Shown piece after piece: positions 1 to 51,099 of a stretch of 51,099 nt of DNA. Within the stretch, counting starts at the first letter, position 1; each line of letters opens with the position of its first letter. The notes beneath the pieces are model-generated. The model made no database searches, was not told the origin of the DNA, and was given only the letters and a program-made list of their open reading frames with translations. The translations under genes were made by a program, and so were the position numbers. Origin of the DNA: Arthrobacter sp. SDTb3-6 (GTDB lineage: Bacteria; Actinomycetota; Actinomycetes; Actinomycetales; Micrococcaceae); assembly GCF_013376095.1 (NCBI RefSeq), contig NZ_JAAMFN010000032.1:1-51099 (forward strand), in the 5' to 3' direction.

Positions 1-1
1 A

Positions 2-403
2 ACCCGGGACGCGCCGTTCGGCGCCGACGCCGGCCCCGGCACGCTGGCACTGGCCACAGGGCGGCTGCTGGAGCACTACCAGTCCGGCGCGCAGACCCGC
101 CGCGTGCCCGAACTCGCGGCGGCCCGCCCGGAGGCGCGGCTGCTCATCCACCCGGCCACGGCCACGGCCCGCGGCATCGCCGACGGCGGGCCCGTGACGG
201 TGTCCAACGCCCGCGGCGCGGTGCACTGCACGGCCGAATACAGCACGGCCCAGCGCCTGGACACGGTGTTCCTGCCGTTCCACTTTTCGGGCCGGCAAAG
301 CGCCAACCTGCTCACGTCCCAGGCCACCGACCCCATCTCGGGGATGCCGGAGTTCAAGACCAGCGCGGTCGTGGTGGCGCCGGCCGGAAGGGGCCAGGCA
401 TGA
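2..403 (+). CDS. nasA: Assimilatory nitrate reductase, molybdopterin catalytic subunit (C-terminal part)
   Basis: Open at the left edge; only the last ~133 residues are present. They match the molybdopterin-dinucleotide-binding C-terminal domain of the nitrate reductase/formate dehydrogenase family: a TGRLLEHYQSGAQTRR stretch, a HPATATARGIADGGPVTVSN stretch and the ending LLTSQATDPISGMPEFK. In the family this cytoplasmic enzyme reduces nitrate to nitrite with bis-MGD and an iron-sulfur centre. The stop overlaps the ATG of the next gene (ATGA), so the two are probably translationally coupled. The partner flavoprotein and the nirB/nirD/siroheme genes at 10.5-16.2 kb support an assimilatory role. 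The catalytic N-terminus is outside the window, so a related molybdopterin oxidoreductase cannot be fully excluded. Confidence 0.85.
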   Translation, partial: TRDAPFGADAGPGTLALATGRLLEHYQSGAQTRRVPELAAARPEARLLIHPATATARGIADGGPVTVSNARGAVHCTAEYSTAQRLDTVFLPFHFSGRQSANLLTSQATDPISGMPEFKTSAVVVAPAGRGQA

Positions 404-2127
404 CACGGATCGATTCAGCCGCGCCGGCTGCACGGGAAGCGGCCACAGGCACGCCGCAGGTGGTCATCATCGGTTTTGGCCCGGTCGCCGCCCGGCTCGT
501 CGACGGGCTGCTCGCCGCGGTCCGGACCGGCGCGCTGGCCGTGACGGTGGTGGGCGATGAGCAGCACGCCGCCTACAACCGCGTGCTGGTGGCGGACCTT
601 GGCGTGGGCCGGACCACGGTGGATGCCATCACGCTGGCGGATACAGCGGAACTCGAGGCGGCCGGCGTCGTGCTCCACCTGGGCCGCTGCGTGCGGCGGG
701 TCGACCGCGCCCGCCGGCTCGTGCACCTTTCCGACGGCCCCGCCGTCCACTACGACCGCCTGGTCTTCGCCACCGGCGCCCGGCCCGTGGTGCCGAACCT
801 TCGCGGGCTCAACCCGGACCCGGAGCTGCCGGTGCGGCTGCCGGCCGGGGTCACGGCCCTGCGTGACCTCAAGGACGCCGCAGCCCTGCACCGGGCCGTG
901 CTGGGCGGGCGTCGCGTGGTGGTCCTCGGCGGCGGGATCCTGGGCCTGGAGGCAGCGCTGGCCGCGGCGGAGGAGGGCGCCCGCGTCACGGTGGTCCACC
1001 ACGGCGCCCACACGCTGGGCCGCAGCATCGACGCCGACGCCGGAAAGGTCCTGGCCGCCGCGTTGCGGGCCCGCGGAATCGAGGTGGCGGCCAATGCCCG
1101 GTCGACGGCGGTGGTCCTGGCCGGGACTGCCGGCGGCGGTGCTTCTGCGGGGGATAGTGGGACTGCCGGGGACGGTGGGACGGGCGGCCGGCCTGTTGCC
1201 CCGAAGCCGTCGTTTTCGGCCCTGGAGCTCGACGGCGGCGGCACCGTTCCCGGGGACCTGCTGGTCCTTTCCTGCGGGGTCCGGCCGCGTACGGAGGTGG
1301 CGGCGGGGTCCGGGCTCCGGACGGGCCGCGGCATCCTGGTGGACCACTCGTTGCAGGCACACCACGATCCCCACGTGTTTGCGATCGGCGACTGCGCCGA
1401 GGTCCGCTGCCCCGACGCCGGCTGCCGCGAGTGCGCTGGCAGCGCCGGGCCGTTGGGCCTGATCGGCCCCGGCTGGCGGCAGGCGGACTGGCTGGCCGGG
1501 TTCCTGGCCGGACCCGCGGAGCCGGCCGGACTTGGGGAGCCGGCCGGACTTGGGGAGCCGGCCGGACTTGGGGAGCCGGCACCGCCGCCGCCCGCCGAGC
1601 ACGCGCCGGTCATGCTGCTCAAGGCCCGCGGCGTGGACGTGGCGGCCGCCGGAAATGTGGCAGCCGGGCCGTTTGACGATTTTCCCGCCGCCTCCCCGGA
1701 CAGTTCCGCTGCCGTGGGTGGGAGCGCCGGGGCGCCGTTGCGCGTCAGCGTGTGGGCGGACCCGGAACACGGCAAGTACGTGAAGATGGCCACCCGGGAC
1801 GGCGTGTTGGAGGGGTTCGTCAGCGTGGGCATGCCCCGGGCTGCGGCCGAGCTGGTGCTGCTGTTTGAACGACGGGCCGAGCTTCCCGCCGACAGGTCGG
1901 CCCTGCTGGTCCTGGATGGTGCAGGGCTGCCGGCGCGCAATGATCCCGCGCGGACGGTGTGCCGCTGTGCCGGCGTCGACCAGCAGGCCATAGCGGCCGC
2001 CGTCGCCGGGGGCTGCGCCACGGTGGCCGAGGTTTCCGCCACGACCAGGGCGGGCACGGGCTGTGGCGGCTGCCACGGCGACGTGCGGGCCCTGATCGAG
2101 CAGCATTTCCAAGCCGCCCCGGCGTAA
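400..2127 (+). CDS. FAD/NAD(P)-dependent oxidoreductase with BFD-type [2Fe-2S] domain; likely nitrate reductase electron-transfer subunit
   Basis: 575 residues. An N-terminal FAD-binding fold (GFGPVAARLVDG near residue 25), a second nucleotide-binding motif (GGGILGLEAALAAAEEG near 173) and a FAIGDCAE signature near 328 resemble the flavin half of NirB. The C-terminus carries a BFD-like [2Fe-2S] domain (CRC, then CGGC). It overlaps the nitrate reductase stop by 4 nt, so it probably passes NAD(P)H electrons to that enzyme, as Klebsiella NasC or Bacillus NasB do. Two oddities: a cysteine cluster directly after the FAD signature (CAEVRCPDAGCREC) that I cannot assign, and a proline/glycine linker grown from three 18-bp repeats. 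The exact partner is inferred from adjacency. Confidence 0.85.
   Translation: MTRIDSAAPAAREAATGTPQVVIIGFGPVAARLVDGLLAAVRTGALAVTVVGDEQHAAYNRVLVADLGVGRTTVDAITLADTAELEAAGVVLHLGRCVRRVDRARRLVHLSDGPAVHYDRLVFATGARPVVPNLRGLNPDPELPVRLPAGVTALRDLKDAAALHRAVLGGRRVVVLGGGILGLEAALAAAEEGARVTVVHHGAHTLGRSIDADAGKVLAAALRARGIEVAANARSTAVVLAGTAGGGASAGDSGTAGDGGTGGRPVAPKPSFSALELDGGGTVPGDLLVLSCGVRPRTEVAAGSGLRTGRGILVDHSLQAHHDPHVFAIGDCAEVRCPDAGCRECAGSAGPLGLIGPGWRQADWLAGFLAGPAEPAGLGEPAGLGEPAGLGEPAPPPPAEHAPVMLLKARGVDVAAAGNVAAGPFDDFPAASPDSSAAVGGSAGAPLRVSVWADPEHGKYVKMATRDGVLEGFVSVGMPRAAAELVLLFERRAELPADRSALLVLDGAGLPARNDPARTVCRCAGVDQQAIAAAVAGGCATVAEVSATTRAGTGCGGCHGDVRALIEQHFQAAPA
1519..1572 (+). repeat. 18-bp in-frame tandem repeat, three copies
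   Basis: Three identical units (GAGCCGGCCGGACTTGGG) encode GLGEPA-type hexapeptides in the linker between the flavin and [2Fe-2S] halves of the 400-2127 protein. Confidence 0.95.
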
Positions 2128-2142
2128 CCCCATCAACCTCAA

Positions 2143-2208
2143 CTAGGTCGCAGTTATTACAGAATTCGGCCCCGGAAGGCCCCTTTTTCTGCAATAACTG
2201 CGACCTAG
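2143..2208. repeat. Family 1 palindromic repeat, copy 1 (likely bidirectional terminator)
   Basis: 22-bp arms 2143-2164 and 2187-2208 are inverted complements with one mismatch (CTAGGTCGCAGTTATTRCAG core) around a 22-nt loop ending in CCCCTTTTT. It lies between two convergent genes. A relative with the same arm core (CTRGGTSGCAGTTRTTRCAG) sits at 19339-19408, also between convergent genes. Confidence 0.9.
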
Positions 2209-2247
2209 ATGTCCACCGGGCGGCCAGGAGGTTGCCGCTTGCCCTTC

Positions 2248-3669
2248 CTACATGTGGACGTGGAGGCGGCGGGCCGCCTCTGCAATGGAGCCGGACAGCG
2301 AGGGGTAGACGGTGAAGGTGTTGGCGACGTCGTCCACGTGCAGTTTTTGTGCCACGGCCAGCGAGATCGGGAAGATCAGCTCACAGGCTCCCGCACCCAC
2401 CACCACGCCGCCGATCACGGTGCCGGAGCCCTTGCGGGCAATGATCTTGACGAAGCCGTCGTTGACGTTGCGCATCTTGGCCCGCGCGTTCGTCTGCAGC
2501 GGCAGCTTCACCACGTCGCCCTGGTAGCGGCCGGATTCGAGGTCGGCCTCGGAGACGCCCACGGAGGCGATTTCCGGGGAGGTGAAGATGTTCGAGGAGA
2601 CCTGGGTCAGCTTGAGCGGGCTGACGCCGTCGCCCAGCAGGTGCGCCACGGCGATGCGGCCCTGCATGGCGGCCACGGAGGCAAGCGCCAGCACGCCGGT
2701 ACAGTCACCGGCGGCGTAGACGTTCGGCGCACTGGTGCGGGAGACGCCGTCGACCTTGATGTGGCCGCTGGGCGTCAGCTCCACGCCGGCCGCTTCCAGG
2801 CCCATGCCGGAGGTGTTGGGGATGGAGCCGACGCACACCAGGCAGTGCGTGCCGGTGACCTGGCTGCCGTCGCCCAGGGTGACCGTGACGCCGTCGTCCG
2901 TGCGCTCCACGGACTGGGCGCGGGAGCGCGACAGCACACGCAGGCCGCGGCGCTCAAACACCTGCTCCAGCACGGCGGCGGCGTCCGAGTCTTCGCCCGG
3001 GAGCACCTGGTCGCGGCTGGAAATCAACGTGACCTTGGAGCCGAGGCCGTTGAACGCGGAGGCGAATTCGGCGCCCGTGACGCCCGAGCCCACCACGATG
3101 AGTTCCTCGGGCAGTTCGTCGAGGTCGTAGATCTGGGTCCAGTTGAGGATGCGTTTGCCGTCCGGCCGGGCCGAGGGGAGCTCGCGGGGGTGGGCGCCGA
3201 CGGATACCAGCACGGCGTCGGCCTTGAGGATTTCCTTGGTTTCCCCGCGGTCCACCTCGATGGTGTGGGGATCGAGCATGCGGCCGGTGCCGATGATGAT
3301 GGTCACGCCCAGCGCCTCGAGGCCGCCGCGGATGTCCGTGGACTGCTCCTTGGCCAGCTTCATCACGCGCTGGTTGACCTGCTGGAGATCGGCGCGCAGG
3401 GCATCCTTCACGTCGTCGGCATTGAAGCTCACACCCAGTTCGGCGGAGTCAATGCTGCGGTTCATGGACTCGGCCGTGGCAATGAGCGTCTTGGACGGGA
3501 CCACGTCGGTCAGCACGGCGGAGCCGCCCAGGCCGGCCCGCTCCACGATGGTCACCTTGGCGCCCATCGAGGCTGCGACCATGGCGGCTTCGTAGCCTCC
3601 GGGCCCGCCTCCGAGGATCGCCAGGCTGGGGACGGCAAAGGGCTGGTTTACATCTTGATCGCTGGTCAC
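2248..3669 (-). CDS. NAD(P)H-quinone reductase of the flavoprotein disulfide reductase family (LpdA/Rv3303c-like)
   Basis: 473 residues from a GTG start (VTSDQDVNQPF); the frame stays open upstream, but that part lies antisense to the purine phosphorylase gene, so I start at the GTG before the first Rossmann motif. SLAILGGGPGGYEAAM is the FAD-binding motif, VVGSGVTGAEFASAF the NAD(P) motif and YAAGDCTGV the second FAD contact. The redox-active CxxxxC of dihydrolipoamide dehydrogenases is replaced by GLGGSAVLTDVVPSK, with no cysteine, as in mycobacterial LpdA, which acts as an NAD(P)H:quinone reductase. It is divergent from the purine phosphorylase gene and convergent with the preceding flavoprotein gene. 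Substrate is inferred from the family. Confidence 0.85.
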   Translation of the reverse strand: MTSDQDVNQPFAVPSLAILGGGPGGYEAAMVAASMGAKVTIVERAGLGGSAVLTDVVPSKTLIATAESMNRSIDSAELGVSFNADDVKDALRADLQQVNQRVMKLAKEQSTDIRGGLEALGVTIIIGTGRMLDPHTIEVDRGETKEILKADAVLVSVGAHPRELPSARPDGKRILNWTQIYDLDELPEELIVVGSGVTGAEFASAFNGLGSKVTLISSRDQVLPGEDSDAAAVLEQVFERRGLRVLSRSRAQSVERTDDGVTVTLGDGSQVTGTHCLVCVGSIPNTSGMGLEAAGVELTPSGHIKVDGVSRTSAPNVYAAGDCTGVLALASVAAMQGRIAVAHLLGDGVSPLKLTQVSSNIFTSPEIASVGVSEADLESGRYQGDVVKLPLQTNARAKMRNVNDGFVKIIARKGSGTVIGGVVVGAGACELIFPISLAVAQKLHVDDVANTFTVYPSLSGSIAEAARRLHVHM

Positions 3670-3768
3670 AATTGAACATTCTCGCCTATTCGGGCACAGG
3701 CACCAAGTTCTACGAGGCGGCGAATTTTGCGGCCGGCCGTCCCTTGGCGTGGCCCGCGCAGTTGCCGG

Positions 3769-3780
3769 TAGGTTGGTCTG
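3769..3780 (+). promoter_or_regulatory. Candidate -10 box for a leaderless purine phosphorylase mRNA
   Basis: TAGGTT at 3769-3774 is followed by only 6 nt before the GTG at 3781, and no Shine-Dalgarno sequence fits between them. This is the arrangement expected for leaderless transcripts, which are common in actinobacteria. Confidence 0.5.
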
Positions 3781-4602
3781 GTGAACACCCAAGAAACTTT
3801 CCCCGAAACCGACCCCGCGGAGCTGGCCCGCCAGGCTGCCGCCCACATTGCCCAGGCCACCGGCGTCGAACAGCATGACCTGGCCCTGGTGCTGGGCTCC
3901 GGCTGGGGCGAGGCGGCAGGTCTCATCGGCGAGACCACGGCCACGCTCAACGCCGCCGAGGTGCCCGGCTTTTCCGCCCCCGCCGTCGTGGGCCATGTGG
4001 GCACCCTCACCTCGATCCGCACCCCCGACGGCCGGAACGTGCTGGTCCTGGGCGCGCGGACGCACTTTTACGAGGGCAAGGGCGTGCGCGCAGTGGTGCA
4101 CGGGGTGCGCACGGCAGCGGCCGCGGGCGCCAAGACGGTGGTGCTGACCAACGGCTGCGGCGGCCTGAACGAGGCCTGGGCGCCGGGCACGCCGGTGCTG
4201 ATCAGCGACCACATCAACCTCACCGCCACCTCGCCGCTTGAAGGCGCCTCCTTCGTTGACCTGACGGACCTCTATTCCGCCCGCCTGCGCGCCGTGGCCC
4301 GCGAGGTTGACCCGTCGCTGGACGAAGGCGTCTACGCCCAGTTCACGGGGCCGCACTATGAAACCCCCGCCGAGGTGCAGTACGCGAAGCGGATCGGGGC
4401 CGACCTGGTGGGCATGTCCACCGCGCTGGAGGCCATTGCCGCCCGCGCCGCCGGAATGGAGGTCTTCGGCATCTCCCTGGTAACGAACCTTGCCGCCGGC
4501 ATCAGCCCCGTCCCGCTCAGCCACGCCGAAGTGCTCGACGCCGGCCAGGCCGCCGGCCCGCGCATCTCCCGGCTCCTCGCGGACATCATCGCCCGGCTGT
4601 AG
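3781..4602 (+). CDS. Purine-nucleoside phosphorylase, trimeric type
   Basis: 273 residues, GTG start. It cleaves purine (deoxy)nucleosides with phosphate to give the base and (deoxy)ribose-1-phosphate in the cytoplasm. Family motifs in order: GSGWG at 39-43 (phosphate loop), [36 protein letters not shown] and [13 protein letters not shown] (purine/ribose contacts). Length is normal for the trimeric, mammalian-like family (PunA/DeoD names are both used). The next gene encodes a phospho-sugar mutase, and deoC lies at 18.3 kb, so a nucleoside-salvage role is likely. A -10 box 6 nt before the start suggests a leaderless message. Confidence 0.93.
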
Positions 4603-4670
4603 GGCCGGTTTCGTTGGGTGCCGGCCGTGGGGAACGGGCCGTGGTGGGCCGGCAGGGCGCCGTCGCGACC

Positions 4671-4797
4671 TTATGCGCCGAATCCATCCGCGGGTTTTGC
4701 GCATAACGACACTCTTATTTGTTTATGCGCCGGACCCGGCCCGGGTTTGGCGCAACTTGTCCACTGGCGCCAAACCGGCAACGGGTCCGGCGCATAA
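4671..4797. repeat. Family 2 double-hairpin palindromic element, copy 1
   Basis: Two hairpins in series. Hairpin 1 (4671-4706) is bounded by TTATGCGC and GCGCATAA. Hairpin 2 (4723-4797) has a perfect 16-bp outer stem (TTATGCGCCGGACCCG) enclosing a perfect 10-bp inner stem (GGTTTGGCGC). The same architecture recurs at 24523-24649 with matching flanks (ACC before, GGCACGG one base after). It occupies most of the 256-nt gap before the phospho-sugar mutase gene. Confidence 0.9.
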
Positions 4798-4846
4798 CGG
4801 CACGGGCCCGCCACCCCGGCCGCAGGGCAGAACGGCACGCAGCCGC

Positions 4847-4858
4847 TAGATTGGTTGC
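4847..4858 (+). promoter_or_regulatory. Candidate -10 box for a leaderless phospho-sugar mutase mRNA
   Basis: TAGATT at 4847-4852, then 6 nt, then the GTG start at 4859. The layout is identical to that before the purine phosphorylase gene, and no ribosome binding site is visible. Confidence 0.5.
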
Positions 4859-6658
4859 GTGACCCATTCTTCGCAGACCCGTTCCGAGTCCACGGCCGCA
4901 CTCGAAACTGCCGCCCTGACTGCCGCGGCCTCCCAGTGGGCCGCCCACGATGCCGACCCCGGAACGGCGGCGCAATTAACAACACTCGCGCGCCGCGCGG
5001 CCCACACCCCGGAGGCGGCCGCCGAGCTCGCGGACAGCTTTGACGGCAACCTGCAGTTTGGCACGGCCGGGCTCCGCGCCGTCATGGGGCCGGGCCCGAA
5101 CCGGATGAACCGGACAGTGGTGCGCCGCGCCGCCGCGGGGGTGGCCGCCCACCTGCTGGACCTGGCCCGGCAGGCCGCGCCGGATTACACCCCGCGCGCC
5201 GTGGTGGGCTACGACGCCCGGCACAACTCGCGGGACTTCGCCCGGGACACGGCCGCCATCTTCACGGCCGCCGGCATCGAGACGTTCCTGCTGCCGGCTC
5301 CCCTGCCCACGCCGGTGCTCGCGTTTGCCGTCCGCCACCTGGACTGCGAGGCCGGCGTCATGGTCACGGCCAGCCACAACCCGGCCAAGGACAACGGCTA
5401 CAAGGTCTACCTCGGCGGCCGCGCCGTGGCGCCGGAGGCCCGCGGCGTGCAGATCGTGGCCCCGCACGACGCCCAAATAGCCGCCCACATCGCCGCCGTG
5501 TCGCACACCGCGGAGGCCGGCGACACCTCCGCCATCGCGCAGGCGGACAAGGGCTGGACAGTGCCCGGCGCGGACCTTGTGGACAGCTACAAGGCTGCCG
5601 TCACGGCCCTCGCCGACCCGGAAAAGTTCCCCGCCCGTGACCTGCGCATTGCCCACACGTCCATGCACGGCGTGGGCCACGAGACCGCCCTGGCCGTGCT
5701 GGCGGGGGCCGGCTTCACGGACATCCACCCCGTCCCCCGGCAGTCCGCCCCGGACCCGGACTTCCCCACCGTCGCCTTCCCCAACCCGGAGGAGCCCGGG
5801 GCACTGGACCTGGCATTCGCCCTGGCACACGAGGTGGGGGCCGACGTCGTGCTGGCCAACGACCCCGACGCCGACCGCGCCGCCGTCGGCGCCCTGGACC
5901 CGGCCACCGGCCAGTGGCGCAAGTTCCACGGCGACGAGGTGGGTGCGCTGCTCGGCGCCCACCTGGCCTCCCGCGGCGGCCGTGCCGAAAAAGGTGCGAC
6001 GCCGGATGCCTCCCGGGTGCCCGTGTTCGCCAACTCGATTGTCTCCAGCAGGCTGCTGGCCCGGATTGCGTCCGCCGCGGGCTACCTGCACGTGCAGACC
6101 CTCACGGGCTTCAAGTGGATCTCGCGGGTGCCCGGCCTGGCGTACGGCTATGAGGAGGCGCTGGGCTACTGCGTGGCTCCCGAGGTGGTGCGGGACAAGG
6201 ACGGCATGTCCGCCGGGCTGCTCATCGCCGAGATGGCCGCTGCGCTCAAGGCGGAGGGCCGGACGCTGTTTGACGTGCTGGACGACCTCGCCCTGGAGCA
6301 CGGGCTGCACGCCAGCGACCAAATCAGCATCCGTGTGGAGGACCTTGGCGAAATCACGGCCATGATGGCCCGGCTGCGCGCCGAGCCTCCCGCATCCTTT
6401 GACGGTTCCCCCGTGTCCGGGTTCACCGACATGTCCGTGGCGACGGCGGAACTGCCCGCCACCGATGCCCTGCTGTACCTGACGGGGAAGGGCAGCCGGG
6501 TGATCGTGCGGCCCAGCGGCACCGAGCCCAAGCTCAAGTGCTACCTGGAGGTCATCGTGCCCGTGGCCGGGCGCGCGGAGCTGGCGGCGGCGCGGCGTGA
6601 GGCCTCCCGTGCGTTGGCGGCCGTCTCGGCCGATGTCAGGGCTGCGCTCGGCCAATAA
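4859..6658 (+). CDS. Phospho-sugar mutase (alpha-D-phosphohexomutase family)
   Basis: 599 residues, GTG start. It interconverts sugar 1- and 6- (or 5-) phosphates through a phosphoserine enzyme. The active-site loop VTASHNPAKDNGYK has its serine at residue 172; the metal loop is NDPDADRAA; the sugar loop is GYEEALGYCV; the C-terminal phosphate loop is RPSGTEPKLKCYLEV. Four-domain length is normal. Following purine phosphorylase, it may act on (deoxy)ribose-1-phosphate, but phosphoglucomutase or phosphomannomutase activity is equally possible and would feed polysaccharide synthesis. Preceded by a leaderless-type -10 box and a palindromic repeat. Confidence 0.9.
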   Translation: MTHSSQTRSESTAALETAALTAAASQWAAHDADPGTAAQLTTLARRAAHTPEAAAELADSFDGNLQFGTAGLRAVMGPGPNRMNRTVVRRAAAGVAAHLLDLARQAAPDYTPRAVVGYDARHNSRDFARDTAAIFTAAGIETFLLPAPLPTPVLAFAVRHLDCEAGVMVTASHNPAKDNGYKVYLGGRAVAPEARGVQIVAPHDAQIAAHIAAVSHTAEAGDTSAIAQADKGWTVPGADLVDSYKAAVTALADPEKFPARDLRIAHTSMHGVGHETALAVLAGAGFTDIHPVPRQSAPDPDFPTVAFPNPEEPGALDLAFALAHEVGADVVLANDPDADRAAVGALDPATGQWRKFHGDEVGALLGAHLASRGGRAEKGATPDASRVPVFANSIVSSRLLARIASAAGYLHVQTLTGFKWISRVPGLAYGYEEALGYCVAPEVVRDKDGMSAGLLIAEMAAALKAEGRTLFDVLDDLALEHGLHASDQISIRVEDLGEITAMMARLRAEPPASFDGSPVSGFTDMSVATAELPATDALLYLTGKGSRVIVRPSGTEPKLKCYLEVIVPVAGRAELAAARREASRALAAVSADVRAALGQ

Positions 6659-6749
6659 CGGGCCGGCGTTCCGGGGCCGTTGACCGCTGCCCGCGCCGCT
6701 GCCTAGGCTTGATTACAGGCAATTCGCGGCACGGGATTGGAGCGGCCCG

Positions 6750-7388
6750 ATGGCAAACCGCAACAGGCGGCCGAGTGCGCGCGACCATGCCCTCGAAGTG
6801 GCCAGGTACCGCGACGTCCGGGACGCCGCGGCCACGCCCATCCCGGTCGACGAATATTCCCAGGCGGCGGGCCGCACGTTGGATGCGGAGGGTGCCGTGC
6901 AGGACACCGCACCGCCGCGTTTCCACGAATCAGACCAGGTGTGGGAGGTTGCCAACAACGCCGTTGAGGCGGCCATGGCCCGCGGTGACTTTGACAACCT
7001 GGCCTACGCCGGCAAGCCCATTCCAGGCCTGGGCGGCACCGACGATCCGGACTGGTGGATCAAGGGCCTGCTGCAACGTGAGCATGTCAGCGGGCTCGGT
7101 CCCCCGGCCCTCATGCTCCGCAAGGAAGACGCCGAACTTGAGCAAACCCTGGACGCCGAATTCTCCGAGGCGCAGGTGCGTGCCATCCTGGCCGACTTCA
7201 ACCACCGGATCATCGAGGCCCGCCGACAACTGATGGGCGGGCCGCCCGTGACCACCCGGCTGCGGGACATCGAGGCGGAACTCGGCGCATGGCGGGCCCG
7301 GGCCGCGGCCCGCCGGCCCGCAACCCCCGCCCCGGCGCCCGAGCCTGCCCGGGGCAGCCGCATGGCACGGCTGTTCCGGCGCCAATAG
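6750..7388 (+). CDS. DUF1992 / DnaJ-homologue subfamily C member 28-like protein
   Basis: 212 residues. Residues ~54-175 match the DUF1992 domain: ESDQVWEVANNAVEAAMARG, FDNLAYAGKPIPGL, DPDWWIKGLLQRE and a helical C-terminal part ending LRDIEAELGAWRARA. A basic, proline-rich tail follows. Bacterial members are small cytoplasmic proteins of unknown function, and no J-domain HPD motif is present. GGAG lies 8 nt before the ATG, and a TAGGCT -10 box is visible near 6703. Confidence 0.8.
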   Translation: MANRNRRPSARDHALEVARYRDVRDAAATPIPVDEYSQAAGRTLDAEGAVQDTAPPRFHESDQVWEVANNAVEAAMARGDFDNLAYAGKPIPGLGGTDDPDWWIKGLLQREHVSGLGPPALMLRKEDAELEQTLDAEFSEAQVRAILADFNHRIIEARRQLMGGPPVTTRLRDIEAELGAWRARAAARRPATPAPAPEPARGSRMARLFRRQ

Positions 7389-7493
7389 CTCGGTGCCGAC
7401 GGGCCGCAACACACAGGCTGAAGGAAAACGGCCCCGCCGCGGCACGCGCTAGGGTAAAGCCATGCCCACGGCCCGCATGGAAGGGACTGTCCG

Positions 7494-8711
7494 ATGAACC
7501 AGCACGCCGCGAACGCCGGCACGGCCCTTGCCCGTGCCGGGTCACCGTCCCCGGAAGAGCCGCCCAAGCCCGAGGAGCGCAAGCCCGAGGAGCCGCACAG
7601 CCTGCCGGCCCGGTCCTGGAAATACGTGGCCAAGCGGGCGGTCGGGGAGTTCAGCTCCGACGGCTGCACGGACCTGGCCGCCGGGCTGACCTACTACGGG
7701 GTCTTCTCGCTCTTTCCGGCCATCCTGGCCCTGGTCTCCATCCTGGGGCTGGTGGGCCAGGCGCAACAAACCACCACGGTGATGCTGGAGCTGGTGGGGC
7801 GGCTGACCGACAAGGAGGTGGCGGACACCGTCGGCGGGCCCATCAGGGCGCTGGCGTCATCCTCCGCCGCCGGCTGGACGTTCGCGCTCGGCCTGGTCAC
7901 GGCCCTGTGGTCGGCGTCCGGCTATGTGGGCGCCTTCAGCCGGGCCATGAACCGCGTCTACGGAATCCCGGAGGGCCGCCCGGCCTGGAAGCTGCGGCCC
8001 GCCCTGCTGCTGGTGACCCTGGCCGCCGTGCTGCTGGCGGTGGCAATCGCCCTGATGCTGGTCCTCTCCGGGCCGGTGGCCAAGGCCATTGGCGGCGTCA
8101 TGGGCGTGGGCGATGCAACCCTTTCGGTGTGGAACCTGGCAAAGTGGCCGGTGGTCGCCGTCCTGGCCATTGTGCTGATCGCGGTCCTGTACTACTTCAC
8201 CCCCAACGTCCGCCAGCCCAAGTTCCGCTGGATCAGCATCGGGGCGGCCGTGGCCCTGGTGGCCATGGTCGTGGCGTCGGTGGGTTTCGGTTTCTACGTG
8301 GGCAACTTCTCCCGGTACGACAAAACCTACGGCACCATTGCCGGGATGATCGTGCTGCTGCTGTGGATCTGGATCCTGAACCTGATGCTGCTCTTCGGTG
8401 CCGAGGTGGACGCGGAACTGGAGCGCGGCCGCCAGCTCATGGCCGGCATCAAGGCCGAGGCCTGGCTTCAGCTGCCGCCCCGGGACACCGCAGCCAGCGT
8501 CAAAAGGCGCGAAAAGGAGGAGCAGCTCGTGGCTGAGGGCAGGTCCCTGCGCCGGCAGGCAGCCCCCGACCCCGTTCCCAGCGCAACCCCGGAAAAGCAC
8601 GCCCTGTGGTGGACCGCGGGGGTGGGCGCCGCCGTCGTGCTGGTGGCAGCGGTGCGGCGGCGGAACGGCACAGCCAGGACAGCACGGGAAAGGGCACACA
8701 ATGGACGTTGA
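7494..8711 (+). CDS. YihY/BrkB-family inner membrane protein
   Basis: 405 residues. A charged, proline-rich N-terminus (PEEPPKPEERKPEEP) precedes the YihY/UPF0761 core: DLAAGLTYYGVFSLFPAILALVS, a WSASGYVGAFSRAMNRVYGI stretch, several membrane helices between ~140 and 300 and the typical TYGTIAGMIVLLLWIWILNLMLLFGAEVD run (helix quoted across two parts of the family signature). A basic cytoplasmic tail ends in one more hydrophobic segment. Function of the family is unsettled; members are not the RNase BN once claimed. The stop overlaps the start of the mycothione reductase gene by 11 nt. Confidence 0.88.
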   Translation: MNQHAANAGTALARAGSPSPEEPPKPEERKPEEPHSLPARSWKYVAKRAVGEFSSDGCTDLAAGLTYYGVFSLFPAILALVSILGLVGQAQQTTTVMLELVGRLTDKEVADTVGGPIRALASSSAAGWTFALGLVTALWSASGYVGAFSRAMNRVYGIPEGRPAWKLRPALLLVTLAAVLLAVAIALMLVLSGPVAKAIGGVMGVGDATLSVWNLAKWPVVAVLAIVLIAVLYYFTPNVRQPKFRWISIGAAVALVAMVVASVGFGFYVGNFSRYDKTYGTIAGMIVLLLWIWILNLMLLFGAEVDAELERGRQLMAGIKAEAWLQLPPRDTAASVKRREKEEQLVAEGRSLRRQAAPDPVPSATPEKHALWWTAGVGAAVVLVAAVRRRNGTARTARERAHNGR

Positions 8712-10107
8712 ACATTTTGACCTCGTCATCGTCGGCACCGGCTCGGGCAACACCATCCCCGGCCCGGAATTCGACGCACTGCGCATCGCCATCGTCGAGG
8801 ACAACCTCTTCGGCGGCACGTGCCTGAACGTAGGCTGCATCCCCACCAAAATGTTTGTCCATCCCGCCGAACTCGCCGACGCCCCGCCCCACGCCCGGCC
8901 CCTCGGCGTCACCACGGAGCTGCGCGGCGTGGACTGGGCCGGCATCCGCGACCGCATCTTCACCCGCATCGACGCCATTGAGGAGGCCGGCCGCAGCTAC
9001 CGGGAGGGGCCGGCGAACCCCAATGTCACGGTGTTCGCCGGCCACGGCAGGTTCACGGGCCCCCGGACCCTGGCCGTCCACCTGCACGACGGCGGCACCA
9101 CGGTGATCTCGGGCGCCCGGTTTGTGCTGGCGGCCGGGTCCCGCACCGTGGTGCCCCCTGTCGAGGGACTGGACGCGGTCCCGTTCCACACCTCGGACAC
9201 CGTCATGCGCATTGACCGGCTCCCCGCCAGTGTGGCGATCCTGGGCGGTGGCTATATCGCGGCGGAGTTTGCCCACATCTTTGCCTCGTACGGCTCCCAG
9301 GTCACGCAAATTGTGCGCGGCCCGGCCCTGCTGCGCCACCACGACGCGGACATCTCCAAGGTCTTTACGAAGGAGGCCTCGGGCCGGTACACCGTCCTGC
9401 TGGAGACGGTGCTGGAGAAGGCGGCGCAAGGGGGTCCCGGCGTCGAACTTCAGCTCAAGGGGCCCAACGGGACATCCTCCGTGGCGGCGGAGCTGCTCCT
9501 CGTGGCCACGGGGCGGCGGCCCAACTCGGACACCCTGGACGTGGGGAACGCCGGGGTTGACGTGGATTCGGAGGGCAGGGTGGTGGTGGACGCCTTCCAG
9601 CGCACCACGGCCGAGGGGATTTTTGCGCTGGGCGACCTCTGCTCCGACTACCAGCTCAAGCATGTGGCCAACCATGAGGCGCGCGTGGTCAGGCACAACC
9701 TGCTCCACCCCGACGCGATGATGGAGGCAGACCACCGCTATGTGCCGGCCGCGGTGTTCAGCGACCCGCAAATCGCGTCCGTGGGGCTGACGGAGGAGGA
9801 AGCCCGGGCGCAGGGCGTGGCGTACGCGGTGAAAAGGCAGGACTATGCGGACATCGCGGCCGGCTGGGCACGGGAGGACAAGGGCCACTTCCTGAAGGTG
9901 CTGGCGGATCCGGCGACCGGGCTGCTGCTGGGCGCACACGTCATCGGCCCGGAGGCGGCCACCGTGATCCAGCCGCTGATCCAGGCGATGAGCTTCGGGC
10001 AGGCCGCGCACGATGTCGCCCGCGGCCAGTACTGGATCCACCCGGCCCTGAGCGAGTTGGTGGAGAATGCGCTGCTGGGGCTGCCGGAGCCGGGGCCGGA
10101 GGGGTAG
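8701..10107 (+). CDS. mtr: Mycothione reductase
   Basis: 468 residues. An NADPH- and FAD-dependent disulfide reductase that regenerates mycothiol, the actinobacterial glutathione analogue, from mycothione. FAD motif VIVGTGSGNTIPG at 9-21, redox pair C41/C46 in GGTCLNVGCIPTKM, NADPH motif ILGGGYIAAEFAHIF, FAD contact IFALGDLCSDYQLKHVANHE and a C-terminal dimer interface with HPALSELVENALLGL. The GTGSGN glycine motif and lack of a lipoyl-type N-terminus separate it from dihydrolipoamide dehydrogenase. The ATG lies inside the preceding gene (11-nt overlap), implying coupling. Confidence 0.93.
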   Translation: MDVEHFDLVIVGTGSGNTIPGPEFDALRIAIVEDNLFGGTCLNVGCIPTKMFVHPAELADAPPHARPLGVTTELRGVDWAGIRDRIFTRIDAIEEAGRSYREGPANPNVTVFAGHGRFTGPRTLAVHLHDGGTTVISGARFVLAAGSRTVVPPVEGLDAVPFHTSDTVMRIDRLPASVAILGGGYIAAEFAHIFASYGSQVTQIVRGPALLRHHDADISKVFTKEASGRYTVLLETVLEKAAQGGPGVELQLKGPNGTSSVAAELLLVATGRRPNSDTLDVGNAGVDVDSEGRVVVDAFQRTTAEGIFALGDLCSDYQLKHVANHEARVVRHNLLHPDAMMEADHRYVPAAVFSDPQIASVGLTEEEARAQGVAYAVKRQDYADIAAGWAREDKGHFLKVLADPATGLLLGAHVIGPEAATVIQPLIQAMSFGQAAHDVARGQYWIHPALSELVENALLGLPEPGPEG

Positions 10108-10146
10108 CCGGGCGGGGGCGCGTGGCCGGGCGGCATCACTGACATC

Positions 10147-10200
10147 GGGGACAACTCGCGAGAACGGTGTTGGCCATCACCTTCCTCGCGGGTTGTCCCC
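10147..10200. terminator. Inverted repeat between convergent genes (likely bidirectional terminator)
   Basis: 16-bp arms 10147-10162 (GGGGACAACTCGCGAG) and 10185-10200 pair with one mismatch around a 22-nt loop. It sits between the ends of mtr and the converging DUF2945-type gene. There is no long T-tract, so termination is inferred from position. Confidence 0.7.
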
Positions 10201-10235
10201 TTCCTCGGCGAAGTGGGGCGGCCCGGGAGGCATCG

Positions 10236-10451
10236 TCACTCCCGGATTTTCTGCAGCGCGCCACCCTTGTGCATGGCGATGTGGTCTGTCTTGCTGCTCT
10301 TGATTTCATATTGCGGGTCCTCGGGCGTGCAGCGGCGCATGTGCCCCTTGTAGTCGACGTCGCGGGTGTGGACCTTGGTGATGGTCCCTTCCACCCAGCC
10401 GGCCTCCGAATTCCACCGCACGTGGTCGCCCACCGAAAATTGATGTGCCAT
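10236..10451 (-). CDS. Small TUDOR-like protein of the hypervirulence-associated (HVA1/DUF2945) family
   Basis: 71 residues. The sequence FSVGDHVRWNSEAGWVEGTI with later KTDHIAMHKGGALQKI matches the HVA1/DUF2945 family: a single small beta-barrel with the pattern F-x-G-D-x-V-x-W, then DHIAxHK and A-L-x-K-L. Bacterial members are cytoplasmic and of unknown function. The start is the only ATG before the conserved GDHVRW. A palindromic terminator lies downstream, and nirD is 86 nt upstream on the same strand. Confidence 0.8.
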   Translation of the reverse strand: MAHQFSVGDHVRWNSEAGWVEGTITKVHTRDVDYKGHMRRCTPEDPQYEIKSSKTDHIAMHKGGALQKIRE

Positions 10452-10537
10452 GGTAGCGATTGTGCCTGCTCCCGCCGGGGAGGGCAACGGCGGGAGCAGG
10501 CGACGCCGGGCGTGGGCCGCGCGGGGCCGGGCCGGTG

Positions 10538-11044
10538 CTACAGCTCGACCTCCACGGCACCGTCGACGACGCGCACCGGGTAGGTGCCCAGGCGCAGTTC
10601 GGGGTTGCCCAGGCACTCGCCCGTGGCCAGGCTGTAGACCTCCTTGTGCAGGGGCGAGGCGATGGTGTGGGTGGTGCCGCGCGATCCGACAATGCCGCGT
10701 GCCATGACGTTGGCCCTGGTGGCCGGGTCGGCGTGGGAGACGGCGAACACGCTGCGCTCCCCCACCCGGAACAATGCCACCTGGCGGCCGCCGATGAGAG
10801 CGGCCTCGCCCCAGGAATCGTCCAGCTCGGTGAGCGGGCAGACCCGGTGCCACGTGGCCGCAGCCCGCGGCGCGGAATGCGGCGCAGCGTGCCGGCCAGC
10901 CTCCGCCGCGGAGCCCGCCGCGGCGCGCGCCACGTCCGGCGCCACGTCCGGGACCGAGTGCAGGGCGCCGCCGTGCCGGCCAGCCTCCGGGACCGAGTGC
11001 AGGGCGGAGCCGGCTTCCACGCGGGTTTCCATCAGCGTTTCCAT
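10538..11044 (-). CDS. nirD: Nitrite reductase (NADH) small subunit
   Basis: 168 residues; AAGGA lies 7 nt before the chosen ATG. Residues ~60-168 are the NirD Rieske-like fold: WHRVCPLTELDDSWGEAAL, VALFRVGERSVFAVSHADP, GIVGSRG and IASPLHKEVYSLATGECL. As in other NirD proteins, the C-x-H/C-x2-H ligands of true Rieske proteins are absent. Two oddities: it is transcribed away from nirB instead of following it, and it carries a ~58-residue alanine-rich N-terminal extension containing a 21-bp direct repeat (10947-10967 and 10986-11006). NirD normally has ~110 residues. An internal start would remove the extension, but I see no better ribosome site there. Confidence 0.87.
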   Translation of the reverse strand: METLMETRVEAGSALHSVPEAGRHGGALHSVPDVAPDVARAAAGSAAEAGRHAAPHSAPRAAATWHRVCPLTELDDSWGEAALIGGRQVALFRVGERSVFAVSHADPATRANVMARGIVGSRGTTHTIASPLHKEVYSLATGECLGNPELRLGTYPVRVVDGAVEVEL

Positions 11045-11209
11045 ATGCGTTTCCTTTTGCTCGGGGCACGGGCGGCTCGGGGCACCGGTGCCGGGGATCC
11101 AGTCGATGGGAAAGACACTACGGACGCCGTGTTTCACCCTCCCTCCCGGTGCATGACAAACACGTAAACCTTCCCTCACCGGGACCCGGGGCCGTGCCGT
11201 GAGGTGAAA

Positions 11210-11236
11210 GTTAACGCGCCGAAACATAAGCGAAAC
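11210..11236. promoter_or_regulatory. Candidate GlnR-like box in the nirD-nirB divergent intergenic region
   Basis: GTTAAC (11210-11215), GAAAC (11221-11225) and GAAAC (11232-11236); the last two are spaced by exactly 6 nt as in actinobacterial GlnR sites (GTnAC-n6-GaAAC), while the first is one base short. GlnR is the known nitrogen regulator of nir genes in actinobacteria, so the match is plausible but weak. A CGGGG-CAAT-CCCCG dyad lies just downstream. Confidence 0.35.
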
Positions 11237-11339
11237 GGCGGGGCAATCCCCGTTCCCTAGCCTTGTATCCAACGTGGCACCACACCGTGGACCACGTCCA
11301 GGCCCCCCGGCCGTAGGAAAAGACTGAAAGGGCTGGCAC

Positions 11340-14018
11340 ATGAGCGCACCAACAGCACCAATGGCGGCAGGCACTTCCGCCGCAGAAGCACCCCGGCACG
11401 TCGTCGTCGTGGGCGGCGGCCCCGCCGCACACCGCTTTGCCGAGGCAATGCACGCCCGCGGAGTGGACGGCTGGCACGTGACGGTCCTGGCCGAGGAAGT
11501 CCACGCCCCCTACGACCGCGTGGCACTGAGCCGGGCCCTGACCGAGACGGAAACAGACCTGTCCCTGGGCGATGCCGGACTCTGGGAGCACCCCGCCATC
11601 ACCCTGTCCACGGGCAGCCGCGCCGTCAGCTTCGATCCCGCCGCCCAGACCGTCACCACCCGGGCACAGGACGGCGCCGAAACCACCCACGCCTACGACC
11701 AGCTGGTCCTGGCCACCGGCTCCAACGCCGCCCGGCTCCCCATCCCCGGCGCCGAGGCCAGCCACGTATACCGCACCCTCGACGACGTCTGGGCACTGAA
11801 CCGCGAAACCGCCCGCCTCAAGCAACAGCTGGGCCGGCCGGTCCGGGCCGCCGTCATCGGCGGCGGTCTCCTCGGCCTCGAGGCAGCCGCCGGCCTCATC
11901 ACCCTCGGCGCCGACGCCACCGTCATCAACGGCGCCGACTGGCTCATGAACACCCAGCTCGACGAGGGCGCCGGCCAGGCCCTGGGCCGCCTGGTCGCCG
12001 CGAAGGGCATGTCCGCCACCGCCGGCGTGTTCCCCTCCGCCATTGAAACGGACGACGCCGGGCAGGTCACCGGGGTGCTCATGGCCGACGGCGCCGTGGT
12101 CCCCGCCGACCTGGTGGTCGTGGCGATCGGCGTGCGGCCGCGCGACGAGCTGGCCCGCGGAGCCGACGGCGCGGCGGCCCACGGCCTGTCCCTGGGCCCG
12201 CGCGGCGGCGTCGAGATCGACGATGCCTGCGCCACGTCGGTCCCCGGCGTCTGGGCCATCGGCGAGGTGGCCAGCTTCGGCGGCATGTGCCTGGGCCTCG
12301 TGGCTCCTGCCAACACGATGGCGGAGATCGTGGCCGACCGGCTGCACGGCGGCACCGCCACCTTCCCCGGCTTCGACACCGCCACCAAGCTCAAGCTCTC
12401 CGGCGTGGACGTGGCCAGCTTCGGCGACGCCTTTGCCACCACGGAAGACAGCCTGGAAGTGGTCTACGCCGACCCTGCCCGCGGCGTGTACCAAAAGATC
12501 GTCACGAGCGCCGATGCCAAGACCCTGCTGGGCGGCATCTTTGTCGGGGACGCGTCGCCCTACAGCAGCCTGCGCCCGCTCCTGGGCCGGGAACTGCCGG
12601 CCGGGCCCGGCGCGTTCCTGTCGGCAGCCGGCGGAGGGGACGCGCCCGCCGTCGAACTTCCCGACGACGCCATCCTGTGCTCCTGCAACAACGTCTCCGC
12701 CGGGGCCATCCGCGACGCCGTCAATGGCTGCGGCACTTGCGAGGGCGCCGAGCCCGTCCGCGATGTGCCCGGCCTGAAGGCGTGCACGCGGGCCGGCACC
12801 CAGTGCGGCTCCTGCGTGCCGCTGCTGAAAAAGCTCATGGAGGGCGAGCTGGCCAAGTCCGGCATCGCCGTGTCGAAGGCGTTGTGCGAGCACTTCGACA
12901 TGTCCCGGGCCGAACTCTTCGAGGCCGTCCGCGCCCTGGAGCTGCGCAGCTTCCCGGAGATCCTGGCCCGGTTCGGCGTGGACGGCGCCGGCAGCGGCTG
13001 CGACATCTGCAAGCCCACCGTGGCCTCCGTCCTGGCCAGCCAGCACAGCGAATACGTGCTCGACGCCGGCCGCGGCACCCTCCAGGACACCAACGACCGC
13101 GCGCTGGCCAACATGCAAAAGGACGGCAGCTACTCGGTGGTCCCGCGCATCCCCGGCGGCGAAATCACCCCGGACAAGCTGGCAGTGATCGCCGCCGTCG
13201 CCCAGGAGTACGGCCTGTACACGAAGATCACCGGCGGGCAGCGGATCGACCTGTTCGGCGCCCGGCTGGAGCAGCTGCCGGCGATCTGGAAGGTCCTCAC
13301 CGACGCCGGCATGGAGTCCGGGCAGGCCTACGGGAAGTCGCTGCGCACCGTGAAGTCGTGCGTCGGTTCCACCTGGTGCCGCTTTGGGGTGCAGGATTCG
13401 GTGGCCATGGCCATCGCGCTCGAGCTGCGTTACCGGGGCCTGCGCAGCCCGCACAAGCTCAAGCTGGGCGTCTCCGGCTGCGCCCGCGAATGTGCCGAGG
13501 CCCGCGGCAAGGACGTGGGCGTCATCGCCACCGCGGACGGCTGGAACCTGTACGTGGGCGGCAACGGCGGCGCCACCCCGGCCCACGCGCAGCTGCTCGC
13601 CAAGGGCCTGGACGACGCCACGCTCATCAGCTACATCGACCGCTACCTGATGTACTACATCCGCACGGCCGACCGCCTGCAGCGCACCGCCCGCTGGCAG
13701 GAGGAGCTCGACGGCGGCCTGGCCCACGTGGTGGACGTGGTGGTCAACGATTCGCTCGGCATCGCGGCGGACCTCGAGGCGGCCATGGCACGGCACGTGG
13801 ACAGCTACGAGGACGAATGGGCCGCCACCCTCGCGGACCCCGAACGGCTCAAGCGCTTCCGCTCCTTCATCAACGCCCCGGAAGCGGCCGACGACGAGAT
13901 CGCCTTTGTGCCCGAGCGCGGCCAGGTGCGCCCGGCCACCGTGGCGGAAAAGGCGGAAGGCCCGGTGCTGATCGCCACCCACATCCCCGTCCGGGGCGCC
14001 GGTCCCGGCCGGAACTGA
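11340..14018 (+). CDS. nirB: Nitrite reductase (NADH) large subunit
   Basis: 892 residues. It reduces nitrite to ammonium with six electrons from NADH via FAD, iron-sulfur and siroheme. In order: FAD motif VVVGGGPAAHRFAEAM (~20), NAD motif VIGGGLLGLEAAAG (~178), BFD [2Fe-2S] domain starting CSCNNVSAGAI with CGSC (~445-500), ferredoxin-like half-domains, and the siroheme/[4Fe-4S] cysteines C674-x5-C680 and C714-x3-C718 (SGCAREC). Length is normal. GAAAGGG stands 9 nt before the ATG. Divergent from nirD across ~295 nt holding a possible GlnR box; followed by the two siroheme genes in the same direction. Confidence 0.95.
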   Translation: MSAPTAPMAAGTSAAEAPRHVVVVGGGPAAHRFAEAMHARGVDGWHVTVLAEEVHAPYDRVALSRALTETETDLSLGDAGLWEHPAITLSTGSRAVSFDPAAQTVTTRAQDGAETTHAYDQLVLATGSNAARLPIPGAEASHVYRTLDDVWALNRETARLKQQLGRPVRAAVIGGGLLGLEAAAGLITLGADATVINGADWLMNTQLDEGAGQALGRLVAAKGMSATAGVFPSAIETDDAGQVTGVLMADGAVVPADLVVVAIGVRPRDELARGADGAAAHGLSLGPRGGVEIDDACATSVPGVWAIGEVASFGGMCLGLVAPANTMAEIVADRLHGGTATFPGFDTATKLKLSGVDVASFGDAFATTEDSLEVVYADPARGVYQKIVTSADAKTLLGGIFVGDASPYSSLRPLLGRELPAGPGAFLSAAGGGDAPAVELPDDAILCSCNNVSAGAIRDAVNGCGTCEGAEPVRDVPGLKACTRAGTQCGSCVPLLKKLMEGELAKSGIAVSKALCEHFDMSRAELFEAVRALELRSFPEILARFGVDGAGSGCDICKPTVASVLASQHSEYVLDAGRGTLQDTNDRALANMQKDGSYSVVPRIPGGEITPDKLAVIAAVAQEYGLYTKITGGQRIDLFGARLEQLPAIWKVLTDAGMESGQAYGKSLRTVKSCVGSTWCRFGVQDSVAMAIALELRYRGLRSPHKLKLGVSGCARECAEARGKDVGVIATADGWNLYVGGNGGATPAHAQLLAKGLDDATLISYIDRYLMYYIRTADRLQRTARWQEELDGGLAHVVDVVVNDSLGIAADLEAAMARHVDSYEDEWAATLADPERLKRFRSFINAPEAADDEIAFVPERGQVRPATVAEKAEGPVLIATHIPVRGAGPGRN

Positions 14019-14090
14019 GCCCGGATTGGCACAGACGGAATGGCACAGACGGATTTGCACGGACGGATTGACCCAGAAGGCAGGCACACG

Positions 14091-14981
14091 ATGATGAAGC
14101 GCAACCGCACCGGCCGGATCACCCTGGTCGGCGGCGGCCCGGGCCCGGCCGACCTCCTCACCGTCCGCGCCGTCAAGGCCCTGGCCACGGCGGACGTCGT
14201 GTACTTTGACCGGCTCGGCCCCACCCGGGACCTGGCGGAGCTGGCACCCCACGCGACTTTCGTCGACGTCGGCAAGACGCCCGGCCACCACAAGGTCCCG
14301 CAGGAGGAGATCCAGGCGCGGATGGTGGACGGCGCCCGGGCCGGGCTGCATGTGGTCCGGCTCAAGGGCGGGGACCCGTTCGTGTTCGGCCGCGGCGGCG
14401 AGGAGGTGGCCGCGGCCGTGGCGGCCGGCATCCCCGTTTCGGTGGTGCCGGGTGTCTCCAGCGCCGTCGCGGTTCCCGGGGCCGCCGGCATCCCGGTCAC
14501 CCACCGCAATGTGAGCCACCTGTTCACGGTGGTCTCCGGCCACGCACCCCTGGAGCCGCACGAATACCGGCACCTGGCCGGGCTGGGCGGGACCATCGTG
14601 GTGCTCATGGGCATCGGCACCCTGCCGTCCCTCGTCGCGGGGCTGCGCCTGGCAGGGCTGTCGGGCGGCACCCCCGTGGCGGTCGTCGAACGCGGGTTCA
14701 GCCACACGCAGCGCACCACCGCGGCCACGCTGGGCAGCATCGTTACCGCCGCCACGGCCTGCCGCAACCCCGCGGTCATCGTCATCGGGGACGTGGTGTC
14801 CGTGGCGGGCGGGGCGCACCAGGCGGCCGCGGACTTCCTGCCCGCCGGCACGTCCGACGGCGGCACGTCCGGCGGCGGCACGTCCGGCGGCGGCACCCCC
14901 GGCACCGGCACGCCGGACTTCGGCGCCCGCGGCATCGGCACCTCCGAAGCCGCCGCTCTCCCAGTGCGGCGGCGCGCGTGA
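14091..14981 (+). CDS. cobA: Uroporphyrinogen-III C-methyltransferase (SUMT)
   Basis: 296 residues. It methylates uroporphyrinogen III with two SAM to precorrin-2, here presumably for the siroheme of NirB. LVGGGPGPADLLTVRA, DRLGPTRDLAELAP, LKGGDPFVFGRGGEE, GIPVTHR and VERGFSHTQRT are family signatures. I chose the ATG at 14091 (AAGGCAGG upstream) over an in-frame ATG at 14040 in a repetitive stretch (GGCACAGACGGA-type units). The C-terminal ~45 residues are a glycine/threonine tail with three 15-bp repeats, not part of the enzyme fold. The stop overlaps the next GTG (GTGA). Confidence 0.92.
   Translation: MMKRNRTGRITLVGGGPGPADLLTVRAVKALATADVVYFDRLGPTRDLAELAPHATFVDVGKTPGHHKVPQEEIQARMVDGARAGLHVVRLKGGDPFVFGRGGEEVAAAVAAGIPVSVVPGVSSAVAVPGAAGIPVTHRNVSHLFTVVSGHAPLEPHEYRHLAGLGGTIVVLMGIGTLPSLVAGLRLAGLSGGTPVAVVERGFSHTQRTTAATLGSIVTAATACRNPAVIVIGDVVSVAGGAHQAAADFLPAGTSDGGTSGGGTSGGGTPGTGTPDFGARGIGTSEAAALPVRRRA
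14847..14906 (+). repeat. 15-bp in-frame tandem repeat in the cobA tail
   Basis: Units of GGCACGTCCGGCGGC (three, then a diverged fourth) encode GTSGG pentapeptides in the C-terminal tail of the SUMT protein. Confidence 0.9.
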
Positions 14982-16174
14982 CGGACACCTTGGGCACGGC
15001 GAAAGTGACAGGCCAGGCGGGGCCGTTGCAGGGCTTCCGGATCGGCGTCACGGCCCACCGCCGGGCCGGGGACCTCATCGAGGCGCTGGAGCGGCGCGGC
15101 GCGCAGGTGCTGCACGCCCCCGCACTGAAAATTGCGCCCGTCGAAAGCGACGAGGCCCTGATGGCGGAAATCGCGGCCGTCATTGCGGCGGCCCCGGACA
15201 TCGTCCTGGTGACCACGGCCTACGGCCTGCGCCGCTGGTGCGAGGCCGCGGACGCCGCCGGGCGCGGGGAGGAACTGCTGGCAGTGCTGGGCCGGGCGGA
15301 CATTTATGTGCGCGGCCCCAAGGCGCGCGGTGCCGTGCGGGCCGCCGGGCTGGACGACGCCGGGATCAGCCCCGACGAGACCACCGCCTCCCTCACGGGG
15401 CTGGCCATTGGCGCCGGCGTGCGCGGCAAGGTTGTGGCCGTCCAGGTCCACGGCTTCACGGACGCCGCCGCCCTGGCCCAGCTGCGCGACGCCGGGGCCA
15501 CCGTGCTGACCGTGACACCCTACCGCTGGATCAGCGCCGGGGACGGCGACCGGCTCTCCCAGCTGATCGATGCCGTGGCCAACCGGGAGCTGGACGTGCT
15601 CACCTTCACCAGCGCCCCCGCCGCCGACGCCGTGCTGAGCGCGGCCGCCGCCTCCGGAAAGGGCGACGCCTTCCTGGCCGCGCTGCGCAGTCCCCCAGCA
15701 GCAGACAGTCCCCACACGGTCGGTCCCCACACGGTCGGTCCCCACTCGGCCGGCGGGACGGCCGCGGTGGCGAGTGCCGCCGTCGGGCCCGTCACCGCCG
15801 CGCCGCTGCTGGCCGCGGGGATCACGCCGCTCGTGCCCGAACGGTTCCGCATGGGTGCGTTGATCCGCCTGGTCGTCGAACACCTTGAGGAGGCCGGCGC
15901 GGTGCAGGTGGAGAGCCGATCCGGGCTGCTGGAGGTGCGCGGGCAGGCGCTGCTCATCAACCACGTGCCGGTGCCGCTGGCGCCCGCGCCGCTGCAGCTC
16001 CTGAAGGCCCTCATCGGGGCAGGCGGTTCGGTGTGCTCCCAGGCCGAGCTGGCCGCCACGCTCGGCCTGGGCGGGCATGCGCTGCACATGGCGGTCAGCC
16101 GCCTGCGCGCCGCCCTGCCGGACCCGGCCCTGGTGGAGACCGTGGTCAAGCGCGGCTACCGGCTCCGCGTGTAA
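14978..16174 (+). CDS. hemD: Uroporphyrinogen-III synthase with C-terminal winged-helix DNA-binding domain
   Basis: 398 residues, GTG start overlapping the cobA stop. Residues ~8-290 are a HemD-type synthase (GFRIGVTAHRRAGDLIEALERRG, TTAYGLRRW, VQVHGFTDAAALAQL, TFTSAPAADAVL, GITPLVPERFRMGALIRLV), which cyclises hydroxymethylbilane to uroporphyrinogen III. Residues ~325-398 form an OmpR/PhoB-like winged helix (QLLKALIGAGGSVCSQAEL, HMAVSRLRAAL, VETVVKRGYRLRV). This fusion is known in actinobacteria beside nitrite-reductase genes; whether it regulates transcription is inferred. A 15-bp repeat expands the synthase domain at 15708-15752. The 3' end overlaps the converging LysR gene by 19 nt. Confidence 0.88.
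   Translation: MTDTLGTAKVTGQAGPLQGFRIGVTAHRRAGDLIEALERRGAQVLHAPALKIAPVESDEALMAEIAAVIAAAPDIVLVTTAYGLRRWCEAADAAGRGEELLAVLGRADIYVRGPKARGAVRAAGLDDAGISPDETTASLTGLAIGAGVRGKVVAVQVHGFTDAAALAQLRDAGATVLTVTPYRWISAGDGDRLSQLIDAVANRELDVLTFTSAPAADAVLSAAAASGKGDAFLAALRSPPAADSPHTVGPHTVGPHSAGGTAAVASAAVGPVTAAPLLAAGITPLVPERFRMGALIRLVVEHLEEAGAVQVESRSGLLEVRGQALLINHVPVPLAPAPLQLLKALIGAGGSVCSQAELAATLGLGGHALHMAVSRLRAALPDPALVETVVKRGYRLRV
15708..15752 (+). repeat. 15-bp in-frame tandem repeat in hemD
   Basis: Three units of GTCCCCACACGGTCG (the third diverged) encode the SPHTVGPHTVGPHS stretch in a loop of the synthase domain. Confidence 0.9.
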
Positions 16175-17076
16175 CCTGCCCCGGCCAGCGTCACGAGCTC
16201 GCCCGGCATCCCGTCCAGGACCCGGGCGCCCTTCCACACGGCCCGGATGCGCCGCTCCAGCCGCAGCCCGGCCACGGGCACCTCCACGAGTTCACCGCGT
16301 TCGACGGCGGTGCGGACCGCGAAGTCGCTGAGCACCGCGGCCCCGGCCCCCGCCGCGACGGCAATGCGCACGGCGGCGTTGCTGCGCAGCTCCAGGGCGG
16401 GCCTGAGCTGCCCGCGGCCCGGCAGGGCCCGGTCCAGGGCGCGCTCCAGGGCCAGCCGGGTGCCGGAGCCGGGTTCCCGGACCACCAGGGGCGCGGCGGC
16501 CAGGTCTGCGGCGGCCAGCGGCGTGCCGCGCCGGGCCCAGGCGTGGTCCGGGGCCACCACCACGGCGAGGCGGTCGGCGGCCACCACCAGGCGGCGCAGT
16601 CCGGCCGGGATGTTCGGGGACTCGACGAAGCCGACGTCGGCGTGCCCCTGCGCCACCTGCCCAAAGATGTGGCCCGAGTTTTCCACGTCCAGTTCCACCT
16701 GGACGTCGGGGTGGATGCGCTTGAAGGCCGTCAGCCAGCCCGGCATGAGGTATTCGGCCACCGTCAGGCTGGCGCCCACGCGCAGGTGCCCGCGCCGTTC
16801 GGTGCCCAGCGCTCCGGCCCGGTCCAGGAGGGCGCGCGCGGCCAGCAGCACGGCCTGGCCGTCGCGCAGCAGCTCCGCCCCGGCGGCCGTGGGCCGGGAG
16901 CCGCCGGTGCGCCGGTCCAGCAGCGCCACGCCCAGCTGCTGCTCCAGCCGGGCCATGGCGCGGCTGGCATTGGGCTGTGCCATGCCCACGCGCCGGGCGC
17001 CCGCGCTGAGGCTGCCCTCCTCCGCCACTGCGGTGAAAAGCTCCAGGGAAGCCAGGTCCGGCCATGTCCATGTCAT
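16156..17076 (-). CDS. LysR-family transcriptional regulator
   Basis: 306 residues. The N-terminal helix-turn-helix is LASLELFTAVAEEGSLSAGA with VGMAQPNASRAMARLEQQLG and LLDRRTGGSRPTAAG; residues ~95-300 are the LysR substrate-binding fold (LRVGASLTVAEYLMPGWL, VVAPDHAWARR, LVVREPGSGTRLALE, AVLSDFAV). It is divergent from a YeiH-family transporter gene 70 nt away and its own ATG lies inside a strong dyad, so autoregulation and control of the transporter are likely. LysR/YeiH pairs are common; some regulators of this kind respond to sulfur metabolites, but no ligand can be read here. Confidence 0.88.
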   Translation of the reverse strand: MTWTWPDLASLELFTAVAEEGSLSAGARRVGMAQPNASRAMARLEQQLGVALLDRRTGGSRPTAAGAELLRDGQAVLLAARALLDRAGALGTERRGHLRVGASLTVAEYLMPGWLTAFKRIHPDVQVELDVENSGHIFGQVAQGHADVGFVESPNIPAGLRRLVVAADRLAVVVAPDHAWARRGTPLAAADLAAAPLVVREPGSGTRLALERALDRALPGRGQLRPALELRSNAAVRIAVAAGAGAAVLSDFAVRTAVERGELVEVPVAGLRLERRIRAVWKGARVLDGMPGELVTLAGAGYTRSR

Positions 17077-17098
17077 ATCGAAATGATATGGCCATATC
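17074..17098. promoter_or_regulatory. Overlapping dyads, candidate LysR operator
   Basis: CATATC-N5-GATATG (17074-17090) overlaps the perfect 14-bp palindrome GATATGGCCATATC (17085-17098). The first contains the T-N11-A symmetry of LysR sites. It covers the LysR start codon and lies ~50 nt before the transporter start, fitting repression of the regulator and control of the transporter. Confidence 0.65.
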
Positions 17099-17146
17099 CG
17101 GAATTGACGGCTACCCGGCGGCCCCGTGCCACGAAAGCATGGAGCC

Positions 17147-18229
17147 ATGACCACCAAGGAACTCCCCTCGGGCCCCGCCACGCGACCCCCATCCACCACC
17201 CACACCGGACGGCGGCTCGGGGCCTTCCTGCGCTCCTGGGGCCCGGCGCGCTGGAAACTGCTGGCGCCCGGCGTTGCCGTGTGCGCCGCTGCCGCCGCTG
17301 CGGCCGTGGGGCTCACCGCGCTGCTGCCGGGGGCCAGCACGCTGCTCATTGCCATCGTCATCGGCGTGCTGCTGCGCAACCTGGTCCCCGTCCCGGCCCG
17401 GCTGCTGCCCGGATTCGGCTATGCGGCCAAGACCCTGCTGCGGGCCGGCGTGGTGCTGCTCGGCTACCAGCTGCTGGTCTCCGACGTGCTCTCCCTGGGC
17501 CCCGGCATGATCCTCGTGGTGGTGTGCATCGTGGGCCTGGGCATCGGCGGCACGCTGCTGATGGGCCGCTGGCTGGGGGTCGGCCCCACGCAGCGGCTGC
17601 TCATCGCCTGCGGCTTTTCCATCTGCGGCGCTGCCGCCGTGGCCGCCGTCGACGGCGTCATTGAAACCAGGGAACGCCGGGAAGTCATGACGGCCGTCGC
17701 CCTGGTGGTGATTTTCGGCACGCTGATGATTCCCATCCTGCCGGCCGCCGCCGCGCTGCTGGGCCTGGGCAACTACCAGGCCGGGCTGTGGGCCGGCGGC
17801 TCAATCCACGAGGTGGCCCAGGTGGTGGCCGCCGGCGGCACCATCGGCGGGGCCGCCCTGGGCGTGGCCGTGATCGTAAAGCTGGCCCGCGTGCTGATGC
17901 TGGCACCCGTCATGGCCGTCATCAGCGTGCAGCGGCGACGGGCCATGGGCGCCTCGGCCACCTCCCGCAAGCCCCCCATCATGCCGCTGTTCGTGGCCTG
18001 CTTCATTGCCATGATGGCCCTGCGCGCCACCGGCTGGCTGCCGGGCGCTGCGCTCGACTGGTCCAAGGCCGGCGAAAGCTTCCTGCTGGCGGCCGCCATG
18101 TTTGCGCTGGGCACGGGCGTCCACGTGAAGTCGCTGCTGGGCGTGGGCCTGAGGCCCTTCATCCTGGCCGCGGCGGCCACCGTGTGGGTGGCCTGCCTGG
18201 CCCTGGCCGGCGTGCTGATCTTTGGCTGA
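17147..18229 (+). CDS. YeiH/UPF0324-family putative transporter (sulfate exporter family)
   Basis: 360 residues; GGAG 2 nt before an in-frame alternative makes the ATG at 17147 the best start. About ten membrane helices begin at residue ~38. Family signatures: AIVIGVLLRNLVPVPARLLPG, KTLLRAGVVLLGYQL, ACGFSICGAAAVAAVDGVIE and GGSIHEVAQVVAAGG. YeiH proteins are often annotated as sulfate exporters, but direct evidence is thin. Divergent from a LysR gene, whose operator-like dyad lies between them. Confidence 0.85.
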   Translation: MTTKELPSGPATRPPSTTHTGRRLGAFLRSWGPARWKLLAPGVAVCAAAAAAAVGLTALLPGASTLLIAIVIGVLLRNLVPVPARLLPGFGYAAKTLLRAGVVLLGYQLLVSDVLSLGPGMILVVVCIVGLGIGGTLLMGRWLGVGPTQRLLIACGFSICGAAAVAAVDGVIETRERREVMTAVALVVIFGTLMIPILPAAAALLGLGNYQAGLWAGGSIHEVAQVVAAGGTIGGAALGVAVIVKLARVLMLAPVMAVISVQRRRAMGASATSRKPPIMPLFVACFIAMMALRATGWLPGAALDWSKAGESFLLAAAMFALGTGVHVKSLLGVGLRPFILAAAATVWVACLALAGVLIFG

Positions 18230-18307
18230 CGCCTGTGGCACCATGGGGGTAACGCACCATCTGCAAACGCAGTGAACACGCTGGAACCACACAGGAAGGC
18301 CGTTCCC

Positions 18308-19015
18308 ATGACGCCGCACGCCACATCCGCACCCCAGGATGCCTCCGCCGGACTCGCCAAGTACATCGACCACACGCTGCTGAAGCCGGAAGCGTCGGAG
18401 GCGGACATCCTGCGCCTGTGCAAGGAAGCGGCGGAGCACCACTTCAAGTCCGTGTGCGTGAACCCGGTGTGGGTCCGGACCGCCAACCGCGCCCTCCTGG
18501 GCACCGGCGTGCTGACCTGCGCCGTCGTCGGCTTCCCGCTCGGCGCCCACAACACCGACGTCAAGGTCTTCGAGGCCCGCGGCGCCACGATGGACGGGGC
18601 CGACGAGGTGGACATGGTCATCAACATTGCCGCCGCCCGCGCCCTGGACAAGGACAGCCTGGTCAACGACATCTCCGCCGTGGCCGAGGTGGTCCACGGC
18701 GAGGAGTCCATCCTGAAGGTCATCATCGAAACATCCCTGCTCAGCGACGCCGAAAAGGTCCTGGCCTGCCAGGCGGCCGTGGAGGCCGGCGCCGACTTCG
18801 TCAAGACGTCCACGGGCTTCAACGGCGGCGGTGCCACGGCGGCCGACGTCGCCCTCATGCGCCAGACCGTGGGCCCGGACATCGGGGTCAAGGCCTCCGG
18901 CGGCATCCGCACCCGGGAGAAGGCGCTGGAGATGATCGACGCCGGCGCCACCCGCATCGGCACCAGTTCCGGCATTGCCATCGTCACCGGCGGTGCAGGC
19001 ACGGACTCGTACTAA
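18308..19015 (+). CDS. deoC: Deoxyribose-phosphate aldolase
   Basis: 235 residues; AGGAAGG lies 8 nt before the ATG. It splits 2-deoxyribose-5-phosphate to acetaldehyde and glyceraldehyde-3-phosphate through a Schiff-base lysine. [46 protein letters not shown], the catalytic [14 protein letters not shown] and [15 protein letters not shown] are all present. Normal length. With purine phosphorylase and the mutase at 3.8-6.7 kb it completes a deoxynucleoside degradation route. Confidence 0.95.
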
Positions 19016-19099
19016 AAACGTACTAAGATCGGGGGTAGATCAGAGCGCCGGAGCACCGGTGCAGCCACCCAGATCCCCGCATTGGGGTTAGGAGGACCC

Positions 19100-19327
19100 G
19101 TGTCCAGCAACGCCAAGTACCGTTCCGAGAACAACCTGGTGCAGTCCATCATCCTGTTCATCATCTTCTTTGGCCTGTTCCTGGGCGGCATCTTCGCCAT
19201 GTCCTTCTGGAGCCTGGGAAGCGCGGCCCACGCCTTCATCCCCGGCGGCATCGCGTTCCTGTGCGTGTTCCTGGCCCTGATGATCCCCCTGACGTTCATC
19301 GGCCGCTCCAACTCCGCCGGAGAGTAG
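19100..19327 (+). CDS. Small two-helix membrane protein, unknown function
   Basis: 75 residues from a GTG with a good TAGGAGG site 5 nt before it. Two hydrophobic segments (IILFIIFFGLFLGGIFAM near 20 and FIPGGIAFLCVFLALMIPL near 48) are joined by a short loop. I know no function; similar small proteins occur next to deoC in actinobacterial genomes, but that is recollection, not a test. A family 1 palindrome follows 11 nt after the stop. Confidence 0.7.
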   Translation: MSSNAKYRSENNLVQSIILFIIFFGLFLGGIFAMSFWSLGSAAHAFIPGGIAFLCVFLALMIPLTFIGRSNSAGE

Positions 19328-19338
19328 CAGCCCCTCAC

Positions 19339-19408
19339 AACTGGGTGGCAGTTGTTGCAGTTTTGCCGGGTTTTTTCCCGCAATTTCTGCAACAACTGCC
19401 ACCCAGTT
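19339..19408. repeat. Family 1 palindromic repeat, copy 2 (likely bidirectional terminator)
   Basis: Perfect 22-bp arms 19339-19360 and 19387-19408 (core CTGGGTGGCAGTTGTTGCAG) flank an inner GGG-TTTTTT-CCC hairpin. Located between two convergent genes, like copy 1 at 2143-2208. The arm cores of the two copies differ at few positions and in a compensated way. Confidence 0.92.
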
Positions 19409-19435
19409 TGTGTTTAAGGCCCGACGGCGGGACCG

Positions 19436-19984
19436 TCACCTTTCGCGGAGGTGCGGGGCGGGACGCCGGGCCCCGGGCAGGGCGTTGTTTTCACGCCACT
19501 CGTGGATCCAATCGGGCAGCACCAGGCTGGCAGGCGGGGTCCCGAATTCCTCCATGATCCGTTCGTTGCTGACCGGGCCGTCGGCGGACAGCAGGCGCGT
19601 GGCGATGTAGGCCCGCGCGTAGATTTCACCGTCCACCACCATGCACTGTTCAAAGTAGATGGCCTTCGCATCCAGTCCGATGATCCTGGTCTCGACGGTG
19701 AAGCGCTGCCACAGCGTCACGGACTTGCGGAACGCGATGGTCTCCGCGGCCACCACGGGGTTCCACTTCAACTCGCGCATGCGCGCCCAGATGCCGCTGC
19801 GCTGCATGAGGTCAAAGCGGCCCAGGTCCATGAGCGAGAAGTACATGCCGTTGTTGATGTGCCGGGCCATGTCGACGTCCGTGGGCCATGCGCGGGTGCG
19901 CCACGAGGAGGCGTCCCAGATGGACAGCGGGCTGCGGCGGCCCGAAAGCAGGAGGTGGTAGAGGGTCCTCAGAAGCAGGTGCAT
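19436..19984 (-). CDS. Acyl-CoA thioesterase-like hotdog protein (THEM6-like)
   Basis: 182 residues. WPTDVDMARHINNGMYFSLMDLGRFDLM is the core of the hotdog thioesterase family (quoted across helix and strand), followed by AAETIAFRKSVTLWQRFTVE and FEQCMVVDGEIYARAYIATRL. Members hydrolyse acyl-CoA thioesters; the D in TDVDMARHINN aligns with the usual catalytic acid. The substrate is unknown. It lies 55 nt downstream of mfd on the same strand, so co-transcription is possible. Confidence 0.78.
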   Translation of the reverse strand: MHLLLRTLYHLLLSGRRSPLSIWDASSWRTRAWPTDVDMARHINNGMYFSLMDLGRFDLMQRSGIWARMRELKWNPVVAAETIAFRKSVTLWQRFTVETRIIGLDAKAIYFEQCMVVDGEIYARAYIATRLLSADGPVSNERIMEEFGTPPASLVLPDWIHEWRENNALPGARRPAPHLRER

Positions 19985-20039
19985 GCACCAATGTTACCCG
20001 TCAGTAACTTCAGCGCGTGGTGTTGGCTGCCTCCAATGT

Positions 20040-23000
20040 CTAGGCCGTGGCCGGGACGGGCTCGAAGATGGCCTCCAGCACGCCCTCGGCCCACGTGAGG
20101 ACCTCGGCGTCGGCCAGGTCGCGGCCGCCAATGCGCGCCGTCTTGGGCTTGGGGATCAACACCGCATCCAGGGCCGGCTTCACCAGGGCGCCCGGGTACA
20201 TGCGGTTCAGGCGCATCTGCCTGGACTCCGGCAGGTCCGCGGGGGCGAACTTGATGAAGTTGCCCTGCAGCGCCACGTCGGAGAGGCCGGCGGCGCGGGC
20301 GTGGACCTTGAACCGGGCCACGGCAATCAGGTTTTCGGCGGCCGGCGGCAGCTCGCCGTAGCGGTCCACCAGCTCGGACACCACTTCCTCGATCCCCTCC
20401 AGCGTCGTGGCGGCGGCCAGCTTGCGGTAGGCCTCCAGGCGCAGCCGCTCCCCCGGCACGTAGTCGTGCGGCAGGTGCGCGTTGACGGGCAGCTCGATCT
20501 TCATCTCCGCCGCGCGCTCCTCACCGTCACCGCGGAATTCGGCCACGGCCTCGCCCACCAGCCGGATGTACAGGTCAAAGCCCACGCCCTGGATGTGGCC
20601 GGACTGCTCGCCGCCCAGCAGGTTGCCGGCGCCGCGGATTTCCAGGTCCTTCATGGCCAGGGCCATGCCGGCGCCGAGCTCGTTGTGCGCCGCCACGGCC
20701 TTGAGCCGCTCCAGCGCCACCTCGCCCAGCGGCTTGTCAGCCGGGTACAGGAAGTAGGCGTAGGCGCGTTCGCGCCCGCGGCCCACGCGCCCGCGCAGCT
20801 GGTGCAGCTGGGAGAGCCCGTAGTTGTTGGCCTGCTCCACGATCAGCGTGTTGGCGTTGGAGATGTCCAGGCCGGTCTCGATGATGGTGGTGCACACCAG
20901 CACGTCGAAGCGCTTTTCCCAGAAGTCCACGATGATCTGTTCCAGCCGGGCCTCGGACATCTGCCCGTGCGCCACGGCCACGCGGGCGTCCGGCACCAGC
21001 TGCTGGATGTGTGCCGCGGTCCGGTCGATGGACTTGACCCGGTTGTGCACGTAGAACACCTGGCCCTCGCGCATGAGCTCGCGGCGGATGGCGGCGGCCA
21101 CCTGCTTGTCCGTGTACCCGCCCACGTAGGTCAGCACCGGGTGGCGTTCTTCCGGCGGGGTGGCCAGGGTGGAGGTTTCGCGGATGCCCGTCATGGACAT
21201 CTCCAGCGTGCGCGGGATGGGTGTGGCGCTCATGGCCAGCACGTCCACGTTGGTGCGCATCTTTTTCAGCGCCTCCTTGTGCTCCACACCAAAGCGCTGC
21301 TCCTCGTCCACAATGACCAGGCCCAGGTCCTTGAACGCAAACTCCGGGGACAGCAGCCGGTGCGTGCCGATCACCACGTCCACTGCGCCGGTACGCACGC
21401 CCTCGACGATCTCCTTGGATTCCTTGCCCGTCTGGAACCGCGAAAGCGGCGCCACCCGGACCGGGAAGCCGGAAAAGCGTTCGTTGAAGGTCTCGTAGTG
21501 CTGCTGCGCCAGCAAGGTAGTGGGCACCAGCACGGCCACCTGCTTGCCGTCCTGCACCGCCTTGAACGCGGCACGCACCGCAATTTCGGTCTTGCCGTAG
21601 CCTACGTCGCCGGAGATCAGCCGGTCCATGGGCACTTCCTTCTCCATGTCCGCCTTGACCTCGTTGATGGCCACCAGCTGGTCCGGCGTCTCCACGTACG
21701 GGAACGCCTCCTCCAGCTCCGCCTGCCAGGGCGTGTCCGGGCCGAAGGCGTGCCCGCGGCTGGCCATGCGCGCCGAGTACAGCCGGATCAAGTCCGCGGC
21801 GATCTCCTTGACGGCCTTGCGTGCCTTGGATTTGGTGGCAGCCCAGTCCGAGCCACCCATCTTGGACAGCGCCGGCGCGTCCCCACCCACGTACGCCGTC
21901 ACCTGGTCCAGCTGGTCGGTGGGCACAAACAGCTTGTCGCCGGGTGCCCCGCGCTTGGACGGCGCGTATTCAAGCACCAGGTACTCGCGCAGCCCCACGC
22001 CTCCCCCGCCGGTCGGGCCCCTCGAGGCCCCGGCCCCCGCCACCTTGCGCTGGATCAGTTCCACGAACCGGCCCACGCCGTGCTGTTCGTGCACCACGTA
22101 GTCCCCGGTGCGCAGCTGGAGGGGGTCGACGGCGTTCCTGCGCTTGGAGGGCATCTTCAGCATGTCCCGGGTGGAGACGGCGGAGGACCGGCCCAGCAGG
22201 TCAGCTTCCGTCAGCAGACCCAGCTTGAGCGAGTCGAGGACAAAGCCGCGGCCCGTGTCCGCCGTCGTCACCTCGATGATGCCGGGCGACGGCTCGGCGT
22301 CCAGGGATTCCACGCGCGACGCCGGGATGTTCGCTTCGTGGAACAGCTCGGCCAGGCGCTGGGCGGGGCCGGGCCCCTCGGTGGCCACCACAACGCGCCA
22401 CTGGTCCTTGATGCGGGAGCCGATGAACTCCATCATTTCCGCCACGTCGCCGCGGTAGCCGCGCGGTTCCCGGGCCTGGAGGTTGATGACGTCCACGTCC
22501 GGCAGCAGCTCGTCGTCCTGGGCCAGGGAGGTGATGGACCACCAGCTGACCCCGTGGGCCAGGGCGGCCTCGCGCGTTTCGGTCAGCGACTTGAACGAGG
22601 CTGCGGCCAGGTCGATCCCCTGGGCGGAGAGGTCCAGGGGTGCGGTGCCGCCGTCGGACGCGGTGGACCAGGCGGCCTCGAGGAATTCCTCGTTGGTGGA
22701 TTCAAGGTCGTGGGCGCGGGCGCGGACCTTCTCCGGCTCCAGCACCACGGCCACGGAGCCGGCCGGGAACAGCGAGGTCAGGGCCACCATGCCGTCCACG
22801 AGTGCCGGGGCGAGGGATTCCATGCCTTCCACGGCAATGCCGCCGGCAATCTTTTCCAGCATGCCGGCCGCCGCGGGCATGCTGTCCTTGAGCTTCGCGG
22901 CGCGGCCCATGACGGCGGGCGTGATGAGGATTTCCCGGCACGGCGGCGCGTACAGCTCCTCCGGCCCGGCGGTCGAGCCTGCCCCGCCGGTCGAGCCTGC

Positions 23001-23744
23001 CCCGTCGGTCGAGCCTGCCCCGCCGGTCGAGACGCGCGACGTCAGCGAGCGCTGGTCGGCCACGGAGAACCACCGCATCTGATCCACCTCGTCGCCGAAG
23101 AACTCAATCCGGATCGGGTGGCTTTCGGTGGGTGGGAACACGTCCAGGATGCCGCCGCGCACGGCAAATTCGCCGCGGTGGGTCACCATGTCCACGCGGG
23201 CGTAGGCGGCGTCGGCCAGGCGCTTGATGAGGTCCGTGAACGGCACTTCCTCCCCCACCTTGACGCGCACTGGCACGAGTTCGCCCAGGCCGGCCACAAT
23301 CGGCTGGACGACCGCCCTGATGGGTGCCACCACAACGCGCAGGTGCTCCCCGGCGTCGTACTCGGGGTGGGCCAGGCGGCGGAGCACCGCCAGGCGGCGG
23401 CCCACGGTGTCCGAGCGCGGCGAAAGGCGCTCGTGCGGGAGTGTCTCCCAGCTGGGGAATTCGGCCACGGCGTTCTCGGGCAGGAAGGAGCGCAGCGCGG
23501 CCACGGTGTCCTCGGCCTCGCGGCCGGTGGCGGTGACGGCCAGAACCACGCCGGGGCCGGCGCCGGGTGCCGTGGCTGCGGCCAAGCCGTCGGCCACCTC
23601 GGCGAGGAGGACGGGGCGCATGCCGGAGGGTGCGCTGAAGGCCAGGTCGGGGCTGCGCCTGGCATGGTCCGCGGCCGCGTTGGCACGCACCCGGGCAAAG
23701 ATCGGATCCCCGGCGAGGGCGGTGCGCAGGCCATTGAGACTCAT
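20040..23744 (-). CDS. mfd: Transcription-repair coupling factor
   Basis: 1,234 residues. Mfd pushes stalled RNA polymerase off damaged DNA and recruits UvrA. N-terminal UvrB-like modules include SFLPENAVAEFPSWETLPHE; an RNA-polymerase-interaction domain has DYVVHEQHGVGRFVEL; the translocase has ISGDVGYGKTEIAVRAAFKA (Walker A), VIVDEEQRFGVEHKE (DEEQ box), MSATPIPRTLEMSM and QLRGRVGRG. The C-terminal TRCF domain is complete. A linker near residue 240-255 contains an 18-bp tandem repeat (STGGAGSTDGAG). Its 196-nt divergent gap to the DUF2505 gene should hold promoters for both. Confidence 0.96.
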   Translation of the reverse strand: MSLNGLRTALAGDPIFARVRANAAADHARRSPDLAFSAPSGMRPVLLAEVADGLAAATAPGAGPGVVLAVTATGREAEDTVAALRSFLPENAVAEFPSWETLPHERLSPRSDTVGRRLAVLRRLAHPEYDAGEHLRVVVAPIRAVVQPIVAGLGELVPVRVKVGEEVPFTDLIKRLADAAYARVDMVTHRGEFAVRGGILDVFPPTESHPIRIEFFGDEVDQMRWFSVADQRSLTSRVSTGGAGSTDGAGSTGGAGSTAGPEELYAPPCREILITPAVMGRAAKLKDSMPAAAGMLEKIAGGIAVEGMESLAPALVDGMVALTSLFPAGSVAVVLEPEKVRARAHDLESTNEEFLEAAWSTASDGGTAPLDLSAQGIDLAAASFKSLTETREAALAHGVSWWSITSLAQDDELLPDVDVINLQAREPRGYRGDVAEMMEFIGSRIKDQWRVVVATEGPGPAQRLAELFHEANIPASRVESLDAEPSPGIIEVTTADTGRGFVLDSLKLGLLTEADLLGRSSAVSTRDMLKMPSKRRNAVDPLQLRTGDYVVHEQHGVGRFVELIQRKVAGAGASRGPTGGGGVGLREYLVLEYAPSKRGAPGDKLFVPTDQLDQVTAYVGGDAPALSKMGGSDWAATKSKARKAVKEIAADLIRLYSARMASRGHAFGPDTPWQAELEEAFPYVETPDQLVAINEVKADMEKEVPMDRLISGDVGYGKTEIAVRAAFKAVQDGKQVAVLVPTTLLAQQHYETFNERFSGFPVRVAPLSRFQTGKESKEIVEGVRTGAVDVVIGTHRLLSPEFAFKDLGLVIVDEEQRFGVEHKEALKKMRTNVDVLAMSATPIPRTLEMSMTGIRETSTLATPPEERHPVLTYVGGYTDKQVAAAIRRELMREGQVFYVHNRVKSIDRTAAHIQQLVPDARVAVAHGQMSEARLEQIIVDFWEKRFDVLVCTTIIETGLDISNANTLIVEQANNYGLSQLHQLRGRVGRGRERAYAYFLYPADKPLGEVALERLKAVAAHNELGAGMALAMKDLEIRGAGNLLGGEQSGHIQGVGFDLYIRLVGEAVAEFRGDGEERAAEMKIELPVNAHLPHDYVPGERLRLEAYRKLAAATTLEGIEEVVSELVDRYGELPPAAENLIAVARFKVHARAAGLSDVALQGNFIKFAPADLPESRQMRLNRMYPGALVKPALDAVLIPKPKTARIGGRDLADAEVLTWAEGVLEAIFEPVPATA
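22971..23031 (-). repeat. 18-bp in-frame tandem repeat in mfd
   Basis: Three units of GGTCGAGCCTGCCCCGYC (plus-strand reading) and a partial fourth encode the glycine/serine/alanine linker of Mfd. The GGTCGAGCCTG core resembles a repeat I recall as frequent in actinobacterial intergenic DNA. Confidence 0.9.
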
Positions 23745-23940
23745 GGGCGGAAATTCTCCTTGGGACGGTGCAGGGGTGGCACTTTCGCAGGCAACACGAA
23801 AGCCCGAAATTCACAAGTGAACGCCGGGGATGCCTCCAGCTTACTCCGGGTTACTCCGGGCAGGGGCGGCCGGCGGTCCCGGCACGGGCGGCCCGCGGTA
23901 AGGTTGTGCCCGCACCCTTTCCCATGCCTTCGGAGGAACC

Positions 23941-24441
23941 ATGGCGCTTACCGCCTCTACCACCCTGTCCGCCACCGCCCAGCGCGTCACCGACGTTTTT
24001 GCCGATGAGGAGTTCGTCAAGCACGTGAGCTTCACGGTGGGCGGGGAGCTGAAGTCCTTTGAGATCAGCGGCCCCACCTCCGGCGCCTTCACCACCAAGA
24101 CGGTGCGCACGCTGCCCACCACGCGCATGCCGGAGATCGCCCGGAAGGTGGTGGGCGCCACGCTGACCGTCACGCAGCTCGAGGACTGGAGCGCCCCGGC
24201 AGCCGACGGTTCGCGCAGCAACAACATCAAGCTCACCGTGGCCGGCGCCCCGCTGGACGTCACGGCCGTGCAGACACTGTCCGCTACCGGCGATTCAACC
24301 CTGGTGGAGCTCAGCGGCGAAGTGAAGTCGGCCGTCCCGTTCCTGGGCGCGAAGATCGCCTCCGCGGCCGAGCCCGTCATCGGCAAGGCCCTGAACCTGC
24401 AGGCCACGCTCGCCCAGGAATGGCTGAACGAACACCCGTAA
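23941..24441 (+). CDS. DUF2505-family protein
   Basis: 166 residues; GGAGGAACC directly precedes the ATG and a TAAGGT -10 box lies near 23898. The alternating hydrophobic pattern, ADEEFVKHVSF near the start, TVRTLPTTRMPEIARKVVG and a C-terminal helix with KALNLQATLAQEWLNEH fit the DUF2505 (SRPBCC/START-like) family, common in actinobacteria. No function is known. A direct repeat of TTACTCCGGG (near 23839) sits in the divergent gap to mfd. Confidence 0.8.
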   Translation: MALTASTTLSATAQRVTDVFADEEFVKHVSFTVGGELKSFEISGPTSGAFTTKTVRTLPTTRMPEIARKVVGATLTVTQLEDWSAPAADGSRSNNIKLTVAGAPLDVTAVQTLSATGDSTLVELSGEVKSAVPFLGAKIASAAEPVIGKALNLQATLAQEWLNEHP

Positions 24442-24522
24442 CCTTTTCGCTGGCCGGGCAGCGGGCCCGTCCCCGCCGGCCGGGCAGCGAGTCCTGCGAG
24501 CGCGACGAGACCCCGCCGGACC

Positions 24523-24649
24523 TTATGCGCCGGATTGCCCCCACAATCCGGCGCATAAGGGCCCGAAACTTTTCTTATGCTCCGGACCCGTCGCGGGTTT
24601 GGCGCCAGTGAACGAGCTGCGCCAAACCCAGCCCCGGTCCGGCGCATAA
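24523..24649. repeat. Family 2 double-hairpin palindromic element, copy 2
   Basis: Hairpin 1 (24523-24558) has a perfect 15-bp stem (TTATGCGCCGGATTG). Hairpin 2 (24575-24649) has an outer stem TTATGCTCCGGACCCG against a GGCGCATAA end and an inner GGTTTGGCGC stem, matching 4723-4797. Same order, spacing and flanks as copy 1. Confidence 0.9.
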
Positions 24650-24684
24650 AGGCACGGCCGCCTCTGACAACCGCGGGTTGCCAA

Positions 24685-24820
24685 TTCGGCGGTGCAGATC
24701 CTGTCGGGTCCCAAATTGATGGTGCAGCTTGTGCGACCCGGCAGCCCGCCAACCCGCTTTTGCTGCACCGCCGAACCCCGGCCCCGTCACCAACCCGCTT
24801 TTGCTGCACCGCCGAACCCC
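24685..24820. repeat. Inverted/direct repeat element with TTCGGCGGTGCAG arms
   Basis: TTCGGCGGTGCAG (24685-24697) is complementary to CTGCACCGCCGAA at 24763-24775 and again at 24804-24816. The right arm lies within a 31-bp direct repeat (24749-24779 and 24790-24820, identical). An inner GTCGGGTC/GACCCGGC pair completes a nested hairpin. Unlike family 2 in sequence; only one such element is in the window. Confidence 0.85.
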
Positions 24821-24894
24821 ACCCCCGCCCAGCCAGCACCAGCTGCAGCGGCGCGCACGCCAGTACTTGGGCCGGTTTTAGAGTAGCCAGCCGG

Positions 24895-24946
24895 AAAAAA
24901 CGAGTGGAAACCACCCTATCGGCCACGCATCCCCGCATCATACGCT
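24895..24946 (+). promoter_or_regulatory. Regulon promoter element, copy A
   Basis: A-tract (24895-24900), CGAGTGG (24901), CCAC half, CTATCGG block starting 24916, CATCC near 24929 and TACGCT -10 box at 24941-24946. CRAGTRG-to-CTAT spacing is 15 nt, as in all five copies. No gene follows closely; the LASTG gene is 720 nt downstream behind copy B. Confidence 0.7.
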
Positions 24947-25371
24947 TTTCATAGTCAGAAGATTGTGGAAAGGATGGGCTGGCAACGGTACGGCAATCAT
25001 GCGTGGTCTCAATTCAATTTCATGGACGCAATTCGAAAGGCATTTCCTTGCCTGCGGACCCTGCCACCAAGAGATCCTCGTTGCGCGCATAAAACGCACC
25101 CTGTGAAATAAATTTTTCCGCAACCACAAAATGGGCTGAAATTCAATTCCAGCCCGAATTTGCCATGCCCAAAAATCGCCCGCCGGCTCGCGGCACCAGC
25201 AGCCCCCCCACGCGTGAACCCAGCATGAACCCTGCGTGAACCCAGCACTGTGGCGCCAAAACGGGCCAACACCAAGCCTGAACCGCCCCACACCAGGCCC
25301 AACCGACCGAAAAATACCGGCAGAAAATAAGAAATTCCAAGTAGTAAATCGCATCACCCAAGTGGTGCTCC

Positions 25372-25426
25372 ATAAAAATACGAGTGGCCATCACGCTATT
25401 GATTGCCCATCAGGCAAATCTAGTCT
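25372..25426 (+). promoter_or_regulatory. Regulon promoter element, copy B
   Basis: A-rich stretch, CGAGTGG at 25381, TCAC half, CTATTG block starting 25396, CCATC near 25408 and TAGTCT -10 box at 25421-25426. It would drive the LASTG surface-protein gene with a ~240-nt leader. Confidence 0.72.
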
Positions 25427-25630
25427 TGCGGTATTGGTCCGACGCTGGGGCGGAGAAGCAAGTGTTACTTATTCATGGAGTATGGAAAGGACCGGCTGGA
25501 GCATGGCTCGCCGGCCCTCAGCCATGCGTTTCCTTCACCCCCACCGCCGGATCGGATGCCCGCGACCAGGCATCCCACACCGCCGAAAAAAATCCTGGAA
25601 AGCTGCACAATTTCGGCGGATTCCGTTGGC

Positions 25631-25644
25631 GCAGTTACTACTGC
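25631..25644 (+). promoter_or_regulatory. Dyad just before the LASTG gene ribosome site
   Basis: GCAGT-TACT-ACTGC is a perfect 5-bp dyad ending 5 nt before the AGGAG ribosome site of the 25665 gene. It could be an operator or a leader hairpin affecting translation. Confidence 0.4.
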
Positions 25645-25664
25645 ATTTTAGGAGTTGGGGAATC

Positions 25665-27467
25665 ATGTTAGGAAAAACCAGCAAGTCATTGCATGCGGCC
25701 CGGGGCGCGCGGGGGCGGCGGTTGCTGTCCGGCCTGACCGCATCGACCGCAGTACTCGCCCTGGCGTTTGCCGGCCTCGCCGCGCTGGCCGCCGGCCCCG
25801 CCACAGCGGCCACCGCCACAGCGGCCACCGCCACAGCGGCCACCACCTCAGCGGCGCCCACCGATGAAATGGTCAGCCTGTGCCATGCCACAGGCAACCC
25901 CGTGGACCAGTACCTATTAGTCACCGTCAGCCTTGATGCCTTCAAGACGGGCCATGGCACCCACGTCGATGACATTTACCCGCCCAACAGCCTCCGGCCG
26001 AACGGCCAGAACTGGGACGCCGCGGGCCAGGCCATCTTCAACAATGGTTGTGCAACGGCGCCGCCCGCCACAGCGGTTACGCCCCAGGCCCCCACCGTCA
26101 GCCAGGCCACCTGCACGGACCAGGGCGCGGCCACTGTCCCCGTAGTAGAGGTGGCGTCCACCCAGGGGATTTTCTACACGGTGGTTGGCAGCGTCGCTGC
26201 CGGCAGCACCGTCACTGTGGTCGCAACGCCCGCGCCGCAGGGCACGTACACGCTGGCAGCCGCCAATGGGTGGATGCCCAATGCGGACGGCACGGCGAGC
26301 TACACCGTTGTCCTTGACGCGGCCCCCAGCTGCGTCACGGAAGCGGTCCCGGCCGCGCCAGCCGCCGTCCAGGCAGTCTGCAACGGACCCGGGACATCCA
26401 CGGCACCCATGCTGACCCTCGCCAGCACACCCGGCATCGGCTACACCGTGGCCGGAACGGCAGCCCCGGGCAGCACCGTCACCGTCACGGCCACCCCGGC
26501 GGCCGGCTACACGTTGGCCGCCGCAGCAGGCTGGACGGCCAACAATGACGGCACGGCCAGCTACACGGTCACCTTCGACCCTGCACCCGACTGCGCCGTG
26601 GTGGTCCCTCTTGTTTCGGCAAGCCCGACGGCGCCCACCGCCACCCAGGCTGTTTGCACACCTTCCGGAACGGCCACCACACCCGCCTTGGCCCCCGCCA
26701 CGACAACCGGAATCGGCTACACCGTGAACGGAACCGCAGCCGCCGGCCACACTGTCACCGTCACTGCCACGCCGGCCGACGGCTACACGCTGGCCGCGGC
26801 AGCAGGCTGGACGGCCAACAACGACGGCACAGCCAGCTACACGGTCACCTTCGACGCAGCACCGGAATGCGCCGCGGCGACACCGATTGTTGCGGCCACC
26901 CCGACGGCGCCCACCGCCACCCAGGCTGTCTGCACACCATCCGGAACCGCCACCGCACCCACACTGACGCTCGCCACCACACCCGGAATCGACTACACCG
27001 TAACCGGACCGGCAGCGGCCGGCAGCACCGTCACCGTCACCGCAACACCCCAGGCCAGCCACAAGCTGGCCGCCGCGGCAGGCTGGACGGCCAACAACGA
27101 CGGCACGGCCAGCTACACGGTCACCTTTGGGACAGTGGACTGCTCGGCCGTCACCACACCCGTTGACCCGCCGTCGACCCCGGTAGTCACAGACCCTCCG
27201 GCAACCCCGGTCGTGACAGACCCGCCAGCCAAGCCCGTATCGGACCCGGCCCCGCCCGTGCTTCCAAAGGCAGCGACACCAGTGCTCCCGAAAGCCGCAG
27301 CCGTAGTGGTTCCGCAGGCCGTTTCCGTACTGCCGCAATCGGCAGCCCAGCCCACCGCGCTGGCCTCAACCGGCTATGACCCGGCCTGGAGTGTCTCGCT
27401 GGCAATCATGTTCCTGGTGGTCGGCGCGGGCGCCGTGTGGCGCAGCCGCCGGCCCGCAGGGCAGTAA
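25665..27467 (+). CDS. Sortase-anchored (LASTG) surface protein with four ~85-residue repeats
   Basis: 600 residues; AGGAG stands 10 nt before the ATG. A signal peptide (basic start, then VLALAFAGLAALAAGPATAA) is followed by a short alanine/threonine repeat. Residues ~72-125 are an unassigned N-terminal domain with MVSLCHATGN. Four tandem beta-rich repeats of ~85 residues follow (nt ~26090-27150), each with YTVxGxAAxGSTVTVTATP, AAAAGWTANNDGTASYTVTFD and two cysteines. A proline/valine-rich wall-spanning stretch (PVVTDPP) ends in LASTG, a hydrophobic helix and RSRRP, the layout of a class E sortase substrate. No sortase gene is in the window. Role in a cell-surface matrix is inferred from its neighbours. 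Confidence 0.82.
   Translation: MLGKTSKSLHAARGARGRRLLSGLTASTAVLALAFAGLAALAAGPATAATATAATATAATTSAAPTDEMVSLCHATGNPVDQYLLVTVSLDAFKTGHGTHVDDIYPPNSLRPNGQNWDAAGQAIFNNGCATAPPATAVTPQAPTVSQATCTDQGAATVPVVEVASTQGIFYTVVGSVAAGSTVTVVATPAPQGTYTLAAANGWMPNADGTASYTVVLDAAPSCVTEAVPAAPAAVQAVCNGPGTSTAPMLTLASTPGIGYTVAGTAAPGSTVTVTATPAAGYTLAAAAGWTANNDGTASYTVTFDPAPDCAVVVPLVSASPTAPTATQAVCTPSGTATTPALAPATTTGIGYTVNGTAAAGHTVTVTATPADGYTLAAAAGWTANNDGTASYTVTFDAAPECAAATPIVAATPTAPTATQAVCTPSGTATAPTLTLATTPGIDYTVTGPAAAGSTVTVTATPQASHKLAAAAGWTANNDGTASYTVTFGTVDCSAVTTPVDPPSTPVVTDPPATPVVTDPPAKPVSDPAPPVLPKAATPVLPKAAAVVVPQAVSVLPQSAAQPTALASTGYDPAWSVSLAIMFLVVGAGAVWRSRRPAGQ
25801..25845 (+). repeat. 15-bp in-frame tandem repeat after the signal peptide
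   Basis: Three units of CCACAGCGGCCACCG (the last with one change) encode TATAA repeats at the mature N-terminus of the LASTG protein. Confidence 0.9.
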
Positions 27468-27793
27468 GCCGGGCAGTAACCCGGTCAGCACCCGGCCGGC
27501 AGCCCCCTGAAGTAAGCCGGCAGCCCGCGGCCCCCGCGCCCCCGTCAACCGGACGGCGCCGGGGCCATCGGGCTGCCCGGCGACACGCCGGCGTCGTTAC
27601 CGTTTTGTTATCTGAGCGCCATTTCGGTAATGTGGTGCCCGGTCTCCTAAAGGTTCCGGTCCCATGGCCGGATGCCTTTCCATGCATTTTCCGACGGCGG
27701 CCGCGTCCGCCAAGGGCCTGGGGGTTCTCCCGGCGGTGTGTCGCCGTCACCTTACATGAACGTCCCACAGGGGCGTCCCTACCCGGGAGATAT
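27468..27793 (+). promoter_or_regulatory. Promoter and ~155-nt leader of the GH16 gene
   Basis: TTGTTA (27605-27610), a 17-nt spacer and TAATGT (27628-27633) form a good promoter, enclosed by the inverted repeat TTACCG (27597) / CGGTAA (27625). The leader from ~27640 to 27793 contains several GC-rich stems but matches no riboswitch I can name. The five-copy regulon element is absent here. GGGAGA precedes the ATG. Confidence 0.5.
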
Positions 27794-28948
27794 ATGCCTT
27801 TTAAGCACAACCATGCCCAAAACGCGCAGCACCTGGCAGCAAAAACAGCCCCCACGGCCGGAGCAGCGGCCAGGCCGCGCACCGCCGCCGCACACAAGGC
27901 CGCCCCCCGCAAGGCAGCCGCCCACAAGGCCGTGCTGCTCATGGCCATCGGAGTCATGTCCCTGACGGGCTGCGGCTTGGCCGCGCCGGGCGGCCACGGC
28001 AATGCAGCCGCCGGCTCCAGCGCAGAATTGGCCGCCGCCAGCAAGCCGTTGGCCTCGCATTCCCTGACGCAGAGGAGCACCCAAACGACCAAGGCAACGA
28101 ACTCCCACAAGCCCAAGCCGACGGCGTCGCCCTCCCCCAGCCCCACGGCGTCGCCCTCGCCGACCACAACGTCCGCCCCGAGCCCGGCCCCTGTCACCAG
28201 CCCCAGCCCCGTGACCAGCCCCAGCCCCACCTCCAGCACGACTGCCACGTCCACGCCGACCGCCACCAGCGCCCCTTTGGCAGCAGCTCCGACCGGCGAC
28301 GGCACCCAGGCCGCGGTCAAGTACGGCTGGGGGTCCGTGGTTGCCGGTGACGAGTTCAACTACACCGGAGCCCCGGATTCAACCAAGTGGAGCGTCTACG
28401 ACAGTGCCGGCCACGCGGGCAACGGCACCCGCACCCCGGCGGCCTGGAACGTTGCCAACGGCATGGCCACCGTCAGCGGCGACTCCTCGGGCAACACCGG
28501 CGGGATGTCTGCCAAGTTCGCCCAGCAGGAGTATGGCCGGTGGGAAGCCCGCATGCGCACCAACGACCGGGACCCGCAGTACCACCCGGTGCTGATCCTG
28601 TGGCCCAACAACAACGCCTCCTCCACGTGCGCGGAAATCGACTACGCCGAAAGCACGGAGTTGACCACGCAGATGAAGTTCTTCCTCCACTACGCCTGCA
28701 GCGGCTCCGACTTCCAGACCACCAGTTCGACGCCGATCGACACCACCCAATGGCACAACTACGCCGTGGAGTGGACACCGGCCGGCATCACCGGCTACAT
28801 CGACGGCGTAAAGACGTTCACCGACACCAACCCCGCCCACCAGCCGGGCGTCGGCATGCACCAGACGATCCAGCTGGACTGGTTCCCGAGCGGAGCGGCC
28901 ACCAAGCCCTCGCAAATGCAGATCGACTGGGTGCGCGTCTACAAGTAG
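27794..28948 (+). CDS. Family 16 glycoside hydrolase, secreted lipoprotein
   Basis: 384 residues. After an unusually long basic, alanine-rich N-terminus comes VLLMAIGVMSLTGC, a lipobox that would anchor the protein to the outer face of the membrane. A serine/proline/threonine linker leads to the GH16 domain (~residue 178 to end): GDEFNYTGAPDSTKWSVYD, GRWEARMRT, the catalytic EIDYAE (E281, D283, E286), WHNYAVEWTP and MQIDWVRVYK. GH16 enzymes cut beta-1,3/1,4-glucans or galactans; beside polysaccharide genes such enzymes often trim or release the product. The exact substrate is unknown. A strong terminator follows. Confidence 0.88.
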   Translation: MPFKHNHAQNAQHLAAKTAPTAGAAARPRTAAAHKAAPRKAAAHKAVLLMAIGVMSLTGCGLAAPGGHGNAAAGSSAELAAASKPLASHSLTQRSTQTTKATNSHKPKPTASPSPSPTASPSPTTTSAPSPAPVTSPSPVTSPSPTSSTTATSTPTATSAPLAAAPTGDGTQAAVKYGWGSVVAGDEFNYTGAPDSTKWSVYDSAGHAGNGTRTPAAWNVANGMATVSGDSSGNTGGMSAKFAQQEYGRWEARMRTNDRDPQYHPVLILWPNNNASSTCAEIDYAESTELTTQMKFFLHYACSGSDFQTTSSTPIDTTQWHNYAVEWTPAGITGYIDGVKTFTDTNPAHQPGVGMHQTIQLDWFPSGAATKPSQMQIDWVRVYK

Positions 28949-28976
28949 CCCACCACCCCTTCATACCGCGGCATCA

Positions 28977-29015
28977 GGGCCGCCGGACGTCACACCGACG
29001 TCCGGCGGCCCTTTT
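28977..29015 (+). terminator. Rho-independent terminator after the GH16 gene
   Basis: A perfect 15-bp stem (GGGCCGCCGGACGTC, loop ACACC) is followed by TTTT. It separates the GH16 unit from the glycosyltransferase operon. Confidence 0.9.
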
Positions 29016-29040
29016 CGTGCGCAAGTAGCGGCCCCCAAAA

Positions 29041-29107
29041 ACGAGTACAGGCCCTTTCAATTCAAGTAGTTCCTACGCTATCGGCGGCCATCCCCCGGAC
29101 GTAGTGT
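29041..29107 (+). promoter_or_regulatory. Regulon promoter element, copy C
   Basis: CAAGTAG at 29063, CTAC half, CTATCGG block starting 29078, CCATCC near 29089 and TAGTGT -10 box at 29102-29107. A further CGAGT with an A-tract before it starts at 29042. A GCCGCC/GGCGGC hairpin (29115-29143) lies in the ~165-nt leader of the GT2 gene; the rest of 29108-29273 shows nothing else I recognise. Confidence 0.72.
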
Positions 29108-29273
29108 TTTTTTAGCCGCCAGGGAAAAAACCACATGGGCGGCCGGTCTAGGTCTCATTTGTGGGATTGAAATAAATAGTTTTGCTGGGGACGTCCTTGA
29201 GGGAGGCAGCCGCGGCAAGGGCACGGGGGCCTAAATAGGTTTCACCGTGTCTTCCGCAAATCTGGAGGAAGCA

Positions 29274-30155
29274 ATGACCTATTCGGGCCCGGCAGAAGCA
29301 GGAGGCGCCACTACGGCGCATCTGCCCCAGAGAACTCCCCACCCTCCAGTCGTACACCGGAATCCAACGGTGAGCCTGGTGATTCCCACACTCAATGAGG
29401 CACGGAACCTGCCGTGGGTGCTGCGGCGCATCCCCCCGTTCGTGGACCAGGTGGTCATCGTGGACGGCCGCTCCGTGGATGACACCGTCAAGGTGGCCAA
29501 GGCGGTCCGCCCCGACGTCGACATCGTCCTGGAAAGCGAAAAGGGCAAGGGCGCGGCCATCCGGGCCGGGTTCTCCGCCAGCACCGGCGACCTGATCGTC
29601 ATGATCGATGCCGACGGCAGCATGGACCCGGCCGAGATTGGCTGGTACACCGAGCTCCTGAGCAGCGGCTTCGACTTCGTCAAGGGCTCGCGCTACCTCA
29701 CCGGGGGCGCCTCCGACGACCTCACCTGGCTCCGGGGGCAGGGCAACCGGGCCCTGACCGGCCTGGCCAACGTCGCATGCCACCGCCATTTTTCCGACCT
29801 TTGCTACGGGTACGTGGGCCTGCGGCGGCAGTGCCTGCCCCTCCTGGAGCTCGCCTCCAACGGCTTTGAAATTGAAACCGAACTGGCCATCCGGGCCGCC
29901 TTGGCCGGACTGCGCATCGCCGAAGTGCCCACGCACGAGCTGAACCGGCTTTCCGGCACGTCCAACCTGCGCACCTTCAAGGACGGCTGGCGGGTGCTGC
30001 ACACGCTGGTGAAGGAATGGTCCCTGTGGGATTCCCCCACCGCCGGCGCCATGGCCGAGTCGATGCAACGGGTCCACTACCACGAGCCGCCGGTCGAGGT
30101 CTCCCGTGCCCCGGAGGACCTGGCAGCCCTGCTCACCCCGCCGATGGGGGTGTGA
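29274..30155 (+). CDS. GT2-family glycosyltransferase (dolichol-phosphate-mannose-synthase-like)
   Basis: 293 residues; GGAGGAA lies just before the ATG at 29274, which I prefer to an in-frame GTG 27 nt earlier. GT-A fold: SLVIPTLNEARNLPWVL, VVIVDGRSVDDT, ESEKGKGAAIRAGF, LIVMIDADGSMDP (metal-binding DxD) and FVKGSRYL. It probably transfers a sugar from a nucleotide donor to a lipid carrier or glycan at the cytoplasmic face. No membrane helices. First gene of the long polysaccharide operon; the next gene begins 1 nt after its stop. Confidence 0.88.
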   Translation: MTYSGPAEAGGATTAHLPQRTPHPPVVHRNPTVSLVIPTLNEARNLPWVLRRIPPFVDQVVIVDGRSVDDTVKVAKAVRPDVDIVLESEKGKGAAIRAGFSASTGDLIVMIDADGSMDPAEIGWYTELLSSGFDFVKGSRYLTGGASDDLTWLRGQGNRALTGLANVACHRHFSDLCYGYVGLRRQCLPLLELASNGFEIETELAIRAALAGLRIAEVPTHELNRLSGTSNLRTFKDGWRVLHTLVKEWSLWDSPTAGAMAESMQRVHYHEPPVEVSRAPEDLAALLTPPMGV

Positions 30156-30156
30156 G

Positions 30157-31131
30157 ATGCCGGCCAACCAGCTCCCCACCGCCAGCGTCGTGATCTGTGC
30201 GTACACCGAAGACCGTTGGGCGTGGCTGCAGCAGGCCATTGAATCGGTCCAGGCGCAGACCGCCGCCGCCCACGAACTCATCATCGTCGTGGACCACAAC
30301 CAGCCGCTGCAAAAGCGGCTCCTGCACCACCTCACCGGCGCCTATGTGCTTGAAAACAATGGCGCCAAGGGGCTGTCCGGGGCCAGGAACACCGGCGTCC
30401 TGGCCGCCACCGGGGAGATCATCGCCTTCCTGGACGACGACGCCGTCGCCGGTCCGGAATGGCTGGAACGCCAGCTGGAACTCTACGACGACCCGGCGGT
30501 CTACGCAGTCGGCGGCCGGATCGAACCGCTGTGGGAAACCGGCCGCCCGGCCCACTTCCCGCAGGAGCTGGACTGGATTGTGGGCTGTTCCTACCGCGGC
30601 CTGCCGCGGGTCGCCGCCCAGGTCCGCAACGTGATCGGGGCCAGCATGTCCTTCCGCCGCTCCGTCTTCGAGGACGCCGGCCTCTTCGATGAACGCATGG
30701 GCCGGACGACGGCGTTGCACGGGTGTGAGGAAACCGAGCTGTGCATGCGGGCGGCCGCCCTGCGCCCCGGCGGGCGCGTGGTGTACGAGCCGGCGTCGCT
30801 GGCCTCACACCATGTCCCCCAATCCCGGGGCACCTTGGGCTACATGCTGGCCCGGTCGTGGGGCGAGGGGATCTCGAAGGCCCAAATCTCCGCCCTGCCT
30901 GGCGCACGACGGCGGCTGGGCCCGGAGCGCCGCTACGTCGCCGAGGTGCTCCCCCGCGCGATCGTCCGCAACCTGGTTTCCGGCCAGTTCGACGGGCTGG
31001 TCAGCAGCGGGGCAATTTTTTCCGTGCTGGCGGCAACCGCCGCCGGCTATGTTGTGGGGCGCGCAAGGCACCCCCTGTCCGCCGCGCACGCCGCGAGGGG
31101 CAATTCCGGCGATATGGAGGTGGCGCTATGA
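30157..31131 (+). CDS. GT2-family glycosyltransferase
   Basis: 324 residues. ASVVICAYTEDRWAWLQQAI, LIIVVDHNQ, KGLSGARNTGV, IIAFLDDDAVAGPEWL (DxD) and EETELCMRAA (the ED acceptor-site motif) define a GT-A glycosyltransferase. A C-terminal hydrophobic segment (FSVLAATAAGYVVG) could attach it to the membrane. The stop overlaps the next start (ATGA). Donor and acceptor sugars are unknown. Confidence 0.88.
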   Translation: MPANQLPTASVVICAYTEDRWAWLQQAIESVQAQTAAAHELIIVVDHNQPLQKRLLHHLTGAYVLENNGAKGLSGARNTGVLAATGEIIAFLDDDAVAGPEWLERQLELYDDPAVYAVGGRIEPLWETGRPAHFPQELDWIVGCSYRGLPRVAAQVRNVIGASMSFRRSVFEDAGLFDERMGRTTALHGCEETELCMRAAALRPGGRVVYEPASLASHHVPQSRGTLGYMLARSWGEGISKAQISALPGARRRLGPERRYVAEVLPRAIVRNLVSGQFDGLVSSGAIFSVLAATAAGYVVGRARHPLSAAHAARGNSGDMEVAL

Positions 31132-32546
31132 CCAGGTCAAGATTCGGAATTGGGACCGTCATGATGACGGCGGCGCTGGCCTTGACGGCCGGCCTGTCCG
31201 TCACCGCGGCCGGCACGGCAGCCGTTGCCGCCGCCCCCGCAACCCTGACGGTCCCTCTTTGCCAGCCCCTGACGGCACCGCCGGACAACACCTTCCCCGG
31301 CACCACCGTGGTGGCGGACAACTTTGAGTCCGGGACGCTGCTCAACTGGGCTGTGAAGACCGGCGGCGACGGCACGGCGAGTGTTGTCGGGACCCCCACC
31401 TATACGGGCGGCTGTGCCGGATACCTGCACACCAGCTCGTCCAAGGGCTCGGTGGCCAACCTTCAGAAGGCCATCCCGTCAGGCACCGCCGAAGTGTATG
31501 CGGACGGCGAGTTCAACCTGGCAACGGCCGGCACCACAGGCGCCACGAACCCGTACTTCCGCTTCTTCAACGGCACCACGCGGATCGCCTCCGTCTACCG
31601 CTACGCAACCAACGGGCAGCTGTGGCTGGAGACGCTCTCCCCCACGGCCGGCTGGGTGCGCACCAGGCTGACCACCGCGGCCGTCCCACTCTCTGCCTGG
31701 AACCATGTCCAAGCCGCGTTCCTTCCCAACGGCGCCGCAACCACCGTGCAGGTGTGGCTGAACAACTCACTGGTGTACTCAAGCACCGGCGTAAACGGAC
31801 CCACCGTGCCCGTAACTTCCGTGATGCTGGGCAGTGAAAGCAAAAACCAGAAGGGCGACCTTTACCTGGACAACGTGATCATCAAGGCCGCCACCGCCGC
31901 CCAAACGTCCTGCAGCGCCACCCCGCCCGCCAACACCATGCCGGGACAAACAGTGGTCGCAGACGGCTTCGAATGCGGCAACCTGGCCAACTGGACGGTC
32001 CACATGGCCGGCGACGGCACGGCCGGCGTCCAGTCCTCCACCGTTTACGACGGCACACTGGCTGCCAGCCTGGTGACCACCAGCAACACCAACTCCCTGG
32101 CCAACATGTCCACCGCACTGCCGGCGAGCACCACGCAAACCGATGTGGACGGTTGGTTTGACATCACCGCAATCGGGCCGGACGGCAATGACGTGCCGTA
32201 CTTCCGGTTCTTCACCGGCACAACCCGCTTCGCCGACGTCTACCGGTACAACTCCACCGGGCAGTTGTGGCTGCGCGTGCTGACGCCGGCCGGCACATAC
32301 TCCTACGTGCGGCTGACCAGCTACTCGGTGCCGCTGGACTCGTGGCACCGCGTGCAAATGGAAGTTGTGCCCAATGGCACCGCCTCCACCATCCAGGTCT
32401 GGTTCGACGGCGCGCTGCTGTACAACTCCTCCGCGGTCAGCACCTCGGCCACCAATGTCACCACGGTGATGCTGGGCTCCGAGCACTACCCGCAGCCTGC
32501 TTCCATCAACATCGACGACGTAATCGTAAAGGCGGTTGTCCCGTGA
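31128..32546 (+). CDS. Secreted two-repeat protein A (concanavalin/LamG-like units)
   Basis: 472 residues with a signal peptide (VMMTAALALTAGLSVTAAGTA). Two ~215-residue units begin near nt 31293 and 31938. Each runs TFPGTTVVADNFESG..NW, DGTASV, a YADGxFN/DI strand, YFRFFxGTTRxAxVYRY, GQLWLxxL, W-H-x-V-Q, an NGxxxTxQVWxDG strand and LYLDNVIIKA; the second carries FECG in place of FESG. The all-beta, VWLDG-containing pattern suggests concanavalin A-like glycan-binding modules; this is a fold guess. Same signal peptide and unit plan as protein B at 33875. Overlaps both neighbours (ATGA, GTGA). Confidence 0.75.
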   Translation: MTRSRFGIGTVMMTAALALTAGLSVTAAGTAAVAAAPATLTVPLCQPLTAPPDNTFPGTTVVADNFESGTLLNWAVKTGGDGTASVVGTPTYTGGCAGYLHTSSSKGSVANLQKAIPSGTAEVYADGEFNLATAGTTGATNPYFRFFNGTTRIASVYRYATNGQLWLETLSPTAGWVRTRLTTAAVPLSAWNHVQAAFLPNGAATTVQVWLNNSLVYSSTGVNGPTVPVTSVMLGSESKNQKGDLYLDNVIIKAATAAQTSCSATPPANTMPGQTVVADGFECGNLANWTVHMAGDGTAGVQSSTVYDGTLAASLVTTSNTNSLANMSTALPASTTQTDVDGWFDITAIGPDGNDVPYFRFFTGTTRFADVYRYNSTGQLWLRVLTPAGTYSYVRLTSYSVPLDSWHRVQMEVVPNGTASTIQVWFDGALLYNSSAVSTSATNVTTVMLGSEHYPQPASINIDDVIVKAVVP

Positions 32547-33649
32547 CGGCGGACCCCATGACTCCAACCTCACCCGTGCAAACGGGCGCCCACTTCGACA
32601 TCCACGGCCTGGTCAGCGTCGAAGTGGCGCCCGGCACCCCCGGGGCGCCGCAGCTCGTGGACATGCTCCGGCCGTTCCACACCGGATTCCCGGGGATCGA
32701 CCCGTTCCGGATCCTGGTCACCGGGGAGGCCGTGGTGCTGGAGAACCCCTCGCACGCGGAGGATGCCTACCGGTACACGGACGACACCCTCTTCCTCCCC
32801 CGGGACCGGGTGACGGTGACAGTCACGGACAGCGGGTTTACGGTGGCCGGGCGCGGTGAGCTGCTGACCGCCGTGATACCCCTGCTGGACCGCCTGTGCG
32901 TCCTTAACGATGCGGCCATGGTCCACGCCGCAATCGTCAACTACCGGGGCTCCGGCGTACTGATGCCGGCTTGGGGCGGCGTTGGCAAGACCAGCACCGT
33001 GGCCAAGCTGGTGAAGATTGACGGCGTGCAGTTCATGGCCGACGACTGGGCCTTCCTCCGCGCGGACGGGACGGTGCTGGGCTATGCGAAGCCGATGTTC
33101 ATCAAGGCACACCACCAGCCCATTTACCCCCAGCTGTTCGAGGGGCCGCGCAAGCCCCTGGTGCCCAAGGGGCTGACGAAGCCGCTGGAACGTGCCTCGA
33201 CGATTGTCCACCCGGTCATCGTCCGGTATCCCCGCACTGCCGCATTCACCAGGCACTGGTCCCCGGAACACCGCATGGTCCAGCCGGAGCAGGCTTTCGG
33301 CGCGGGAAACATCGCCACCGAGGCACCAACCCGGGTGGCCATGTTCCTGGAGCGGCACTCCGGGGCGGATGCTGTCCTTGAACCGCGCAGCGCCGAGTGG
33401 ATGACCACCCGGATCGTGGGCAATTTCCACACTGAGCTGCCCGGCGTGTCCCGCAGCCTGATCGAGGCGTTGGGCGCCACGGGGCTGGTCCCCCTGGAGT
33501 CATACTTCGCCGACAAAGCCAGGATTGTCCGCCGTGGACTCGGAAGCATTCCGTGCCACGTGCTGAAAATTCCGGCCGCCTGGTCCGCAGACCGGACCAG
33601 CGACCACGTCACCGCCACAGTGCAGGCACTGCTCAATGAATGGGCTTAG
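32543..33649 (+). CDS. HPr-kinase-like P-loop protein
   Basis: 368 residues; GTG start overlapping the preceding stop, with an ATG five codons later as alternative. Walker A is WGGVGKTS (W144 to S151) in GVLMPAWGGVGKTSTVAKL, followed by QFMADDWAFLRADG as the acidic Walker-B-like loop, the order seen in HprK/P-related kinases. An HPr substrate gene is not in view, so an HPr-phosphorylating role cannot be claimed; related proteins occur in glycan and peptide-modification clusters. No membrane segment. Its place between the two repeat-protein genes suggests it acts on the matrix pathway, as inference only. Confidence 0.68.
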   Translation: MTADPMTPTSPVQTGAHFDIHGLVSVEVAPGTPGAPQLVDMLRPFHTGFPGIDPFRILVTGEAVVLENPSHAEDAYRYTDDTLFLPRDRVTVTVTDSGFTVAGRGELLTAVIPLLDRLCVLNDAAMVHAAIVNYRGSGVLMPAWGGVGKTSTVAKLVKIDGVQFMADDWAFLRADGTVLGYAKPMFIKAHHQPIYPQLFEGPRKPLVPKGLTKPLERASTIVHPVIVRYPRTAAFTRHWSPEHRMVQPEQAFGAGNIATEAPTRVAMFLERHSGADAVLEPRSAEWMTTRIVGNFHTELPGVSRSLIEALGATGLVPLESYFADKARIVRRGLGSIPCHVLKIPAAWSADRTSDHVTATVQALLNEWA

Positions 33650-33773
33650 CCTCGCCGCCGGCATGGCGCGCCGGACGTCCCCCTCGGGAGACGTCCGGGT
33701 CCGCGCCACCGCGCACCTGCTGGCCTGCGACGGCGTCCCCGCCGCAGCGCCCAGCGCAACAATTCTTTACGCC

Positions 33774-33793
33774 CCGGCGGCAAACGCCGCCGG
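33774..33793 (+). promoter_or_regulatory. Hairpin in the gap before the protein B gene
   Basis: CCGGCGGC-AAAC-GCCGCCGG, extended by TTTAC before and TAAA after. It is the main structure in the 225-nt gap, the largest interruption of the operon, along with a CCGGACGTC/GACGTCCGG dyad near 33672. It may attenuate or process the transcript. Confidence 0.45.
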
Positions 33794-33874
33794 TAAATCG
33801 GTGGAGCGGGCAAGGTGCCCGCTGGCCACGGTGGACGCCCCCTAGGGCGGGACCGGCAATCTGGAGGTGCCATT

Positions 33875-36800
33875 GTGAAAAGGCCAGGAGCAGGAATTCG
33901 CACAGTAATGATGACCGCCGTGCTCGCCATGACGGCGGGCCTGGCAGTCACGGCCGCCACGCCACCCCCCAGCGATTCCCCCGGGACCAGCCCGGCGGCC
34001 ACGGCAACCGCTGCCCCAGCCACCACTGCACCTGCCACCACCACAACCACCGCGCCCGCCACAACGGCCCCGGCAACCACGGCTCCGGCCACAACGGCAA
34101 CCACGGCACCCGCAACCAGCGCACCAGCCACCACGGCACCCGCAACCACCGCCCCGGCCACGTCGGCGCCCGCCACCACGGCAACCACGGCGCCCGCCCC
34201 AAAGCCTTCGGCCACAACCACCACAACGACAGCCCCGAAGGCAACCACGCTTGCTGCAACGGCCCCGGTGTGCAAGTCCGCCACCGCGGCACCGACGGAC
34301 ACCTTCCCCGGCACCACCGTGGTCGCGGACAACTTTGAATCCGGCAACCTAAACAACTGGACCGTCAATACTGGCGGCGACGGGACGGCAGCGGTGGTCT
34401 CCAACGCCTGGGTCACGGGCGCCTGCTCGGCACGCATCCAGTCCACCACCTCCTCCGGCTCAATGGCCACCCTGACAAAGGCCATCCCGGCCGGCCAAGG
34501 CGAGGTCTACGCAGACGGCTACTTCGACGTCCAGACACCCGCACTCGCCGGCGCAGCGAACAGCTACCTCGGTTTCTACATCGGCTCCACGCAGGTGGCC
34601 TCCATCTACCGCAACACCACCGGCGGCCAGCTCTGGCTTGACACCCTCAACTCCTCCGGCACTGTGGTCCACGTCAGGCTCACCAGCACCGCCGTCACCA
34701 CCGGACGCTGGCACCGCGTCGAAATGCACCTGCTGCCCAACGGAATCACCTCCGTCCTGGGCATCTGGCTGGACGGCACCGACATCTACCACACCAGCAA
34801 CCTTGACGGCCGCACCGGCGCCATCTCCTCGGTCACCATCGGCAACCCGGTTGTCAGCCAGCAGGGCGTGCTCTACCTCGACAACCTCCTCATCAAGGCC
34901 AAGGCACCCACGGCTCCGGTGTGCAAGACGGCCACCCCGGCACCGACGAACACCTTCCCCGGCACCACCGTTGTTGCTGACAACTTTGAATCCGGCAACC
35001 TGAACAACTGGACGGTCAACACCAGCGGGAACGGCATCGCGGCCGTGGTTTCCGAGGCCTGGGTCACGGGCGCCTGCTCGGCCCGCATCCAGTCCACCAC
35101 CTCCTCCGGCTCAATGGCCACCCTGAGCAAGGCCATCCCGGCCGGGCTGGGCGAGGTCTATGCAGACGGCTACTTTGACGTCCAGACCCCGGCACAGGCC
35201 GGCTCGGCGAACAGCTACCTTGGCTACTACATCGGCTCCACGCTGGTGGCCTCCGTCTACCGCAACGCCAACGACGGCATGCTCTGGCTTGACACCCTCA
35301 ATTCGGCCGGCACCGTGGTCCATACCAGGCTGACCAGCACGGCCGTCACCACGGGCCGCTGGCACCGCATCCAAATGCGGCTGCTGCCCAACGCGACCAG
35401 TTCCTATGTGGGAGTCTGGCTGGACGGCACGGACATCTACCACACCGGAATCCTGGACGGCCGCACCGGCGCCGTCTCCTCGGTCTCCGTCGGCAACCAG
35501 GGCGCCGGCCAGCAGGGCGTCCTCTACCTGGACAACCTGGTCATCAAGGCCCAGGCCCCCACCGCCCCGGCATGCAAGTCCCCCACGGCACAGCCCACCA
35601 ACACCTTCCCCGGCACCACCGTCGTGGCCGACAACTTTGAGTCCGGCAACCTGAACAACTGGGCCGTCAACACCGGCGGCGGCGGGACGGCATCGGTGGT
35701 CTCCAACGCCTGGGTCACGGGTGCCTGCTCGGCCCGCATCCAATCCACCACCTCCTCCGGCTCCATCGCCACCCTGACCAAGGCCATCCCGGCCGGGCTG
35801 GGTGAGGTCTACGCTGACGGCTACTTTGACGTCCAGACCCCTGCGCAGGCCGGCTCCGCGAATTCCTACCTCGGCTTCTACATGGGCACCACGCCGGTGG
35901 CCTCCGTCTACCGCGACGCCAACGACGGCATGCTCTGGCTTGACACCCTCAATTCGGCCGGCACCGTGGTCCACACCAAGATCACCAGCACGGCGGTCAC
36001 CACGGGCCGCTGGCACCGCATCCAACTGCGCCTGCTGCCCAACGGCACAAGTTCCTACATCGGGGTTTGGCTCGACGGCACCGACATCTACCACACCGGA
36101 ATTCTCAACGGCCGCAACGGCGCCGTCACCTCGGTCACCGTCGGCAACCCGGTTGTCAGCCAGCAGGGGGTGCTCTACCTCGACAACCTGATCATCAAGG
36201 CCCAGGCGGAGCCCGCCCCCACCTGCCAGCCCGTCACCGCCGCACCGACGAACACCTTCCCCGGCACCACGGTTGTTGCTGACAACTTTGAGTCCGGAAA
36301 CCTGAACAACTGGACGGTCAACGCAGGCGGCGACGGCACGGCATCGGTGGTCTCCGGCGGCTCGGTCACGGGAGCCTGCGCAGCCTACCTGCACGAAACC
36401 ACCAACACCGGCTCCATCGCCACCATGACCAAGGCCATCCCGACCGGGCTGGGCGAGGTCTACGCGGACGGCTTCTTCAACATCCAGACGCCTGCGGTGG
36501 CCGGGGCCGCGAACTCCTATTTCCGCTTCAACAGCGGCACCACCCGCATCGCCTCCCTCTACCGCAACGCCAACGACGGGCAGCTCTGGTTTGAGGCGCT
36601 CTCCGACGCGGGCCTCTGGACCCGCACCAGGCTGACCAGCACGGCCATCACCACAGGGCAGTGGCACCACATCCAGTTCCACTACCTGCCCAACGGTGCC
36701 GCATCCACGGTGGAAGTGTGGCTGGACGGCTCCAGCCTCTACACCAATACGGGCGTGAACGGCTTCACCGGTGCCACCACCGCGGTTTCCATGGGCAACC

Positions 36801-37507
36801 AATACGCCGGCTTCCAGGGCGACCTGCTCCTGGACAACGTGGTCATCAAGGCCCAGGCCCCCGTGGTCCCCAACTGCACGGCGGCCGTGCCCACCAACAA
36901 CTTCCCCGGCACCACCGTGGTGGCGGACGGCTTTGAGTGCGGCAACCTGGGCAAATGGACGGTCCACACCGGCGGCGACGGCACGGCAACGGCCCAGCAG
37001 TCCCCCGTCCGCACGGGCCTGTACTCGGCCGGCCTGGTCACCACCACCAACAGCCTGTCCCTGGCGAACATGACCCACTCCATTCCGGCCGGTTCCACCG
37101 ACGTGTACGCCGACGGCTGGTTTGACATCTCGGCCATCGGGCCCACTGGCAACGACGTGCCGTACTTCCGCTTCTTCACCGGCTCCACCCGGTTCGCGGA
37201 CATCTACCGGTACAACTCCAACGGCCAGCTGTGGCTGCGGGTGCTCAACCCCACCGGCACCGACACCTACACCCAACTGACCGCCGGCTCAGTCTCGACA
37301 AATGCCTGGCACCGACTCCAAATGCATGTGGCAGCGCACGGCGCCGCCACCACCATCGAAGTCTGGCTGGACGGCGCGCAGGTGTACAGCTCGGCCGCAG
37401 TCGCCACCTCCGCCACTAGCACCTCCACGGTGATGATGGGTTCGGAGCACACCCCGCAGCCGGCGTCCATCAACATCGACGACACCGTCATCAAGGCCGT
37501 GCCGTGA
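33875..37507 (+). CDS. Secreted five-repeat protein B, paralogue of protein A
   Basis: 1,210 residues; GGAGGTG precedes the GTG start. Signal peptide VMMTAVLAMTAGLAVTAAT nearly repeats that of protein A. Residues ~30-130 are an alanine/threonine/proline low-complexity stalk (TTAPATTAPATT). Five units follow, starting at nt 34304, 34955, 35606, 36257 and 36902 (spacings 651, 651, 651, 645 nt). Units 1-3 share VTGACSARIQSTTSSGSMAT and LDGTDIYHT; unit 5 has FECGNLGKW. Units 4 and 5 match the two units of protein A in order and spacing, so units 1-3 look like later amplification. Probably an extracellular glycan-binding or adhesive fibre protein; no anchor is visible. Confidence 0.75.
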   Translation: MKRPGAGIRTVMMTAVLAMTAGLAVTAATPPPSDSPGTSPAATATAAPATTAPATTTTTAPATTAPATTAPATTATTAPATSAPATTAPATTAPATSAPATTATTAPAPKPSATTTTTTAPKATTLAATAPVCKSATAAPTDTFPGTTVVADNFESGNLNNWTVNTGGDGTAAVVSNAWVTGACSARIQSTTSSGSMATLTKAIPAGQGEVYADGYFDVQTPALAGAANSYLGFYIGSTQVASIYRNTTGGQLWLDTLNSSGTVVHVRLTSTAVTTGRWHRVEMHLLPNGITSVLGIWLDGTDIYHTSNLDGRTGAISSVTIGNPVVSQQGVLYLDNLLIKAKAPTAPVCKTATPAPTNTFPGTTVVADNFESGNLNNWTVNTSGNGIAAVVSEAWVTGACSARIQSTTSSGSMATLSKAIPAGLGEVYADGYFDVQTPAQAGSANSYLGYYIGSTLVASVYRNANDGMLWLDTLNSAGTVVHTRLTSTAVTTGRWHRIQMRLLPNATSSYVGVWLDGTDIYHTGILDGRTGAVSSVSVGNQGAGQQGVLYLDNLVIKAQAPTAPACKSPTAQPTNTFPGTTVVADNFESGNLNNWAVNTGGGGTASVVSNAWVTGACSARIQSTTSSGSIATLTKAIPAGLGEVYADGYFDVQTPAQAGSANSYLGFYMGTTPVASVYRDANDGMLWLDTLNSAGTVVHTKITSTAVTTGRWHRIQLRLLPNGTSSYIGVWLDGTDIYHTGILNGRNGAVTSVTVGNPVVSQQGVLYLDNLIIKAQAEPAPTCQPVTAAPTNTFPGTTVVADNFESGNLNNWTVNAGGDGTASVVSGGSVTGACAAYLHETTNTGSIATMTKAIPTGLGEVYADGFFNIQTPAVAGAANSYFRFNSGTTRIASLYRNANDGQLWFEALSDAGLWTRTRLTSTAITTGQWHHIQFHYLPNGAASTVEVWLDGSSLYTNTGVNGFTGATTAVSMGNQYAGFQGDLLLDNVVIKAQAPVVPNCTAAVPTNNFPGTTVVADGFECGNLGKWTVHTGGDGTATAQQSPVRTGLYSAGLVTTTNSLSLANMTHSIPAGSTDVYADGWFDISAIGPTGNDVPYFRFFTGSTRFADIYRYNSNGQLWLRVLNPTGTDTYTQLTAGSVSTNAWHRLQMHVAAHGAATTIEVWLDGAQVYSSAAVATSATSTSTVMMGSEHTPQPASINIDDTVIKAVP
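34304..37500 (+). repeat. Five long in-frame direct repeats of 645-651 bp
   Basis: Unit starts (TTCCCCGGCACCACC-like) fall at 34304, 34955, 35606, 36257 and 36902. Units 1-3 are closely similar at nucleotide level over long stretches, which implies recent duplication or gene conversion. Confidence 0.9.
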
Positions 37508-38331
37508 CCGGCGCCGAGCTCCCCGTCTCCGTGGTGGTCCCCGCCCGCAACGCGGCCCACTGGCTGACGGACTGCCTGGCCAGCATCAAGGCGCAGCACC
37601 CGGCGGAGGTCATCGTGGTGGACGGCTGCTCCACGGACGCCACCGTGGACATCGCCCAGGCCGCCGGGGCGCGGGTGCTCTCCGACGGCGGGCGCGGCGT
37701 CGCAGCAGCCCGCATGCTGGGCGCCCAGGCGGCCAGATCCGAGGTGCTCGCCCTGATTGACGCGGACGTGCTGGTTCCGGCCGGCGCGCTGGAAACCCTG
37801 CTCTCCGAGTTCACTTCCGGCCACTATGACGGCCTGCAGTTCGCCCTGGCGAGCCACTCCGATTCCGACGACTACTGGGGCCGGGCCCTGGCCTGGCACC
37901 ACAACCACAGCCGGGTCCGGGAGTGGTTCTGCGTATGCGCCACCCTGATGCGCCGGGACCTGCTGCTGGAGTTCGGCTTCGACGAAGACCTGCGCTCCGG
38001 CGAGGACATTGAGCTGCGCGTCCGGCTGAAGGAGGCCGGTGCCCGGCTGGGCGTCTCGCGGACCACCACCGTGGCACACCGCTTCAGCGGCGGCTTCGAC
38101 AACGCACGGGACCAATGGGTGCAGGACGGGGCGGGCCTGGCCCGCACGGCCGCCAAGCACCCCTCACGCGCCGGCTGGGTGGTGGCCCTGCCGCTGCTCG
38201 CCACTGTCCGCGGGGCGGGCCTCTCCCTGGCCCACGCCCCGCGCTATCTTCCGTACTGGGCGGGATTCCTTGGCTACAACTATCAATCGATGGTCTCGGA
38301 ATGGATGCATGGCACCCGGGCCCGCACATGA
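37504..38331 (+). CDS. GT2-family glycosyltransferase
   Basis: 275 residues, GTG start overlapping the protein B stop. VSVVVPARNAAHWLTDCL, VIVVDGCSTDAT, GVAAARMLGAQ, LALIDADVLVP (DxD) and SGEDIELRVRLKEAGA (ED motif) are typical GT-A signatures. A C-terminal hydrophobic stretch (WVVALPLLATVRGAGLSLA) may be membrane associated. The stop overlaps the next ATG. Sugar specificity unknown. Confidence 0.87.
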   Translation: MTGAELPVSVVVPARNAAHWLTDCLASIKAQHPAEVIVVDGCSTDATVDIAQAAGARVLSDGGRGVAAARMLGAQAARSEVLALIDADVLVPAGALETLLSEFTSGHYDGLQFALASHSDSDDYWGRALAWHHNHSRVREWFCVCATLMRRDLLLEFGFDEDLRSGEDIELRVRLKEAGARLGVSRTTTVAHRFSGGFDNARDQWVQDGAGLARTAAKHPSRAGWVVALPLLATVRGAGLSLAHAPRYLPYWAGFLGYNYQSMVSEWMHGTRART

Positions 38332-41300
38332 CCGCCCGCGACCTTTTGGTCCGTCTGCGCCCCGGCCCGCTGCAAACCGAGTCCATGGGGGCCAACACGC
38401 TCGCCCTGGCCGCGGCGCGCGTGGCTCCCATGGTGGTGGGCTTCATCTTCTGGGCGTTGGCGGCCCTGTCCCTCTCCCCGGCCCGGCTCGGCCTCGGTTC
38501 CGCGCTGGTCTCCGCCGTCCTGCTGTCCGTCCAGCTGGCCCTGCTGGGGGTGGGCCCGGCCACGGTTTCCCTCCTTCCCGGCCAGCACGACGGCGGCCGC
38601 CGGCTTCTCAGCGCCTCGCTGGCTGCCGTGGCGGGCAGCTCCCTGGTGGTGGGTGCCGCCGTGGTGCTTATCACCCGGGCCCTGGGCGGGGCGACGGGCG
38701 CGGCGTGGGACAGCACCGCCGTCGTCGCCGTCTTCCTCGCCGCCTCCGTCCTGGCCACCCTGGCCTACCAGCTTGACCACATCGCGGTGGCCCAGGCCAG
38801 CTCCCACCAGGCGCTGGCCCGCAGCATTGTGCAGGGCGTGGTCCAGCTGGGCGCCCTGGGAATAGGCCTGTGGGCCGGGGACCGCGGCGTGCTGACGCTG
38901 CTCTACTCCGTCGCAGCGGGCGCCCTGGCCAGCGTGGCGCTGGGCGCCGCCCAGCAATGGCACCGTGGCTGGCGGCCCGTCCGCTTCAGCGGGGTGGAGG
39001 CGCGCCTGCTGGTGCGGCACGGCCTCCCCAACCACGCACTGATGCTCTCCGACCGGGCCCCCGGATACCTCCTCCCGCTGGTGGTCACGGCCGCCGTTTC
39101 CGCCACCGCCACGGCGTCCTGGTACATGGTCTGGATGCTCTCCACCGCAGTGTTCTTTGTGCCGCAGTCCGCCGGCTATTCCCTGCAGGCCAAGCTGGCC
39201 GGGCAGGGCGCACCGGGCCAGGGAACCCCCGGGGATGGTTCACCGGGGCAGGGGCCCGGCCCCGGGGCTTCCGTGCGCGCGCTGGTCCGCCCGGCGCTGG
39301 GGCTCAGCATCGTGCTCACGGCGGGCGCCGCCGTGGTGCTGGTGGCGGTGGGCCCGGTGCTGTTGAAGTTCCTCGGTCCCGTGTACGCCAACGGCTGGCC
39401 GCTGCTGCTCATCATGGCCCCCGCCCTGCTCGTGGGCTGCGTGACCCAGGTGTACTACGGCATCTGCCGGGCGCGGCACCGCCTGGCCGAGGCCACGGCC
39501 GTGGCCGTGGTGGCCGCCGTGATCGCCGTGGCGCCCGCGGCGGCCCTGGCTACGCAGCGGGGCCTTCAGGGGGTATCGCTCGTGTGGCTGGCCGGCCAGG
39601 TGGTGGCCGCGGGGCTGGCGGGCTGGCGGCTCCGGGTGCTGACAACACCGGCCGGCGCCCGCCCCAAGTCACTCCCCCGGACCGGGCTGCTGCGCCGCCG
39701 GATCCGCCGCCTCAGCTACACCTCGGCCCACGACTTCGCCCCGGACCAAGGCTCGGCGGTGCCCACGGCGCGCGGCCTGCGCGCTGCCTGGCGGATGCAC
39801 CACTCGCACTGGGTGGCCATCCGGAAACGGCTCGTACACGCCGTCGCCCGGCCCACCGTCGCCGCGGCACGGCTGGTGGCCCGGCCCACCGTCGCCGCCG
39901 CACGGCTCGTCGCCCGGCCCACCGTCGCCGCAACACGGCTGGCAACAAGGCAGGGAACACGGCTGGAAGGCTGGCTGGAATCCTGGCTGGCCCACGCCCG
40001 GCCCGGGTGGACGCGCCGGAGGGGCGTGACGTCGTCGGGCCTGGCCGTGGCGGCCGTGGCGGCCCTGGCCGTGGGCATGTGGGGAATGCTGCATGCCGAT
40101 GTCAGCAAGATTGGCTCGCTCGGCGCCGTGACGGCACTGCCGGCGCCCTACTTCCTGGCGCTGGCGGCCGCCGTGGCCGGGGTGGTCCTGTCCCTCGCGC
40201 GGAGGCGCCAGCACGTCTGGGTTCTCGTGGTGCAACTGGTGGTGCTGATTTTCCTGCTGCACGGCCTGGACCCGATGATCCACGGCACGCCCCGCCTGGA
40301 GGCCAGTTACCGGCACCTGGGCATCACCAACTTCATCGGCGCCGGCGGGCAGCTGGACACCAAACTGGATGCGTACTTTTCCTGGCCGGGGTTCTTTGCC
40401 TTCCTGGGCATGTTTTCCGATTCCACCGGCATGAACTCGCTCATGCTGGCCGCCACCTGGGCGCCCCCGGCCGTGAACCTGCTGCTGCTGCCGGTGCTGC
40501 TGGCCATCGCCCGGCGCCTGACCGGGCACTGGCGCGCCACATGGGCGGCCGTGTGGATGTTTTACCTGACCAGCTGGGTGGGCCAGGACTACCTGGCACC
40601 CCAGGCGTATGCCTACATTGTGGGCCTGACCATCATCGCCGGCGCGCTGACGGCCTTTGGCGGCCGCGCCTGGAAGGGAACCACCCGGTGGTGGCAGCGG
40701 CTGACGGCCCGGATGGACCCGAAATACCACCGGGGGCCGGGCCTCTCCCGGCCGGTATCGGTGGTCCTGGGCCTCTGCCTGGTGCTGTTGATGGTGGCCC
40801 TCACGGCCGCGCACCAGCTCACGCCGTTCGCCCTGGCCGCCGTGCTGTTGGGCCTCATGCTCACCGGCCAGTTCAGGCTGCGCATATTGCCGGTGGTGGC
40901 CGTGCTGCTTCCCATTGCCTGGCTGGTGTTCGTGGCCACCCCGTACCTGGTGGGCCACATGGATGTCCTGTTTGGTTCCATCGGCGACGTCAGCCAGACC
41001 GTTGGCGTCACCCAGCGCGTGGCCGGGGACCCGGACCACCGGATCGTCATCACGGCGCGCCTGGCCGAATCGGGCCTCATGTGGGCGGCCGGCGCGGCGG
41101 GGGCCTGGCTGCTGGCCCGGCGGCACCGGCCGTGGCTGGCCGCGGCCGGTGCCGCCGGCATCCCGCTGCTGCTGGTGCCATTGCAGCCCTATGGCGGCGA
41201 GCTGCTGCTGCGGGTGTACCTGTACAGCCTGCCCTTCGCCGCCTGCCTGGCCACCGTCCTCCTGCTTCCTGCGCACGGGCGGCGGCCCGGGCTGTGGCGC

Positions 41301-41936
41301 ACGCTGGTGGTGGGCGCCGTCGGACTGGTGCTGGCCGGCACCTTCCTTGTGACCCGGTACGGCAACGACGCGCTGGAGACCTTTACGCCCGGCGAGCTGG
41401 CACTGGTCCAGCGGCTCGACGACGTCGCCCCCGACGGCGCCGTGGTGATCGAGGCCGTGCATGACACCCCGTGGCGCAGCATCAAGTACGCCACCTACAA
41501 ATACCGCACCCTGATGCCCGGCAAGCCCACAGCCTTCACGCCGCAACTGAACTGCGGGTACGTCCAGTCCGTGGCCGGCAAGGCAGGGGCGTACCTGCTG
41601 GTCACCCAAAGCCAGATTGAATCGGCGCAGATGCTCGGGATCGGCCCGCCCAACGGCGTGCAGAAATTCCTGGACAGCTGCCAAAAGCTGCCCGGCTGGA
41701 CCGTCATCGACAAAACCCCCTCCGGCATCCTCCTACACATCATCGGAGTCCCCCATGCGGAAGTTGAGATATCTCCCCGACCTGGCCCTAGCCTTGTTGG
41801 CTACCGCTACGTTTCCCCTGGCCCTGGCCGGGTCCGTGCCGTTGCGGGCGTCGGTGTTGGGGACCCTGGTGCTGATTGGCCCGGGAGGGGCGGCGGCACT
41901 GTGGTTCTGGCGGACAGCCCCCGGACACCGGTCTAG
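38328..41936 (+). CDS. Apparent fusion of a polysaccharide flippase and a polytopic glycosyltransferase/polymerase-like protein
   Basis: 1,202 residues. Residues ~1-437 have about 12 helices and resemble Wzx/MATE-type lipid-linked oligosaccharide flippases. A basic linker (~438-565) holds three 11-residue repeats (ARPTVAAARLV). Residues ~565-1010 carry about ten further helices with LLHGLDPMIHGTPRLEASYRHLG cut by a loop, YFSWPGFFAFLGM and WVGQDYLAPQAYAY, then a soluble domain (DVAPDGAVVIEAVHDTPW), like large actinobacterial GT-C or polymerase-like membrane proteins. If real, export and assembly sit in one chain. The last ~60 residues read through the start of the next gene out of frame, so a lost stop codon or frameshift is suspected. 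Segment counts are by eye. Confidence 0.65.
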   Translation: MTARDLLVRLRPGPLQTESMGANTLALAAARVAPMVVGFIFWALAALSLSPARLGLGSALVSAVLLSVQLALLGVGPATVSLLPGQHDGGRRLLSASLAAVAGSSLVVGAAVVLITRALGGATGAAWDSTAVVAVFLAASVLATLAYQLDHIAVAQASSHQALARSIVQGVVQLGALGIGLWAGDRGVLTLLYSVAAGALASVALGAAQQWHRGWRPVRFSGVEARLLVRHGLPNHALMLSDRAPGYLLPLVVTAAVSATATASWYMVWMLSTAVFFVPQSAGYSLQAKLAGQGAPGQGTPGDGSPGQGPGPGASVRALVRPALGLSIVLTAGAAVVLVAVGPVLLKFLGPVYANGWPLLLIMAPALLVGCVTQVYYGICRARHRLAEATAVAVVAAVIAVAPAAALATQRGLQGVSLVWLAGQVVAAGLAGWRLRVLTTPAGARPKSLPRTGLLRRRIRRLSYTSAHDFAPDQGSAVPTARGLRAAWRMHHSHWVAIRKRLVHAVARPTVAAARLVARPTVAAARLVARPTVAATRLATRQGTRLEGWLESWLAHARPGWTRRRGVTSSGLAVAAVAALAVGMWGMLHADVSKIGSLGAVTALPAPYFLALAAAVAGVVLSLARRRQHVWVLVVQLVVLIFLLHGLDPMIHGTPRLEASYRHLGITNFIGAGGQLDTKLDAYFSWPGFFAFLGMFSDSTGMNSLMLAATWAPPAVNLLLLPVLLAIARRLTGHWRATWAAVWMFYLTSWVGQDYLAPQAYAYIVGLTIIAGALTAFGGRAWKGTTRWWQRLTARMDPKYHRGPGLSRPVSVVLGLCLVLLMVALTAAHQLTPFALAAVLLGLMLTGQFRLRILPVVAVLLPIAWLVFVATPYLVGHMDVLFGSIGDVSQTVGVTQRVAGDPDHRIVITARLAESGLMWAAGAAGAWLLARRHRPWLAAAGAAGIPLLLVPLQPYGGELLLRVYLYSLPFAACLATVLLLPAHGRRPGLWRTLVVGAVGLVLAGTFLVTRYGNDALETFTPGELALVQRLDDVAPDGAVVIEAVHDTPWRSIKYATYKYRTLMPGKPTAFTPQLNCGYVQSVAGKAGAYLLVTQSQIESAQMLGIGPPNGVQKFLDSCQKLPGWTVIDKTPSGILLHIIGVPHAEVEISPRPGPSLVGYRYVSPGPGRVRAVAGVGVGDPGADWPGRGGGTVVLADSPRTPV
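39846..39944 (+). repeat. 33-bp in-frame tandem repeat in the fusion-protein linker
   Basis: Three units beginning GCCCGGCCCACCGTCGCCGC encode ARPTVAAARLV (residues ~507-539) between the two membrane halves. Confidence 0.93.
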
Positions 41937-42195
41937 GCTCGCCACCGGGGCTGCGTTCTACCTTGCCCTGGCCATCGCCCTGAGCCTGGGTTCCTCGCTG
42001 CTGGTGGCCACGGGCATGGTCTACTTCCGCCTCTGGAACCCTGCCGCCGGCATGTGGGTGGTGGCAGGGCTCACGCTCGCCCTGCTGGGCGCACAGCGGC
42101 TGCCCAGGATAACCATGGCACAATTCCTGTACGGCCAGGACGGCCTCAAGCACGGCCCGGACCCATCGAAGGCGGTCTCCCATGCAGGCAGCTAA
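41755..42195 (+). CDS. Small polytopic membrane protein of the polysaccharide operon
   Basis: 146 residues. Four hydrophobic segments: YLPDLALALLATATFPLALA, LGTLVLIGPGGAAALWFW, AAFYLALAIALSLGSSLLVA and AGMWVVAGLTLALLGA. No family recognised. It overlaps the 3' end of the fusion gene by 182 nt in another frame and the next gene by 14 nt. Its membrane-like composition argues that this frame, not the upstream one, is the true coding frame in the overlap. Confidence 0.7.
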   Translation: MRKLRYLPDLALALLATATFPLALAGSVPLRASVLGTLVLIGPGGAAALWFWRTAPGHRSRLATGAAFYLALAIALSLGSSLLVATGMVYFRLWNPAAGMWVVAGLTLALLGAQRLPRITMAQFLYGQDGLKHGPDPSKAVSHAGS

Positions 42196-43447
42196 ACCCC
42201 CCGCCCCGGCACGCCGCTGGTTCACGACGGCGCGGCGCAGGTCCGCATGGACCACGGCTGCCGCCGTTGCGGCGCTGCTCTCCACCCTGTTCCTGGGCGC
42301 CTGTTCCCCGGGCACGGCGGGGACCCCGGGTGCGGGCGGCTCATCCGGGACCGGCACCTCCGGGGCAGCGGGCGCGTCCGCCGAACCCGTGCCGGCCCAG
42401 CCGCCCGTAAAACACGTCTTCGTGATCATGTTGGAGAACGTTTCCTATGATTCCGTCTACGGTTCCAAGCCGATCTACCCTTACCTAGCCAACACGCTGC
42501 GCCCCCAAGGCCTGCTGCTGAGCGAGTTCTACGGCATAGCGCACTGGAGCCTTGGCAACTATTTGGCCATCCTGGGCGGCACGGCACCCACCAAGGACAT
42601 CCAGGGCGACTGCACGCACTACACGGACATGACGGACGCCACCCCGGCAGCCAACGGCCAGGTCAAGTCCGGGCACGGCTGCGTCTTCCCGCAGTTTGTC
42701 CCCACCCTGGCCGGCCAGCTCACCGCCAAAAAGCTGACGTGGAAGGGCTACATGCAGGACATGGGCAACATTCCCAGCCGCGAACAGGCCACCTGCGGCA
42801 TCCCCAGCCTCGGCACGGACAGTGCCGATGAGACGCAGGGCGCGGCGGAAGGCGACAACTACGCGGCCCGCCACAACCCCTTCATCTACTTCTCCTCGGT
42901 GCGGGACACCCCGGCCTGTGCCGCCAACGTCCGTCCCCTCGGCCAACTCACCGAGGACCTGAAGAGCGCTGCCACCACACCGAACTTCGCGTTCATCTCG
43001 CCCAGCCTGTGCGACGACGGCCACAACGAGTGCTCCGCCCCCCGGACCCCGGACGCCTGGCTCTCCACCTGGATCCCGCGCATCCAGGCATCGCCCGCAT
43101 ACAAGGACAGCGCCATCGTCATCATGGCCGACGAAGCCAAGAACGATTCCCGGGCCTGTTGCAAGGAACCCGCCGGCCCCAATGTTGCCTACCCGGGTGC
43201 GCCCAACAACTCAACGCTGGGCCAGGACGAGGGCGCGGGCAAGGGCGGCGGCCGCATCGGCGCACTGGTGCTCTCCCCGTATGTGGCCGCCGGCGCCACC
43301 AGCACCGTCCCCTACAACAACTATTCGCTGCTGCGCTCCATTGAAAACCTGTTCGGCCTGCCCTACCTGGGGTACGCCGGGATGCCGGGCCTGGAGGCGT
43401 TCGGCCCCGACGTGTGGACCACGGCGTCCGGCACGCCGTCACCCTGA
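42182..43447 (+). CDS. Phosphoesterase-family lipoprotein (phospholipase C/acid phosphatase-like)
   Basis: 421 residues. A twin-arginine-like basic start, a hydrophobic run and the lipobox TLFLGAC suggest a lipidated protein facing outward. The phosphoesterase domain starts VKHVFVIMLENVSYDSVYG (metal-binding ExN of the PlcC/AcpA family), with YGIAHWSLGNYLAILGG, GYMQDMG, HNPFIYFSSV, FAFISPSLCDDGHNEC and IVIMADEAKNDS plus GGGRIGALVLSPYV. It may cleave phosphodiester or phosphomonoester groups on the exported glycan or on lipids; the substrate is unknown. Last gene of the operon, facing the response-regulator gene across a 12-bp perfect hairpin. Confidence 0.82.
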   Translation: MQAAKPPAPARRWFTTARRRSAWTTAAAVAALLSTLFLGACSPGTAGTPGAGGSSGTGTSGAAGASAEPVPAQPPVKHVFVIMLENVSYDSVYGSKPIYPYLANTLRPQGLLLSEFYGIAHWSLGNYLAILGGTAPTKDIQGDCTHYTDMTDATPAANGQVKSGHGCVFPQFVPTLAGQLTAKKLTWKGYMQDMGNIPSREQATCGIPSLGTDSADETQGAAEGDNYAARHNPFIYFSSVRDTPACAANVRPLGQLTEDLKSAATTPNFAFISPSLCDDGHNECSAPRTPDAWLSTWIPRIQASPAYKDSAIVIMADEAKNDSRACCKEPAGPNVAYPGAPNNSTLGQDEGAGKGGGRIGALVLSPYVAAGATSTVPYNNYSLLRSIENLFGLPYLGYAGMPGLEAFGPDVWTTASGTPSP

Positions 43448-43449
43448 CC

Positions 43450-43485
43450 GGGTCTGGCCGGCCCTGGAGCCCACCGGCCAGACCC
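43450..43485. terminator. Hairpin between convergent phosphoesterase and response-regulator genes
   Basis: A perfect 12-bp stem (GGGTCTGGCCGG, 43450-43461, with 43474-43485) fills the 39-nt gap between the two stop codons. Probably terminates both transcripts; no T-tract. Confidence 0.8.
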
Positions 43486-43486
43486 G

Positions 43487-44365
43487 CTACACGGCCAGCC
43501 GGTACCCGATGCCGCGGACCGTCTTGATCCAGCGCGGCGAGCGCGGGTCGTCGCCCAGCTTCCGGCGCAGGTTGGCCATGTGCACCTCGATGGTGCGTTC
43601 GTCCGAGTCGCTGATGTAGCTGCCCACGTCGTACCCCTCCCCGCGCAGCCGGCGCACCAGCTCGGCCTTGGAGAGCACCCGCTTCCCGCCTTCCATGACG
43701 GCCAGCAGCAGGTCGAACTCGGTGCGGGTCAATTCCAGTTCCGTCCCGTCCACCTCGGCCGTGCGCATGGCCCCGTTGAGGCACAGCCCGCTGTGCACCA
43801 GCAGGCCCACCTGCGCCGGGGGATGTTCGACGGCGGCCGACGGCGCCGGGGTGCCGGCCCCCAGCCCGGCCGGGGCTCCCGACGGCGCCGAAGCTCCCGA
43901 TGGCGCCGGTGTGCCCGACGGCGCCGGGCCGGCCCCCACTGCGGCCCCGACACCGGCCACCGGTGCAGCAGTCCCCTGCCCGGCAACAGCCCCCTGGCGC
44001 GGGCGGCGCAGCAGGGCGCCCACGCGTGCCCGCAGTTCGCGGGGGCGGAAGGGCTTGGTCAGGTAGTCGTCGGCGCCGGTTTCCAGTCCCAGCAGCGTGT
44101 CCAGTTCATCGCCGCGGGCGGTAAGCATGATGATGTAGCAATCGCTGAAGAGCCTGATGCGCCGGGCCGCTTCAAAGCCGTCAATGTCCGGCAGGCCCAA
44201 GTCCAGCGTGACCACGGCCGGGCGGTAGCTGCGCACGGCCTCCACCCCGGCCGCGCCGGTGCCTGCGGTGTGCACCTCAAAGCCCGATTGGGCGAGGACC
44301 ACCTTGATCAGTTCACGAATGTCCTGGTCGTCCTCAATGATGACAGCAACCCGCGACCCATCCAC
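43487..44365 (-). CDS. OmpR/PhoB-family response regulator
   Basis: 292 residues from a GTG behind a GGGGG site. The receiver (residues ~6-120) has acidic residues E11-D13, phospho-acceptor D55 in VVTLDLGLPDIDGF and LTKPFRP. A winged helix (~200-292) has LELTRTEFDLLLAVMEGG, ERTIEVHMANLRRKLGDD and IKTVRGIGYRLAV. The linker is swollen to ~60 residues by proline/serine/glycine repeats (APSGAP type), much longer than usual. Divergent from the histidine kinase gene and flanked by the two matrix loci, which makes it a candidate regulator of one or both. Confidence 0.92.
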   Translation of the reverse strand: MDGSRVAVIIEDDQDIRELIKVVLAQSGFEVHTAGTGAAGVEAVRSYRPAVVTLDLGLPDIDGFEAARRIRLFSDCYIIMLTARGDELDTLLGLETGADDYLTKPFRPRELRARVGALLRRPRQGAVAGQGTAAPVAGVGAAVGAGPAPSGTPAPSGASAPSGAPAGLGAGTPAPSAAVEHPPAQVGLLVHSGLCLNGAMRTAEVDGTELELTRTEFDLLLAVMEGGKRVLSKAELVRRLRGEGYDVGSYISDSDERTIEVHMANLRRKLGDDPRSPRWIKTVRGIGYRLAV

Positions 44366-44560
44366 AACTACCCCCGAAGGTACATAAGAGACCTGCTGCC
44401 CCAAACAGCAGCAATGGGCGTCCACCAATGCACGCCTCTGAACAGTATGACATCATCATTGTCGGGGCGCAGGAGGGTTGTCCGCAAAACCATCCGGCGC
44501 CAATGACACGCCGCGTGACTTCCAGCTGCTGGGGGCAACGCTTTCGCAGAGGGACGTCCC

Positions 44561-46228
44561 TTGACAGAATCCAGAACCACCAGGCTGATCCGCCGTTATT
44601 TCCACGAGCGCTCCCTGCGCGTCAAGGTGCTCCTCACGCAGGCACCCCTGAGCCTGACGGTGATGTTGCTGGTAATCCACGCCGTGCTCATCTACCCGGA
44701 GGTCTTTGGGAAGCCCATCTTCACCGCCGGCCTGTGGATGCACGCCGCCATTCTTGCCCTGTGTCTCCTGGTTCCCTGGGACCGGCTCCCCCACCCCAGC
44801 TTCCTGGCCATTCCCTACCTGGATTTTGTGGCCATCGGATTCACCCGCCAGGGCAGCCTGGAATATGCCACCTCGGCCGGACTGCTGATCCTCTTCCCCG
44901 TGTTTTGGCTCGCGGCGTCCGGCCTGGCGCGCAAGACGGCCGTGGTCAGCAGTGCGGTGGCCACCCTTTTGCTGGTCTGGACCCCGGTGTTTCTGGCCAC
45001 CACCCCGGTGGCGGCGCGGGATCTGGGCAAGCCGCTGCTCTTCCCGTTCATGATGGCCGGCTTCGCCGTGGCCGTCGTGACCATGACCAGCAGCATGGAC
45101 AGCCAGCGCCTGCAGGTGGTGGCCAAGGACGCCCAGCTGCGTGCCTCCCTGAAGGCCAGCCGCCAGCGCGAACAGCTCCTCTCCACCGTCCTGGACACGG
45201 TGGCCGTGGGCCTGGTGGTGGTGGACGGCGGGGGCCATGACCAGCTGATGAATTCCATGCAGCGGGCCAACCACGCCTTGGCCGTGCCGGAGGGCGTCGT
45301 GAACCCTGCCGAGAAGGACCTGCTGGTCTTTGCCGGGGACAAGACCACCCCGCTGGAGGCCGAGGCCCGCCCCGTCCGCCGCGCCGTCAAGGGCGAGTCC
45401 TTCACCAACTACCCCATCTGGATCGGCTCCGGGGACCGGGCCCGGGCCTTTTCCACCACCGCCCGGACCATCCGCAATGAGGACGGCGATTACGACGGCG
45501 CCGTCATCGCCTTCCAGGACATCACCGACATGACGGCCGCCATGGCCGCGAAGGACGACTTCGTTGCGAACGTCTCCCACGAATTCCGCACCCCGCTGAC
45601 CTCGATCCAGGGATACCTGGCCCTTGCCCTTGATGAACCGGAGCTGTTGCCCGGCGACGTGGCGAAGTACCTGACGGTGGCCGAACGCAACGCCGACCGG
45701 CTCAGCGGGCTGGTCGCGGACCTGCTCACCACCGACGCGATGGAGGTGGAGAAGTCCCTGGCCGACGTCGCCGGCCTGGTTGCGGACAGCCTGGCCTCGG
45801 CGCGCCCGGCCGCGGCCATCAACGGCGTGGAGCTCACGGCCCAGGCACCGGCCAGCCTGGCCGCCTGGGTTGACCCCGTCCGGATCGGCCAGGTGCTGGA
45901 CAACCTGGTCTCCAACGCCGTGAAGTACTCGCCCGACGGCGGGACGGTCACCGTGCGCCTGTGGGCCAGCGGCCGTGACCTGCTGTGCGAGGTCCAGGAC
46001 ACCGGGCTGGGCATGAGCAGCGCCGAGCAGGCGGAGGCCTTCACCAAGTTCTTCCGGGCCGATTCCGCCCTGCAGCGCTCCATCCCCGGGCTGGGCCTGG
46101 GGCTGATGATCACCAGGTCAATCGTCACCCGGCACGGCGGCACCATTTCGGTGTGCAGCGAACGCAACGTGGGCACCACCATGCGCCTGGTCCTGCCGGA
46201 CTGTGTGGAGGCGCCGGGCGCGTCCTAG
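44561..46228 (+). CDS. Sensor histidine kinase, membrane bound
   Basis: 555 residues, TTG start (TTGACAGAATCC), the least certain part of the call. Five to six helices in residues ~20-190 (LTVMLLVIHAVLIYPEVF, AAILALCLLVPW, AGLLILFPVFWLAAS, FPFMMAGFAVAVVTM) precede a coiled stretch and a PAS-like module (~200-325). H340 in FVANVSHEFRTPLTSIQGY is the phospho-acceptor; ATPase boxes are VLDNLVSNAVKYSPDGG, VQDTGLGMS and GLGLGLMITRSIV. No large extracellular sensor domain, so it probably senses within or close to the membrane. Partner of the divergent regulator at 43487. The 3' end overlaps the converging gene by 4 nt. Confidence 0.9.
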   Translation: MTESRTTRLIRRYFHERSLRVKVLLTQAPLSLTVMLLVIHAVLIYPEVFGKPIFTAGLWMHAAILALCLLVPWDRLPHPSFLAIPYLDFVAIGFTRQGSLEYATSAGLLILFPVFWLAASGLARKTAVVSSAVATLLLVWTPVFLATTPVAARDLGKPLLFPFMMAGFAVAVVTMTSSMDSQRLQVVAKDAQLRASLKASRQREQLLSTVLDTVAVGLVVVDGGGHDQLMNSMQRANHALAVPEGVVNPAEKDLLVFAGDKTTPLEAEARPVRRAVKGESFTNYPIWIGSGDRARAFSTTARTIRNEDGDYDGAVIAFQDITDMTAAMAAKDDFVANVSHEFRTPLTSIQGYLALALDEPELLPGDVAKYLTVAERNADRLSGLVADLLTTDAMEVEKSLADVAGLVADSLASARPAAAINGVELTAQAPASLAAWVDPVRIGQVLDNLVSNAVKYSPDGGTVTVRLWASGRDLLCEVQDTGLGMSSAEQAEAFTKFFRADSALQRSIPGLGLGLMITRSIVTRHGGTISVCSERNVGTTMRLVLPDCVEAPGAS

Positions 46229-47163
46229 CCCATGGACGCGCTGCCGGAGTAGTACTTGATGGTCCTGTATACGGGGTCGCCGGCGGTGGTCCCGTTCATC
46301 GGCTGGATCCGGAAGCTGTAGTCGCAGTAATACGGCGCGGTTGCGTCCGCCGGGTTGACCAGGTTTCCGGAGGCATCCGTGGCGGCCTGCGGGAACGTCA
46401 GCGTGGCGGAGAGGTTGCCGGTGGTGAACTCGGTGCCGTAGCCGGAGGTCGTGGACTTCACGGTAACCACATAGCTGGTGGCCCCCGTTGAGGCAGTCCA
46501 GTTGATGGCCATGGTGGACGTCGTGGCGCCGCGCACCACGGGCTGCGCCGTCGGGCTGACGGTCCCCAGCGGCGGTGCCGCGGCGGGTGTGACCTGGTCG
46601 CACTGGCCGGACGTGTTCGAGGAAAACGTGAACGACTTGTAGACGGGGTCACCGGCCGTGGCGCCGTCGAAGGGCTCAATCCGCAGCAGGTAGGACGTGC
46701 CGTTGGAGACCGCGGCTTCGCGGAAGGTAAACACCGCGGTGGTGCCGGTGACGGATTCGGTGGCAACCGGCGTCGCAGGCGGCCCGGTCAGGGACAGGGT
46801 GGTCGCGTAGGACGTTGCATTCGTCACGGCCGGCCACGTGAAGGTGAAGGCCACACTCCCCTGTTGCTTGGCGGACGTACAGCTGAAACCGCCCACAAAG
46901 GCCCCCGGCCGCACGGCGAGCGTCGGGGAGGCCACCACCCCGCCCACGGGCGGCGGCGCGGTGATGGCGGGCGCGCCGGCCGTGATGGCGATGGTTGCCG
47001 TGCTGCTTTGCTGCCAGTTGGCCACGGCGGCAAAGGTCCCGCCGCCAATGAAGACCGTCACGAGGAACGCCACCACGGAGGCCTTGAAGCCCGGCAGCGC
47101 GCGGAGCCGCGACCATGCACCTGCGGCATGGCCCGCCTCCGGCCGGGGCTGGCGGCTTCTCAT
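46225..47163 (-). CDS. Secreted protein with alternate-type (SipW-like) signal peptide and two beta-sandwich domains
   Basis: 312 residues. ASVVAFLVTVFIGGGTFAAVANWQQSSTATIAI matches the alternate signal peptides cleaved by SipW-type peptidases (glycine-rich end of the helix, then a tryptophan; quoted here in parts: FIGGGTFAAVANWQ). Two fibronectin-III-like repeats follow, each ending AGDPVYKSFTF or AGDPVYRTIKYY after a RIxPxxGxTAGDP pattern. Last gene of the SipW operon; its start overlaps the preceding stop by 4 nt. It may be a structural component of an extracellular fibre, inferred from context. Confidence 0.75.
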   Translation of the reverse strand: MRSRQPRPEAGHAAGAWSRLRALPGFKASVVAFLVTVFIGGGTFAAVANWQQSSTATIAITAGAPAITAPPPVGGVVASPTLAVRPGAFVGGFSCTSAKQQGSVAFTFTWPAVTNATSYATTLSLTGPPATPVATESVTGTTAVFTFREAAVSNGTSYLLRIEPFDGATAGDPVYKSFTFSSNTSGQCDQVTPAAAPPLGTVSPTAQPVVRGATTSTMAINWTASTGATSYVVTVKSTTSGYGTEFTTGNLSATLTFPQAATDASGNLVNPADATAPYYCDYSFRIQPMNGTTAGDPVYRTIKYYSGSASMG

Positions 47164-47996
47164 GGATTCCTCCGCCTTCTTTTGGCCAGGGCAGCGGCAC
47201 AGAACAGGCCGCCGGCAAGCAGCAGCAGCTGCCCGGGGCGCTGGTCGTTGCCCACCACATTACTGTGCGGCGCCGGGTCCGGTGCGGGATCCTCCTGATG
47301 CCCGACGCCGGACGGCGCACCGGCCGCTTCGGGCGCGGCCGGTGCGGTGCCCGCCTCCACGGCAGTGCCGCTGGTGCCGGCCAGCTGGGGCAGGGTGGTC
47401 CGGGCGGCCGGGGCGGCCGTCCCGTCCGGCGCGTGGCACGCCTGGATGGTGGCGCCGGCACCGGCTTCCTGCATGAGGAAGAGCAGCCCAAACGCGGCGT
47501 TTTCGCGGCGGGTGGCGTTGGTGGCGGAGGCGTCCAGGCCAAGGGCCAGTTCCAGGCGCGCGGTCTGGCCGGGGGCCAGCGCCAGGCCGTGGAATACGCT
47601 GCGGCAGCCTCCGGGGGCGGCCAGGGGCACGGTGGCCGCGGGCCCGCCGTGCGATCCGGCGGCGAGTTCAAGGGATTGCGTCAGGACGGCATTTCCCCGG
47701 GCCGAGGTCACGGCCAGGGAGATCTCCGCCGGTGCGGTACCTGAGTTGCGTACCCAGACGGTGCCGCGGCGGAAATCGCCGGGCACCATGCCGGAGAGAT
47801 TGGGGAAGACCACAGGCTCCCGGTTGCTGCTGAAGTGGGTGCCATCGCTGCTCAGTTCCATGGCCGGGCCGCCGTCGGCGCTGGCGGGACCTGCCGCCAG
47901 GCCGGATGCGGCGGCTGCCAGGAGGCCGCCGGCCACCACGGCCGCTGCGCGGACCCGGCGGGGCCTCCGGCGGGCTGCGGACCGGGCGGGGTTCAT
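47160..47996 (-). CDS. Secreted membrane-anchored protein of the SipW-like operon
   Basis: 278 residues. Signal peptide ending AAGPASADG, a beta-rich ectodomain (VFPNLSGMVPGDFRRGTVWVRNSG, AEISLAVTSARGNAV) with two cysteines, an alanine/proline linker and a C-terminal helix with basic tail (LLLLAGGLFCAAALAKRRRRNP). The ectodomain looks like the domain found beside actinobacterial TasA-type proteins, but I cannot name it. It could act as membrane anchor or minor subunit. Overlaps the peptidase gene and the next gene by 4 nt each. Confidence 0.7.
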   Translation of the reverse strand: MNPARSAARRRPRRVRAAAVVAGGLLAAAASGLAAGPASADGGPAMELSSDGTHFSSNREPVVFPNLSGMVPGDFRRGTVWVRNSGTAPAEISLAVTSARGNAVLTQSLELAAGSHGGPAATVPLAAPGGCRSVFHGLALAPGQTARLELALGLDASATNATRRENAAFGLLFLMQEAGAGATIQACHAPDGTAAPAARTTLPQLAGTSGTAVEAGTAPAAPEAAGAPSGVGHQEDPAPDPAPHSNVVGNDQRPGQLLLLAGGLFCAAALAKRRRRNP

Positions 47997-48604
47997 GCGC
48001 CCTGTCCGGATTCCTTCTTGGTGCGTTTCTTCCCCCAGGCGCCCTGGACCATGCTGAAGGCGCCGAAGCCGATGAGCCCCACGGCTGCAATGGGCAGGAT
48101 GGCCCCGCGGTTGGTCTGGCCCAGCGAGTTGGCCACAAAGCCCACGTAGGGCACGGCGTACAGCAGCTTGCCGCGGACCTGCTGGGCGTGGACGGGGCCG
48201 GCGTCGGCCAGGGAGTTGTTGTCCCCCTTGGTGGTGAACACGCGTTCGCCGGACTGGGTGGTGCCCACGGAAATGATCCGGTGGCTGATCACGGCCGGCT
48301 TTCCGGAGGCGATCTGGTAGGTGATGATGTCGCCCACGCGGAGGTCGGCGAACGGCGTGGGCTTGACCACCATGAACGTGCCCGGCGCGTATTTCGGTGC
48401 CATCGAGTTGGTCAGGACCGTGTACGTCTGGGAGCCGGTGGCCAGCGGTGCCACCACCAGGACCAGGGCCGCCAGCGCGGCCACCAGGAACAGCAGGTAC
48501 GCCACGGCGCGCCCGGCCAGGCGCAGCCAGCGCCGTGCGGGCGTGCCCGTGCTTGCCGGCGTTGCGGGCTGGGCCACCGGAGTGGCTGTGTGGGTGGCGG
48601 TCAT
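47993..48604 (-). CDS. SipW-like (ER-type) signal peptidase I
   Basis: 203 residues; GAAGGA stands 6 nt before the ATG. An N-terminal helix (~33-52) leads to the catalytic domain: S67 in LTNSMAPKYAPGTFMVV, H108 in VISHRI, where bacterial-type peptidases have a lysine, and TKGDNN. The Ser-His pair is the signature of archaeal/ER-type enzymes such as B. subtilis SipW. A C-terminal helix (ILPIAAVGLIGFGAFSM) follows. SipW processes TasA and TapA; here the three co-encoded proteins with alternate signal peptides are the obvious substrates. Confidence 0.92.
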   Translation of the reverse strand: MTATHTATPVAQPATPASTGTPARRWLRLAGRAVAYLLFLVAALAALVLVVAPLATGSQTYTVLTNSMAPKYAPGTFMVVKPTPFADLRVGDIITYQIASGKPAVISHRIISVGTTQSGERVFTTKGDNNSLADAGPVHAQQVRGKLLYAVPYVGFVANSLGQTNRGAILPIAAVGLIGFGAFSMVQGAWGKKRTKKESGQGA

Positions 48605-48627
48605 GGCGATCCTTCTCTGGTGTTGGT

Positions 48628-49221
48628 CTATTGCTGGGCGACGGTGAGGGGAATGGAGATCCCGGCGGTGCTTCCAGCCAGGTTGGCGGGCATGGCCGCG
48701 TTGAGGCTGACCTGGAAGCAGAACACCCCGGTGCTCCCCTTGGCGATGGCCATGGAGGGCAGGTCGGTGGGCAGTGCCAAGGTGTACAGGGAGGCGCTGG
48801 CGCATTGGGCCAGGGACCCTGCAGCCACGGCCTTGACGGTCAGGTAGCCTGCCAGGCCGCTGCCGGTGTCCGTCTTGACGGGCGTGGAGCCAACGGCGGC
48901 GCGGATGGTGAAGGCTCCGCCGGCGTTCGTGACGTTTCCCACCTGGACGCCGGCGTAGGTGGCCTGTCCGGGAACCAGGGCTCCGGCCGGCGTGGTGGTG
49001 AGTGCAATGGCGGCGGCGGTGCCGTTGGGAAGTGTCATGTCCGTGGTGTTGCTGGTCTGCGTGTCAGTCAATGTGACCCTGAAGTCCGCTGCCTGGATGG
49101 TGCCGGCGCTGGCGCTGGCGGCCGAGTTCCAGAGTGCGTAGCTGCCCGGGACGGCCATGAGTCCCAGGAGGACTGCGGCCAGGACCAGGCCGGCCGCCTT
49201 CAGCATGGGCGTACTTCGCAT
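48628..49221 (-). CDS. SipW-dependent-type secreted protein (candidate fibre subunit)
   Basis: 197 residues; GGAGAAGCC precedes the ATG. The start MLKAAGLVLAAVLLGLMAVPGSYALWN carries the SipW-dependent signal pattern (helix, then SYALW; quoted across the cleavage region), followed by SASASAGTIQAADFRVTLTD, as in TasA/camelysin-type proteins. The mature part is an all-beta domain with two cysteines. Lies 23 nt upstream of the peptidase gene. Assembly into fibres is inferred from the Bacillus parallel. Confidence 0.82.
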   Translation of the reverse strand: MRSTPMLKAAGLVLAAVLLGLMAVPGSYALWNSAASASAGTIQAADFRVTLTDTQTSNTTDMTLPNGTAAAIALTTTPAGALVPGQATYAGVQVGNVTNAGGAFTIRAAVGSTPVKTDTGSGLAGYLTVKAVAAGSLAQCASASLYTLALPTDLPSMAIAKGSTGVFCFQVSLNAAMPANLAGSTAGISIPLTVAQQ

Positions 49222-49293
49222 GGCTTCTCCGAACAGGGTGGTGGTGTACCGGCAGTCCGCCGGCACACCACCGGGGTCATCAACGGATGGGTT

Positions 49294-49320
49294 GGCCGCA
49301 GCCCCTTCAGGGGAACGGCC
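49294..49320 (-). terminator. Intra-operon hairpin, possible attenuator
   Basis: GGCCG...CCCC-TTCA-GGGG...CGGCC sits just after the stop of the first gene of the SipW operon and before the second gene. Lacking a T-tract, it may give partial termination or protect the 3' end so that the first gene is expressed most. Confidence 0.5.
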
Positions 49321-49327
49321 GCCCCGG

Positions 49328-49876
49328 CTACGAGTTGTTCGCGGAGGCGGGCGCCTGCTGGACCAGCGCGTAACCGATGCCGCCCAGGTTGTACGTGGCG
49401 TTGGTGGCGGTGCGCCCCGTGGTGGAGGTGTTGAAGGTGAAGGTGGTGGACGCCTTGACCACTCCGGAATCGGCCGGGGTGAGGATGGTATCCGGAAGAA
49501 TCTGGGTGCCCTTGGTCAGCGTGGTGGGGCTGAGGGTTGCGGCGCCGCCGAAGGCAGTGGCGCCGGTGCCGTCCTGGCCGGCACCGGTGACCGCCAGCTT
49601 GGCCTGCATGAGGTCGCCGGTGAGCGTGACGGTGACGTCCTGCGTGTACGTCAGTACATCGCCCGGAACCACGTGGTAGGCGGTGATGTCCGGGATGACG
49701 GTGCCGGCGGCGTTGGTCCACTTGCCGTTGGTGGCCGCCAGGTTCAGGTCACCGGAAACCACGGAGCCCATGTTGGCCTGCTGTGCCTGGTTCCATGTGG
49801 CCAGCGTGCCGCCGCCGCCTACCAAAAGGATGACGCCTACGCCGGTTGCGATTGCGCCTTTGACCATCTTGTTCAT
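49328..49876 (-). CDS. Alternate-type signal-peptide exported protein (candidate major fibre subunit)
   Basis: 182 residues. MVKGAIATGVGVILLVGGGG then TLATWNQAQQA is the alternate-type signal peptide described for the RER_14450 family. The mature part is beta-rich (SGDLNLAATNGKW, YHVVPGDVLTYTQDVTVTLTGDLMQAKLAV cut by a turn), lacks cysteine and resembles TasA-type folds in length. First gene of the operon, separated from the rest by 106 nt with a hairpin, which suits a high-abundance subunit. The leader contains another strong hairpin (49914-49942). Confidence 0.83.
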   Translation of the reverse strand: MNKMVKGAIATGVGVILLVGGGGTLATWNQAQQANMGSVVSGDLNLAATNGKWTNAAGTVIPDITAYHVVPGDVLTYTQDVTVTLTGDLMQAKLAVTGAGQDGTGATAFGGAATLSPTTLTKGTQILPDTILTPADSGVVKASTTFTFNTSTTGRTATNATYNLGGIGYALVQQAPASANNS

Positions 49877-49913
49877 TGTGAGACCCCTTGTTCAAGTGTT
49901 CCCGGCGGGTTTT

Positions 49914-49942
49914 CCTGCCGATGGGTACAACCATCCGGCAGG
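49914..49942 (-). promoter_or_regulatory. Leader hairpin of the SipW-like operon
   Basis: CCTGCCGATGG pairs with CCATCCGGCAGG (one bulged base) around a GTACAA loop, ~38-66 nt before the start codon on the minus strand. It may stabilise the message. Confidence 0.5.
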
Positions 49943-50141
49943 CACCTCAAGAAAATGCCGCCAATTTAGGGAAGATCAGCGGAAGGTCCGCCAAAGGTTT
50001 ACCCAAGCTCCCAAGACCTCCAGGCAAGCTCAATATTTGGGCAGGATCTGCTCAATTCGCCGAAAATACATGGGTTTGGCGGGCCCGGGAACTAGGCTGG
50101 AAACACTGAAAGTTGGCACCAAAGGGAAGGGAAGGCACGCA

Positions 50142-50510
50142 ATGTCACGTCCATGTCCACCCTTGGTGAGCCTGGCCCAGTTGCACGAGCTGGAGGATTC
50201 CCTGGGCGGGGAAACCGCCTTGTGCAAGGGATTCGTCAACAACTATGTGGCCATGTGGTCCGGGCGGTTCCAGCGGCTGGCCTCCGCCGTGACGGCAGAA
50301 GACCTGGAAGACGCCATGGATGCGGCACTGAGCCTTTGCACCTCCAGCCACATGGTGGGCGCCCAGCGCTTGGAACAGTGCACCCAGGACTTGATCAAGA
50401 ACCTGCGCAGCGGCTGCCTGGGCGGCGCCACGGCCGCCCTGCCCTCCTTGGGGCGGTGCGGGCAGCGAACGGTGGATGCACTGCTGGAACGGTATGTCCG
50501 GCGCGCCTAG
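50142..50510 (+). CDS. Hpt-domain-like protein lacking the phospho-histidine
   Basis: 122 residues; AAGGGAAGG precedes the ATG and a TAGGCT -10 box lies 49 nt before it. The helical pattern FVNNYVAMWSGRFQRLASAV, AMDAALSLCTSSHMVGAQRL and CTQDLIKNL matches the Hpt four-helix bundle. In the usual A-H-x-L-K-G-S-S motif the histidine aligns with leucine and the lysine with cysteine (ALSLCTSS), so phosphotransfer is unlikely. It may have become a binding or regulatory protein. It is divergent from the SipW-like operon. Confidence 0.68.
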   Translation: MSRPCPPLVSLAQLHELEDSLGGETALCKGFVNNYVAMWSGRFQRLASAVTAEDLEDAMDAALSLCTSSHMVGAQRLEQCTQDLIKNLRSGCLGGATAALPSLGRCGQRTVDALLERYVRRA

Positions 50511-50590
50511 GGCACCCGTCAATCGGTCCGCAAAGACCAAGGAAACATGGACCAAGTAACGGCGGCGGAGAAGCAAGTGCCGGCCCGCAA

Positions 50591-50640
50591 AAAAGCCAGT
50601 GGTCACCACTCTGTCCGCCCCGGTCGCGCCAGCCTACCGT
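50591..50640 (+). promoter_or_regulatory. Regulon promoter element, copy E
   Basis: A-tract, CCAGTGG at 50596 (part of the dyad AGTGGTCACCACT), CTGTCCG block starting 50611 and TACCGT -10 box at 50635-50640. The 41-residue membrane-protein gene starts 50 nt after the start of the -10 box. Confidence 0.62.
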
Positions 50641-50684
50641 GGAAGGTAGGGCAAATTCGCCAAACGCAGAGGGAAGGCATCCAC

Positions 50685-50810
50685 ATGAGCGGCAGACACA
50701 AGGGCATCGCCGTCGGCGCCCGCCCGGCGTCCCGGAAGTACCTGATGACGGGCCTCGTGGCCGCTGTTGCCGTTGCCGTCGCCTGGACACTCCTGGCGGT
50801 GCTTCACTAA
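50685..50810 (+). CDS. 41-residue single-helix membrane protein
   Basis: GGGAAGG lies 6 nt before the ATG. A basic N-terminus (MSGRHKGIAVGARPASRKY) precedes one helix (LMTGLVAAVAVAVAWTLLAVL). No homologue known to me. A copy of the shared promoter element ends 45 nt upstream, which argues that the gene is real and belongs to the same regulon. An in-frame ATG at 50547 would place the promoter inside the gene, so I reject it. Confidence 0.6.
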   Translation: MSGRHKGIAVGARPASRKYLMTGLVAAVAVAVAWTLLAVLH

Positions 50811-50857
50811 TGCACCTCCGCGGGGCTGCGGCGGGGACGCCGGCGCCTGGATCCGTG

Positions 50858-50903
50858 CGAATGGACATGCCGCTATCGCGGGAATCACATCCAGGTGTAG
50901 GTA
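50858..50903 (+). promoter_or_regulatory. Regulon promoter element, copy D
   Basis: CGAATGG at 50858, CTATCGC block starting 50873, CATCC near 50888 and TAGGTA -10 box at 50898-50903. The guanylyltransferase gene starts 49 nt after the start of the -10 box, the same distance as for copy E. Confidence 0.68.
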
Positions 50904-50946
50904 CAACAAAGTGGGATTGGGGCGGTCCATGGGTACAGTGTCAAGA

Positions 50947-51099
50947 ATGAACACCAATGCATTCCGGGGCGCAGCTGCGCCCGGATACAGCCCAGTGGAC
51001 AAATTCGTAGCGGTTATTCCGGCCGGGGGTGTCGGGACCAGGCTGTGGCCTTTGTCGCGGGCGGCGGCGCCGAAGTTTTTGCATGACTTGACGGGGAGT
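50947..51099 (+). CDS. manC: Mannose-1-phosphate guanylyltransferase (N-terminal part)
   Basis: First 51 residues; runs off the right edge. FVAVIPAGGVGTRLWPLSR followed by AAAPKFLHDL is the nucleotide-binding signature of GDP-mannose pyrophosphorylases (GTP + mannose-1-phosphate to GDP-mannose). It would supply GDP-mannose to the glycosyltransferases of the island. Preceded by copy D of the shared promoter element, which ties precursor supply to polysaccharide synthesis. Confidence 0.9.
   Translation, partial: MNTNAFRGAAAPGYSPVDKFVAVIPAGGVGTRLWPLSRAAAPKFLHDLTGS

Follow-up and report, generated by a model that had tools for sequence, protein, structure and literature searches.

A repeated composite promoter element before surface and polysaccharide genes of Arthrobacter sp. 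SDTb3-6 and its predicted link to LAL regulators

Several surface and polysaccharide genes in a 51,099-nt stretch of DNA from Arthrobacter sp. SDTb3-6 (the window in what follows) are preceded by similar promoter sequences, which raises the question of whether these form one regulatory element and which protein would act on it. The initial annotation had described five plus-strand sites, each with a dyad starting CRAGTRG, a CTAT or CTGT block and a TANNNT -10 hexamer, and had read them as an activator-type matrix/polysaccharide regulon. All five strings are present (dyad starts at 24901, 25381, 29063, 50596 and 50858), and in every case CTAT/CTGT starts exactly 15 nt after the dyad start and TANNNT another 24-25 nt on. 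The first four are a real element, recovered with upstream repeats and by a model made from other genomes.

Architecture of the element and its target genes

The layout of dyad, CTAT and -10 holds as far as it was described, but it is incomplete, as the upstream direct repeats had been missed. At all four window sites extra heptamers lie 21-22 and 41-43 nt 5' of the CRAGTRG heptamer; this heptamer is the unit closest to the promoter in a series of direct repeats set about 21-22 nt (two DNA turns) apart across A-rich spacers. The pattern C[ACG]AGT[AG] occurs 43 times on the plus strand of the window, and among spacings of 8-50 nt just 21, 22, 41 and 43 occur more than once. The proximal heptamer doubles as the left arm of a palindrome with the family consensus CGAGTA-N5-TACTCG. 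The 3' end of this palindrome falls at or inside the -35 position, which lacks a -35 consensus, about 35 nt before the inferred transcription start. CTAT is not a block of its own; it combines the end of the inverted arm with the -35 position. The TANNNT hexamer starts 39-40 nt 3' of the first base of the proximal unit, namely at +39 or +40 in 9/9 sites of this genome and 43/44 sites of relatives (the remaining one at +38), a count for most of whose sites the -10 itself was a selection criterion.

The E-values given below come from R3, a model trained on 44 sites taken from other genomes, none of them from the genome of the window. Two elements, both on the plus strand like all others here, serve the gene of an LASTG cell-wall protein with InlB B-like repeats (25665..27467): the distal element A (24860..24946; heptamers at 24860, 24880 and 24901; E 2.7e-5), with its palindrome at 24901-24917 (CGAGTGG AAA CCACCCT) and the -10 TACGCT at 24941-24946, and the proximal element B (25338..25426; heptamers at 25338, 25359 and 25381; E 0.0086), with its palindrome at 25381-25397 and TAGTCT at 25421-25426. 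The gene of a GH16 family protein (27437..28948, plus strand) is possibly co-transcribed with the LASTG gene. Element C (29022..29107; heptamers at 29022, 29042 and 29063; E 8.3e-7; palindrome 29063-29079; TAGTGT 29102-29107) lies 5' of a polysaccharide operon whose first gene, a GT2 glycosyltransferase gene (29274..30155), is its target; a second GT2 glycosyltransferase gene is at 30106..31131, both on the plus strand. Element D (50553..50640; heptamers at 50553, 50574 and 50596; E 6.8e-7; palindrome 50596-50612; TACCGT 50635-50640) is located between an Hpt-like gene and the reading frame of its target, a 41-residue membrane protein (50685..50810, plus strand), which is followed by the start of manC, a nucleotidyltransferase gene (PF00483) cut by the contig end (50947..51099, plus strand). 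The fifth site (50858..50903, plus strand) lacks upstream repeats, is matched by R3 neither in the genome nor in a window-only search, even with E up to 10, and is judged a non-member. A scan of the window at Rfam gathering thresholds gave 0 matches.

Recovery of the element in this genome and in relatives

In the 4.31-Mb Arthrobacter-type genome, where 150 of 809 first-look candidates were scored, R3 returned 9 matches at E<0.01. All four window elements are among them, as are two sites in a LAL gene cluster (C59) and one at an orphan LAL gene (C56). A joint score for repeats, inverted arm and -10 gave 36.0-45.8 for the four sites, compared with 20.3 for the best of 25 dinucleotide shuffles; as this score was tuned on the window and related sites, the R3 scan is the better test. 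The 44 sites behind R3 were themselves picked by scores that rewarded the heptamers and the -10, with the inverted arm counted in for some; frequencies taken on them, such as the -10 position, therefore lean towards the model.

The short motif as originally written is near chance once mismatches are allowed (CRAGTRGNNNYNMCNCTRT with up to 2 mismatches: 6 window matches, 5.0 expected in shuffles) and becomes distinctive when the upstream heptamers are added. A pattern of two heptamers was not enriched family-wide: it matched in 79/295 genomes, and its reversed control was higher in most listed genomes, which makes two heptamers alone an unusable definition. These two results are what would favour a chance or low-information resemblance among promoters that share a common heptamer. 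Given that a model from other genomes recovers the sites, and given the shuffles, the orthologous positions and the strand bias reported below, such a resemblance has next to no probability; it is refuted for the four sites and stands for 50858. Among discarded candidates, a first, mis-spaced pattern gave 5 genome matches and 11 control matches; first-pass loci without a correctly placed -10 were dropped (e.g. L023, L024, L048-L050, L060, L062), and L057 has two heptamers but no -10, the adjoining secreted-protein gene being oriented the other way.

Scanning the genome and its relatives with a model, along the lines that the initial annotation had suggested, places matches before polysaccharide and surface genes. 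In relatives the element precedes exopolysaccharide, cell-surface and secreted-protein genes. The scan and these contexts support the proposed regulon; its scope is wider, since it also takes in cell-surface and secreted proteins, a LAL gene and further genes of different types. In G021 (L055) the GT2 orthologue is preceded by the layout of element C, and in G004 (L053) by that layout minus the CTAT block. In G014 (L120) the element stands between Hpt and VanZ/nucleotidyltransferase (manC-like) genes, comparable to element D. Another element of the present genome (C53) sits between a divergent OmpR-type regulator gene and its target, relatives of which retain it in genus g10 genomes (G213, G306, G280, G287). 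In an order-wide control, R3 matched at E<=0.001 in 12/198 genomes. Nine belong to the same family and three (G392, G405, G398) do not; the site in G392 is orthologous to that in G405, and among the listed frames downstream of it no LAL was recognised.

Association with LAL genes

Three tandem LAL genes are found in the C59 cluster, which is located on another contig than the window; a cluster of this kind comprises about three to five LAL paralogues. Their products have AAA_16 above cut-off and GerE (PF00196) at residues 851-903, 908-958 and 854-905; the orphan C56 protein has AAA_22 above cut-off and GerE (PF00196) at residues 816-870. All thus combine the two domains that define a LAL, an N-terminal ATPase and a C-terminal LuxR-type helix-turn-helix. 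No SARP domain is listed for them in Pfam, and the NCBIfam MalT equivalog model reaches 21.6 bits (cut-off 537) over the helix-turn-helix region only, so they are not MalT proper. One C59 match lies 95 nt before a LAL start and the other before an EPS_sugtrans-type gene; the C56 match is just 3' of the orphan LAL gene and is followed by genes for a 106-aa protein and a class E sortase.

One group of LAL paralogues has the element in front of it, here and in many relatives. A set of 78 named loci was selected for similar LAL proteins; it is not fully independent, since it partly overlaps the R3 training genomes (e.g. L194/G008, L195/G007, L209/G127, L261/G162, L264/G062). In this set R3 gave 105 matches at E<=0.01 in 68 loci, 104 of the 105 on the LAL strand. 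By crude type labels (best BLAST hit), and with 29 frames too close to a locus end excluded, the element occurs within 450 nt of 45/97 type-3-like LAL frames, 1/20 type-1-like and 0/77 type-2-like frames; 52 of the 97 type-3-like frames have no match within that distance, and 7 further matches lie 557-686 nt before a type-3-like frame. In a tree of 85 LALs the element, at a lenient site score of >=17, marks 17/22 members of one group and, weakly, 1/63 outside it. The group has low support (0.27), and the LALs of G207 and G182, with the element 409-410 nt upstream, were excluded from the tree by a motif filter. Among 30 loci fetched by LAL similarity, 8 have the element before a large frame by score and 7 have an R3 match; in most of the rest the LALs have another helix-turn-helix.

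LAL proteins are present in 154/295 family genomes. A LAL relative was found in 40/42 site-bearing and 114/253 site-free genomes, uncorrected for kinship; the site-bearing set includes four genomes (G000, G004, G021, G151) whose sites trained the model R2 and which are therefore site-positive by construction, and the count is 36/38 when they are removed. LAL is present in all 30 genomes with sites at E<=0.003, and the two exceptions, G101 and G242, have marginal sites and no LAL at the cut-off used. G151 combines a strong repeat array (score 40.4) with an inverted arm of poor quality, and its LALs are all distant ones (best E 1.3e-29).

Candidate regulators and a possible mechanism

Because the element stands before surface genes and before genes of the LAL family alike, LALs are the likely regulators, and the element is probably the operator-promoter of a surface/matrix regulon run by the tandem LAL cluster, that is, by MalT-like STAND ATPases whose C terminus carries a LuxR helix-turn-helix. 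The initial annotation had pointed to the adjacent OmpR-type response regulator (43487..44428, minus strand). Winged-helix regulators bind direct repeats, those of the OmpR type with a spacing of 10-11 nt; this protein and the one divergent from the C53 element both have receiver and Trans_reg_C domains, and the C53 element lies between such a regulator and its target. By eye, however, no conserved 11-nt half-site is seen between the heptamers, and in the four g10 genomes that keep the C53-type element no response regulator was recognised within 7 kb among the frames listed, some of them partial calls. Control by either OmpR-type protein is improbable: for the adjacent one nothing beyond position speaks in favour, whereas the LAL cluster has strong positional and co-occurrence support (co-occurrence was computed for LAL) and is most likely the regulator. 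A LytTR-type protein would suit the 21-22 nt start-to-start spacing and the A-rich spacers, as ComE/AgrA operators have 9-bp direct repeats, AT-rich spacers of about 12 nt, no palindrome and a linked LytTR gene. The genome has one LytTR match (C79), but no paired half-sites surround that gene, the proximal unit is palindromic and the gene context favours LAL, which leaves this reading highly improbable.

It is rather unlikely that the LAL genes are targets only, with another regulator, such as the element-free type 1/2 LALs or an unseen protein, binding the element and controlling both them and the surface genes. That the element precedes type 3 but almost never types 1/2 would suit types 1/2 acting above type 3, but direct autoregulation needs fewer parts. 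As the LuxR-type geometry suits all LAL types, this alternative differs from direct LAL-cluster control mainly in the paralogue that binds.

What was computed covers the element and its spacing, how far it is conserved, which genes surround it, its place in front of LAL genes and the co-occurrence; LAL binding, activation, oligomerisation, start sites and signal are what we infer. Two LuxR domains would occupy the palindrome, and further protomers of an ATP-bound oligomer may contact the upstream heptamers, which lie two and four DNA turns away on one face of the helix, with A-rich spacers in between. Housekeeping RNA polymerase would then be brought by the oligomer to the TANNNT -10, and with one LAL paralogue itself behind the element, positive feedback could result.

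Known LAL and MalT systems show partial parallels. The MalT motif of Actinoplanes sp. SE50/110, TCATCC-5nt-GGATGA, is described as overlapping the -35 and ending 34.4+-1.0 nt before the start (PMC7567727). The present element shares with that account 6-nt arms, a 5-nt spacer, the -35 overlap at a fixed -10 distance, a start distance of about 34-35 nt (start inferred here), a LAL/MalT-like LuxR regulator (here predicted) and several promoters near the regulator gene; it differs in its arms (CGAGTA/TACTCG, with no GGA(T/G)GA), upstream direct repeats, many surface/polysaccharide targets and the cluster of LAL paralogues (PMC7567727). The TpdR-controlled promoter PTTMP of Rhodococcus jostii TMP1 is reported to have two direct repeats, the proximal one at -51 to -37 overlapping the -35, and resembles the element in its LAL regulator (predicted here), direct repeats and short inverted repeat near the -35; its repeats are 15 nt long with 13-nt spacing and another sequence, and that report describes a catabolic operon and one regulator (PMC6099782). 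E. coli/Klebsiella MalT, as cited in both papers, likewise uses direct-repeat sites and a box at the -35 region, there GGGGA(T/G)GAGG in a maltose regulon. SARP and SARP-LAL operators, as described for PimR (PMC5930380) and AfsR (PMC10936776), share heptameric direct repeats, a cooperative activator (predicted here) and, in some, a STAND-like module. A SARP operator was nevertheless rejected: the periodicity of about 22 fits the 11 or 22 bp of such operators, but about 32 nt separate the proximal heptamer from the -10, where 8 bp from the 3' repeat are expected (PMC5930380, PMC10936776), and PimR repeats have 4-nt (once 3-nt) spacers instead of 14-15 nt (PMC5930380).

Searches of the open-licence literature found no paper on the motif or regulon and no targets for these LAL proteins, a family described as poorly studied (PMC3282765). 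Most likely the sites define a new LAL regulon whose composite operator is unusual, the role of LAL being predicted. An apparently unknown promoter motif would thereby be tied at once to a regulator family and a function, with exact candidate binding sites for LAL proteins and a predicted surface/matrix regulon whose sites occur in many Arthrobacter-type genomes, offering a starting point for studying how the coat of these soil bacteria is switched on. It may even be, though this is tentative, that several paralogous STAND-LuxR ATPases of a conserved tandem cluster act as one mixed oligomeric sensor in Arthrobacter-type bacteria, assembling on the palindrome and its phased upstream half-sites in response to some signal and switching the cell surface as a single positive-feedback programme. 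The outputs of such a programme would be exopolysaccharide, sortase-anchored and secreted coiled-coil proteins, and its own third subunit.

The promoter element and chance expectation

The initial annotation had described five copies of a promoter element in the window, which is the complete contig C71 of a genome of 144 contigs (4,313,954 bases) and has a G+C content of 69.5%. All five named strings are present, at 24901, 25381, 29063, 50596 and 50858. The 19-nt pattern proposed for them, with mismatches allowed, occurs at chance level (6 matches in the window vs 5.0 expected). The first four sites (elements A-D) carry extra heptamers of the CRAGTRG type 21-22 and 41-43 nt upstream, and the whole element exceeds chance, scoring 36.0-45.8 where 25 dinucleotide shuffles reached at most 20.3. 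This score was tuned on sites of this sort, and a scan with the sequence model R3 is the better test because R3, built on 44 sites from other genomes, holds no own-genome sequence. R3 returned nine own-genome matches at E<0.01, the next having an E of 0.19 (150 of 809 first-look candidates scored): in order, one on contig C53, C59:7997, window 50551 and 29021, C112:37539, window 24880, C59:2711, C56:73711 and window 25337. The window represents 1.2% of the genome, yet holds four of the nine. The R3 scan thus recovered elements A-D but not 50858, which lacks upstream heptamers at those spacings and is absent from the R3 output both genome-wide and with the window searched directly; the five-copy proposal stands for four sites.

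LAL genes as candidate readers of the element

The element is real, in part as described, but its regulator is reassigned: it would define a LAL regulon with a composite operator, to which LAL proteins (MalT-like STAND ATPases with a C-terminal LuxR helix-turn-helix) are predicted to bind. Among 295 family genomes scanned with R2 (trained on sites of the own genome, G004, G021 and G151), 42 had sites at E<=0.01, and the scan pointed to G207, whose sites are interspersed with LAL genes arranged in tandem. Relatives of the G207 LAL occur in 154 of the 295 genomes, the own contig C59 among them; the own R2 matches ranked sixth and seventh (E 0.039 and 0.11) were found within the C59 LAL cluster. 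In 20 regions read, C59 included, most showed the element at LAL clusters; in one, L178, no LAL was among the frames picked. When 30 loci were fetched by LAL similarity alone, the element preceded a large frame in 8 (own score) or 7 (R3). A tree built from 85 LALs placed 17 of 18 element-bearing genes (lenient score) in a single group of 22 members (support 0.27); the eighteenth is a weak call.

Arthrobacter, Pseudarthrobacter and Paenarthrobacter account for nearly all of the LAL-similar relatives (78 named loci), which suggests that the own genome is of the Arthrobacter type within the Micrococcaceae. Of the 105 matches at E<=0.01 in these loci, 104 lie on the LAL strand. Within 450 nt of LAL frames are 46 matches; the other 59 include 7 sites 557-686 nt upstream of LAL frames most similar to type 3 and about 14 before frames resembling glycosylphosphotransferases (5; CoA_binding_3 in L196) or nucleotide-sugar dehydrogenases (9; confirmed in L207), the remainder having other frames downstream or none picked. 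LAL genes are present in 40/42 genomes with sites vs 114/253 without (Fisher 1.2e-10), and in 36/38 once training genomes are removed (1.0e-9), both values uncorrected for kinship. In G021, an assembly of two contigs, two elements are found at distances of ~32 and ~64 kb from a LAL gene at 1,556,315.

Genes preceded by the element

In the window, tandem elements A and B precede the LASTG protein and a GH16 gene, C a GT2 operon, and D lies between an Hpt-like gene (under the Pfam cut-off; its G014 counterpart above it) and a 41-aa gene and manC. The C53 element precedes the gene of a secreted coiled-coil protein (~783 aa), from which a Trans_reg_C response regulator and a kinase-like frame diverge. 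On C59, one element lies before a LAL gene and a second before an EPS_sugtrans-type gene that is shortened (its residues 47-281 align with TIGR03025 positions 2-225 of 445, under the family cut-off), followed by an inositol-phosphatase-family gene. The C112 element precedes a 112-aa frame with no Pfam match. The C56 element is directly 3' of an orphan LAL gene and 5' of two genes, one of 106 aa and one for a class E sortase (NF033747, 245.4 bits); this group (L192, 5057-9682) adjoins serine/threonine-kinase-like frames. Class E sortases and LAXTG signals are named together in PMC5148588; LASTG would fit this pairing, which may link the C56 sortase to the LASTG protein. Proteins beside the regulon genes are encoded at window 46225-49876 on the minus strand; that at 49328-49876 matches TIGR04089/TIGR04088 (SipW-type signal peptide), and therefore a TasA-like matrix-protein cluster may sit there. 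R3 gave no match upstream of these proteins in the window.

In relatives, the element precedes GT2 orthologues with 85% identity in G021, where the repeat is triple, and with 86% in G004, both R2 training genomes, and, judged by frame content, a LASTG homologue in G004; the G007 LASTG homologue has clear heptamers upstream but no fitting -10. In G014 it has an Hpt gene on one side and VanZ/nucleotidyltransferase genes on the other. It also precedes relatives of the C53 protein in G213, G306 (55% identity across 777 aa) and G287, of another genus, and probably in G280, of the same genus as G306, where the frame is placed by position. In G151 it precedes a cytidylyltransferase/Wzz-like/Alg14-like operon (Pfam CTP_transf_like and Alg14 above cut-off, Wzz below), and in G228 a DUF3492-GT4 gene (PelF-like by reading). 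The proposed matrix/polysaccharide regulon is borne out insofar as the element precedes such genes, but other gene kinds also follow it: sites before KsgA-like genes (G276, G074) and a SulP-like transporter (G162), names read from translations, as is CysQ below, rather than assigned by family search, mean that the regulon is not purely polysaccharide.

At L056 (G003:C1, 5489-10001), an EPS-type glycosylphosphotransferase-like frame with heptamers upstream is followed by CysQ-, CysD- and CysN-like frames, possibly for a sulfated polysaccharide. Mutually orthologous sites in another family of the same order, L291 (G405, 8585-8664) and L292 (G392, 8667-8743), reach R3 E values of 3.7e-6 and 7.8e-6; no LAL was recognised among the downstream frames listed.

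Anatomy and predicted mechanism

Anatomy was counted on 9 own and 44 relatives' sites, partly chosen for repeats and -10. The proximal heptamer, C-R-A-G-T-R-G, has an invariant GT (53/53) and A as third base in 37/53; three free bases separate it from an inverted arm, in which the A and the C are kept in 9/9 own sites and in 41/44 and 42/44 relatives' sites, respectively. The consensus of the 44 relatives' sites is CGAGTAG-nnn-CTACTCGTG, that is CGAGTA-N5-TACTCG. The CTAT string of the initial annotation is present but is no separate block, being the end of the inverted arm together with the -35 position. TANNNT starts at +39 or +40 from the heptamer's first base in 52/53 sites and at +38 in one. 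Half-sites above threshold occur at -20..-22 in 6/9 own and 26/44 relatives' sites (0.9% at random positions) and at -40..-44 in 7/9 and 22/44 (1.8%).

MalT works as an oligomer. An ATP-loaded LAL oligomer would occupy the palindrome together with the heptamers phased upstream of it and recruit RNA polymerase to promoters whose -35 is poor; one LAL gene under the element would provide positive feedback. This predicted activation is the likely mechanism because dyads are frequent binding sites of LuxR-family regulators and direct repeats are bound by MalT (excerpt of PMC6099782), MalT is a STAND regulator needing ATP binding (excerpt of PMC10936776), and the geometry resembles that of known systems. 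In Actinoplanes, the MalT motif has arms and a spacer of the same length as here, overlaps the -35 and ends 34.4+-1.0 nt upstream of the start (excerpt of PMC7567727); the palindrome described here would end ~35 nt upstream, assuming a start ~7 nt after the hexamer. Under such a start the proximal heptamer would begin near -51, comparable to the proximal of the direct repeats (-79..-65 and -51..-37) at the promoter of Rhodococcus TpdR, a LAL (excerpt of PMC6099782). Among the products of luxR-related genes in Arthrobacter sp. UMCV2 are larger proteins of 507-916 aa, of which some have an ATPase domain; the consulted part of PMC9659744 gives no operator or regulon for them. Our search of open-licence literature found no published account of this motif.

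The 16-mer GGCGGAGAAGCAAGTG occurs at 25449-25464, shortly 3' of element B, and at 50564-50579 within element D, its last bases there falling in the middle heptamer. Similar 17-mers (TGGAAAGGAYSGGCTGG) follow each LASTG promoter, at window 24966-24982 and 25483-25499, and the LASTG gene has a leader of >200 nt upstream; leader peptides or RNA control are possible.
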